Below, piece after piece: positions 1 through 64,000 of a DNA stretch of 64,000 nt. Every line of letters begins with the position of its first letter. Positions within the stretch are counted from its first letter, which is position 1. The notes below the pieces were generated by a model. It was not told the DNA's origin, searched no databases, and saw only the letters and a program-made list of their open reading frames with translations. The stretch spans positions 17,223,003 to 17,287,002 of the forward strand of contig NC_089315.1 of NCBI RefSeq assembly GCF_036669915.1, written 5' to 3'. The position numbers and the translations under genes were made by a program. Source of the DNA: Pocillopora verrucosa. Taxonomy: Eukaryota; Cnidaria; Anthozoa; Scleractinia; Pocilloporidae.

Positions 1-659
1 GCTCATAACAGCTCTGCCCAAATTTACACACTTTTGCATCCCAAGAAGTTTTAAAAGATTGTTTTCTCGAAGGAGAGACAAAGCTGAATAATTATTGGAT
101 GCTATAGGGCTATCGTTTCAGGCAAACAGGGTGCATGGGTTTTGAAAGCTGAGAAAGTTGATAAGTCGCCTATAAACAAAAGTTAAAAGTTAGTCTCAAG
201 AGACACTCGGGCTTTGCAATTGCAAGAGCCCAGCCTTGGTGATAAATTCATCTTCCAAGAAGTGCTCATCCCGTCTTTGCATCAGACAGTGTGAATTAGA
301 ATGTTAAACCAATAGCTTTGAAGATCTGACTTTTAATTTCCTCTTCCAGGTCCTTCACCAAATCTCACAACTAAAGCATGTTTCCCGGGATTGGATTTTG
401 AAATTGTGGCTTTCAACGCTCATCACTTCTTTGCTGGAAAATGTACAGAGCATCGTAAGGAGAAGTTATAAAGTAATCGCTTAAAGGTTAGGAATGTTTT
501 TCCAGGGTGTAATGCCTGAAGTTAGTGAAAAAATGTCTATTTCAAGTTGTTGGCTGAACTTAGCCTCAGACGAATTAAATTAAATTGTGCAGCTGCTGCG
601 CTGTTTCGTTTCTGGATCAGAAACAAGAACCATTGAACCACCCCACTGAATGAAAATAG

Positions 660-790
660 AAAAGGTTATAATAATAGTAGTGATTTTAATGATAATATTA
701 CCAATAATAATCATAATAGTGTAAATTATGAAAATGATAATACCTCATGCAAATAATAGAAATGATAGTTTGATATTAGAATAGACGATA
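660..790. repeat. AT-rich low-complexity tract
   Basis: The stretch is rich in imperfect ATAATA, GATAAT and AATAATA units interspersed with TGAAAATGATAAT. It looks like a decayed trinucleotide microsatellite and has no coding potential. Confidence 0.6.
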
Positions 791-863
791 AATTGGACGC
801 GGTTAAAAAGCAAATTTAGGTAGGCATCATGCAACTCGTCTAAAGCAGAGAAAATGAAAGAGG

Positions 864-934
864 TTTAATCCATTACTTTTAGCATTTTTTTTCTAATCCA
901 CTATTTTTAGTAGTTTAATCCATTATTTTTAGCA
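864..934. repeat. Short tandem repeat, about 21 bp x 3
   Basis: Three imperfect copies of a roughly 21-bp unit follow one another, with the core TTTAATCCATTATTTTTAGC varying at a few positions. The first two are separated by a short T run. Confidence 0.6.
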
Positions 935-3900
935 AAGCTCTTCTGTAACTAAAAAAAGAAAGCAGAAAACAAAGGCCTAAGGATTTAACACATTGTAGTA
1001 ATGATTAAAAATTGATATTGATAAAGAAAATACTCGACCTCTTCTCGTATGTGTGCTGTTATATTCATCGGATGCGACACGCTGAATACATACTGGTCTC
1101 TCTCTCTTTCCTGAATACAATATACATCCACTCACGGAAAACATTTATAAACAAATGGTCACGGCTGTGTTGCCTCTACCAAACCTCGCACATATACATG
1201 CAACTGAAGCAGGAGATCGAAATGATTTGTGCAAGCACTCCCAGTAGTTAGAGATTGTAGTTTGGTCTGTTGCTTCTGATAGTTTTGGTGACTTTTCTCA
1301 TGGACTATAAATAGAACAGAGAATTCTATGAATTTAAAAAGAAATATTAGGAACCACAAGCCGCATGCGACGCTATTTTGTATAGGAAGAGATGAACGCT
1401 AAAAACTGTTCTTCTTCATGAATGAGCTTTGTTAAAATGCAACACTATTTTGAGTACTTTCAGGATCAGTTACATGTCGATATTTTGTAGACTCATGCAC
1501 AAGAAGGATTCCCCGGGTTTCATAAGTGAAAGAATATTTGGTATCAGATTTTCACTCAAACAAGTAAATATCTGATGAGTAGAATTTGCCGACGAAAACA
1601 AACTTACACAAAGAGAAGAGATGTGAAGACAACGTGTAGGAGACTTAAGTGCAGCAAAAATTCTTTGCTAAGATTGCCAAAAGAAGATCAAATTTTTCAA
1701 AAGAGTGCACATACAAAATTTTAAGCTTCTGCAAATGTATGTACACTAGTAGAAATTTAGAATTATATAATGACTGTAGGTTTTATTTCCTATATGCAGC
1801 AAAAACTCCGGATGTTAAATCTGTGAGCTTTATCGGGAGCCAATACAAATAAATTATTGTAATCTTTCAGACTTTTATTCTAAACTGAGATTATTTTCCT
1901 CAAAATATCTCATCTCATTAGCACTTAACTCAAGCGATTATGAAGGATTTTTTTTCTTAGAAATGGTCCTACAAATCTTAGTTTCTTGGTTTGCAGGGCT
2001 GCAAATGGTCATTATAAACAATATCCGCATAACACACTGTTTGGTGAAGAATATCAAAGTTCTAGAACCAATTATAGCTTTTGGAGAAGATAATTGATTT
2101 CTCTCATTTAAGTCATTATTCTACCGTAAACGCTAGAGAGGAATTTGGAATGAGGGTGCCCGAAGGGAGAATTTGTACTTTGATATCATGGAGTCCTGAG
2201 TCACTTGCATTGGTCACAAATACAATGCACTTCAAAATTACTCCTACGAGGGGTCTGCTTCTTGTCTGACCTTAGCTCAAAGCCATGTCAAATGATATTT
2301 GTCATCTTTCATGTTGAGTACTCCAGGCGCCAAAGAGCTCTAATTAGCTTGAAGAGTATTGATGCTTTTCTCTTGGCAGCGCCAAACTTATTCTTGACGT
2401 GTACACGTACAGTTTTATCACTTTCTAATTTTAACATTCTTTGCTATAAAGGAGTTGGCTGAAGAGGGTTTCCCAATAGAAAGCATAATTAAAGAACTTG
2501 ATTAACTATAAAGCTTGCCAGCGAGGTATTATTTTCCCATGCACTTTTTTTAAAACCGACTTTGGAATTTCGTGACGGGACTCGAAATCATCAAATTGAA
2601 GTTAGTTCGCTAATTGTCGCTCCAAGGGCATTTTCATGGAAAGAGGTTCCATAGTTCAACAACAAACCATTGTTAGTGAGAGATGGTTCTTAAGGGATGC
2701 TTCTTTTGTAAAGTCATCAATTTAAGGATGAGAAGCGTTTTGTTGCCAAGCAACAGTGTATTTGTTAGCACCAAACACTTGACTTCTTTCAAGCTTTAAC
2801 ACGCAATTTGCTTCCTTTCATTGAAGTGGCACATTTCTTTAAGGCCGGGGTAATCTTCCTTTCAGAAAGAGATCGAGCCGAGCAAATGGAGGAAATTTAG
2901 TTCGCTGTTTTTCTAGCAGTAAAAAAAATTGATAAAACCAACGACAATAGCGAAAACGACTTTCCAGACAAAATACACAGAGAATGGTGGGGTCCTGGAC
3001 AAATGTCCCTTTCTTGAGCAACCCTTAATCACATGTTGTCATTGATTGACGGTGAACTGGGAGTGTAAGTAGTTTTTTTGAGTTTCTCCCACACCATCGT
3101 TACCAAAAAACTACTGGCACTCTGGTGAATGTGGGCTGCCGGTAAAATTTCCTCCTTTCACTTAATGTCATCAGGTTGAGTACTGTTAGGGATATTTCAG
3201 AAAACTTTCCTTAACATGTGAACACTTGTGTTTGAAACTATACCCTTTTATCCTCACTTCCTCTTACGATCAACGTGTAGCAAGCCACTAAGGTTCGTAA
3301 GCTCGACTGACCGAGCAATGCTTTATGAGTGTATGGCCATGGTGCCCTAGGTCAAGCTTGTTGCTCACAACGTGCTCATCTTTTGCTATAGTATCTCTTC
3401 CCTTCTTACTTACATTGGTCGGTTTTCAAGGATACCACACCTGTTCATTATGAAATAATTAAGTCGAAGTTTTGACAGATTAATCCAGCTGCTCAGCTGA
3501 TTTGATTTTTCCGATAAAAAGGTGGGCGCCAGTATTCTTTTGAAGAAGCATTTTGGTCCGGTTATACAACACGAAGGGCAGGTATGACTGGAAAAACAAT
3601 TGCCTCAGTTCATATCAATGTTACCCTACCAACCGAGATTTCCTCGTAGAAATGGTGCGTTGTTTTGTGACAGGTTCATAAAATGATTCGTTCTCTGACT
3701 GTTTCTGATTTTCAAAGATGACAGTTATTACACCCCAGACACACGATCGCGAAGGTGGATACAAACTCTTGAAACTGAAGAGCCTGATAGAGTAACATCA
3801 TCGTTGCGGGGAGCTCGGAGGGTGTCCAAATGCGAGAATGTGGCCGTCTTTTTAATTTAAGGGGATGGAATACGTGGAATACAAAGAGCCTGTGTAAACT

Positions 3901-4107
3901 AAAATGTCTACGAATTGTTGACGCAAGGCTTCCTTAAAAATCAAAAGATGCCTGGAAACTTCTTAACTTAAATTTAGGCGTTTTACTTCTGCAGGCTCTT
4001 GGTGAGGATATGATTCTAGAGGCTAAACCTGTGTCTTGACGTTTGATACTTTTTAAAAAGGTATACTGAAATTTAAAAAAGTAATTAAGTATCAACAACT
4101 TAGGCAG

Positions 4108-4227
4108 TTGATAACGTTAAGGGTTTCAGAGACGACGTTTTAAGCTTTGGCCCTTCGTCAGAGCGAATGGAAACTTGTCCTTGACGAAGAGCTCACGCTC
4201 GAAAAGCCAGCTTTGAAACTCTTAACG
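4108..4227. repeat. Foldback (inverted-repeat) element
   Basis: The left arm, running from AACGTTAAGGGTTTCA to CCCTTCGTCA, is matched in inverse orientation by the right arm, from TGACGAAGAGC to TGAAACTCTTAACG. The copy is imperfect. A related core, GACGTTTCGAGCGTTAGCCC, occurs near 22,953, so this is a dispersed family. There is no coding capacity. Confidence 0.6.
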
Positions 4228-4244
4228 GTGGCCATTTTACTAAG

Positions 4245-4775
4245 TTTATAGTTGACTGTGAATATATGAAAATCATATGTGTGAACTGCGGATAAAGACA
4301 TGAACATGAAAGCGATCTTCGCAGTAATGAACACTTCTTGAGCAGTTGTGAAAAGAAGGCCTTAAAAAAATTCAGTTCATATTTATTATTTTCATATATT
4401 CACAGTCATTTATAAATCACTTCACGGGTTTCTTTGGAACCCGCAACATAATAAACAGCTCCCAGTTGGCTTGAATTTTTTTATTTTTCGGGCCCTCTTT
4501 TCACTACAGCTTAAGTAGTGTTCATTACAGCGAAGATCGCTTTCATATTCATGTATTTAATCGCAGTTCACATGTATAATTTTCATATATTCACAGTCAT
4601 TTATTCATCACCTCACGGGTTTATTTGGAACCAACATAATGACCAGCTCCGTTGGCTTCGCAGAGGTCATGGGTTAAAATCCCGTACATGTCTTTATTTC
4701 TTTTTTCAGGCCTTCTTTCCACTACTTCTCAAGTTGTGTTCATTAGTGCGAAGATCGCTCTCATATTCACCTAAG
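4245..4775. mobile_element. Cluster of three tRNA-derived SINE-like copies
   Basis: Three partial copies of one element lie together, one inverted (about 4,245-4,370) and two direct (about 4,380-4,577 and 4,575-4,773). Shared landmarks are TCATATATTCACAGTCATTT, a block reading CACGGGTTT.TTTGGAACC, and an end block CGAAGATCGC followed by TCATATTCA. The third copy holds TCGCAGAGGTCATGGG and a tRNA B-box-like GGTTAAAATCC, while its A-box part is deleted. This layout matches tRNA-derived SINEs common in anthozoan genomes; the family name cannot be given from sequence alone. All copies look inactive. Confidence 0.6.
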
Positions 4776-4801
4776 TTGATAGTACCACAATCTTGTTGTA
4801 T

Positions 4802-4833
<32 letters not shown>

Positions 4834-7800
4834 AAAAACTTACCCCCTTTAGGAAATTGAAAAAGGTGCGGTCGATAATTCACTGATCAGACTTTGTTAT
4901 CCAATGAACATTTAGCGATTGAAGTTGTGGCGAAAGATTATTTCAGAGTTTTTAAAGGTTATAAGTGGTTTTCTTTGTTTTGTTGCCTTCATAATGAGTA
5001 AAGTCTTGATACAATATTATCATGTTAAGCTTGGAATCGAGTGTATGGTTACACGTCTTCTCGCTCACTTCCTCAACCAATTTATGGGTCTGTTATCGAA
5101 AGAGGTATGCCTCACCCTAATAAGGGTCACATCACTGCCACGTCGCATGCACAGTTTTCGTGCATATGTACCTGAGTCCAATTCCTAATATTCGTGCATT
5201 AGTCGTTATTTAGTTTATTCTACTTTTCGCCGTTCAACTGCATGTTAGCCGAAACATATCATGATTTCGAAAGATAAACACCTACTGTAGTAAAGAAACG
5301 AATCGAAAGATTTGGGGGCGAACTGGTAAAGGTGGGACCAAGCTTGTTTTCCTTTAGGGAGCGAACTATTAAAGGTAGGAGGGGCAAACTTGCAGTGATG
5401 CAAAACCACCCTAATTAAGTGACTCAGAAGTTGACAATTTTATTATCTCAGTCACCTCATCAGGCCGGCTAAATAAAAACAACGGACTGTATGACTCATT
5501 ACATTCCATTTGGGACAAATAACACGTAACCGTCAAATCTGATGTGAAATACTTGATCGAGGGGCGAAATTGAAGTGCCTCTATCTCATGAGCTAGTAGC
5601 AGATTGAAGACAAATGACAATGTCTTATCTTCCATCAATGGATTGAAAAAAAATGTCACGTATCAAAAAGCTACTGTTTGACGCCATCGATGAAGATCAA
5701 GAGCATGATAGGAATGGGCAAAGAATGAATCAGAGTTCTAAACCTTAATTCGTAATTGGGATATACTCTCTTATCCCGGTTACAATTATCGTAAGTAAAT
5801 TATTAAAATGAAAACCTGATGGGAATGCACGAGAGAGGAGAATTTCCCCGCTAAGAGACATCACGGAATACATGTCGCTAATTAATTTTAATTGACCCAA
5901 TTCCCGTCAACTATCTTCAAAAAGATAATGTGATAAAATGCTCTGAAGTTTTAAGCACGTTACGCACCGAATACCTTAAAATAAATTCCCAGACGAAAAA
6001 TTTAAAACGATTTGTGTTCACAAAGATGTTTTACCAAAGTTCGTCGCCTTATGAAACTATGGCACATACACATTTCAATTATAATTTAGTAACGCTACAT
6101 CCAGAGTAAATCAGATGGATTTTAATACGGTCAGATACTTGTATTTGCATGTAAGACAAAATAAATATGAAGAATAAAGGGAGGTAAGATGCAAAGTAGA
6201 GACGCAAAACAACAGCTGCTCGCTGATAGAAAGATATCGCGCGTTGACAGTAGACGCAAAGACGATTGCAAATGCGGTTTACGCTACTTTTGTCGAGATG
6301 AAGATTTTAATCATTAGGCCTTTAAGAGGGTGAGAAATTGCAAATTATTTTAATAATTTCTTCAGAAGGACCTAACATAGGAGTTCTTGTCAAGTTCCGC
6401 CTTTATCATTAACTTTCCTCTCCGAACGGATTTTCAAAACTCCACCTTCCTGCGTGACCAAGTAAGACCAAAACCAGAACAGATTTGAATACCAAGGCTT
6501 CGCAATATTTATTTTTAAGGTTCCTAAATGACAACTCAAATCATGAGTGAGATGAAGTTCATTCTAAATTGACTGCCACTTATTTTCAAACACCAAACTG
6601 CATTGCGATGCTTAGCATATGCAAGACACCATGTGGTCAGATATTTCAGCATTAGCAGGTGCTATTGAACTTTTCTTTCAGTTTTTCTTCTAGGTTTTGA
6701 CTCTTTTGTTTTGCTTTGCTAAACAAAAGTAACGATTTTTCAACAACACATACTACGTCTTTCATGTCTTTCATTAATTTTTAACAGAAAGGAAAGTTGA
6801 ACATTATTTAAACTGACCAAGAACAATGACTCTCCCTGATAAGAAGACCACCAAATTAAACTGAAACAAATTGGGCTTCGCGTAGAATGTAGCTTGGAGA
6901 AATGACAGGATAGCGTATGGAGCTGCACCCGATAGGATTGTGCTGTGAAAAAGAAGAAGAAACGGAAAGTTACTTGTTTCTAGTACTTACTCTTCAAAAC
7001 TGTCATTTTCAAACAAGACGTGGGGGACTTCACTAGGGGTAAGAAAATTATTGAAGGAATATATCTCGTTCAAAAAAGATTTAAAACATCTTTCAGTCAA
7101 AATTACGCTAAAGGAAAGCTTTCACGTTTTTGACTTTCCAAATTACATTTACGTTCGTTATTTCTTGAAAAACCACTACTGTAGCCTCTTGGACATAAAA
7201 AAACGCGAAAAAGAACAGAACGTCACATAGATAGCGACCTAACTGACTCGATTTCTGTTAAAAAAAAAAGCGTGGAAGAGATAAATAGGTACTTCTTAAA
7301 TCTCTAAAACATTTTCAAACTTTTTTTTTCGTCAAAAGATCTTACAAAGCTGTGCATGCACGTTGTTTTCACCAAAATTCCAGACAGGAAGGGATTTATT
7401 CTTATCAAGACCAGGATCTCAAGGTCTTTAAAAAGGTCAAATTCAGTAAGATGATAACTTCGTTTCATTTAAAACAATTTAAAAATTAGATATAATTAGC
7501 CATTAACTTGTCCGGGTGCATAGCTTGAGAAGATGACTTTTCAACGTTTTCCGGTGGAAACCTTGTCGCCCTATAAATTTCATACGGCCGTCTTACATTC
7601 CTGGTTCAGTTTTCTGAAAGTCACACTGTTTTCACTTTTGTTATTCACTGTGTAACGTTTCAACATTTGTTAAAAAGGCGTAAAATATGGGAAACTAAGG
7701 AAGAAAGCCAAAAACTCAGTTGAAAATATTACAAAGAAACTATATGGTACCTTCAATGCCAATGTAATATTGATAAAATCAACATAAAATCAAATATGTT

Positions 7801-10800
7801 ACGAAAGACAAGTTTTCATCATTGTCATCCTCTATTCAAATCGTCTCATGAATAACTATTATAAGCATTAAAGTATATCAACCGTCCACAGATGTTCTTA
7901 AGGCAGGAAAGGATGATCTATTGAAGTTTGCCAGCTTATATATTTTTAGAGGATCTAAATATCAAACTCGTGCTTTTCATCACGACGAGGGTGGGTGTGG
8001 TTTTCGTCTTCCCTCCACCGTGGCACTTTAAGTGATATCTTATGAACTAAAAATTAGGCAATCATTCCTCGGTTATGTGTTCCCTATGAGCGATAAGAGC
8101 GGCTGGACGGCGCGTTTGATGTTTTTGCCGTGGAATTCACCAAAATCCGCTGATCTGCTTAACAGCTGAGAATAAAAAACTTTTCTTCAATCAAAGGTGC
8201 AGGCACTCCGCTAGAAAAAATGCTGACATTTATGTTTTAAACATATGAAGGACGGTGAGATAACTCTTAATGGGACCTTAAATGGTTTCAAATATCAAAA
8301 CGTTCCCAAGGATTCATCCAGTATTCAGCAACGAATAAAAATTTTCAACAAAAATGAGACTTGGACATAGGCTATGCATGAATTTTTGAAATTCTAGCTA
8401 AAAGGTACTAAATGGCTTAGCAAGGAGGAGTGCCTCCATAAAGATTTTCTTGCGATCAGAAGGATCTATCGGCCCACAGTATGCTGATCGCTTTAATCGA
8501 TAAAGTTTAATAATGTTTTTTTTGTGTTGTTGTTGGCTTGTTTCCGTATCTATTTAAAGCTTGGCCACCTTGAAATAACATATTAGAGCTTTGCTTACGT
8601 TTTAACTCATAATCAGTAGGTAACGATTATTTATATGCAAAATCTAAACGCAGTTTTATAATGTGGGTTTGTCTACTTAGCTTTGTTGGGTCTATCGGGG
8701 TGTCACTGAGTCCTTGAGAGTCTTCGAGAGTAATTTGTGGGTAAACAGGGATTGATGGTTGTTTGTACTCCCGAAAGTACATCGAACGTGACTTAAGAGT
8801 TTTCTCTGAGGTACATTTTATTGAGACACAGCTCATGGAAAGATCAAAAAAAATTTTTCTTTTGTTTTCTTGTAGAAAAAGGGTCATAATTATAATAAAA
8901 GTTGCGGTTAAGTATGAGTTACAATCATATTATTGTTAACGTCTTCCAAGGTCTCGCGTGTTCCTCGTCAAACCTACGTGCCACGTACTTCGAGGATTGA
9001 TTCCACTGCGCCTTGTAAGATGCATTTGAGAGCCTGTTCTCTTAAAATGGCTCAGGATATGGAAGATGAATGTTTCCGTTTCTTACACGGCGTAAGCTTT
9101 CTTCCGTCTTTAGCTACCCTGGGGAAGACAATGGCTTGTAGACAGTTAATAGAGGTATTTAATTTCAAGTGGTTTCATTCCATATAAAGAACAAAAGAGG
9201 TGACATGTGATCACATCTTCGCTTTATTTCTTACACAGTATAGAATAAGTAAAAAAAAAAACCCCAATTTTATAAGGCCAGAAACAGCCCCTTAAATACC
9301 AAATAAAGAGTAACCTTTGTTATCGCATTCAGACCTTTCGCAGGCAATTACTCAGAAATAACAAAATTAGAAGACCTTCGCGGGAAGGGTACACAAATCA
9401 AGGAATTCGTGAATGCACGGAATCGTAATTAACGGTTAATCGGATGCATTTGAGATTCATTTAAGTTCAAATCTCTCGTCCGTGGAAAGTGATTCCTCAA
9501 TAAGGGCAGAGGTTGTAGAATTTCTCGCGGCTTTGCCTATATATCTCTAATTTTGTTCTTCGTATGTTAACAGCCGTAATAATTGCAGCATTCTTTAAGA
9601 TGTGTTGATGGAAACATTTCCCTTTGCTTATCATTAGATCTCAAGATAACAACGGAACTGCTTTGAACACGACATTGTTGCGACGGTTTTACGAAATACC
9701 TCAGCGTGGAGAAAGGTCGGACTGAGTTGGTCAGTAAATTTAGAGATCAGATGGCTTCGTTCTATTTACAAAATATCAGGTTGAACTCCCTAGGCGGTTC
9801 ACAAGGTGAACTTGTTGAGAATCTTTGTTTCACAGATTTCTCGACGAATACGAATCAGCACCAAAGGGGTACCCAGGTAATGAACAAAAAGATAGCCAAA
9901 AGGAACCTCTCGTCACGTTTCAAAGGCATCAGATCGTTTAATTGAATGTTGAAAATGTTTCAATAGAGGCTGATTTGACGATTACTAATATTTACATGCA
10001 CTGACAAGCAATTATTCGGTAGTTACACAGATTTTTAATTCGTAATGAATTCCACTCTAAATTCCTGGTTAGCTCTCAAAACCAAATGATTACACAGATA
10101 TAGGAAACAACCCTGCAATATTGTTTCCTCTTTTCACAAATGCGACAGGCGCTAAACAATTTTAAATGAAAACTGCCTTGAAAGAACCTCTCTTTCCAAT
10201 CAGTGAAGGCAACAGTTTCACTGCGCCAAGATTCAAAGATGTAACCCTTTGTGTCATCGAGAGATTTCGTAATTAAAATGATAAAGCTTCGTAACAATGT
10301 ATTGTAACGCCTCTAACTTCTTTAGTTACACAACTCCATCTACTTTAATAGATCCTTTGAATTAATTATTTTTTATGTACATATGAGGATAATAGAGCGG
10401 GAACTTTAAAAGAATTAACCGCTAATCTTCAAAGAAAACCGTGACTAACCCAAAAAATCTAATGACCGTCAACCTATGCCGCAACCATAGATAAAAACTG
10501 GTCAAAGGCACACCAAACCTTTTTGTTAAAACCTAGGCCAATTATGTCATTAACAACGAACGCCCATGGTAGTCTGCTTGAGAGTCTTTTATCTAAAATC
10601 TTAAAATGTGACAAATTTGCCGAAATCTTACCAGGTATAGACACAGGCCTATGTCCTTTTGAAATGAAGTAAGAAATAAGTGCTAAACTCCTAAAGTACT
10701 CAACTAGACTCTTGCAACGTCACAGTCGTGACTTAAAGACAGTGAGTTGTTTGAGAAGTGACGTGAACCAGCTCTAAAGCCCGTAAAGTACATAGATCAA

Positions 10801-11659
10801 ACTAATCATTGAACTATTAGAGCCGTCAAATTATTTCAATGTCAAACTGAAATCACGCTGACACTGCTTAGCTCACGCTTTATTGTGTTTCGTTGTTCGG
10901 TTAGGCAAAGCGATCCGAGTATTTTAGCGAGTGATGTTTTGTCACAGCACTACGTTGTATCGACCTCCCACCACTAGAACCTCGTAGAATTGTTCTTAGG
11001 GCTAATTTCTATGTGTTACGCATTTCCTATGAAGGTTTTTTCTAGAGCGCCTTAGTATTAATGGAATGAGTACATAAGTAAGTGTTAACTAATTGACACC
11101 GGATGTGCAAAGAATCACATTCTAACTTGAACAAATACGCTATAGAAAAGAACGCTACAAAGCGTTTGACTCAGAAAGAAAGCAGAAATGACAGGAATGC
11201 CAGAAGACAAAATTTCTGTCAAGGGAAATTCAAACACTTCATTAAAGCTAGAAAATGTACCTGCGGAATCGCAATGCGACAAATCACCGCGCCTTGCATA
11301 GTTTAACTAAACCACTAACAAAGATTTTTAAAAGCTTAATGATTTATCCAAAATGACTACAAAAACAAAGCGCGTTAATGATAATTTTAAGCCACAAATT
11401 AAAATCCCCTTTCGCGGGTAGTTCTTTTTCAATAGGGCTATTGGTTGGTCTTCTTATTAACAAGCCATTTTCAGTTTTTTCAGTCTCATGAGCCATCCTC
11501 GTAAAAGATCCCCCATCTCTGATAGTTTTTTTCAGCCTCAGAGAAATTGGAGTCAAACTCAAGGGCCTCAAACTTTAAGAATATTAAATCGACCCACCAA
11601 TTGCAATTTGTCCTTTCTCATTTTTCGACGATAAAAGTTTCTAAGCCTTGCTTTTCACC

Positions 11660-12844
11660 TTAGCTTTCCTCTGGTACGTCTGACGAATCCGGATCTGCTG
11701 TAGATGGTGTCTTAAAGGAATACATTTTGGTTAACTGTCGCGTGATATGACGGTGAGTCTTTCTCGCTTTACCCTCGATTCGTGCGCATTGCCGCAACAC
11801 CTTCTTGCAGCTCTGTCTGAAGTAGTCGTCAAGTGCGCCGTATAGGTAAGGATTTAGACAGCTGTTGAGCCAAATACAGAAATGTGAATACTTCATGAGA
11901 ATACTGAAGTACGGATTGTTTGCTCCTGAGCCGTAATCCAACCAGAAAAACAGCACATGATTCGGCAGATAGCACAACGCGAAACTCGCAATTAAAACGA
12001 TCAGTAGTCGAATGAATTTCTTGTGATTTGCTTTGGTTCTACTATTGGTAGATTTTCTACCTTCTAAGCCTTCATCTCTTCGATAAAGCACCGTGGCCAT
12101 TTTACTGTAGGCGATTCCCATGATAACCAAAGGTAGGAGATATTCAGCCACAAACAGATACAAAGTATACCCTTCTTTTAGGATTCTGTCGGTGGGAGGA
12201 TTCCCCCAAAGCTCTTCACAGCTGAATTTGTTGTTTTCACCTTGCACTGTATGATTCACGTCCATGACAATGATTTGTGGAAGAGCGGACATAAAGGCGC
12301 ACAGCCAAACCAGTGCGAGAAGCAACTTGACCCTCCCGAGGGTCAATCTAGCTTTCATTGGATAGACAATGCCCATGAAGCGTTGTAAAGTAAGGGTTGT
12401 TAGACTGAAGATCGAAGCACCCTGGCATAACAAGCTCAGAGCTGGGATAAGCTTACAAACAGCAGTGGATCCGAAAAAGCCAAACGGATACTTCCCTGTC
12501 TCGTAATAGAGTAAGGTGAAAGGCATACACACGAAACCTACCGCCATGTCGGCAATCGCTAGACTCATCAAAAACAGGCCGTAATAGTAGTTCCTGAAAC
12601 TTCGCAGCTTGCGCGTTTTCCGAACAGCTACACACACGAGAATGTTTCCTGCCATGTTGAGCACTAGAATTAGAATGGATAGCGCCAGACGAATTACCAG
12701 CGATGGGAAAGGCTCGGGGACTTCAAGGCTGGTAGAGGGAGGCACTGTGGAAGGAATCATCTCTTTCACTGACAGAGAAACAGAAGCCGCGGAATTTTTC
12801 CAAGTTTCACTAGTGGTGAACGGAGAAGGTTTAACTGAGGTCAT
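11660..12844 (-). CDS. Class A (rhodopsin-like) G-protein-coupled receptor, orphan
   Basis: This single-exon gene encodes 394 residues from an ATG at 12,844 to a stop at 11,660. Seven hydrophobic helices are visible. TM1 carries GNILV (about residue 66), TM2 LAIAD, and TM3 begins with the conserved Cys of CKLIP and ends TLTLQRFMGIVYP. A second Cys in the loop before TM5 (KFSCEELW) can form the usual disulfide. TM6 has ALCYLPNHV and TM7 has NSCLNPYLYG, the NPxxY motif. A basic C-tail with a Cys-containing stretch follows. The N-terminus is Ser/Thr-rich with potential N-glycosylation sites. The overall look is that of peptide-type receptors (NPY, tachykinin or RFamide-like), but the ligand is unknown. 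The E/DRY motif is replaced by Gln-Arg-Phe. Intronless class A receptors are common in anthozoans. It should sit in the plasma membrane and couple to heterotrimeric G proteins. Confidence 0.93.
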   Translation of the reverse strand: MTSVKPSPFTTSETWKNSAASVSLSVKEMIPSTVPPSTSLEVPEPFPSLVIRLALSILILVLNMAGNILVCVAVRKTRKLRSFRNYYYGLFLMSLAIADMAVGFVCMPFTLLYYETGKYPFGFFGSTAVCKLIPALSLLCQGASIFSLTTLTLQRFMGIVYPMKARLTLGRVKLLLALVWLCAFMSALPQIIVMDVNHTVQGENNKFSCEELWGNPPTDRILKEGYTLYLFVAEYLLPLVIMGIAYSKMATVLYRRDEGLEGRKSTNSRTKANHKKFIRLLIVLIASFALCYLPNHVLFFWLDYGSGANNPYFSILMKYSHFCIWLNSCLNPYLYGALDDYFRQSCKKVLRQCARIEGKARKTHRHITRQLTKMYSFKTPSTADPDSSDVPEES

Positions 12845-15800
12845 GATGTGAAATGAATGAACGCATCAGATCTTTGGCGTTTGATGTCCACTGTTATCAT
12901 CAAATAAATCTTGAAGCCGCACTAATCTCGTACACGCAGCTACGCAAATGAGCACTGTCTACTTCTTGGCGGTGAAAACGACGTGAGTTGGTTACTTGTG
13001 TCTGTTTCAACACGATATGGGTGATATTAACCTGAACTCGGCGGTGAAATTCGACTCAGCTGAAGCGCACGATTTTGATCGATTCGTTATCTGCCGCATC
13101 AAGTCAATATTCAAGTGTGTCGCGTTCACAATGTCGCGATTGACAGGAGAACTTAGAGACGTGAGGGATTTACTTTTTTGACAGCTTAAGCCGCGATGAT
13201 TTGTCTAGCGAATAATTAACGCAGAGATCTTCCGCAGGACGAAAAAGGCCACATTCACAGTGAGAGATCCAATATGAGTGAGGAGTTCAATTTGAATGAT
13301 GTTAGCACTGATGCTAATGAACAGAAAATTAAAGTCAACAAACACGTTAGATTTTCTTAAAAACACTCTACCTCTCGTCACCTTAGGGACCAAGTTGCTA
13401 GTGCTATCAAGGGGTAGGGAAACTAAACGCAAACTCGACCAATGAACGGACTTAAGTTTTGTTTGAACCACTGCTGTTGTGTTGAAATGTAAACTGACTT
13501 TCCTTCGAAAGTGAAACTTTCATCGTTTTATTGAAAGCTCGCAATCATTATAAACACAGCCTTTTTACCGAGTTACGCACCACTAATCCCGAGAAATCTC
13601 CAAGGTTGAATCATGGAAATTTAAGACGACCCCTTTATACCAAGGAGAGATAAGCGTATTTACAAAACAAATTCTAAAGAGCCGAGATTCTCTGTTATCC
13701 GGTATTATTGCGTCATTTATCAAGTAACCAACAAAGGAAATTTTTTTCCACCTTTTGATAAATTCCTTTCTTTGAATTTCTAAAGGTAATTTTCTTATAG
13801 CAATTTTGATCTGCCGCGGTCCTTGAGAAGTCTGTTAGTAGTAAGATATATCGAGACCTTTCACTGATATGTGCACTTTCCTTACTTCATTATACATATA
13901 TTCTGTTCTTTTTCTTTACTTTATTATACATGTAAGGTATTCTTTTTTGTATCAACGCTGTATTAATGAGCTGCTCGTTGACTAAAATATAATTTCTTAG
14001 TCGAAAATTAACATTTAGGATTGGAAATACAGCAAAATGGTGAAATATTGTCAAAGGCCATTTTAAGGCTGACGATATTTTTGTCAGTTAAGTTTCGGAA
14101 GTGATGGTGGGTCTCAGATAACAACCACCAACCAACAATTCAGAACAAAGTGAGACTGAAGGTATCGTAATTAAAGAAAACAATTACTTCGAATATGCCC
14201 ATGGGATTGAATGGATATTACAGAAAATTTCAAAAGACTTCAGCTCTTGACAGCATGTAAACGTTCGTTTTGATTGTAATTAAATCACGTGGTGTCGTGC
14301 AAAAGAAAAACATCATCAAAGCACAGTTGATGTTATCGTATGCTGGCTTGGAAAGGGAAGCGTGCCTTTGTGTGTTTTTGTCGGTCATTGTGTTGTCTTT
14401 ATACGATTTTCGACCAATAATATTTGAGCGGTGTTATTAATCCTTTTGACTACACACGGGAAAAGGCAAATGTTTTTTTTTGGTGAACTTCACAGAATTG
14501 AATGGAATGCTACAAATGTAACGTAGACGCTATTGTGTTTTTACAAGCATTGCACGACCTGCTTTTAGAAGTTGTGTGCTTGTCCGCATATAGAGTACAA
14601 GAACGCGAGGATATTTAATGGGGAGAAAGATTCATTCCAAGCTTGACGACTTCTTATCTCCGTCAGTGGATATCACAGGAAAATCTGGTCCATTAACCGC
14701 ACTATCAAATAGACCTTAGGATATCTTTTTTAACTGGATCATCACCACTGGCGCAGAGCATGAGAAGGGCAAATGGCTTGTACTCGATGACTGAAAGACA
14801 TTGGTAATAAATCAGTGATTCACTTCCTCATGAATCGCTTCAATCCTTTTACGCAGAAATAATTCAAACAAGACCTGAAATTCATTTTTTTATCTTCATC
14901 TAAAACCTTTTAAAAAATCGCTTTCCTATGAAATATAGAAGTTGGCAATTAAATTAAAGACAAGGATGGCAAAAAGGAAATCTTTTGTCAGCGTAGACAC
15001 TTCCAAAAATTATGTCGTAGAGGACAACAGCTCGATTTTTACGAATTTTGAAACCACTTCATAAGCCTACTTCGCTAATAAGAAAATAACGTCAACTTCA
15101 GTAAAAGTTTTAGTAACAAGATATTCACGTCCGCACGAGATAGTGGGAGGCATTACTTTGGTGTGCGGTTTAGAGTGAGTTTTTTCCATTTCCTAAAATC
15201 CCTCTGCAATGCAAGCCTTACGGCAAAATCTAGTCGGGGTTCTATTTGTTTCTGAAAGTGACTTCATGTTGACATCTTGATATCTCTGATCACCCTTCTT
15301 CCGCGTTCATCGCTGCTTGAGACAGGATATCGATTTTTAATTTCTTTATTCGACATTAACTTTAAGTCATCTGTTTGACAGGAAGCGCTAGTGCAATTTA
15401 TTTCATGCACGAATTTGAAATCTGAATTTAAAGTTAAAAGCATATGTTTTTTCTCAGCTTCGTTCTCCAGGAAGTTTTCCTTGCTAATAGTATATTCCGA
15501 CCAAGTTTACGGATAAAAGTTTCATCATTTAACATCCCAGTATTTTTAACCCTTAGTTCTGGCGTAGAAATTACTATCAATCCAAAAAGAGGCTAATAAT
15601 ATTAAAAAGAAACTCACCGAGACACGCGACGATGCTTTAATACCGTATACTTTGATTCACATAATGAAAACACTACAAATATTTAAACAAGACTCATCTA
15701 TGAAAAAAGCCGGTGTCTTCTTAAAGCAAATCTTTCATGTATCGAGCAAAGGAACCGCGCGTAAATAAATTGACCTGAAATAAAGCCTGGAATTACACAA

Positions 15801-16019
15801 GAAGAAGAAGCCTACCTTGCTCAAACTTAATAATTTGGAATTAGCGGATGTGGAAGTTGCAGTATGCAAAATGAGTTTTAACTAGTTTAGAATTGACCAT
15901 TATTGGCGTCGGCAAATGATATGAAGGAACTTTCAGAGGTCTTCGCTTCGGGGATTTAAGATTTTGCAGCCTATTTACTCGGTCAGTTGCACTTGTGGAT
16001 GGATCTACAGCCAGTTATG

Positions 16020-16162
16020 AGAATTTGGTGTTAGATGAGAATAGCAAAAATCTAACTGATAAATTTGAGTGTTCTCATCCTCTGTTTGCTGGATAATGTT
16101 AGGGAAATTACAGGGAAAAGTTTCATGTTAATCTCTCCTGGGAGTTAAAGGGTTAAGCACTA
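16020..16162 (+). repeat. Dispersed repeat fragment ending GGGAGTTAAAGGGTTAA
   Basis: The segment runs from AGAATTTGGTGTTAGATGAG through TTAGGGAAATTACAGGG to the end block CTCCTGGGAGTTAAAGGG. A block in inverse orientation near 51,727 begins TTAACCCTTTCACTC and has a similar body. I take both as copies of one high-copy coral repeat; the family name is not known to me. Confidence 0.45.
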
Positions 16163-16680
16163 GAGCGACTAACTGTCAGTGCATTTTGCCAAAGACTTTC
16201 CAAATAAATGTTCGTCATCTTGGCCAAAAAAAATACTCAACAGCCAATCAGACTGAAGTCGATCCCAACGTTTTGCGTGATTTTTCGCAATTATGTATAA
16301 TCTTCAGAGAATTATTTGTCGCAGTAAATTCTTATCAGATAATATCAAGTCATCCCATGGGGAAATTTATTTCTTTTTGATCGAAAGTTATTGCTTCTGA
16401 ATTACCTTCTTTCCAAAAACTAGGAAAAATTACCGTGTAAAGGGAAACAATTTTTGTGGTCAGTCTTGTCAGATGAAAACAGAGTTCATCAAACTGTAGG
16501 AGAATCTTTCTTTGTTGTTGCTATTGTTGCAAAGACATCCCGTACCTCGTCAAAAGAATGCCTCTTCTGAATAATTGAAGACTACGCAGTCTTACCCTTC
16601 TTTCATAAAATTACCTTCTACATTAATTTTTCTATGAATGTGTGATTTTAAAACGGTAGACTGCAAGCATAATTTTTATG

Positions 16681-17395
16681 TCCTCATTAACGCTTGCTAA
16701 ACAGATATTTTGAGTTTATGATGACTGGTATGTATAGAGACTTGAGGTTGTAACTTGGCAAGCTTCAAATCAGTTTTACGATACACAAAGCCTTACAGGC
16801 TCCTCTGACTTTCAAAGATATAGATACTTATTTTGTTTAGCATAGTCAATTTTCGGTATTTTATTTGTATTTCGAATGCTAAACGAGGAAAGAAAAATAT
16901 GAACAGTGACACTGGAAAAGATGCCTTCAAAGGTAACGATTTAGGAAGGAAAATTACATGCTTTTGGGTATTCACTTGAGAAGGTGACATGTCGATGTGC
17001 ATGTTTTAAATATAAAGAAAAATTATTGTCGTCTATTATGTCCTCATTAACACTTGCTAAACAAATATTTTGAGTTTCGTGATGACTGGTATGAATAGAG
17101 ACTTGAGGGTGTAACTTGGCAAGCTTCAAATTTTACAATACGCAAAGCCTTACAAGCTCCTTTGACTTTCAGAGATATAGATACTTATTTCATTTAGCAT
17201 AGTCAATTTTCGGTATTTTATTTGTATTTCGACTGCTAAACGAGAAAAGAAAAATATGAACAGTGACACTAGAAAAGATGCCTTCAAAGGTAGCGATTTA
17301 TGAATGAAAATTACATGCTTTTGGGAATTCACTTGAGAAGATGACATGCCAATGTGCATGGTTTAAACACAAAGAAAATTATTGTTGTCTATGGG
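16681..17395. repeat. Two-copy 360-bp direct tandem duplication
   Basis: Both halves start TCCTCATTAAC.CTTGCTAAA, at 16,681 and 17,041, so the period is 360 bp. The copies stay colinear with small indels: GATGACTGGTATG, then CTTGGCAAGCTTCAAAT, then GACTTTC and GATATAGATACTTATTT, then ATGAACAGTGACACT. A pair of similar minus-strand open frames is a by-product of the duplication and not evidence of a gene. Confidence 0.85.
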
Positions 17396-17696
17396 CTATT
17401 AAGCAAATTGTGCAATCTTTCCTTGCCACGCCCTGAACAAGGAGTTACGTAACCCACAGCAGAGTGTAAAAAGTTTAAATCGCTCTGGACCTGGCACCCT
17501 GTCTACCATGAATAGTTTGCATGATTTTACTTCAAATTCAAAGAAAAGATCTCACTTTAGTGGCTAAAAAATGAGCTTCTGTAGAAAGTTTTCATGAGTT
17601 TGCCTGGAGTATAAAGAGGGAAGCAGTTTTTAAGCGGTTGGTAGTTCTTTCGACGCCCTGGCCTGGTACGTTAGTGAGAGAGACATCTCTGAAACC

Positions 17697-20600
17697 ATGA
17701 CGAAGATTTATTTACTTATTTCTTCGGTCATTCTACTGTTTGTGAATGTGTGTTGGTGCCAGTGCCGTTGGGCAAACTGGCAGGGCTCGTTTGACAGAGC
17801 AGGATGGTCCAAGTGTGGATCAACTACTGAATACCTGACAGGTTTTTATCGAAACTCTAAGAGTGCAAGCGACCCTATTCATCTTCTGGATAAGGGAAAC
17901 TGCTGCAATGCTCCTGCACCAAACCAGAATCGGGCTTCAACGTGCCAAAACGCAAACTGGTGGAGACAGTTGGACAGGTTTGTGAACAAGTGCAAAAAAT
18001 TTAAACAGCATATTTCGTCGGCTTGCCCTCGACACTATGCCAGTCGTAGAAAAATAGCGAGGGGTTACCCAGAAGTATTTCACTTCTTAGGCATTCTTGT
18101 CTCTTGGGCGAATTATGGTAAAATTTCCGCACAGCCCCATCCTACATTATGCTTCAGTTCTTAGATAGAGAAAACAATGAAAAAAAACAATACATTGCCA
18201 TTGGGAAAACAGATTTGTTCTACAATAGTATAGGAGTTATGTTAAGAGCGAATATCATCGCCCGAAAACGTAACGAGTATGCGTGACCAGTGTTTAGTGA
18301 GGTTTTTCAAAATGCTCATCTGATAATGCCAGCTGTAACTAGCTTTTCTTCTTTAAATAAAACGCTTCAGTTATTCCCCGCGGGAAAACTTTCAACAACA
18401 AAGTTAAATGTTGCAACCTCGTACTGCTTTATATTTCGCGTGTCCTATAATTAGAGCTTCAAAATTTTTAGATTGTAAATGTGAAGAAAGTACGGCATTT
18501 CGGTGTCTATGCTTTACCAATGAACTCCTTTTAGTAATGTTTAGTTCCCTGGATTCACCGCTTTCTTCTTGGGTCAAGTAAAGACTTGTTTGCTAAATCA
18601 GTCATCCTCATATCCTCATATCCACTTGTTCTCATTCATTTTTTTCAGGAATAATGAATGGGCATTTTGTCCGACAGGATACTTCTTGCAGGGATTATAC
18701 CGCACTAGTAACCACAACATTCACAACATCGAGGAAGGTCGTTGCTGTAAACCCAATAACCTGCCAAACAGCTATCTCCACTGTTACACTCACGACGTCA
18801 GCAAATCATTCGACAAAAAAGGCTGGAGTAAATGCGACAGCCAATACTACTTGAGGGGCTTTTACAGGGGGGGTTGCGATAAGTTGCACTGCATAGACCA
18901 ATTCCAGTGTTGCATGATGTATGATGGCTGCAAATTTGCGAATTGGTGGAAAAGTTTTGATAGAAAGGGCTGGGCCCAGTGCGACTCTAAGCAATATATC
19001 ACTGGACTTTGGAGAAATGTTAACTTGGGCTCAAGAGATGAAATCTACTTATTGGAGGAAGCTAAGTGTTGTTCAGCTCCTGCTCCATTCCAGAACGTCC
19101 AATCGACATGTAGAGAAGCCAATTGGTGGAGTGTTCTTGACAAGTAAGCGTACCATAATTTTAAAGTTTACCAAAGATGAATACTAGCAGGAATCGCGTG
19201 GTCTGTTACGAAGACCAGCGTGCGCCTCGAGGTTACGATAAAAAAAATGATACACTTGGAAAAAACTGAAATTTAGCTAATTTGTACAATTTCGGATGCT
19301 CGTTTTTGCCGATTTGAAAATCCGCAGTGATTCAATCGTTTAGTTTCATTTTTTATTTTGAAAGAGCCTCTCCAACAATAGGATGGGAAATATGGTAAGT
19401 TTTAAGCTCGGTAAGAAATAGAGAAATGTTTTTCGTCTTGTCACGAGCGTGGGAAAAGAAAAAATTCTGAGACCCCATGAAGAATGAACCTCAGACCTTC
19501 GGATTCCGCGCTCCGATACTCTACCACTGAGCTCATGAGGACTCTGTATTTTATCTTTTTCCCACGCTCGTGACAAAACGAAAAACATCTTTCTTTGTAT
19601 CATACAATGTTTACTATTCGATATTAAAACACAAACTTCAGTTCCAACATGATTCTCCTCTAACTAGAACAAACACGTGGGCGGTCTGTCCACTTGGTTA
19701 CTTTCTACGAGGCTTCTACCGAAATGACGGTGCTTGGCTGCATCACATTGAGTTGGGTAAATGCTGTAAGCCGAACACTTTCCCAGACAGGTATGAAGAC
19801 TGCTACACCGAGAATGTCCGCATTTCGTTTGACAAAAGAGGTCTCAGCCAATGCAAAAGACAAGGATACTATTTAGCCGGAATTTACAAAGGAGAATGTG
19901 ACAAACTGTTCTGTATAGAGTCTTTCAAATGCTGTAAGATGAATATAGGTGAGAAACAATTCTTAATCTCTCAATATTTCCGTAAAGAGCAAGTTACAAG
20001 GAAATGATTCTGTACTGAATTTTATTTATATACCACTTTGTAGATGAATGCAGAATTAAAAATCCTTGTCTTAACGGTGCAGTGTGCTCCGACCAACCAG
20101 GAAGTTACAAGTGTACATGTAAATCAGGATATCGAGGAAAAAATTGCGAAAACGGTATTTGCAGTATCATAGATCATAAGTGACTGAATTTCAAATCAAA
20201 GGGCGTAGCGTATCAAAGCCTAAATTATCTTGGATAAATCTCCAATGTTTTGTTCAGCAAAGTATACATTTTTATGGATCCGTGATGGGAGGGATGTGTA
20301 ATCACATCACTCGGAGTTACTCCTTACTAACGCTAGACTATTTAAAAAGGCCAACAACATAGATGCATAACAGAAAAATCCCCAAAATGTGGTTCGACTC
20401 CGCTTGACTCTAATGACGACCTCCGCTTAGGGTTTTAAACTTCAGTCACTATCACTACAACGTTTTTGTTCAGAACTACTCTCACCCGTACGATCAGACT
20501 ACACCACCACCTTTTAAACTAGCTTTTAAAATAATTGCTGTTAACACTGAAGATCGTTCATTAAATTCTTTCACAAATCCTCTGCCATTGAAAAATTCCT

Positions 20601-23600
20601 GTCCACTTTTGTACTAGTAAACCAATCGTGCGTTTAATTAGTGCCTTGACAAAGCGTTTACTTCAATCGACAGATGTAAACGAGTGTGTGAATAACCCAT
20701 GCAAGAACAGAGCTGCCTGTGTCAACCTTAAAGGAAGTTATCGCTGCGATTGTAAATTTGGCTATATCGGAAAGAATTGTCAAATTGGTGAGATACTCTC
20801 TATTAATTTCCTTCAATCTTGTTATGCAAATTGCATATGACTTTTTCTTTCCTTTTCAAATTTGTTATCCATTTATAAAGGAATTTTTGGCTTCGCTCGT
20901 CAAGCATCACTCACCAGGGCTAGAAAATATTGTACCGTACCATAATTATAACAAAATTAGTCAAATGCGTATCCTCCTCCCCATCACTTTCCTCCAACTG
21001 CAATTCTTTACTCGCGAGCTCGCTCCATCACAGAATTGGAGACAAAAGTGGAAAACTATTTGTCAAACTTTTGACGAAGACTTACTTAATATTTCTTTTT
21101 TTTAAAATTATATTTCCATGGTGCAATATTTCGAATAGTCTAAAAAATAATTTTGAAGCAAATGTATTATTTTTACAGACATAAACGAATGTACGAACAA
21201 TCCATGCAAGAACAGAGCAAACTGTGTCAATCTCAAAGGAAATTACCGCTGTGACTGTAAAGCTGGATATACTGGAAAGAACTGTGAAACAGGTGTGATG
21301 CTGTGAATCTGATTTAAGACAGAAAAAGGATTCTTAGTGAAGACCACCAAAAAAAAGTGTTTATCCAGTTTTATAGGGCATTAGATGTGGAATTAAGATT
21401 GGTATGCATTTTATTTACTTCATAGATGTGAATGAATGTGCTACTACCCCATGCAAGAACGGAGCTACTTGTGTTAACCTCCCAGGAAGTTATCGCTGTC
21501 ACTGTAAATCTGGATTTACGGGAAAGAAATGTGAAACGGGTAAAAATAAAATATTCAAAGACTTGAAACACACGCTTTAAATCCTTTCTCAAAGAAAGAC
21601 GGAGCTCTTGTAAAAGACATTCAGGTTATTTTTAAAACTGCACGCGGTTATAAATAACACAAAATCACACACGACTACTTAGTGCTAAAACAGTAAAAAT
21701 TCATTGAAGAAAAGAGTTGTTTTCTCCATGGATCAGCTTTTGATCCCAGACCATACGCACCCGTGAACGTTCCAGTCTTCAATCTTTTTGTTCTGAAATG
21801 ATTTTGACTTTGATTTTTCAAGCAGATGTAAGCGATTGTACAAATAATCCGTGCTATGGATAAAATAAGCACTTCATTGATACTGAAACAAGACGATCTA
21901 TGTATGCTTATTCTGTAAATGCATTCTGTCCTTCCCAAACCTTTGTTCCACTTAAGAGAAATTTAGACCTAGCTTTGCAATCATCGCTCAGAAATCACAT
22001 ATCTAGTAAAAGAAACTAAGGTTAAACAATATATTCTTATAGTTGTAAATTTTACATGTATCAACGAGTATTCAAATTGCGTGCACAAATTAAGCTTCCT
22101 CTCTCAATCTAAGCTTGAGATAATTTCACCATATCTACGCGAGCATCGCTTACCTTCGCTTTCAACCAACTTTTTCGTCTGGTGTCTCTCACAGATGTAA
22201 ACGAGTGCAACAAAAATCCATGTAATAACGGAGCTGCCTGTGTCAACCTTAAAGGAAGTTATCGCTGCGATTGTAAATCTGGATACTCTGGGAAACACTG
22301 CGAATCAGGTTTGAGACTGCTTTTCAAACATTTTTAACCATTTAATATAACAAAGAAGGAACCCTAACTACCATCATTTGCATAATTTATTCATTCCATA
22401 TATGAGATTCTAACAAAAATCAAAGTGGAATTGCTAGAATTATAAATAATATGTACCTAAAGATGAGCGTGGGAGAATATCAGATACGCGAATTGGAACA
22501 TTGCCTGTTGGCGCTACCACATGTAACAGCGAAAATACTTTCAGAGTTCATCACAAACTTATCCTTCTGTAAATACCTAAAGACGAGTAGTAAAAACCCA
22601 AGCTTATGTACTCTTTAGGAATAAATGGTGAAACAAACCTTGTATCGTATTTTCTCCTTACTTCTCTGTAGATGTTAATGAATGTACGACTACCCCGTGC
22701 AAAAACGGAGCTGCATGTATCAACCTTCCAGGAAGTTATCGCTGTGATTGTAACTCTGGATATACTGGAAAACACTGCGAATCAGGTTTAAACCCTCCTT
22801 CTCTCTGTGTAATTTCTCTTAAACTTCAAAAAAAGCTATAAAAGGGGTAAGTTTTTTAAAGAAACTATGGTGCTGCTTCGGTGGAGAGTATAACGAGATA
22901 ATTTGAGTTGATGAGGTAAACTGACCTCTGTAAAGAGTTCGTAAGCTGACGTTTCGAGCGTTAGCCCTTTCTCAGAGCGAATAATACATGATAAATACCT
23001 ACTTTGCTTATTCGCGTATTTCAGCTGCTATAGAATACAAAACAAATTACCTTTACGAAAAAAAAACAATGGAATACAATTCGGGAAAATGGTCAATTTT
23101 ATGCCCGCTCTTCCTATAAAAAGGTGCCTCCGATATTTCTATAAAAAAAATTGTCTTTTCCATAATAGAAAACTTTTTATGACTAGAAATCATACAAAAT
23201 CATCTGAAGCAATTGTAACATTTTCCCCAGATATAAACGAGTGCCAAAACAAACCGTGCAAAAATAGAGCCGCCTGTGTCAACCTCCCTGGAACCTATCG
23301 CTGTGATTGTACACCTGGATACACTGGAAAGAACTGCGAAACAGGTATACCTATACAAGGAATGTTGCCCTCTTTCGATAATGAAAACTGCTTTTCAAAA
23401 GTTTAAAAGATAACTCTTGAATATGTCTACCTGACATTTCTTATCTTGTTTCAGTTTGCTATTTGACTGGACAAAAACCGTATATGATTTTAAAATACCT
23501 TTGAGGAACAACACTTGTTACACCCAAAACCATAATGGACCCATACTTATTTTAAATGGAATTAGAACTTAGCTCAGGGGTATGCTTAAGCTCCTTTATA

Positions 23601-25040
23601 TATTTGATATAAAAATTCATAAGTATTATTCTCCATACCCATGGAAGTATTAGAGGCAAACCAAATGCATGTTTTCCCTCGCATGTTCTTCATAGATGTC
23701 GACGAATGCGCTAATACCCCATGCAAGAACAGAGCTGCCTGTGTCAACCTCCCAGGAAGTTACCACTGTAATTGTAAATCTGGATTTACGGGGAGTAACT
23801 GTGAAACAGGTAACTCTTTTCCTAAAAAATTACATTGGATTAAGATATTCAGCATATTACTGAAAGTGCCAGCGGTAGTGACAAAAAAGAACGTGCCTTA
23901 ACCAGGTTTTTTGATATTACAGACAAGACGCATCAAGTTTAAATTCCGGAATAAATAGGTCTTCTTTTCTTAATCTTCATTTCTCTCATTCTCTTTTGAA
24001 AATAACTGCCATCTTCTAATTGAAACAGATATAAACGAATGTGCAAATAAGCCATGCAAAAATGGAGCTGCCTGTATCAACCTCTCAGGAACATATCGCT
24101 GTAATTGTAAATCTGGATACATTGGAAAGCACTGTGAAACAGGTAAACAGTTGCAAGAATTGTTACCACATTTCAATAATAGGTACTGCATTTCAAGGTT
24201 GAAATAAGTATCTTCGATGTGTCTATTCGCCCCTTTAATTTTCGTTTCTATTTTAGACCACACAACCGCCGTTGAAAGATATTTTATCATACATTTTAAG
24301 ACATCCCTCGTGAAAAAATCGTAGTCATTCATGTTACTAGAGGGTCTCAATGGGATTTACCGTTATCCGTAGTATGGCAAAAAAAGTAATAGCCCGTAGA
24401 CTTTTAAAATTTCACTCCGACAAATCTTGCACTGTTGTGTCTTGCCTTCTTACCGACGCAGGAAAGCAGAAAATTACTCATTATCACACCAGCGGCAGCT
24501 CGACCTAGAATTTCCCTTGTTGCTTGACTCTAAGGGTAAAAGCGAACAAGTAAATATGTTTTAGATCAATGAAAGTTCCAAGTTATCGCTCCAATTGCAA
24601 ATCAAAATATACAGGAAAAAGACGCGAAACAGGTAGCTCAATTAATTAAAAATTTTCTCTTTGCGACAATGATGCCTTTTTACTTCCATTGCAGATATAA
24701 ACGAATGCAATAATAATCCATGCAAGAATGGAGCGACCTGCGTAAATCTTCCAGGAAGTTATCGCTGTAATTGTACGCTAAAATTCCGTGGTACTCGTTG
24801 CGACATCTTGGCAGGTATACACCTCGCCCCTTCCTTCTTCTTTCATTTTGTAAGATCCATAATGCATATTAAAGCGTTATCACTTTGCATGACCTTCATA
24901 GCATATTTTCATATTTTTTCTTTCAAAATTGTATAAATCCGCTCTGGTGTATATCTCATTTCAAATAAGAAATGTCCAGCGGGTAAAACATGACCTTAAA
25001 CTTGTCTTTTTCAGCACCCACCGATCAATGCGAGGACTAA
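17697..25040 (+). CDS. Secreted protein: six Cys-rich repeats plus ten EGF domains
   Basis: Fourteen coding exons give about 741 residues. Exons: 17,697-17,977; 18,649-19,143; 19,668-19,948; 20,044-20,154; 20,674-20,787; 21,179-21,292; 21,426-21,539; 22,195-22,308; 22,672-22,785; 23,231-23,344; 23,696-23,809; 24,029-24,142; 24,695-24,814; 25,015-25,040. Residues 1-21 form a signal peptide. Residues about 22-352 hold six repeats of about 50-60 residues with the pattern FD(R/K)xGWxxC, YLxGFYR, then a CC pair; they form two triads, repeat 1 matching 4, 2 matching 5 and 3 matching 6. The pattern recalls dermatopontin, weakly. Ten EGF domains follow, one per exon; eight of these exons are exactly 114 nt and all are phase 1-1. 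Most begin D(V/I)NEC and carry CxNLxGSYxC, the calcium-binding hydroxylation type. There is no membrane helix, and the last exon adds only seven residues. An extracellular-matrix or mucus adhesion role is inferred. Exon borders are by eye. Confidence 0.85.
19426..19588 (-). mobile_element. tRNA-derived SINE/MITE with terminal inverted repeats
   Basis: The ends are inverted copies of each other: ATGTTTTTCGTCTTGTCACG at the left and its near-complement ending AAAACGAAAAACAT at the right, each continuing into GAGCGTGGGA or its complement. Read on the minus strand, the core contains an A-box-like GAGCTCAGTGGTAGAGT and a B-box-like AGGTTCATTC at tRNA-like spacing, so it descends from a tRNA. It lies in intron 2 of the EGF-repeat gene. 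It is not a functional tRNA gene, because the acceptor stem does not pair and the B box is changed. Confidence 0.75.
21826..21863 (+). pseudogene. Truncated EGF exon remnant
   Basis: A splice acceptor (TTTTTCAAGCAG) is followed by a phase-1 reading that begins like the neighbouring EGF exons, with [10 protein letters not shown], but reaches TAA after twelve codons. The rest of the domain is gone. It sits in the intron between two intact EGF exons and must be skipped for the protein to stay in frame. Confidence 0.75.
22917..22990. repeat. Dispersed repeat fragment (GACGTTTCGAGCGTTAGCCC)
   Basis: The stretch in an intron of the EGF gene contains GACGTTTCGAGCGTTAGCCC followed by TCAGAGCGAA. The same core, mutated, occurs in the foldback element near 4,130-4,175, and a shorter CGTTAGCCCTTC piece recurs near 49,630-49,660. 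Confidence 0.5.
24574..24632 (+). pseudogene. Decayed EGF exon remnant (3' half)
   Basis: The sequence matches the second half of the EGF exons (AGTTATCGCTCCAATTGCAA and ACAGGAAAAAGACGCGAAAC before a GT donor). Two of the three cysteine codons have become Ser and Arg codons (RSNC, KRRETG), and the first half with its acceptor is missing. It is a dead exon just before the last EGF exon. Confidence 0.7.
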
Positions 25041-25469
25041 TCTGAATACTATCGAAGGTAAAATACAACTTTAAATTATACGAAAGAAACTTTTCTGTTA
25101 GTCGGTACATGATGAATAATATATCTTCTCTGCAAAAATCTATAATCTCAACAAATTATGTTATTCTTTAAAAAACAAAATCTATTTTGTATATTTGAAA
25201 ATATCAACAATCCAACTCATGTCTGAAAAGATCGTTTAACAGGTACATTGGCTCGAACCACTGGTTTTAAGTTATGAACTCCCAAACTCCAGAAAGAAAC
25301 GTAAAACTACAAGAAACTTAAAAGTTGTTTATTATAATTATGCAATTTATGAACATTCTCCTTTATATACTTTTTCAGTGTGTTACTCGCCAGTTCTTCC
25401 AAGGATTGAAGAAACAAGAAAATTGTCCACAATTGAAATCTTAAGTATGAAACATGTAATTGAATACAC

Positions 25470-25475
25470 AATAAA
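25470..25475 (+). terminator. Candidate poly(A) signal of the EGF-repeat gene
   Basis: An AATAAA lies about 430 bp after the stop codon on the same strand. It is the first canonical hexamer I see downstream, but the true cleavage site is unknown. Confidence 0.35.
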
Positions 25476-25743
25476 ACAGTGTTTAACTTGACATTTACTA
25501 GTTGTGCTCTCTTTGTTATAATCCGTCCCCTGATCCCATTCTTTTATAGCTGCCTTTGAAAATATTTTTGTGGCCCGTTAAAAATGAAAAACATTTGTAT
25601 AAATACTTAGTTATACGTTTGCCTGACACTACTTCAGTCTTCCCCTTTTTCGCTTGGAAACTCGTGGTCGGTCCCCAGAGTGGTAATAACATTCAACTCG
25701 TTGATTTCCAATTCTCAAATTTTCCCATGCAAGGATCCTTTGA

Positions 25744-26187
25744 TCAGCTCCGCTTTAACGCCATTTTATTGAAGTCACGGAGCTCATTAACTTCATTCTT
25801 CAATTTCCTCGTCTGACTACGGATCTTTTGAAAGTCTTCTTGTGTACGAGCCACGAACTCTCTTATTTCTCTCAAATCATTTTCGCATTGTGCTAAATGA
25901 TCACCGATAGCTTTCCTTTCCTCGTCGACAGTTTTCATAAGTTTCTCAGGAAGCTTTCCGCCTTCGAATTTCTTTACAGCGTCCATAAAATCACGCGATC
26001 TGGTTCTAAGCAAAGGCGCAGGCTTCGCTTTGTTCGTCGGTGTTCCAGAATCTTTCCTCACTGGTATTTGAGATGAGCTGCCCCGCAGGCTGTTTCTTTT
26101 ACCTATTCTTGGGCTACTCATGGGACTTGACTCTCTAGATGAAGGTCTCGAAGGAAGCTTTCGGGGTTGCGAGGGAGACAAACTCAT
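25744..26187 (-). CDS. Small basic Ser/Arg-rich coiled-coil protein, unknown
   Basis: The ATG at 26,187 opens a 147-residue frame without introns. Residues 1-70 are disordered-looking and rich in Ser, Pro, Arg and Lys (SRESSPMSSPRIGKRNS, many possible SP and RxxS phosphorylation sites). Residues about 80-147 form a heptad-rich helix (DEERKAIGDHLAQCENDLRE and onward), so a coiled coil is likely. There is no signal peptide or membrane helix, which fits a cytosolic or cytoskeletal protein. A splice acceptor (TTTTTTCTAG) ends at about 26,212, and a matching donor (AGAAG, then GTAAGT) lies at about 26,495, so a 5' UTR exon starts there. I do not recognise the family. A polarised basic tail plus coiled coil is seen in microtubule or scaffold adaptors, but that is only an analogy. 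Confidence 0.75.
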   Translation of the reverse strand: MSLSPSQPRKLPSRPSSRESSPMSSPRIGKRNSLRGSSSQIPVRKDSGTPTNKAKPAPLLRTRSRDFMDAVKKFEGGKLPEKLMKTVDEERKAIGDHLAQCENDLREIREFVARTQEDFQKIRSQTRKLKNEVNELRDFNKMALKRS

Positions 26188-26569
26188 TACTGATGCTTTA
26201 CAAACAGCCTCCTAGAAAAAACAAATTATCATTTTTGTGAACGTGCCAGGGTTAAGGTTCAATAATTTTCATCTAGTTGATGTGAGAACGTAAATGTGTT
26301 AGTCGGTGAGAGAGTGATGAACAAAGTTGGAGAGTTAATTTTGTAGTTGTTATGGAATATTGGCGTCTGAATCAAGTGTACTCAAGTGAGTGTTGTGATT
26401 CTGTCCCTCCACCTAAGGCAGTTTAAGCCTTTGTGAATAAACTGTTGTTTAATACTACTTGAAATACGCGTCTGCGATAAAGTATGTAACTTACCTTCTT
26501 TTACAGAAAATTTACTCGCGTGATTTCCGCTGAAGAATTGGTCAAACTTCGTAGGATTTACAATCAACC

Positions 26570-27933
26570 GAAATGATCAGGACCGAGTTGTATTCAGTGT
26601 ACGTCGGCTTCGACCACGACTGAGGGTAACATGTAAACAAAACTTAAACAAACCTGCGATAGATCCTTTGTTTTCGACGACACACTTGATCGCCAAATTG
26701 AATAACAATTAATTGAAGGACTTGTTTGCATAACATAATTAAGAAAAGTGGCTGTTAAAAAGCCTTATTTGAACGTCAAGGATACAGTCCAAGTGAGTTT
26801 TCTTGAAAAGAAATTACTCCAATGCTTTAAGCCGTAAAGTGAGCGGCAAGCCAACTAAGAATTTTTAATGAGCTTGCAGTCTGTCGGTCGACAGTTGAAC
26901 AACACATATCCAACTTTGCACCTACACCGACCCAAACATCTGGTAACGACGAAAGAAAAATGTATGGCGTAACCAATATAGTAAATGTTTCGACGCATTT
27001 TTTTTCAATGTTTCTTCTTAATTTGGGAGATTTTGTTGTGTTATGAAAAGATTTACTTGACCCCCTCATAAGGCTCTGTAATATTTTTAATTCCCCCCCC
27101 TCCATTGGCGGTTAATAGTATAGTCCCCCCTTTACAATCTGTTAGCGACGACAGATCCCTCTTCTGTCCCTCCAAAAGAACCGTATGATCGCCCCAAAAA
27201 TCCTCTACCCATCCCGCCCCCCCCTCCACTACCAATAAATAACGAATTTTTCCTTAGATCTGTTATACATCGCGGTGTGATTAGATAACCTGAGGAAAAT
27301 TCAGGCAAAGGTAATGAGAATAGGAAATCCCACACGAAATGGACTTGCGTTCACGCTATTTCCTATTCACTTACCAAAGCCTTATACACCATACCTTGGC
27401 CTTACAGTAGGAGCTAGAGAACAATAGCGATCAATCCTTTCTGGTAGGCTGAATTTAGTATTTATTTAGATATAAGATATACTTATTAAGATTTTATTGT
27501 TGTAATTTTAAATTATAGAATATTCCATATCTAGTTTATTTTTTTAACTCTTAACTTTATTGTGTTTGTGGAATACCTTAATTAGCTGGCGTGCTTTTAC
27601 AGACCCCGATTTCGGTTCCGTCTGTGAAAGCACACCATTATTGTAGCTAAGTGTATTTTCACAATAAACTCTTATTGTATTGTATTGTATTGTAGTTCTA
27701 CAGGCTCGATTCCAAAAGCTGGATGTACGCACAGCTAAGAACAGCCCGCTTTCGGAAACTCGGGTATGGACTACGCTCTAGTTACCAGTCTGTTTATCGG
27801 TCGCACTTCGACCCATGAGATGCCTGGCTGTTTCGGTTTTTACAAATTTGGAACATTTCAATCTTTAGCACTCGTCTTTTACAAAATTCAGATAAAATAG
27901 AATCAAAGGAGATTAAGTGGAATTTTATCTGCA
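26570..27933. other. Intergenic stretch before the quinone oxidoreductase gene
   Basis: No gene is seen. It includes C-rich tracts near 27,095-27,240, a TATTG pentamer run at about 27,673-27,694, and AT-rich sequence around 27,440-27,550. The small protein gene (-) and the oxidoreductase gene (+) point away from each other across this region, so promoters for both should lie here. Confidence 0.5.
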
Positions 27934-30900
27934 ATGAAAGCGATTCGCGTACTATCCTTTGGAGGACCTGAAGTACTGAAGTTCATGTCGGATGTGAAGG
28001 TTCCAAGTGTTTCAAATGGGCAGGTAAACGTTCAAATAGTATTCTCCTTTTTTATGATTCTTTTCTGATCTGCATAACTAAAAGAAAATAGTTGTTTAAG
28101 GGTGTGCTTCTCCAGGCCCTACACCCGTTCTCTATTCATTCTCCTGCTTTCGGAGGCGTGGGTGCTGTGTGCGGTTTAATTATTGATCGTTTTAGAAAAA
28201 TAATTCTCTCGTCACATATAGAAAGGGAAAACTTCAAATCTGTCTTCTTATGCGCAATATTTTAGGGAAATCTTGAGGTTTTCATGGGTCACGTATATTT
28301 CAGGAGGTAAAACACGCCTCACACACAAATCACGAATCACACTCGCCTTTCTGTAAAATTCACGCGTGACATTTGAATCTTTGCCTTTATAATCACGCGT
28401 CACGTAAAATTCCTTTGCATCCTCTTGTAGGTCCTTGTCAAAATTAAGGCAATTGGGATCAATCCTGTAGACACTTACATAAGAAGTGGAACTTACGCCA
28501 GGAAGCCAGATCTGCCTTACACTCCGGGTTCTGATGGTGCTGGTGTGGTACACAGTGTAGGAGCAGATGTAACCCAAGTCAAAGTGAGTTTTTAGTTATT
28601 CATAGTGGCCAAAGTACTTTATTTATTTACTTACCTTTTTTCGGCTTTTGTATTAATTTTATGTATGGTGACTCAAACTTGAAGTATGTTACTGATGACT
28701 CTTACTGAAACTGATCTGTTGTAAAAATTACTAGATTAAAAAAGGCTTAAAAGGCTTTGTTTCTATTGTTTTCTTTCAAGTAGAACAAGGAAATCATGAG
28801 CAATAGGAAACTTCTGTGAACCAGTACCATAACCCATTTCAGAAAAGAAATATGGTATTATTTTTGCTCCAAGCTTGATTAGTTTGTCTTGTTTAGTTTT
28901 ATGATTATTATTTTGGCTGCAAAATGAAGACCTCTATCAGGTGTATGGAATTGAATTTCTGATATTTCATACTAATTGTTTCACTAGGAAGGAGACCGTG
29001 TTTATGTCTGTGGCAGCATAACAGGGACATATGCAGAGTTTGCCTTGTGTAACAGTAGCAATGTTCATCTTTTGCCAGAGAATATTTCCTTCAGTCAGGG
29101 AGCAGCTATTTATGTGCCATATTACACAGCTTACAGGGCATTAATACAAAGGTGTGTAAATTACAAAATTACAAATATTGGAAAAATAAAAGGAAGCTGC
29201 CATAGACATAATTAATAAGATCATTATGATAATTAGTAGTGGTTAAGGATAGAAGGCAAAGCTATAGATACCAGGTATTGAGATACAATATTGAAAAGCA
29301 GCCATGGTGCTAATAAATTATTTTAAACACTCCCAAACCTAGAGGATAATATTATAGAAACAAAGTTAACTGATGTTTACTGAACACATCCTAAATAATC
29401 CTCTATTTAGCCCAACCTTTTATCTCGCAGGGAACAAATTTTTTTTGTGAACAGTGTCAAGAGGGCCAAAAGCTAACTGTGTAAGCATATTTATTTAATT
29501 AAGTCAACCCTCTTAAAGAGAGATTGCGAGGCCCACTGATTGTGTAAAGCCATGGTTTGGGTTAGACCTTTGGTAAATAACCAGCCCAAGGGAAAGAATG
29601 AGACACACAAAATTCACATACTGGTCTTTTTTTGGGACAATGTATTATGCTCTGTGATGATCAATATTATTAAACAGAAAACAAATGTATATGATTGTAT
29701 GCTCAAGCAATTTAAATTATTGTAATACCTAAGTCTATCTCACTTTTTTGCAGATTACATGCGAAGGCAGGAGAGACAGTCTTAGTCCATGGAGCAAGTG
29801 GAGGGGTATGTACATCAGAAATGTTTTTGAATGTAGAAAAAATACGAGAACTATCAAGTTTATAATAAGATTAGTGATGAAAATGTTTTTATTATTGTGC
29901 TCTTTTGTATGTTGATTTCTGTGTTGATCACTCTAAGTCTATTCTTCTCTTGAAAAATACATCTGTCAGATTATTTTATTATTTATCCCTAAGCTACATG
30001 TACCTACCTTGAAAATCAGAAAATCATGAACATTTAATTGATTTAATTCTGAAAAGTCAGTTGTATATTGATCAATAATAATTAGTGTAAGACACACAAG
30101 CAAACATCAGTACCACAAAGCAACAAAAAATTACATTTAATGTTGTGATTTGTGGTTTATTTTTCTGACTTGTGTTCTCCATGAAACAAGGCTTTTTTGA
30201 GTACTGCATTAATAACCTTGCCGCAAATAACTTCCTACACTAGTAAGATTTGGTTATACTGAAAATAAACTTAAGAAACCTTTGTTAGTAGTGATCCAAC
30301 TGCTACTATTTTAAGGGAATGTGACTGCTACCCAGCAAATAAATTTTTTCCTTATTAGATATTTATGCAAATGAGACTTTATTTGACTGAGACTTTATTT
30401 AAAGACGTCGACACATGACAACTTTTGGTGATAACGCTGTGGCCCTCTAATGTAACAACCTTTGTCTCATGTTGAATGGCTCTAGGTTGGCATAGCTACT
30501 GTGCAGCTAGCCAAGGCATATGGATTAAGGGTGTTAGGAACAGCAGGGACAACAGAGGGGGAAGAGGCAGTGAAACAGGCAGGGGCCTCAGAAGTGTTCA
30601 ATCACAGAGAAGATGGATATGTTCAAAGGATTCTGGTATCAAAGTTTAACTTTTGATCAATTGTGTTAGACTGTAGCTTTTGAGAAACTTTACTGTGTGT
30701 ATCTCATGTACTGTTCAACAAATAAATCAATAAAGTTACTCATACTAAATTCAAATTTGATTTTCATAAAATATTTAATGAAATTTTCAACAGGATGCAA
30801 CTGGTGGACATGGTGCAGATGTTATTGTTGAAATGCTGGCAAATGTCAGTTTGGCCAAAGATCTTCAACTTGTTGCCATCAAAGGCCGTATAGGGGTATG

Positions 30901-32209
30901 TCAGCACTGCTTGTGACAATGAAACCATCTGTGCTTAGTTGTTTCCAAGTTAATCAGTATCAGAAAAAAATTGTCAATCAATATATGAAACAATTTGTCA
31001 ATTAAAGGCAAATCAATTTTCCTGCCAGTCAGTTAATCAATCAATCTATGGATCTTTGAAACCATTTGTCAATCAATTGCCCAGTCAACCAATTGATCAA
31101 TCAACTCATCAATGGATTGATTGATCAATAAGTTAATCAATCAAATAATCAATCAATCAGTCAGATTGTCAGTTAGTCAGCTTGACAGTCAGGCAGACCG
31201 CAGGTCAGCAAATCTGTCTATCCATTCATGCATCTACCAGTCAGTCAGGTTTACAGCCAGCTAATTAGTTAGTCACTCTTTTTTATTTTGAAATTGTGCA
31301 AGAACAAAATGTTTGTTTCTTAAATTTATAATTGCTGTTATGGTCTCCCAGCTTAGGAAAAGATGAAAATTAAGGCCTAAAATCAGTCTTGGTGTGAACC
31401 TTTCAGGTTGTTGGCAACAGAGGTACAATTGAAATAAATCCAAGAGAAACCATGGCTAAGGAATCCAGTATTGTTGGTGTTATGTTAGGTAAAGCTGGTG
31501 AGGTAAGAAAGACATCAAAGAGTCATTTTAATGCTAACCTATAATTTGCTTCAATTTTCTGAAATAATACATGAAAATTATGCATGCACGCATTTACCTC
31601 TTAAAAAGTGTTGCAGATCAAGCTAAGTGATTGTAAGCCAGAGAAAGTTCAGACTATGCTGGTTTTACAGTAGTTGGACACAAATGGGCGAAAAAAATTG
31701 GAAGGGTTCTGAGGAAGAGTCACAATGGAAAGAGTCTGCCCTTCCCTCTACTCAGGCTCCCCTTGTTTTTTTCTCTTGCTTGCCTCACATTTCCCTCAGC
31801 CTCCAAACTGGCTGGCTGAGCATGTCAGCGAGAGGTGGGTTGACCCAAGTAGTACATCCTGGCAGAGCTTTGCCCAGTTACAGTTGTGTGATGTCCCTAG
31901 GAGTTGTACCACCACCCCCCCCTCCCCCCTACTCTCCTGAATGAGATGCTGGAGTCTCCCATATTCCAAATCAAGTCAAAGGTATAAATTGTATTTGTTT
32001 ATTTTTTTATTTATTCTTTTTTTTTTTTACACTTTTGCCTTCTTTAGGAGGAGAAACAAGAAATAACAGCAGCAATAGCAGCAGGGCTCAAGGCAGGGTT
32101 TCTTAGTCCAGTGGTTGGACACGAATACTCATTACACCAAGCATCAGAGGCACATAGAGATATTATAGAGAGCAAAGGAGCCAGGGGAAAACTAGTCTTA
32201 CTTACATAA
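27934..32209 (+). CDS. Zeta-crystallin-like quinone oxidoreductase (NADPH)
   Basis: Eight exons give 322 residues: 27,934-28,023; 28,431-28,583; 28,988-29,151; 29,754-29,805; 30,486-30,635; 30,794-30,895; 31,407-31,502; 32,048-32,209. The order of motifs is that of the zinc-free MDR quinone oxidoreductases (CRYZ): a GroES-like N-terminal domain with [12 protein letters not shown] and PGSDGAGVV, then the Rossmann domain with [41 protein letters not shown], a V(I/V)E stretch and [13 protein letters not shown], ending [23 protein letters not shown]. Length and motif order agree with vertebrate CRYZ at about 329 residues. The enzyme reduces quinones by one electron with NADPH in the cytosol; vertebrate CRYZ also binds AU-rich RNA, which cannot be inferred here. 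All splice sites are canonical. Copies of the last exon occur downstream at 32.5, 35.2 and 50.9 kb. Confidence 0.93.
31010..31270 (+). repeat. (TCAATCAA)-type simple repeat in an oxidoreductase intron
   Basis: The intron between exons 6 and 7 contains a long decayed tract of TCAATCAA, TTGATCAATCAA and CAGTCAGT units. It has no coding potential. Confidence 0.8.
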
Positions 32210-32532
32210 TCAAAATATGTGGTGTGTGGCCTCATTACTAACTGTGGATGGTCCCCCATGACAGGTTGCAAAAGCCCATTTTTTGAGGGTTGGGATTCAA
32301 AGTTTCAAATTGTCAATGGAGTATGAGTATTTTTTTTTTTATTTCTATGTGGTGGATTATGTGAAGTGAGCTAGTGGGTATTCGAAAATGGTATAGAGGT
32401 CACATTTAAATTGAGTTGTAGGGATAGTGATGATTTAGTGGAACAGATGGGGGTAACTTTGACTGTTCTGTTGTTTGATAAAGCATAGTGAATTAAAAAA
32501 TGAGTTGTGCACAGGTGTTTTAGGTGGAAAGT

Positions 32533-32648
32533 TCAAGGTATGGTTTCTTAGTTCAGTGAATTGCTTGAATATTGATACTAGTTGTATCAAGCTTCAGAAG
32601 CTCATAGAGATATCACGAATGGTAAAATAGGAGAGCTAGTCCTATGAA
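32533..32648 (+). pseudogene. Decayed copy of the oxidoreductase last exon (copy 1)
   Basis: From about 32,533 the sequence tracks the 3' two thirds of exon 8 (GGTTTCTTAGTTCAGTG, then ATCAAGCTTCAGAAGCTCAT, then AGAGATATCACGAATGG, then GAGAGCTAGTC). Frameshifts and a stop break the frame. It lies only about 320 bp after the true stop codon. Confidence 0.7.
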
Positions 32649-33469
32649 CATATTTTAACAAACAACATTGTACAAGCCACTATTAATGTATAATAAAACA
32701 ATTATTGAATTTGGTTTTTGCACAATATCTTGAATTATCAAACCTTGTATTTTACTGTGTAATCAGCCTCACCAAGCTTTTGGCTTTGGCAGAAAACTCA
32801 GACCTTGGCATTGATAATTTATGATAGCCTGCTCAACCTCATCCAATAATCGTCTATTGTATGGACACAAATGTGTGAAGTGAGAGAGGCTTAGAGCTAG
32901 ATTGCACTAAATTTGTGAACAACAGTTGGTAAATTAAAATATTTTCTTCAAGCTCCATGTGACACATGATAAATTTGATTAAAAGAGTGTTATGTATGGG
33001 ATAATAAGTATAGAACTATAGCAGCATAGACAATGAAAATAAATTCCAAGAAAAAGGTTGGAAATAGGTTTGTAATTTTTCAGGATATTGTGATACAATT
33101 CAGTATAATTTTGTTGACTCCCTCTGCTATTTATACATGTATGTAGCTGTCTTATTCAATTCAGAAACAAACCTAATCCTAGTCAATTGAGAGATGGCAA
33201 ACACATTGGTCAAGAATCTGTGCATCTATGAATGTTGTATTGGTTGGGTGGCATGCTTTCTGGCTATAAGAACCAAGTCGTTTTAATGCAGGAGTTGTAA
33301 ACAACTGCCTGTTTTAGTAATTATAAGTCATTGTAAGTCTGTGAAACTGAAAATGATAAATTTACAGGACACTAGTAACTATATAAGCTATTTGTTTGAT
33401 AAAGCTTGGGTTTTCCTTTTCCCCTTACTTTGTTTTATTTTAAAGATTTCTATTATCTGTCCATTTTGA

Positions 33470-33660
33470 TTGCGACATTTTGCGCGACAGCGGTTGTCTC
33501 TCAGGTGTCTCCCTAAAATTTGCGCGGGACATTGGTTCGCCGACGGTCAGACTTGATCCCTTGCGCATGCCCGACGTCTGACCACCGCGTTTAACTGCCT
33601 GGGCTCAACGCAGAAAGCGAAGAACTGGGTTCAAGAATAATTTCACAGTTCACAGAAGGC
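33470..33660. promoter_or_regulatory. CpG-richer block, possible promoter remnant
   Basis: Against AT-rich surroundings this block has many CpG dinucleotides and a TTGCGCATGCCC motif resembling half of the NRF-1 palindrome. No gene starts next to it that I can recognise. It may be the promoter of a lost or very divergent second oxidoreductase copy, whose decayed last exon lies at 35,192. Confidence 0.3.
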
Positions 33661-34684
33661 AAAGAAAAATAAAAACAAACCCAAGAGTTGCAAAAGAAAC
33701 ATAAAGGCAAGTATACTTAGTTGTTTGCATTTTGTTGCATGTATCTAAGATATAAATTGCGGTAGCTGGAAGTAGCAGCCGTGTTATTTTTGACCAAGCT
33801 AGAAGACAATGACCAGTACTGTAAGAGAGACTTCGCAGCCCGGCCAGCGACCTTCGTAACCAAACAAAAGGATTTCTGCAACAGTACTGAAGGAAATAAA
33901 AGCAATTCGAGCCTCTTCTTTCGGGGGCCTGAAGGCTTAAAGCTAGATTTAACTACACCAGTTCTGATACTCCTGTTTCAAGGAGCAGCTAGCCGGAGTT
34001 ATTTTCGTATTTGTTTCAACACGTTCTGAGGGCGCGTGGTCCGACCGGAGAGCTTCATGTTTACTGTCGACCCTTCTTACAACTTTGACCAGATCTAGAT
34101 TGATGTCATATGTAAGAGTTTGTGAACGGTGTAATTCGTCATCTATGTTTGTTTCACTATTGTGCGTAAGTTGGTATGTTAGGCCTACAACATCCTCAGT
34201 TGCAGTGTATGCATTACAATAGATGTTTGCCACGTAAGTAAATGTTGAGGTGGTTAATTTTTTTTTCTACGTTCACAAATACGCAACAAAGTGTCTTTCC
34301 GGCATCTAAATTTTAGATAAATTGTTCTGAGATCGTAGACTTCTTTTTATTACGCTCTTAAATCCATTATTTTGAATTATTACATTAAGCATAATGAAAA
34401 ATGTTTTTAGAGGTGACCTTTAAAAGCGTTATGCTTAAATTTTTGAGCGTGTGGATATGCTAGCGAGTGTCAGTTGGGCTGATGGTATTGAGTTGGCTGT
34501 GTATTAAGGGTGCATAGGTGTATCTCCCTTTTGCAGTAACATACAGAAAGTAATGTTGTGCTGTGTCATGACATGCACTGGGCTGTTCTCTGGCGAAGCA
34601 TGGGAGACAAACTTTTGTGTCTTGGTGACTTGTATAATCTCACCTTTAGGACAGCTTTCAGAGCTGGGCACCCAATACTTCTCA

Positions 34685-34880
34685 GGGAGATGTGGTGGCT
34701 ATTTGGTTAGTGCCTTGGACTCCAGGTTAAGAGGTCTGGGTTTGAGACTGGGCGAGGTCAACATGCTGTTTTCTCAGCCAAAACACTTTGCTCTCATAGT
34801 ACCGGTACCTCTCTCCTCAGGAGTATGAGTGAGTGCAGGCAAATTGTCAGGGAAGCCTGATGAAATTCTGGGGGTAACTT
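34685..34880 (+). mobile_element. tRNA-derived SINE, decayed
   Basis: The head reads GTGGTGGCTATTTGGTTAGT, an A-box-like segment, followed about 35 bp later by a B-box-like GGGTTTGAGACTGG. The body (CAAAACACTTTGCTCTCATA, CCTCTCTCCTCAGGAGTATG) and the tail CTGGGGGTAAC agree in order with a SINE family I recall as widespread in coral genomes. The family assignment is from memory. The copy is too mutated to be active. Confidence 0.65.
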
Positions 34881-35191
34881 CAGTCACTTGACTAGATCTG
34901 TATGGATGTTACTTTTACCCAAGACTTCTAAGACAAAAGCCTTCAGGCCCCTTGACAGGACAGTGTCAAGGGGCATACATGTATCTTTCATGTTGATCAA
35001 CAACATAAGTTGGCTGGGGGTATTTCGGCATCTCCAGCAGCTTAAACCCTTCATAGTCATGCACAAGGACATGCGACTGTTTGTGACTTTCTTATAAATA
35101 ATTTGTTCCCTTGGAGCTATAATACTTGCTGCTAAATGCCTTTTATACTTACTGTTAATGAGTTACATTGTGTCCTACTTTATATTTTTAG

Positions 35192-35350
35192 GTTGTTGGA
35201 AGTGGAGGTAGAGGCAATAATACAATAGGGCAGGTTTGAAGGAAGGCTATATTTGTCATGAATATCAGTTTAGTCAAGCTGCTGATGCACACATGGATAT
35301 TACAGAAGGCAAGGGGGGTTAAAGGAGAATTGGTCTTGGTTGTTCAGTAG
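35192..35350 (+). pseudogene. Decayed copy of the oxidoreductase last exon (copy 2)
   Basis: After an acceptor-like TATTTTTAG, the sequence aligns with exon 8 in order. In a broken frame it encodes HEYQFSQAADAHMDITEGKG and then GELVLVVQ before TAG. Indels in the first 50 bp and at the GGGGGGTT run break the frame. It resembles the intact copy at 50,897 (EGKG, VGQEYQLSQVADA) more than the working exon, so these two probably share a history. Confidence 0.75.
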
Positions 35351-36426
35351 GAAAGTATGTGTTAGGCAGTTACATGTACCTACATGTAGTGGCATTTTAG
35401 AATTTTTCTCTGCTTATTAATATTGTATTTTTTAATACCTCAAACAATTCTGATTTTGATAGAAATGTTGACCACAAACTGTGGCCAACTACTGCAATTG
35501 GTCTGTATTTAACATTTTGCAGTGACACATGTGTAAAGATTCTTCCTGAATTGGAAGCAAGCATTTAGCAAAGAGATAATGAGTGGGTATTTTTCAATAA
35601 AGAAGGCTGAATTATATTTCATCATATGTTTTAGTACATTGTGTAAAATTAGTTGTTATGAATGAGAAATTTCTGTTATGAAAGGTCTCTGTTGATGTTT
35701 TATTATAATTTATATCAAGACAATTATAAAATGTTGTTTTAGTGGGTAAATGTATGTTCTCTCTGTTATGCCCCACGTGATAGCGGGTGGAGTGGCTTAC
35801 ATGTTAAGGTCATATTTTTTGTAAAATTTGCAGAATATTATTAAATATAAATGTAGTTCAAAAATCATTTGAAGAGGGTACATGGTACATGGTACATGGT
35901 ACATGTACTAACCTTTTGACCTTTCCTTAAAAATCTGCTGATACCAGGATTTTTTATGGTTTTATTGAAGGGCTTGAAGATATTGAGATTTGAACAAAAT
36001 GAATTTCATTCCTTGATAAAATGTTGCACTAGTCTCCAGTTATTAACCAGTTAACATGAGTGGTATTTCAATATATGGGAGGTGTAGTGTCACAGAATGA
36101 TTTTTAATTTGTTTATTTACAACCAAAATGCATTTGTACAAATACCAATTACCTTTCTTCAACTGTCTGCTCTTTTTTGTTTGTTTTATTTTCTTTTCCT
36201 ATTGTTTGTGATTTTGTTTTCATGTCTCTTTACAAATCTTTTATGTTTTAAAATTGGGTTGTACACATACAAATTGTTACAAAATAATATTATAAGATAG
36301 CTAGTAAATTTGTCTAATCAAATTCAACTGCACAAGCGTGCTTCATATTCCTAATGTGCATGGACATGACGTCAGCAAACAAATCCCTTGAGAAAAAATT
36401 TTCCATCAGGTTGAAAATGTTATAAA

Positions 36427-36614
36427 ACAATTGGTTCATATGTCAGCTGTGCGTTCATCAATATATGAAGCACTTGGGAAGTTTGGAGAGCACTCAAGAA
36501 GCTAGAGTTGCTCTTGGCTACACCTTGAGCAACTCTTATGCATCTTTCGTGCTCTCCAAACTTCCCACAAGCTTCATATCTCGATGAACACATGCTGAGG
36601 TATGAACCAATTGT
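36427..36614. mobile_element. Long palindromic foldback element (MITE-like)
   Basis: The left arm begins ACAATTGGTTCATATG and continues to GGGAAGTTTGGAGAGCAC. The right arm is its near-perfect inverse, from GTGCTCTCCAAACTTCCC to ATGAACCAATTGT. Each arm is about 65 bp, and the spacer itself contains a smaller inverted repeat around GAGTTGCTC/GAGCAACTC. It has no coding capacity. Confidence 0.8.
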
Positions 36615-37246
36615 TAACTGTGATGCACAAAAATACAGCTTGCGATCTTAAAAGGAAGTAAAGGTAAAAAGGTAAATTTTTTTAATTTGCAGTCAGCTAG
36701 TTACAAGCAGCAAACTGCAAATACAAAATAATAATCAATTACAATAATATGTTCTTTTTTTGTTCGTTTTTTTTATTTTTTTAGAATAACGTAGGTGCTC
36801 TATGGTTTTTATAATAACTAATTTCAACAATGTTTTTTATGTTTGGTTATGACATATTCCAAGAAGATTGTTTTAAGCATAGTAAAAAAGCTTGAAACAT
36901 TCTCAGGTTTAATTTCACAACTAAAATATGATGACCATTCATCTATCATTACTGCAAATTACTGTTGTAATCATTGTTGTGCTTATTAAATGTCTTCAAA
37001 CCCCTTAACCCTTTTACAAAAATATGAATCTCAAAAAATTGTTATAATTTACTGTATCAGAAGCATAGGTAATGTGCTTCTTTCTCTACACCATTACTTA
37101 TTTCATATACACTAATGTACAAAGTCATGTACTTTGTAAATTCATCTATTTTAACTTTTGAGATGTAACCTGTTGTATCATCACATAATGGACAGTCTTA
37201 ATTCCTTTGAGACAAAACTGTGATCAGGTTGAATGATTTGTTTCCA

Positions 37247-37252
37247 TTTATT
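37247..37252 (-). terminator. Candidate poly(A) signal of receptor A
   Basis: TTTATT on the plus strand gives AATAAA on the minus strand, about 270 bp after the stop codon of receptor A. Confidence 0.4.
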
Positions 37253-37518
37253 TCTTCCTCAAAATTCTAAACTATTTTCAGATGTAAGTGGTTTTGATTG
37301 GCCCCATACAGGGGGCTGTAAATTATTATTCATAAACCCCAGAGTCTTCACCAAGTGAACTTGAAACTACATAATATTGTACATGCACAAGTGTATGACT
37401 TTTTTTGTACTCTGAGTATTTATGTTATGATACATGTAGTGTATGAGCTCTCAGTTATTATCACCATCCACTTCATACGCTTTAAGTTCTGTTTACTTTC
37501 TTTTTGAAGGCACATCAT

Positions 37519-40500
37519 TTACCTCCTTGCACTGCGCAAATGTTGATGGATACGCAAAGCAACCTCTGGAAGCTGCACCTCTGGGCTCCTTAGGGTGTCC
37601 ATAAGGTCAATAATTGTGAATTCCGGGTGTGTCGCTTTGATTGTTTCCAACAGTTGTCCAGTAGCAGGCTTTTCCATGGACTTTAAGTTTTCCCAGTAAT
37701 TAAGGTTATCCTGATTTACCCCCAGTACCTTGCCCACTTTTTTCCAGCCGTATTGTCCACTGCACGTCACTTCAAGTGTCTTTACGATTATGTCCTCAAG
37801 ATCAGGCGATATGTCTGATAAACGAACACCTGCAATTTTTAAGAACATTTTGTCAAGTTAGTGACTAAATATTGCTCATTACGGACTGCGGCTGTGGGTT
37901 CTATAGTTACTCAAAGATTTATGGAGAAGTTGTGGTTTTATAGTCACTTTTACTTTACAAGAAAAACTCGAATTATCACACTTGTTTTCATCGTGTAACA
38001 ATTTGGTTTAGTTTATCATAGAATCATTATGAATAAAAGATTAGCACTCTGTTTTGAAATTATAATGACTAACTTTCAAGGTCAGAAGTAGTTGTGTATT
38101 CCTTTGAAAGTGTGCCTTCTAAATTGCCTCTGTTAAGGGTGACTCCTTGATAGAGACCTAAAAAAAAAGTACAAAGACAATAAAGATATTTTAAGTAACT
38201 CAAACGTTTTACTTTCGCTTTCCTTGGACCCTCGCAATGGAACTTAACTAGTGCCATCTATTGTTTGCATTGAGCATGGGTATTTTTTGTGCATAATGTT
38301 ATGCGTAATTGGTGCCTACACGTATGGCTTTTCCTGTTAGACCAGAGCCGGCCATACGAACTTGTTGTGATTTGTGCTTGTCTGTGTAGTAGTTTTGGTC
38401 CTGGTTGAATGAATGGCCTAATCTCGTTCAGTACAGATGAAAATAGTGATCACAGTCATTACTACGTAGAGATGAAGACATCATTCGCGCCTAACGTGTT
38501 GCTACTTTTGAATGAACATGAAGACCTTTTTTCTGATAAAAAACCGTTGAGTTCAACTAAAGTCTCACGAATGACCTCTGATTGTTGAAAATCATCAATC
38601 GCCGTAATTAACTATTGATATCTAACTACTACGTACCCTTTACGTGCTAATTGTACCCCCTCATGTTAGACACTGAATACTCCTCTTGTTTTGATTCTTC
38701 CATACATCTTTTTCTGGTAATATTCTCATCATTACTGAGGTAAAGTTAATCAAGTGTTTCTAATACACCATGGGAAATTAGAGTATTCTGATCAAAGATA
38801 TGAATGCCGGCGTTTCTTAAAGTTTACTTGTAGTAGTGTAATTTTTAACTATTCTTCTTTCGTTCCAATATCTAAGCCCCGTTGTATGTCGTTTTGTTTA
38901 TCAAGTTTACTTTCTTACCGGTTTGATATGTATTATCTCCCAATAGCGACTTGTATTCTTCTGCACTTGTCGGATTTATCTTTATACAACAAATCACTTC
39001 ACACCTACTTTGCCTTTTACAACAGAAGCATGCTATCATCACGCTCACTGAAATCAGCGCCAAAATAAGTATGGCTACAAGTACAGTTAGAGTTTTCACA
39101 AGTGTTGTGAAGTTTATTCCAAAGTAATTTGAAGCGGTTTGAAGTTTTGTCTCCATAACATTCATTTCTTTGGAAGTGGTTCCAAAGCTCTCGTTCGAAT
39201 GTTTGGCGTTAGCCACTGCAGTGCGCGAAATGCTTGGAAGCGAAGGGGTTTGTTCGGTAGCCATTTCATTTCCACTTCTTTCCAGGGCTTGTTGAACCTC
39301 TCGTGTAACCCTCGTTCTTTTTAACATCTCCTGTACATTAAATGCCGATTTTGGTGGGTTTTCTGAAGTGTTACTGCTACGGACATTTTGAATTGGCCCT
39401 GAGTTTGAGGGTGTCTTTCTCTTGGGAGTGTTAAGCCTCGGGGGATATAAAGCCAACATTTGAGGATCGCTTCCCTTGGTTTTTATTTCTAGGGTGCAGT
39501 TTGTTCTTAAACATTGCCCTAGATTAATACACTCCAGTGTAGCAAGGCGTTTCGTCCCGCAACACTTAAAACATTTTTTGCAAACATTTTCTGTCTTATT
39601 CCAAGGATACGTTCCACGAGGGCAGGGTCCACATCGTGCATTTTTCCAAGCTAAACATGGACTGATGGTTTGTTTCGGACTACATTTCTGGCATGGGAGA
39701 CAAATGCCTCGGCCTTGGCTATCCTTGTAGGCATTCGACGGGCATACTGTGCAAGCTATTACGGCGTTTTGCTGTATTTTGCTACCACATGGTGGAGTTA
39801 GTTGTCGCCCCGGGGGACAATCAGAGCAAGGTTGGCATCTGATTGTCGTATTCTGTTTACCAAGAATTTGGTATGATAACGCTGGGCATGTTCTATCTGG
39901 ATAGCTGTTAGCTTGGGGAAGGTTCCAAAGAGTCCAAACCTGTTTAAGTGGATAGTAAGAGGTGAACATACGGCCAGACATTGCACTCTGTCCATTAGAT
40001 ATGATTCACTTCTGAAATGGATGCAGTCGAACCTGTATTAGGCGGTCATTCACGGAGAATGGCGGGGTAATGGCGGAACCGCTTAATAAAGGTTGACTGC
40101 CAAATACAGGTTCCACAGAATAGCATAGGGGTCCAACGCCATAAAAACCGCCATTTTGTAGTAATAGTCACAAGAGGAAAGATTATGTTTATTGCGCTGA
40201 GACATCTACAATCAAAAGTGTCAAAATTGATTTCGGGATATAAACATTGTACAAATTCGAATCGAGAGATTATTCTTAGTTTTATGTAAGTGGTTTTGGA
40301 TTAAGTGACCATTGCCGGTAAAAGTAAATGACAACGCAAACAGGCCATGGGGGACCACGACCGCTTAATAGAGGCGGCGTCGACAAAATCGATCTGTGAA
40401 AGTGACTACATGGAGTTTTGGGGCGAAAAACTTTCAAATGGGTCTGCCCTCCATTATGTCTCGCAGACTCTATTTTGGCTTGTTACATAGCATCTCTAAT

Positions 40501-41609
40501 TTTTATTAAATATAATTTAATTTTTCATTCCCTTGATCCGTGATCCGATTCGTGAGGTTTTTGGGCCGAAAAAAATAAAAATTTCAGTTGGACCTGCGCT
40601 CAATTATGTCACGCGACTTTATTTTGGCTTGTCACGCAAAATTTTAATTTTATTTAACACGATCCGATCCGTGATCCGATCCGTGATCCGATCCGTGATC
40701 CGATCCGTGATCCGATCCGTGATCCAATCCGTGATCCGATCCGTGATCCGATCCGTGTTCCGATCCGTGATCCGATCCGTGATCCGATCTATGGTCCGAT
40801 CCGTGATCCGGTCCGATCCTGGTTCTGTTGGCGCCGCAATAGAAGTGAAAATGACGGTACTCACGGTGACAGCTTAATACGATCCCGCTTAATACAGGTT
40901 GAGCTGAACATCCTCTCAACACCTTTATCTCAAATGACATCAACTCGGTCAAGTAAAAGCAGTTCGTGGCCCACAGCATATCCTTATACGTTGCTCAGTT
41001 TTTAAGAAGAGAAGGCAAACAGGATGCAACGAATCGCCATTTCCGAGCGCAAATGACGGGCACGTGATTTTCCAAATGGTACTTTGCCCTTTCGCTTAAT
41101 ATGGACGGTCTCATGATTATCATGAGTGATTGTGATCCTTTCACCATTTCCATGTGACTGATGTCGAATCGCTTTCTGAATTGCTAGTTCGGAGAATTAA
41201 CGATATTAAGAGTGTCTGTAACCAGACCACGAGATGCCGCCGAGAGGCGAAATAAAATGTATCTAAACGAAAGGTGTACTTGAAACATCAAACCTTAATC
41301 ACAACATCCTGCTTTAAAATAGCGTGAAACGGAAGGTATTTGAGTGCATGTAATTGTTTCCGTGACTTACTCGATGTATTTTGTCAATTTGCCTCAAGTT
41401 GTTCAATTCATGAAGCGCGCAGATTGTGGAAAAAAAGGTAAGTTATCACTTACAAAGCAAGTTATGAAGGCAATAGCGATAAACTTCCTGATAAGCTCCA
41501 GAATCTTTGTAGACCACCAAATAGATAGCTTTACCCTGTCAAATTTTATCGTGTAAATAGGATCTGCTTTTAACTGTATGCCTCTTGAATTTGTGGGAAG
41601 TATCGAATC
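37519..41609 (-). CDS. TNF receptor superfamily death receptor A
   Basis: Four exons are visible: 41,454-41,609 (N-terminal hydrophobic exon), 38,919-39,939, 38,074-38,157 and 37,519-37,829; joined, they are open for 523 codons before the stop. Exon 1 ends in a hydrophobic run (KFIAIAFITCF) serving as signal peptide. Exon 2 has three CRDs: one with CQPCSDCPPGRQLTPPC, one with CTVCPSNAYKD..CLPCQKC, one with CGPCPRGTYPW..CKKCFKCC. A Ser/Thr/Pro stalk with LKRTRVTREV follows, then a membrane helix (TLTVLVAILILALISVSV) and CCKRQS. Exon 3 encodes 28 residues (GNLEGTLSKEYTTT). Exon 4 is a death domain (LSDISPDLEDII, YGWKKVGKVLGV). Ligand-driven death-domain signalling is the expected role. Exon 1 has no ATG in any frame; where receptor C has its first ATG the aligned bases read ATA. 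The true start is therefore in an unseen upstream exon, or the gene is damaged. Confidence 0.85.
40023..40905. mobile_element. Foldback element with internal satellite (copy 1)
   Basis: The left end, GCAGTCGAACCTGTATTAGG, is inverted relative to the right end, CGCTTAATACAGGTTGAGCT. Internal CCGCTTAATAAAGGTTGAC and GACCGCTTAATAGAGG motifs recur. A body segment (GAGAGATTATTCTTAGTTTT, AAGTGGTT) also occurs in the second copy at 57,513-57,980. It lies in intron 1 of receptor A and contains the 12-bp satellite described separately. Confidence 0.7.
40661..40819. repeat. 12-bp tandem repeat GATCCGATCCGT, about 13 units
   Basis: The unit GATCCGATCCGT is repeated about 13 times with a few single-base changes (GATCCAATCCGT, GTTCCGATCCGT, GGTCCGATCCGT). 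Because 12 is a multiple of three, it leaves long open frames on both strands, which explains the apparent RSVI and GSDH repeat ORFs. Confidence 0.95.
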
Positions 41610-44030
41610 CTGCAATTAGAAAAGAACGACAGCGGTGCATTAAAGTTTAGCAACGTGACATCGACCGAGGAGTACAGCTGGCGAGGAACTTGAGTTCGAG
41701 GTGCTGACATTTTAGAGACATGAACGATCCAAGAAGTCTTTGATAAGTCATCGTCCACTATGCATGTATATGTATTAGGCGTAACCTACAAATTGTTTTT
41801 ATTGGTGGATTGACGATAGAACTGATAAACGTCAAGCAGCATTTAGCGTTACGTCCTTGTTTGCACAGCCTTGAGTATCGTATATCTATGTTCATATGTT
41901 AATGTGCTTCCTTCTACAAATATTTAAAATACATGTCACCCTCTTTGGAATCACGAAACTTGATTTGAGCCAATATCAGCCCATTTTGTTCAGTCCTTAG
42001 ATTCTTTTCACTTAAATGTAACGGCACATATGTCTGTAGCAGCACGATTTCTAAGGCTTAAAGCTTGAATCAAATTAAAATTAGTATATGGAAGATGTAA
42101 ATATAAAGCGCAGAGTTTAAATATGTTTTCAGAGTTATGCTACGCTCTTATTAGTAATCGCTAATGGAGACTGATACCTTATGATGTTTCCCCATTTGAC
42201 TGTTGTGAACTAAACGATTACTCAATGACTTGTTCGACGTAAAAACCAAATCTTCGTCAACCTATTTACCGAATGCCTCGTGTGATCGAAACACAAGAAA
42301 TCGAAACTATTGCCCATTCCTTTACGGGCATTTTGGGGACTCCCCTTTGGTATCATAGCAACAGAAGCTGAAAAAGCTGTTAGGCTCTGGTGGTTTTGCT
42401 TGATGAAGGATTCCATTAAAGCTCTTCCGACGATGTCCGCTTGTTCGGGATCGAGTGGTCTGATCGCTGATTCAACTTTAGCCATAATCTCTGTAGCAGG
42501 TATGAAGTAAGAAGTTACTACGAACTTCAGGCCTTTCTTCAGTAGGGCAGTCTCGGAGTCGCTAAGGGACTTAGAAGATAGTCACGCAATCCAAACTTCC
42601 TAAAGAACTTTTGTTCTATGTACGTAAGATCTTTAAAAAAGTCATCACACCTCGAAATAATTTTATCAATTTGTAACGCCACCAAGTTCTTAAAAGTTGC
42701 CGTAAAGAGCCCACGCAGCAAGTTTAGCGGGGGCCATAACAAAGAACACGTTAACTGTAATAATGTGCCAACGGAAATCTTGATTTTAATTCCCCAAATT
42801 TAAACGTGGTTAAAAATAGCAGGGGCGTCGTTTATACTGTTAAGAAGTTTTTCAACCCTCATTAAACGATTCTCAAATCAAAGTTATTATTAGTGCAATC
42901 AAATCTCTACCGCTGCTCATGATGTTTTCTGCTTCCTGAACCTGATATTCGATGTTTTTTCCAAACCTGCAGAAACATCACGGTATAAGACCAGTTCACT
43001 GAGCTGAATGGAAATGAACAAAGCACCACTGCTCACTGAAAATAAAATCAAGGCAGCGGCTGATATTAATTGCGCATCAGCAGTCCTCTTTCAGTTAATT
43101 TTCAATATTGGAAAATTCGTCAGCAGTGTCAAGAAGAGGAGGTCTGTCTGATCTTTCTTCTCGTCAAGGTTTTTAAATTGCATTCCTGTTCTACGAAATC
43201 AACTTTAAATAAAGCAAAACGGACATTTAGCACCAGCATACAATACATATGCCGAAGCTCCTCTTACCTCCATATCAGAACTAACTGTGCATATTAATAA
43301 ACGTAAAAGAGTATGCAGCACAAATTACTCATATATTCAATATGCTTTTACTTTGTTCGCTAGCCCGAACCTTCTTTTACTTAATTTATTCCTCTTGTTG
43401 ATGAACGACTTGCTAGAACCCCTAATTTATTTCTGTTATTCTTACTTTTTAATAAAGCATATTACTAGAAGCTGATGTTTCTTAAGTTTGAAAGTCTTTC
43501 TGAATATCTTACGTGTCTTCTTTACTGCTCTATTTTTCCCATGATAATTGCCCATATGTATCGTGTTCAATATTCATGGTTGGAACGAACAGTGGAAGAA
43601 CGATGGGAATAAATCAAGTGCGGGACAAAAAGTTAGACAAAAAGCAAGACAGGAGTGAACGTTCTTAATTTGGATCCATTTCAGTCTTCATGGACGAAAA
43701 CGGTTGCAGACAGTCGAAGAAATTTTAACCGACGCTTTAACTGAGCACTGAAAGTGAACTGCGGAATATACTGAGCTGCTGGGGGTGGGCAGGCTCGTTT
43801 TCTTTTTTCCCAAAGAAGGCCGCTTTATGCTGTAATGTTACAATTTTTCAAGAGAAGCTACATTTCTTTCTTCCTGGAGTTAACGTGGATTGAAATGAAT
43901 GTGTGGATTCGCTCATTTTTCAAGTACGCGTTGATTAAGTGGTATCATTTAATTGAACTTTTAACTTTGCATTTAAATTTTCTTTAGATAAAAATATAAA
44001 TTGTATTAAAGAATGCGTGGAAACCACATT
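41610..44030. other. Intergenic region between receptors A and B
   Basis: No intact gene is seen. The part next to receptor A (to about 42,240) shows patchy similarity to the DNA upstream of receptor C (56,071-56,750), for example TACCTTATGATGTTTCC against TACCTTACGATGTCTTC. A probable retroelement remnant occupies about 42,222-42,594. The rest is AT-rich with no recognisable feature. Confidence 0.5.
42222..42594 (-). mobile_element. Probable retroelement ORF remnant
   Basis: Read on the minus strand, a frame without ATG need encodes LSDSETALLKKGLKF, then FIPATEIMAKVESAIRPLD, then GRALMESFIKQNH. The order LS-x-E-x-x-LLxKGLxF followed by a short helix is what I recall from the segment upstream of the reverse transcriptase in retroelement polyproteins repeated in cnidarian genomes; this is a memory-based assignment. 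No reverse transcriptase motif follows, so it is only a fragment. It could instead be a piece of an unknown host gene. Confidence 0.4.
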
Positions 44031-47000
44031 TTAGTTCCTCGGCACACGGTGCCGAATTATCGTGTCGGCAACATTTCCAAGTTTTACTTTAGGTCTGTTG
44101 AGTACAGCAATAAGATCCGATATAGTCTTTCCTTGACTTCCCAATTTCTCAAGTAATCGTTTAGTTGGGCTTTCATCTTTAAGAGTTCCTAAGTGTTCAT
44201 AGTATTTGAATTCTGTAGGAGGAATTCCAACCGCGTTTGCTACTATCTGCCAACCGAATGTCCTGCTATGATGTACAGACTGTACGTCACCCTGTGGAAC
44301 ATCCAGACGCATCACCAGTTCATCCAGGAGGTCTGGGGGCATATCTGCTAGATTGAGATCTAAGATAGAATCGATTTCAATTCTTTAGTATTGTTTCTGT
44401 CATGTTTTGGTGTCTTGTTTCAAATATAGAGTTGGAGTGAATTTTTAAGATCTATGATTTTTCAGAGATGATAATGTTCATGAAAAAACTTCGCGCTTCT
44501 GATTGGCTGAAAGCGAGTGCAAAGTTGTAACACGAGTGCAAATTACAAATAGCGCGAGCTGTCAAAATTTTGTCTGTCTTGATTTATTGTGATGCTTTGT
44601 TCATGTAAATTACATGAAAGCCTGGTTCGCACCAATGAAAGAAAGACAAAACGATAAAAGCGTTGTGACAAGGCAAGGTCATTCCTTCGTTATCTTCCAG
44701 TGTGAAAAAGTAGAAATAACCACATCGGTACAACATTGTGACAGTACAGGAATATTGATATGAAGACATAATCACTTAATATCAACCTAGCTAGCAACCT
44801 AGACATAATGACATAATGAGAAAATTGATTTTTCCTCGGTGCCTTTGTGTCCTTATTCTATTGCGTCGTGTGTGTTGATCAGATGTAACTGATCTTGGTT
44901 TCCTTACCCTGTGACACTGTAACAGTGCTTGCTTCGTCGAGGGTCTCATTGGTAGTTTCTCCTTCTGCACTGTCCAAGGTGAAATCTAAGTAGTAATCAT
45001 GAAAATATAATAATATATTTCGAGAGGAAAACTATTTAGAGAACTTATTTTGAACAAGCAGCTAAGAAATAAAGCTCACTAGGAACGATATGACAACTGC
45101 GTGGTATAGTTGCAATTTTCTCAGTTTGACGTAGATCTCGATAGATAGCGGTATCGACTTAGTTGCTATTAATATATTATGTTCTGACCCATTATTCTTC
45201 TTACCTGTACTTTGAGGTTCTGTGGAGTCTGATGACGTTCTTTTTAACTCCTTCGGGTCTTGTAGTATCTTGCAGACACACTTTTTGCATAAGGTATACA
45301 CGAGAAGCCCCATAAGTACCAGAAAAACAGCGGCTAAAATTGTTCCGGCAAAGCTGCCGAGGGCCGAGTTCAGGAATTCATTTTGCGCAGCGTCATCGTG
45401 TGGTGTCACCTCTCCCAACTCTGTTACTTCTTTTAGTGTAGTCTCAGTTGTTTGAAAAGTGATGTAATTTTTTCCAAGTGACGCTTGAGAAGAAACCTGC
45501 TCTTCCAATTCAATCGCACGAATTTTGGTCCCGTTGAATCTCCTTTTCGGTGTTAAAAGATGGTTTGAATTTTTACTTTGGTCCGTTATTGGCTGCTCAA
45601 CCTCCTCCTCCTTTATGTTTTTAATGGGAGGAATCCTAAGAAAATCTAATTCTTCTTCTAGTTCATCCCAGTAGGAATTTTTTCCCGTTTGGCTGTCCGT
45701 GTTCTTCAAAGACTGATCACTTTTTGATTCAACTTCGGCCTCCAAGTCTCGTTTTACTATAGTCAATGAAACATTTTTGTCGTTGGAGTCCAATTGGTCA
45801 AATTGGCTCATATTTTTCATACGAATTTGCTTCAGTGACATAGTGGGTTCTTTCGTTAACGCTTCGTTGTTCATAGCATTCGTAGATCTTGCAATCTTTT
45901 TATTCAAATATTTCCTTGTTTTTGTCGACCGTGCGCAACTTTCTCTACATTTTTTCGATATCAAGCATCCTATTTGAGCCGCATAACTTTTTGGACAACA
46001 ACCAGAGCAAGGTTTGCATCCGTGTGTTTTTTCATCTTCGTAGTGTCTCTTTGGACAGTCCTGACATTCTGTGTTTTTCTCTGTGGTGCAAGAGCTAATG
46101 ATGTTTCTTGATTCACAATCACTGCATATCTTGCAGGACCTACTGTCGACTTTGTCTGAATATGTTCCTGGTTTGCAAGGTATGCATTCACCAGCAGGTT
46201 TTGTATCCAATGTAATACCACACGGTGCTGAAGGTTCCTTCCCAGGAGGGCATACAGGACAAGCGAAACATTTGATCCTTCCGCTTTCATCTTCATGAAC
46301 AGTGTAAGTCTCTGGGGGACATTTAGCAAGACCGTCTGGGTAAAATTCACTGCTGTCTTGCAAATCCTCTAAAAAATTCCACTGCTGTACAATCAATAAG
46401 GAAAGAGAAAGTGTCACAACTGTTTTTGGAATATTTAGCTCTATTGCCTTATTTGTCGAACTATCACTTATACAACATATGAATAAGAATAATTGTTTGA
46501 ATATAATTACTTGGAAGATCAACAAGGCAACTGCATTTTAATTTACTTTCTTTAAGAAAAAGCAACAAATCGCGCGTCGGCTAGTTAAAAAAATTGTGCT
46601 TCGAGATAACTAGATAAATAGACAGTTTATTAAAATATTCAAATTACTAGCCTCCTAGGGCTGAATTGCATGAAATTTACTAAAAGTTAAAGTTATGTAT
46701 ACATTTATAAAATAAACAATTTTATGTGCTATAAAACGATTGTAGAAGAAACTACGTATAAAAGTTTTACCGATTGGACATGAATGTGTTCGTGTAACCA
46801 TTAGTGTGCATTTTTGGCAACCTAAATTGCGATGGTTTTTAAAATTGTATCGATCTGGTAATGCTTTTGGGTGGTAGCAGATGATGGAGTTTATGTGCAG
46901 TATTAGATACGACTGAGAGTCAAAGAGTTTATAACACTGTTCTTTGCGCCTGTCTCATTCAAACATCTGATACAAAAGGCCAGGAGAAATTACGAAACCC

Positions 47001-47356
47001 AGGTAACAGTTGTTATTGCCGTACGCGACGTGGTAAGAGCGAGATATGACTTCGTTCTCCATTAATCAACAGAGCCTGTGCATCCCTCAGATCACGCAAG
47101 CTATTAAATTAAGTGACAATATTCGTAGTATTCAATTAAGCGTACGAAATCCTATGCTGAAGCCCATAACATTCAGTAAGCAATCTGGTTTAAATTGAAA
47201 TTAAAGCAAATACCATAAATGGCCTCATTTTTTAGGGAGACTAATTATTCTAATATTAGTTTCGTAATAATTCATACTAGATGACTGACTTACCCACAGC
47301 AAGAAGAGGAACCCAAAAATAAATAGCACTTTGATAATAACTTCTAATTCTGCCAT
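44031..47356 (-). CDS. TNF receptor superfamily death receptor B
   Basis: Exons are 47,294-47,356 (signal peptide), 45,205-46,384, 44,908-44,985 and 44,031-44,359, giving 549 residues with intron phases 0, 1, 1. Exon 1 encodes MAELEVIIKVLFIFGFLFLL plus W. Exon 2 has three CRDs (CFACPVCPPGKEPSAPC; CIPCKPGTYSDKVDSRSCKI; CQDCPKRHYEDEKTHGCKPC with a CC pair after it). It then has a stalk of about 180 residues, the longest of the four, rich in Glu, Asp, Lys and Ser, and a membrane helix (GTILAAVFLVLMGLLVYTLC, about residues 366-388). Exon 3 is a 26-codon Thr/Glu-rich linker. Exon 4 is the death domain (LADMPPDLLDELV, FGWQIVANAVGI). The frame open upstream of 46,384 is intron, since the TTGATTGTACAG acceptor ends there. 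B is the most divergent of the three receptors with full CRDs. Confidence 0.9.
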
Positions 47357-50300
47357 ATTTTGCCATGATGGGATCATGTTGCCTTCTATCGACGGTGCTA
47401 CGAAAGGGTCTTACCTGTATAACAATGATAAGATAGGAATAATATTCAATTTGCATTGCAAAGGCGCCGTGAGCAGAGCTAGAGGTTGGTTTAATAAGTG
47501 CATGTTTGCACAACAAGTAAATAAATGTAGCTCGTATGATTGATACAATTTAAAAAACTATGAATACTGACAACAATCAATTACAAGGAGCAGGTGTTGT
47601 CCTCTTTGACTATTTTGCAGAAATGTATTTTGCAGGTAAATTGAATTGTAAACCGGAAGCAATAATAGAAGTTGTATCAGCGATCATCTAATAAACCTTA
47701 AAAATTGCATTTGCCTTGTGGAGGTAAGCTCAAACAAATGAATTTGTATTTGCCTAATTAATCAATTCGAACAATGAAAGTTTTGATGATAATTGAACAA
47801 TCAATTCACATATTGAAAGCAGGCTTTGTCATAGTCTGTAAGTCTGACAGACTTAGGAAACACTAACAGGAATTTTTGTGAACAAGTCAGTCAGAAATCT
47901 TGGTGACCTACATCTCGTGCATTGGTTATCTGGGAACCCTTGCTAGTGTCCACCTGAAACCTGACGCGCATTTAACGGAGATTCCGTTACTAGCGCGATA
48001 ACTTAGCATAACTCGTAACAGATAGCGGCCATGTTGTTTATAATAAAACTCTCGGAAGGTAAGAGTAATTTTTTTTCTTAGATAAAGAACTCACTTTTCC
48101 TTTCTTCCCCCCAAGTGAAAATAGGCAAAAATTGGCTGTGTAGCAAACTAGAATAATTATTTATCAACAAAGTATACGATGCATTAAATATTCGTTGTAA
48201 GGCTTAAAAATTTTCTATGCTATGTAAGCCTTCCGTTTGAGATCGAGAATGTAGAGGCAATTGATGCAGGTCGTGAAGGGTCTCACACGACTCTAGCATA
48301 GTAACGCCGCAACATCACTGAATTATTCTGTTGAAAGGAAAAATGGTCCATATTATTCTGAAGAAAATTGGTCATTTTATGTTTTAATCTTTGAAATTGC
48401 ACAACAAAATATCAATTTTCAACATCCACAATCATCAGAAATTGATATTGAACTCGTCAGACACGTATTGGTTTAGTTTTCGATTACTCTTATCTCCACC
48501 GTTCTTGAAAACATAAGATCGGCCTTAAAAACAACGCAACTTTCAGAACGTGGAATTCAGAATTAACTACATCCTTACCGTCGAGGTCTTAAGAAGGAGA
48601 GAGTATGTTGCTTGGTCTGTTCGAGACTGAATTCCTGTTGAGCAGTTCTTCCTGTGAACGGTATACAGGAGTTATACGTCCAGAAGAGTCTCTCCTTCGA
48701 TAGCCCTATCGTAGATAAATTTGAGTCTTAATTAGAAGATACCTTCCCGGAGTATATAAACGGATATAATACTGTGTTGCTGGAAAATCCACAAGTAGAT
48801 GTACTAACACTAATACCCGTCGTGCGTGACTTTGCTTGTTGAAGATTAATGCAAATTTGCGGCCGCTTTCTCGGAAATTGTGCTGATTTGTCATTGGTCA
48901 ACCAAGGGTGATTATATCAAGCTCTTGGATACTTTTCGTTTGAACTTCAAACCCGATCATTCCATCGTGAATAATACAGAAAGGACTTAATGACAGGAAA
49001 CAGTTATGTTTAAGGAGACATTCTTCTTTCTTTCATATACCGGAAGGACTTTATAATCCTAGTTATATGTCAATTTGGCTGTCTTTCTGACGCATCTTAG
49101 CAGGTCGGAATGCTTTCTCCTTATTTTCATCGACAATAGCCGGTGCACCGGGATTTTTTTCGATATTTTGGTATCTTTCGCTCTTCCTTTAAAGATTAAT
49201 AAACGCAAATTAACCTCAACCCATCCTTGCATGGCAAGGAAGGTCGCGCTAATAAGATCGTGGTAATATGTTTGGAGATTGGCGTTGTAATGTCTCTAAT
49301 GGCCATTGGCTACGCTCAAGACCCCGAACATAATTGTTCTCGCTATGGACCTCTTGCCCTTTTAAAAACGTTTATATTTTTGTCTTTTCTTTTATGATAA
49401 AATACGCGCTTTATGCCAGGAAAATTGGTTGATGCAAATTGTAGAAACTAGGCTTTCACAGAACATTTAAATGAACTTTAAATAGGAGGAACGCGCTTCA
49501 TGATCCTTCTTTGTTTGGAGAGAAATCGAACTGATAGCCTTTATTTTCAGGCGGAAAATTATCTCTGATTTTTTTCCTCGGAAAAACAATGAATTTGAAA
49601 ACAGGATTCTAAAAGAATTTCTAAAGCTGCGTTAGCCCTTCATGCGTTAGCCCTTCGTATGAGTAAAAGGAGAGACGCCCATACGCCTTTTCATTTACCT
49701 TACGGTTGCAAACATCGGCGAAGTGACACTCGTGAAGAGTACAGCCTCTAACTCGATTGAAATTTCTACAAATATTTCTATCATCAGGACTGTAATCTGC
49801 GAAAGCTGTAGCCCCTGGGAGGCTTTGCCTAATGAGGGTCTAGTTGTAATTACCATCGGCTCTGAGGAAAATGTGTGCAGATGGTGGGTGCCAAAACTCC
49901 ACGGGTAATCATAAATGGCTTGAATGTAATGAAATTCATCAGCAATCCTGATGGCCGGCTACGTTTAGCACTAAGTTCCATAATTTTGCAGGTTTAGGCG
50001 AGATAATACTACATATCCTGAAGGGATGGTCACTTCGCACAAGAGGGCAACTGGTGGAAAATCTAAGAGTTCCCTATAACCCACTAGGCCAAGAACTGAT
50101 TTTAGGTCTAGAGGAAATTGAAGGTTTCTCACCCTCTATAGCTTGGGTCGGATTTAAATACATCGCTAACTCTTGAGCAGCTTCAGGTCCCACCAGAGGC
50201 CCGTCCAGATTATGTGAAAACGTGCTCGGCTCAGCTGGATGGCCAATTTGGTTTGTTTACGTACCCGCAATCAACGCGTCCAGCGGTGTCTGTGGGATGC

Positions 50301-50560
50301 TCTTGGTTATTCATATAGCCCTGGACGCACTTGTCCCAACTAACATGGCCACCGAATATTGTTGAATGGTAAAACTGAGTTGTCGATCCGTACGGTCCAT
50401 ACGGAGCGTCTAATATGTTCACGAGTCGTAAGGTTGTGTGGCCATAAACGGATTAATGATTCGTACGAGTCGTACGGATCGTCTACGAGTCCTAAAGTTT
50501 TCTAGCCGATCCGTGATCCTCATTAGTGAGTCGACTTCAACGATCCGTGCGGATCATGTG

Positions 50561-50855
50561 CGAAGTGCACAAACAACAAGAGCATTCCGCAGGCTACTAA
50601 AAAGCACCGTCCGAAGTGCACGAACAAGAAGTTTATTCCTCGCTCAACTAAAAAGGACCAAAAGGCACCAGGCAAAGTGCAGAAACAACAACAATATTCT
50701 GCGTTCTACCAAAAGAGCACCGTACAGAGTGCACCAACAACACGAGTATTCCATGTTCTACTTAGATGCACTGCGCAACAAGAGGTGCATTCCTCGTTCT
50801 GCTATAAAGCACCGCGAAGTGCACGAACGAGAAGTTTATTTCTCGTTCTGCTTAA
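50561..50855 (+). repeat. Minisatellite, about 45-61 bp units, six copies
   Basis: Imperfect units follow the scheme CGAAGTGCACGAACAAGAAG, then TTTATTCCTCGTTCT, then ACTAAAAAGCACC. Units start near 50,561, 50,612, 50,673, 50,725, 50,770 and 50,815. The open frames across it come from the repeat and are not genes. Confidence 0.8.
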
Positions 50856-50896
50856 AAAAAAAAGTATAAGAAATATCTAGTTTTTGTATCTAACAG

Positions 50897-51058
50897 ATTG
50901 CCTGTGAAGAGATAGCATCTGCAATGGGAGCAGCTTTACACGCAGGGCTTACTTGTCCAATAGTTGGACAAGAGTATCAGTTGAGCCAAGTTGCCGATGC
51001 TTGCGTCTATATTGCAGAAGGAAAAGGTGCCAGAGGGAAATTGGTCTTGATTGTTTAA
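50897..51058 (+). pseudogene. Orphan intact copy of the oxidoreductase last exon (copy 3)
   Basis: An acceptor (TTTTTGTATCTAACAG) precedes a 162-nt open frame, exactly the length and phase of exon 8 of the oxidoreductase gene, ending TAA. It encodes 53 residues, with VGQEYQLSQVADACVYIAEG and [10 protein letters not shown] aligned to the end of the enzyme. No other oxidoreductase exon is found within several kilobases. It lies 18.7 kb past the working exon on the same strand, beyond receptors A and B on the other strand. It may be the last survivor of a second gene broken by the receptor expansion, or an alternative last exon. The open frame argues for recent loss or some use. Confidence 0.75.
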
Positions 51059-51211
51059 TTGGGAAAGTATGAGTTGGACATTGCCTGCTTGTTTTCTTGA
51101 TTACAATTGGTCTCGTCGAGGTTTAAAAAATTATGGGTTTTCAAAGAGTTTTCCTACTGTAGATAATGATTTCAAGATCAGGTTTGAAATAAGTTATTGT
51201 ACTCAGTTTAC

Positions 51212-51300
51212 GGTCAAGTCGCCCAGAAGTCAGCTCGCCTGACGTCACATCACCCGGAACCTGAGTCACGTCGCCTGGAATATTCGTCATGTCGCCCGAT
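51212..51300 (+). repeat. Degenerate GTCGCC-type tandem tract
   Basis: Short units such as GTCAAGTCGCCC, GTCACATCACCC, GTCACGTCGCCT and GTCATGTCGCCC recur at about 20-30 bp spacing. Confidence 0.6.
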
Positions 51301-51726
51301 TTTTTTTGTTATCACTTGTAAAAACATCAAAATGGAATATTTTTAGAAACTGTTGAAGCTACCGATCGAAACACCTTTTAGGGGTACATACTTACGTTAC
51401 CAATCCTTTACCAGCAAAATGTCACTGTAAATGCGACCTGATTTACAGTAGTTACAAATAGGATTAAATACACGGAGCTAAATTAATTTTCTTTATTAAG
51501 GGAAATCCTATTCAGGCATTATAACCATTATAAGTATCAGAATGCACAATACACTGCACAGAAAAATCAAGTATACAAAAATAACAACAGTACTTTAATT
51601 ATGCAAAACAGCACCTTCACTAAAAACAATATTTAATGACAACTATGTAAAAAATAACTATTTCAACTGTTTCTTCTTTTCATTGTTGCTCATTTGTTTT
51701 ATCTTACTTTACAGATCTCTTTACGT

Positions 51727-51960
51727 TTAACCCTTTCACTCTCAAAATCTAACTCTCCTCATGATTTAACTTTCATTTCTAATGGTATTTCTGAGAATTT
51801 AGTCGTGAATTAATTGATGGTCTCCTGGTTGCCGTTGTACCTTTCTTTATTTTCATCACCTGCCTACTTTTTATTCTACACTAGATATTATTAGGAGAAA
51901 TTATGTGACACAATTATGCTCCAAAGACCTGATTGGTTACCTCAAAAAAGTTAAATCCAC
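51727..51960 (-). repeat. Dispersed repeat, inverse copy of the 16,020 family
   Basis: It begins TTAACCCTTTCACTCTCAAA, the inverse of the end block of the repeat at 16,020-16,162, and continues through TTCTGAGAATTT and TTATTAGGAGAAATTATGTG. Similarity is patchy. Confidence 0.4.
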
Positions 51961-53083
51961 TAAGTTAAGATAATTTCTCACTGTAGCTAAATCTCTATTC
52001 GCAATTAGTCCACCATTGAGCACATTTCCGGTGAAAATCATTGAATGATTATTTTCCAACTGGCCAATTTCATAATTCAGTCTACATGTGATTATTAGTT
52101 AGGACCACCCTAACTGGAAATGTAATCAGGTTTTTTAGAGGAAGAACTACATTTTGCTGTTTTTTTTTGGTGTTGGAAGCTATCTCCCAGAAGATAACCT
52201 CAAACGTTGTCAATAAAGTCTAAATGTCTTGCCCGGGTTGTTCAAATCTGAGTTAAGATAACCCATGGTTAGCATGGAATTTGATTTCAGGTCTGAAAGC
52301 TTTAAAAGAAAATTCGTTTAAAACTTTTTGCTTGCAATTTGATCTTTGAATGTTCTAAAAAGAATAGGGAAAATTTTCACTAAAAGGGTTTGGAAAAAAG
52401 AAGTATAGAAACCTGCATTAAAATTTATCCCTGGGCTGACACAAATCGGCCTTTGAACAACTGGGCCCTGAACTTTAAACTTACTTACATAACTAATGCA
52501 ACTGTGTTTAAGTGTAATGATGTTTCATCTATTTAAACTACTGAGTTGTAAATATCCTATAATTTTTGGAGGAGAGAAGGTGACATTTTATCATTTTAGA
52601 GTTAATTTGCTACTTTCACAAGTGCCACAGCCCTCGATGAAAAATAATACCTCCAGTATTATGTTTCCTGACAAGTTCATGCAATTCACCGTGAACATTA
52701 TAATCACTAATTATAATCTACATTTACTGGTAGTTAGGTTATCTCACGCAAAGTGTTATTTTGCATGATATAACATACATTAATTGTCATCAGACTGAAA
52801 TTTTTAAAAATAACACTAGGAGATTTAAGTAATTAGGTTATTAATTTTTATGGCTTATTGACATGCATCAGTGAAAGGTTTGATTGATATCTATTATGTA
52901 GAAAGATTGAAAAAATTGACCCTTAAAATAAACGGTTTGAATTAGCCACTCAGAGTGGGCTGTAAGCAATGATTTTTAGACCCCCCAAAAATGTACTCAA
53001 AACTACACGTGAACTTCATTCATCAGCTACATGCATCAGGTAGCTGTCTGCAACTCTTTCCCTGCTTTTTGGAGTAAAGGTAT

Positions 53084-56040
53084 TCATCTTACTTCATTTT
53101 GTAAATGTAGACGGATGCGTTGAACAACATCTCGACGTTTTACGTCTGGGCTCTCTAGGATATCTATAAGGTCAGCAATAGTGAATTCTGGACGTGTCGC
53201 TCTCAGTTTTCTTAACAGTTCTCCTGTAGCTGGACTTTCCATTGACTTTCCGTTTTTCCAGTAATCCAGATCGTCCTGGTCAATCTGTAATGCCTTTCCC
53301 ACTTTTTTCCAACCACAGTCCACTTCAAGTTTCTTAACGAGGATGTCTTCAAGAAAGGGGGATATGTCACTTAAGGGTGTATCTGAAATTTAGGTACATA
53401 TAGGTGATTGAAGTGAGATAAGATTATTAATACTGTATCACTAAAAAACTTTTCATCTTGTCTTTTTTCATTAAGAAATCTTTTGATTGAAAAAGAACCT
53501 CTCTTTTAGAGTTACTCACTTTCAAGGCCAGCAGCAGATGTGCTTTTCTCAGAAAAGCTGCCTTCCAAATTGCCATTGATTAGAGAGACTTGTGTGTCGT
53601 CACCTAAAAAAAAATAAAAAGAGACAGTGGCGAGATCCTACACAAAAGAAAAAAATATAATAAATTTTAGGTAGCTTGACTCTCATTAGTTTGACACTCC
53701 TTAATATTGCATCGTACATTTTTGTCATTTTCTTTTTTTAACCCTACCAACATCATATGTACTTACAAAACTAAGTTTATTTGCTGATTACAGAAAAAAA
53801 CTTACAGAAAAATTTCTTACAAGCCAGAGACTAATCAAAGTGCAAACACTGCATGAATACAGAGAAAGTAGGATGCTTAGAACCCAAAATGAATGGCCTC
53901 TTCTCTATGAAGCAAGTACATGAATTGTGAAAATACTGTGGCTGTGATTCTTACACAGTACTTTAAGTCATTACGTTTTGTCAAGTTATCCGAGGGTAAT
54001 AAATGGCCATGGACCCCAAGAAATGAGATTGGCGGTTTATTTTGATTAAGGACGTGTCAAATTTGCTGGGGTTGTTTGATAAGTAGAATCATTTTTCAGG
54101 CAATCAGTCTCAACAGTTCAAAGATCTTTGCCTTTAGTTTATACATAGATTTTCTGGTAGAGACTTTTTTCTTACCGATTTGATGAGTTGTTTCATCCAG
54201 TAGCTGTTTATATTCTTCGGTACTCTTCAGATTTATACAACAATTAAACACACAATATCTAGGCTGAAGATGTCTTGACTGCCTTTTACAACAGAAGTAT
54301 ACTATGACGCAAACTGTGAACAGCGCCAAAATAGATATAGCCACAATAACGATTATTATAATCTTCACTAGTTTTGCGAAGTTCATTCCAAAACAGCTTG
54401 AAGCCATTTGCAAATTGGAATCGACAGTGTTGAAGTCAGTGGAGACAGTTCCAAATTCCTCGAATGATTTGGTGATGGTGGTTATAACAGTATCTGAATT
54501 ATTGCTGAGAAGAGTGGCGATTTTTTCGTTTGCCAGTTTAGTGGTATTTCCTTCACTGACTCCTTGCAGGACCTGCGGAACATCTCGTGTTACTCTCGTT
54601 CTTTTCAAAATGTTCTTCAATGCCAATTTCTTTGCGTTGCCTGAATTTTTACTGCTAGAAACACCTAGAAGTGGCGCTGGGTTTGGAGGATTTATTATCG
54701 TCGCAAACCTTTGAGAATCTATCTCCAATTTTTGAATATCATTTCCCTCATTTTCTATTTCTTGAGTACAGTTTGTTCTTAAGCATTGCCTGAGATAAAA
54801 GCACTCCACCTCAGCAAAGCGCTTTGGCGCACAACACGACGAACACTGTTTACAAGTGTCCACTGTGGGGCTCCATTGGAAGGTACCACGAGGACAGGTC
54901 CCACATTGTGCATTTTTGCTCGATGTACATGAGCTAACGGTTACTCTTGGACCGCATGTCAGACACAGTTTACAAATACCTCTTCCGCTAATGTCTTTAA
55001 AGGTTCCCGAGGGGCAAACGGTACAATTTATAAATGCATCTGGCTGTACTTTGCTGCCACATGGTGGGGTAAGTTGTTGTCCTGGGGGACAGTCTGGGCA
55101 TTCTTTGCATCCGGTTATCGAATTATGTCCTCCAAGAATCTGGTATGATGATCTTGTGCATGTTTCGCTTGGGTTGTCGTTAGTTTGGGGTATGTTCCAA
55201 ATAGTATACAGCTGTTTCAGAAGCAAAATAAAATATTAAGTAATGCAAGCACCCTTTCATCAATTAATTGAACCTTTCCATCGATGTTATCTACGGTAAT
55301 CGGAATTCGTTATATAAGTTTCGCAATATAATCAGGTGACTCTGAGAATGTTTATTGGCTTTACCAAATAGGGTAGTTCGCGTGACTACCACGGGTTAAG
55401 AACATTGAGCGAATTGCAGTTCCTTCACAAATCCCTAATTGCTGCTACTTTTGAATTGCTTTACGAGTTCAAAGTTTTCCTTATGATGAGTTGCACGTTA
55501 TCGCATATTCTACCGAGAGTGCTCGCATATGAATACTGCCATTTCACGTCAGCATACCTTTAGCATTTAGATGCTAGAGGCGATTTGTTTTGCTGTAGTT
55601 GGCCTTAAAATCAGGCAACAAACCTGACACAAAGGTCTCTATAATTCATTGCGATCAGCCGCAAACGAAATTAATATAACTTAGAGAGCGAAAACAGACC
55701 ACAAGTTGTCACGTAGTGGCGAGTAAATCTTAATAATTCTCTTAGGAACCGTGCTTGGAATCAAATATATCTAAATAAAAAGTGGCGTTATACTTGAAGT
55801 TACTTGACTGCATGTAATTGCTTTCTAGACTTAAATTAATTTCGTACATTAGTTTACTAGTTCTTCCGCTTACTTTATTCAAACATATAGTCAAAGAAAA
55901 ACAATTGAACTGACACTTACAAAGCAAATTATGAATGTAACAAAGATGATCCAAATAAATCTAAGGATCTTTGTGCGCTCCCGAACAGACAGCTCCATGG
56001 CTTCTCTCATCAAATAAGCGAGGTAATCTGTAAACTCCAT
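53084..56040 (-). CDS. TNF receptor superfamily death receptor C
   Basis: Exons are 55,921-56,040, 54,176-55,211, 53,520-53,603 and 53,084-53,382, giving 512 residues with intron phases 0, 1, 1. The start is the first ATG of an exon whose acceptor ends at 56,071 (TTCTCTCAATTCAG); the frame stays open back to that acceptor, so a further upstream start is possible. Exon 1 ends in a hydrophobic segment (FIWIIFVTFIICF). Exon 2 has three CRDs (CKECPDCPPGQQLTPPC; CTVCPSGTFKD..CKLCLTC; CGTCPRGTFQWSP..CKQCSSCC). A stalk follows with LKRTRVTRDV, then a membrane helix (IIIIVIVAISILALFTVCVI, about residues 320-348) and FCCKRQS. Exon 3 is the 28-codon linker (NGNLEGSFSEKSTS). Exon 4 is the death domain (LSDISPFLEDIL, CGWKKVGKALQI, EFTIADLIDILESPDV). 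It is the closest relative of receptor A in every part and the most intact of the pair. Confidence 0.92.
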
Positions 56041-57512
56041 CCTAACTGAACTTGTGGGGAGTATCGAAGCCTGAATTGAGAGAAGAAAGACAGCATTAAA
56101 AACCCAACGTTGTAAAATCAATTTATTTTCAGTCTAAACGGATGAGTAGCGTCGGAAGTGAATATGCCGGAATTTAGAGCTCGTATTACGAATCTGTAGA
56201 GGAACACAAGTAACACAATTGATTTTCTCATTCTTTGAGTAGTCTTCCTGGTCTTAGTCATTCACAAGTCGTATCATTATAATATATACATCTTGTTTTA
56301 CAACATTATTGGTGTGAATGCGGTACTTCAAGCAATGTATAGTGCGGTTTCCTAATGTTTACCTAGCGTTAAATAGTTGAGGTATGCTAATTGATGTTCT
56401 CGTCGCTTTACCCCTCCTTAAGCCCTTATATGAATTTTCACATCTCATGAATCAACAGCTTGTTACAAGCCCCTATGAATAAATTACTTTCACGTTTTGT
56501 ATAATTCAATGTTCCAACAAGTAACGTGTAGTAACTGTGGAAATTTGTGATGTCCTTTAGCTTTAAAGAATATCGAAAGCCTCCCTAAGCTTGCTGTCGT
56601 AAATCAGAATATCAAGCAGTATAGGTCACAGATCTCATTCAACAGCGATACTGCACTTTAGTTATAAGGCATAGTACCTTACGATGTCTTCTCATGCTTG
56701 CTCTGAACTAACCAGATCGACTCCTGATACCTCTGGCATGAAGATGTAACTTTCTTCCGATTATTTTGCGCAGAGCTTGGTAAAGAAAGAATCGAAATTA
56801 GCTAGTACCAGTTCCCCTGGTTCCGAGATCGAATTGATAAATTTCCCTTTCCGATTATGTAAACGGTCGGGATTTATATTCATATGTTTTTTTGTTGACT
56901 CTTGTGTTTTGTTTAGGCTAAAAATTCGCCGGCAATCTTCTTGGTAACTTGAAATCCTGCGATTTTTGCGCATTTGTGTAACGCGGTCCCAAGTTTTTTT
57001 GAGAGTGGTTTTTGTCTGAGATCTTTACTCGAGATGCTAAAAGAATAAATATCTTGAAACCATGGCGGAAGTACAGAATTAATCGTTTTTGTTCACGTGA
57101 ACAACAGTTACACTTGTTCTACCCAACAATTCAAGAGTTTTCTCTAGTCCGGCGCAAAACTAATCAGCCAGTAGAGTCATTAGCTACATCTGGCATTCCT
57201 TCACCTCGTTCTTTTATTCACTTTTTTTCGAAAGAGAAATCATCAATGTTATAAATCTGACTTTAATCAAAAATGTTTTGTGTATGAAAATAACTCGGAG
57301 ACAGAATCTCTCTTCAAATCTAAATCCTAAAACTTAACTGGCTCAGTTCTCCTTGGCGGAAATGCTCCACTTTTATAAATATTTGTTGACGATACCCAAC
57401 GCTGTAAATTCTCGTGCAAGTTTATATCGAAGACAGCACTGGAAACTGAACAACCCACTTAATGAACAGCTAGCTGTTCGCAGCATTTTTTTTCTCATTA
57501 GTTACAAAAAAA

Positions 57513-57980
57513 CACTTGAACCTGTATCAAGCAGCTATACACGCGGAATGGCGGGTTGACCGTTTAATGCAGTTTGACCAGCAAATAACTTGCGTGACAT
57601 TGGTGCGTACTATTTGTCCTGACAGTATTAATTAGGAAGAAAGATAATCTGCAATACATTGAGGGCATTTAAACTCAAAGCACTAATATTCATTCCGGGA
57701 GATAAACATAAAATGAATTTGACTCGAAAGATTACTCTTAGTTTTATTCGAGTGGTTCCACTTTAAGTAATCATTTAATATAGATAGGCCGGGAGAACAA
57801 TACAAACAAGCCTTTGGGACTTAGTCAAGGATGACCACGACCGCTTAATAAAGGTGTGACCGCTTAATAGAGATGAAAATTACTGTGCTTAAGGGAAAAA
57901 AAATTTCGGGATTTCGACAACAGACCGCTTAATACTGGATGACCGCTAAGTGTGGTGCCGCTTAATACAGGTTCGATTGT
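57513..57980. mobile_element. Foldback element (copy 2)
   Basis: The left end, ACTTGAACCTGTATCAAGCA, is inverted relative to the right end, GCCGCTTAATACAGGTTCGA. Internal GACCGCTTAATA motifs occur four to five times. A body segment (CGAAAGATTACTCTTAGTTT, GAGTGGTTCCA) matches copy 1 at about 40,262. The 12-bp satellite is absent. Confidence 0.7.
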
Positions 57981-58668
57981 ATTTAAAGGATAATAAACCA
58001 AAGGAATATCATTAAACACAATATCCTCCATTTGGTGCGAAATATGCTCGTTCGTTCACACTTTAAAGACGTGACTACTCATGTTTGCGGGAAACCCTTG
58101 GAAGTTTGGGAGTTAGCTGCGCACTCGCCACCAATATTTATGCATGCAAATTACCACCTGAAACCTGTAAGATTCATTATCTGCTTGGCGCGTCTTCTGG
58201 TTGTGAACAACTATATTCTATAATTGCTATGATTTTTAAGTTACGCTGCAAGCTCTGAGAAGCCTTTGATTTTATCACTAATTCCAATCAGCATACAACT
58301 TGGCTTATAGATAAATATTGACCTGCTGATTCAATTCGATGATAAAAAGTTTGGATCACCAAACTTGTTCTTTTAGGTACAGGCACATGAAATCGAAATT
58401 AGGGTGTTTCTATGTAAGGGGCTGCAGTGTAGGTGTGGTATTCTAATTTATCAATCAAACGATCATAACATATTCAGAAATATTTAGACATTTCTTGACA
58501 CCGTTTTCAAGGGAACACCGGTAAAAATGGGTGGTAGTGTCTATCCGTCAAGTAATTAAATCAAATGTTAAGCCCACATAAGCTTCGTGTTATTTCCTGC
58601 TTGGGCGCATGTTTCTACGATAGCAGGAAGTTTAATGAAAATGGTTTTCACTACATTTAAAATAAACT

Positions 58669-58674
58669 TTTATT
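58669..58674 (-). terminator. Candidate poly(A) signal of receptor D
   Basis: TTTATT on the plus strand gives AATAAA on the minus strand, about 355 bp after the stop codon of receptor D. Confidence 0.35.
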
Positions 58675-59029
58675 AACACTAAAACGAAATTATTTACACT
58701 ATAATACAGGTTTCGTAAATGTTTACAGTCAGATGAGGCGCTAGGTTGTTTTGTGGCGAACTGTCCTAGATCCCTATACCTCATCAAATCCCTGACAGAG
58801 AACTAAAAGAATGAATTCCATACGATTCAAGTAATTGTCAAATTGCATTTTGAATGTGCTATTTTTTGATTTGACAAACATCCGTTTAGCAGCTTCTATG
58901 AAGAAAAAAAATTTACACCCTGTTTAATCCTTAAACAGAATTGTATTCCTTAAAACTGTTTTCTGGACAGCAACAGGCAGCGGGGTTAAAAGGCCGAAAT
59001 CTTACCCACGCAAATAAAAAAAATCGTTA

Positions 59030-61859
59030 TTATGCATGCTGGGAATTACTGACTGCTTGAATGAATTGAATGACGAGAGACGCGACATCGGGGCGGTTTA
59101 CTTTACTACTCTTCAATACATTGATGAGGTCGGATATTGTCGCACATTTAGAAGTTCCAAGTTTCAATAACAGCTTGCTGGTTGGACTTCCGTTTTCTCT
59201 TTTGTATTCAATCTTTAGGTGACGGAGTTCATCTCTACAGATCTTAAATGCAGCACCCACTTTTTGCCAACCATAGCAATGTTCACCTTTGCGTCGCACG
59301 TCCAGTTTCTCTACCAGTAAGACTTCAAGATCTGGAGGTAGCTCGGACAATATGAGACCTGAAAAATTGAAAAAGTTTGTCGTAGTTGAGACTCGGATTT
59401 CCTCAGCAACCTGAAATCGTTTGAAGTCAACAGCAAGAGGCATTAAATCTGGCTAATATTTGATAAATGGCCCAGATATGTATTCTTGTGAATTTCAACG
59501 AATGACATACGTTACTGATTCGATACAACGCCTCGTTCCAATAAGCGCTGTCTCTCTATGAGGGGCTCCATCGAATTTGCTCTTTTTTAAAAACGTCTAA
59601 ATACCAATTAGTGGCCCCATTCCAATTAGCACCCCTATTCGGATAAGTGTCCCTATTCTGTTTCAGTAATATCACTGTTCGAGTACGATTACATTTTGAT
59701 CAAACGTGGCTCATTTTCCTCCAATGTCCTCATTGCAAAGACAGTGGTATTCCTCTCAGTCTCTCTATTATGCTCACGTGAGTGCACAATTCCTTCAGGC
59801 AAATGACCTCGTCTTCAAATTTTGCAGCGATTACTTGGCTGGTCGATCTGCCCAGGAATAATCAGGAACAACAAGTCCATTTTCCAGTCTTCCTGATTTT
59901 TTTTTGGATCAAGCTTTGTTTCGCGCATACTGCTGTATTTCAAAAAAGAAATAAGCGCCCTGTTTAGAATAGGGGCCCTCCCTTAAGGTACCATAAGTCA
60001 ATAAGCACCTAGGCGCTAAATCAAATCAACGCGGTAATAATGGGATATATTTATAACGCAGATGCAGCCACTCACCTTTAAGATCATCTGGAGAGGTAGA
60101 CAGGTTGGTTGAATTCTTTACGTTTAAGTGATCAGGATCGTCAGAGGAGTACGACATTTCTATGAAAATAGATGAACAAAGTAAACGAGTTAGATGAAAT
60201 AATACGCAAAGTTGACGCTCTATGTGAAAAGATATTTAAATGATTTCGTGTGCAATTTAGAACCAATAAGCAAGATTATTTATTAATGTACACAGATGAA
60301 TTTTGTGGCCGAAGAAAGATGTGTATAAAAAGAAAAAGGACACAAGATTTATGGGTGTTTTTTTAAGCAAACACAATGCGGAATTAAGTTCCTAAAAAAT
60401 AATTACAATACACATAATGATTTTTCGCCCACCTTCAATTGACTCTGCGCTCTTCAGTCTCTGATAGCCTCGGCAATCCTTATTCCAAATAATGTGTCTG
60501 ACACTATTCAGAAGCCACACCACAAACCCAAGCAATATGGAAATTATGACAAGCGCAACAACCGCCACAACTTCGACCCACGGAAAACCACCCAGCACAT
60601 AAGTAATGTTTATAATTTGAGATCCCCAGGTGGCGTTAGATGTTTTTCCATGCAACTCTTCTGTGTATGATGTTGTGAAGTGTTTTGGCCTTTTCGATTG
60701 CTGTATCAACAGTTTGGGTCGTCGTTTCTTCTCCCAACGCTTAACCGTATACGGAAGGGAATTTGCTCTAGAAGGAACCGTCGTCGTGCGTGGCATATCC
60801 AGTGTAGACCTTTTGTGTAAAAGAAAATGCTCACTTAGTTTTGATAAGTTTGAGTTATCAAGCCTCTCCGTCCTATAGATATCATACACCTCCAAAGGAG
60901 ACCAGGTGAAAACTTTTCCATTTCGGCTGCTGAGATGGTTGGTTCCTTTACCATTTGAAAGGTATGTAAGTTTGATCGCCTCCGTAGGCAAATGAGGTTT
61001 CCTTGGTATCCTTTTAGTGGCGTGAATTGCAATTGGCACACACATCACAATGGTATCGATAGTCACTCTTCTGCCACATGGCGGAGTAAGCTTCATGCCA
61101 GTACCACAGGGATGGCAGGGCAGACATTTAATGATGGTACTATCATTGCCGATCAACTTGTAATTTCCTGGTAAACACGTGTCATTAGTTCCTGCGATAT
61201 GGTCTAGCCGCCACCACAACCATTGCAACAATACCTCGTTCTATAAACGGAAGGATGAACAAACAATTATAATATTTTCCATTCGACTGACTGTCACAAG
61301 TGTTCGCATTTGGCTCCTAAAGTGTTTTAGGATACAGGTTACACTGAAGATGAAACCAACGGCGAAATTACAGGTAGTTCAGGCATCTGAGCAATGATCA
61401 TTTGCATGGTAAATGTTTGTATCTTAGTGTAAATAAAGACGTGGATAACCTGTTCCAACCAAGTTTAACCCCAATACCTCAATAAGACTATCAGGGTAAA
61501 GGGACGATGTCTTATCCAGCAATGACCCCCCTTCCCCCTCCTTAAGTCAGGAGGAGTACTAATCAAATTAATCGGTTCTTAGAATGATGTCATGTGTAAG
61601 AGTAACTATAGGTGCATTTTGAGTAATCAACATCATCGAATTGCGTGACCCCAAACTGTGGAAAGAACCGAAAAAAATGGCCCCAATGTCCGCTGTTAAA
61701 GGTACAAAAAATGTAATAACAAGCACTTCCACTGAACACTCCACAATTAGATTTTAGAAGTATTTATTAAATATTTATAGTTGTGGGAGACTGACTTACC
61801 AATATCAGCACTACCACGGCAAACAAGAGAAGCACAGCTTTCCATCCTGGAATCGCCAT
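59030..61859 (-). CDS. TNF receptor superfamily death receptor D, reduced CRDs
   Basis: Exons are 61,800-61,859 (signal peptide MAIPGWKAVLLLFAVVVLIL), 60,433-61,240, 60,076-60,159 and 59,030-59,358, giving 426 residues with intron phases 0, 1, 1. Only the first CRD is clear (CLPCHPCGTGMKLTPPCGRR). Where A and C have CRDs 2 and 3, D keeps framework pieces such as KVFTWSPLEVYDI (compare GTFQWSPTVDTC in C), but nearly all cysteines are gone. A basic stalk, a membrane helix (VEVVAVVALVIISILLGFVV, about residues 246-268), a 28-codon acidic linker and a death domain (LSELPPDLEVLL, YGWQKVGAAFKI, ISDLINVLKSS) follow. The donor of exon 2 is GTGGGC, weaker than the GTAAG of its paralogues. The membrane and cytoplasmic parts look maintained, so it may be a receptor with altered or lost ligand binding, or a gene early in decay. 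Confidence 0.85.
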
Positions 61860-64000
61860 CAGCGTGGATGTTTCGTATTCTAGAGACAATTAAAGCGATT
61901 CGATTCTGGAACAGAACAGTTTTGAATATATTTGAGTTAAACTATACAAGTCATATATATATATATATAACTCTGCAAAGCTTTAAATGACACACATGTC
62001 CGGAGTGCGATTGTTGCCATTTATCCTCATTCACTCCACGACTAATTTAAGCATCTAACCCATTATACATGTGCTAAGTTAAACTTCCTCGATGTAAGCC
62101 ATGGTGATCAAGTGGTCACTGTTGGAACACATGATATCGAAGAATTGTGTGACATTCTTTCCCGATGGCTGCGAAATCATTACAGGGTTACTCGCATATG
62201 CCCAAACAAGATGATGATATCCACGAAAAATGTATTGTGTGATCGCTTTCGCTCAAAAAGATTTTTCGCACAAAAACGATAGGGGACACTTTAGAAGAAT
62301 ACTCACAGCTCCGTTGAGCCGAATCACAGACACGACATTCATGTCTATGTTTGCATTTTATCAGATTGAGTGTGTCATGTAGGAAACCATTATATATTTT
62401 AACCTTAAAATGATTGTCATACCCGTGTGCTTCTTGCGTGACCATTTTAATCGCTACTCTCAAGGACACGCAAATGTCAGCTCATGATAAATTAATGACC
62501 CTTCACTACCGTTCACTTGAACCCCATGCAGACAGACAATTGTTTACAATGACGTTGTAAACAGCGAATATTTTAGCGCTTTATTTTTGGAAACCAAAAG
62601 TAGAGGCACGAGGAAAACATGGCGATTTTGTACAGATATGGATAGTGCAAAAGCCCAAAAACGTTTCTGTTTTAGATTATGATCAAAAGTTAGAAGTTTC
62701 GAGTCGAAGATTAATTACATCGTTTTCAGTGGCCAATCAAATTACGACACGCGAACGAAAAGTAAGCTCACATGCTTATGCGTACAAACTTAAGAGCTAA
62801 GGAATACTGTAGTAAAAAAAAAAGTCACGAATTCGACTATCCGCCCTTATTTTGCAGGCCCTTTAAACTTTGTTTTGTCTTAAGCAGTTTCCTAGAAAGC
62901 AAGAACTGAAAACTCAAACAAATCAGACTGCGCCGTTTCCATGTGAAGGCAGTCTTGCAATCATGTACACAAATCGATTACCGGCTAGGGCTCGTTTGAA
63001 TTTACAATTGAGTCAACGAATATGCAAAGTAAAAGTACCTTTCTTTGGCTGAGTCAGATGTTTGTGTTGGGTATACCAATCGCAAGACGGGATCTGTGCA
63101 GAACAAATCCGATGTTGCGGATAAAACGATTTAGTTGGGATCGCTGATTTGTTTCCTTGACAAGTCAAGGCAAGTTGAAGACGCTTCTTTTAGCAGCCTG
63201 TTTCCGAACCCATTCACGTTGCAAAATGACTCGTAGAGTTTAATATTTTCCAGAAACGTCAGATGCAGCGAGCGTTAGAAGACTGTTCAGGACATCTTGC
63301 AAATATACAACCAGAACAGAAACAATGCCAAATAGAGGCCTACTGACGAGCAATACTTCCCAAACGGGGAATCCCCTTGACCACACTGTCTTTGATGACG
63401 TATTTGGCAAGAATGATAAAGGCCTCTGATACACTGTAATAAATCTACACTTTACCGCTGACACTTCGCTGGCTGTATAATAATAAAATGGTTGGAAAAA
63501 GTGGAAGCATATACACCCGAATAACGTGGCTCTTTAGGGAACATCTTAACATACTTCATATCAATCCAAGGAACGAAATTTCAGACGTAAAATCGATAGA
63601 GGAGCGGAAATCCACCAAAATGGTAAACAACTCAGTCTTAAGGTAGCCCTCACAACAGTTTCTGTCACTTTCATTTTAAAATGGCTTACAATGTTTTTGT
63701 CAAACTTGAAATAAAGTTTTAAATCAAAAGCAAATGCCATTATTTCTTTTGTGACCATTTCTGATTTCATCTAAGTCACGCAACTTTTTCCCTCAGTTTG
63801 CGAGATGAGACACACAGGTAATGTATTTCCGATTGTAAAAGTAAGCTGCACAAGCATCACCCGCCTTACCTGGTTTATTTTAAATTTTTTCGCGAAAAAT
63901 TTTGATATACATGTAGGTTTGTCTATCCTCTCTTGTTGGTCCTCGTGTCCTCTCACTAGACCAGCGTACCATTTTGAAAATGATTTCTTCTCTCACAAAA
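61860..64000. other. Region upstream of receptor D, no gene seen
   Basis: No gene is recognised. An (AT)n run lies at about 61,953-61,969. The promoter of receptor D should lie just above 61,860, but I see no clear core element. Short minus-strand frames (for example 62,188-62,469) start without ATG and match nothing I know. Confidence 0.5.

Follow-up and report, generated by a model that had tools for sequence, protein, structure and literature searches.

A probable old tandem family of four death-domain-bearing TNF-type receptor genes in the coral Pocillopora verrucosa

Four neighbouring genes on the minus strand, termed A, B, C and D, lie in tandem at positions 37519-61859 of the window, i.e. 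the whole 64-kb stretch of Pocillopora verrucosa DNA analyzed here. The locus raises the question of whether these genes descend from a single receptor gene and, if so, whether their binding and signalling modules have diverged at different rates and which output they serve.

Gene models and common ancestry

One exon plan is common to all four genes, in agreement with the first-pass annotation: a hydrophobic exon 1, an exon 2 encoding the ectodomain together with the membrane span, then a short linker and, last, an exon for the death domain (DD), with intron phases 0/1/1 and matching exon borders in every gene (Table 1). The reading frames are intact in A, B, C and D, although codon usage lends no support to exon 1 of A (-3.0 bits) or of C (-4.0 bits). 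A strong hydrophobic segment is found in each exon 2, and a further such segment lies N-terminally. Neither a fifth copy nor fragments of receptor genes were detected besides A-D within the 64-kb window, and the neighbouring open reading frames at 42225-42581 and 42542-42799 gave no Pfam match at E 0.01.

Table 1. Exons of the four receptor genes (positions within the window)
Gene	Exon	Content	Positions	Strand
A	1	hydrophobic, no in-frame ATG, phase-0 donor	41454..41609	-
A	2	ectodomain (20 CRD-region cysteines), stalk, membrane span	38919..39939	-
A	3	linker, 84 nt, phase 1-1	38074..38157	-
A	4	death domain, stop	37519..37829	-
B	1	ATG, hydrophobic segment, phase-0 donor	47294..47377	-
B	2	ectodomain (20 CRD-region cysteines), 191-aa stalk, membrane span	45205..46384	-
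B	3	linker, 78 nt, phase 1-1	44908..44985	-
B	4	death domain, stop	44031..44359	-
C	1	three in-frame ATGs, hydrophobic segment, phase-0 donor	55921..56040	-
C	2	ectodomain (20 CRD-region cysteines), stalk, membrane span	54176..55211	-
C	3	linker, 84 nt, phase 1-1	53520..53603	-
C	4	death domain (above Pfam cut-off), stop	53084..53382	-
D	1	ATG, hydrophobic segment, phase-0 donor	61800..61859	-
D	2	single six-cysteine CRD, stalk, membrane span	60433..61240	-
D	3	linker, 84 nt, phase 1-1	60076..60159	-
D	4	death domain, stop	59030..59358	-

Homology of exon 2 (ectodomain) and of exon 4 (DD) extends to all 6 gene pairs, so that A-D form one tandem family, probably an old one composed of single-pass, DD-bearing members of the TNF receptor superfamily, which bears out the local family of such receptors proposed earlier. 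That four unrelated receptor genes became adjacent by chance is highly improbable: in B and D, exons 1 and 3 cannot be aligned with their counterparts (shuffle level in 10 of 12 comparisons), but the exon homology largely refutes such an origin.

A and C are the closest pair, with similarities of 66-72% across exons 2-4 and of 83% along a 48-bp stretch at exon 1, although their dS of ~1 indicates that the pair itself is old; the earlier proposal that A and C are close and that the array has several ages is retained. A recent duplication of A and C is ruled out because their similarity is confined to exons and exon borders. A comparison of open reading frames from the upstream regions gave, among the matches listed, E values under 1e-3 at exon 1 of A and C alone; the weaker matches among them lay at E 0.002-0.5. 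A 91-bp match between intron 1 of A and a stretch upstream of C was also observed, which looks like a repeat.

Domain identity and candidate signalling outputs

The Pfam TNFR_c6 cut-off was passed in only one of the four genes, B, and NCBIfam returned no match for any of 8 proteins searched. A profile of all four ectodomains, compared with solved structures, retrieved EDAR first (E 1.1e-5) and also matched p75NTR and DR5 (E 1.3e-4 to 1.5e-4). The ectodomains of B and C were additionally searched singly: EDAR was the top match for C (E 0.0016), whereas B preferred p75NTR, with EDAR unlisted at E up to 0.01.

For the death domain, the Pfam Death cut-off was exceeded in C, with A, B and D below it. 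The four-gene DD profile matched the structures of IRAK3 (E 2.7e-5), IRAK4 (from 1.6e-4), FADD (from 0.027) and Pelle (0.11). Death-receptor DDs are present in the PDB, and none was found among the 19 DD-profile matches at E up to 10. In single-domain searches of the PDB with the DDs of B, C and D, that of D matched IRAK4 at E 0.0089, B yielded weak matches only, IRAK3 at E 1.6 among them, and C yielded one chance-like match. The DD of EDARADD scored 8.3 against the DD profile, a value reached by none of 200 shuffles. Relatives were also sought in viral contigs and in prokaryote genomes, where none of 101 and none of 11 pattern stretches, respectively, was confirmed.

From what is known of the superfamily, a trimeric TNF-family ligand would cluster the CRDs, the membrane span would pass this clustering to the cell interior, and the clustered DDs would nucleate the assembly of adaptors. 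The adaptor could be FADD/caspase-8-like, leading to death, or IRAK/MyD88/EDARADD-like, leading to TRAF and NF-kB. Because the DD profile finds IRAK, FADD and Pelle and the ectodomain profile finds EDAR first, an NF-kB output seems as plausible as cell death. Tissue death, the output named in the first-pass annotation, is hence kept as one of two candidates.

Judging from sequence likeness, there is nearly an even chance that the output is EDAR-like, i.e. that a MyD88/IRAK/EDARADD-type adaptor is recruited to the DD and TRAF/NF-kB programmes such as patterning, regeneration and inflammation are switched on, not caspase-driven death; this possibility concerns the output only and shares the family assignment. 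It is favored by IRAK3 and IRAK4 as the best DD-profile matches, by the match of the D domain itself to IRAK4, by the leading position of EDAR in both the ectodomain-profile and the C-only searches, and by the EDARADD score. In addition, 7 of 13 coral DD-bearing TNFRs group with EDAR in a published study (PMC4979521). However, FADD is likewise among the DD-profile matches, the B ectodomain favors p75NTR, TNF-induced apoptosis is reported in coral (PMC4979521), and EDARADD is reportedly absent before cyclostomes (PMC13367198). With a putatively EDAR-like ectodomain joined to a DD resembling those of IRAK and FADD, whether the ancestral output was death or NF-kB becomes a concrete question.

Integrity and divergence of the paralogues

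It is conceivable, albeit on the doubtful side, that at least one of the four genes is decaying or non-signalling, the candidates being A, which lacks a start, and D, which has one CRD and an unconstrained-looking stalk. The N-terminal hydrophobic exon described earlier is present in all four genes, but that of A contains no in-frame ATG, compared with three in C. The interval between gene B and exon 2 of A was searched for exons of 10-79 codons that start with ATG and end at a GTRAG donor in phase 0; none was found, and looser donors gave a single candidate of 2 codons. On the other side, the acceptor before exon 1 is conserved between A and C (48 bp, 83%), which implies a further 5' exon (not found). 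Moreover, the frame of gene A stays open for 523 codons, and the A-C dN/dS lies within 0.27-0.29 across the CRD, the membrane part and the DD, so that any loss of A would be recent.

The paucity of cysteines in D was noted correctly: D keeps a single six-cysteine CRD, as against 20 cysteines in the CRD region of each of A, B and C. The codon usage of its stalk (-3.7 bits versus +10.7, +5.9 and +4.9 in A, B and C) is also consistent with decay. Nevertheless, D is open across its entire coding length with every splice site in place. A frameshift as the origin of its few cysteines is not supported, the CRD-like stretch in another frame being weak (3.6 bits) and matched or beaten by 69 of 1000 synonymous recodings.

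The first-pass annotation had further proposed receptors with the same output and a diversified input. We consider it unlikely that the array combines fast-evolving ligand-binding domains with one conserved output. Stalk length and CRD number do vary between the genes, and between A and C the stalk (52/124 identical) falls below the CRD (82/142; p 0.014), with a looser dN/dS of 0.67. Yet the CRD and DD identities are equal in all three pairs compared, those among the 20-cysteine genes, D having one CRD: 58% vs 61% for A-C (Fisher p 0.69), 31% vs 35% for A-B (p 0.58) and 31% vs 34% for B-C (p 0.57). The A-C dN/dS is 0.27 for the CRD and 0.29 for the DD, and constraint on the two is equal in this pair. 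The proposal of diversified input is therefore not upheld, and that of diverging ectodomains survives for the looser stalk and for the shortage of CRDs in D, not for the CRDs, which evolve no faster than the DDs. What most likely sets the paralogues apart is the length of the stalk, the number of CRDs and their expression, rather than faster evolution of the binding modules. Recognition and signalling modules have apparently evolved at one pace, which runs against the intuitive expectation that inputs evolve fast while the output is fixed.

With phase 1 at both ends, the linker exon (84, 78, 84 and 84 nt in A, B, C and D) forms a frame-neutral cassette, and retention of intron 2 is predicted to add 13-47 residues before a stop. 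It seems rather improbable that A-D form an EDAR-like array linking TNF-type ligands directly to an IRAK/Myddosome-like DD platform, with each gene acting as a splice switch. If so, intron 2 retention would produce membrane receptors without a DD, i.e. decoys, and in D a lone CRD would be combined with a DD.

Comparison with known receptors

Coral genomes are reported to encode about 40 TNFRs each (PMC6208414), and 13 DD-containing coral TNFRs, from Acropora digitifera, appear in a published tree (PMC4979521). The A-D cluster belongs to this receptor kind already reported from corals. Two of the Acropora receptors, 06604 and 06605, are listed near TNFR1A and numbered consecutively (PMC4979521), and may accordingly be neighbouring genes. 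No literature on such arrays was found among the matches listed, as judged by title and abstract opening. The present work supplies exon-level models for a cluster of DD-bearing TNF-type receptors, whose intron phases can be used as anchors in tests of how such families grow.

By description, the Acropora digitifera set resembles the present family in combining CRDs and a DD in receptors of many copies; neither the exon organization nor the tandem order of that set is stated in the available part of PMC4979521. EDAR is the best solved-structure match for the family ectodomain profile and for the C ectodomain, but differs from B, whose ectodomain prefers p75NTR, and from D, with its single CRD. 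DR5 and p75NTR share CRD likeness with the family ectodomain profile, whereas their type of DD is absent among the 19 DD-profile matches. The DDs of IRAK, Pelle and FADD do resemble the family DD profile; these proteins, however, are intracellular kinases and an adaptor, whereas the DD here sits on a predicted membrane receptor.

Exon organisation of the receptor genes

The interval 37519-61859 contains four minus-strand gene models, termed A to D in window order, each comprising a hydrophobic exon 1, an exon 2 for ectodomain, stalk and membrane span, a linker exon 3 and a death-domain (DD) exon 4. The common plan proposed by the first-pass annotation is borne out, with running phases of 0, 1 and 1 after exons 1, 2 and 3 in all four genes, and GT and AG at the ends of all 12 introns. 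The stop-to-stop frames of exon 2 span 377 (A), 491 (B), 379 (C) and 282 (D) codons, whereas the longest frame in 40 simulated windows was 191 codons. Genes A-D form a genuine tandem family of long standing, made up of TNF-type receptors with a DD, as had been correctly recognised.

Exons of the four receptor gene models
Gene	Exon	Position	Strand
A	1	41609-41454	-
A	2	39939-38919	-
A	3	38157-38074	-
A	4	37829-37519	-
B	1	47377-47294	-
B	2	46384-45205	-
B	3	44985-44908	-
B	4	44359-44031	-
C	1	56040-55921	-
C	2	55211-54176	-
C	3	53603-53520	-
C	4	53382-53084	-
D	1	61859-61800	-
D	2	61240-60433	-
D	3	60159-60076	-
D	4	59358-59030	-

The hydrophobic exon of A is homologous to that of C and has no in-frame methionine codon, against three in C. 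A scan for ATG exons 10-79 codons long, each followed by a phase-0 GTRAG donor, recovers the modelled exon 1 of B, C and D and detects none between gene B and A exon 2; looser donors gave one candidate of two codons there. Across the acceptor before exon 1, A and C share 48 bp (41586-41633 and 56047-56094, 83% alike), more conserved than the adjoining coding part. This common acceptor would imply a further, unseen 5' exon upstream of exon 1 in both genes. The frame of A is otherwise open across 523 codons, so any loss of A would be recent.

In D, the profile of the cysteine-rich module (CRD) aligns at positions 8-61 only, i.e. one six-cysteine CRD, in agreement with the few cysteines noted earlier. 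A weak CRD-like signal in a different frame is not supported as a second CRD, as 69 of 1000 synonymous recodings scored as high. Codon usage does not support coding for the stalk of D (-3.7 bits, vs +10.7, +5.9 and +4.9 for A, B and C), despite its being stop-free; exon 1 of A (-3.0 bits) and C (-4.0 bits) also lacks such support. Gene D may be either a live receptor after CRD loss or a decaying gene.

Several other features were observed in the window. The 12-bp unit GATCCGATCCGT forms a tandem array of 12.9 copies at 40661-40815 within intron 1 of A, stop-free in several frames of each strand, and a 91-bp match (75%) between 40223-40313 in the same intron and 57685-57775 upstream of C is probably a dispersed repeat. 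A 357-bp unit is directly duplicated at 16676-17392 (copies 91% alike). At 11660-12865 (-), a single exon of 401 codons encodes a GPCR of the rhodopsin type (Pfam 7tm_1, E 6.1e-50). The run of short self-similar exons at 20670-24775 (+) is probably a multi-EGF gene, because one exon carries EGF domains (Pfam EGF, 3.1e-9). Several ORFs at 17634-20007 (+), with repeated tryptophan- and cysteine-rich segments, may be dermatopontin-like; two of them gave no Pfam match at E 0.01.

Identity of the ectodomain and death domain

Pfam TNFR_c6 exceeds the family cut-off in B (E 9.5e-10) and falls below it in C (4.4e-5), A (1.4e-4) and D (0.0057), while Pfam Death exceeds it in C (3.5e-6) and falls below it in D (4.9e-4), A (0.012) and B (0.021). 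Profiles built from the four genes gave a clearer family signal against solved structures. The ectodomain profile matched 15 sequences at E ≤0.1, led by EDAR (1.1e-5), p75NTR (1.3e-4) and DR5 (1.5e-4). Single-exon searches covered the ectodomains of B and C and the DDs of B, C and D. EDAR ranks first for the C ectodomain (E 0.0016); that of B matched p75NTR (3e-4), with EDAR absent at E ≤0.01.

The PDB includes the DDs of Fas, TNFR1 and p75NTR. The 19 matches of the DD profile at E ≤10 contained no death-receptor DD and included IRAK3 (2.7e-5), IRAK4, FADD (0.027 at best) and Pelle (0.11), together with a single unrelated enzyme. As single queries, the DD of D matched IRAK4 (E 0.0089), that of B gave weak matches only (IRAK3, 1.6) and that of C no credible structural match. 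Scores of IRAK3 (27.5 bits) and EDARADD (8.3 bits) against the DD profile were above 200 of 200 shuffles.

Divergence among the paralogues

The earlier proposal of ectodomains diversifying over a constant output over-reads the data, as the CRD is not diverging faster than the DD. With D excluded for its single CRD, global identities of CRD and DD are 58% and 61% for A-C (Fisher p 0.69), 31% and 35% for A-B (0.58), and 31% and 34% for B-C (0.57). We report dN/dS for A-C alone, because 9 of the 10 CRD and DD comparisons in the other five pairs are synonymously saturated and the remaining one has dS 2.0. The values are 0.27 for the CRD, 0.29 for both the membrane plus juxtamembrane part and the DD, 0.67 for the stalk and 0.61 for exon 1 (40 codons); exon 3 gives 1.3, but its 28 codons are too short to weigh. 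Stalk identity between A and C is 52/124 vs 82/142 for the CRD (p 0.014). These values indicate that both functional ends of the receptors are equally constrained, and the stalk less.

A and C do form the closest pair, as first noted, yet they are old and separated by B. Their DNA similarity is 66% in exon 2, 72% in exon 3 with borders and 71% in exon 4, and their introns show no match apart from exon borders; the restriction of similarity (66-83%) to exons and borders therefore makes even this pair old.

Signalling and comparison with known receptors

Each predicted protein combines the domain order with two hydrophobic segments. A trimeric ligand would engage the ectodomains and cluster the receptors, whose DDs might then assemble, with either FADD/caspase-8 or IRAK/EDARADD-type NF-kB signalling as the putative output. 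A, C and D each carry a juxtamembrane Y-x-x-L (at 381, 374 and 279) and an S-x-E-E (at 377, 370 and 287), which we take to be putative endocytic and TRAF-binding motifs, respectively; B has no S-x-E-E, and its only Y-x-x-L sits within the DD (501). The length of the linker exon is divisible by three in all four genes. Translation continuing into intron 2 would append 15 (A), 47 (B), 26 (C) or 13 (D) residues before a stop. Intron 2 retention as a decoy switch is speculation, because any long enough intron likely contains a stop.

No description of such a receptor array appeared in the titles and abstract starts of the literature matches listed. Nearly one third of genes are tandemly duplicated in two corals, in a paper whose main text does not mention 'TNF' (PMC10236652); nor does the available text of PMC12314368, and that of PMC9897584 treats no TNFRs, TRAF3 aside. 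A sea anemone expresses EDA, EDAR and EDA2R homologues, and EDARADD is reported from cyclostomes onward only (PMC13367198). Acropora digitifera has 40 TNFR proteins, and P. damicornis 39 with TNFR CRDs (PMC6208414). Coral DD-bearing TNFRs are diverse, 7 of 13 clustering with EDAR, and TNF is reported to induce apoptosis in a coral (PMC4979521). The receptor kind of A-D is thus already known, and the cluster adds a further example.
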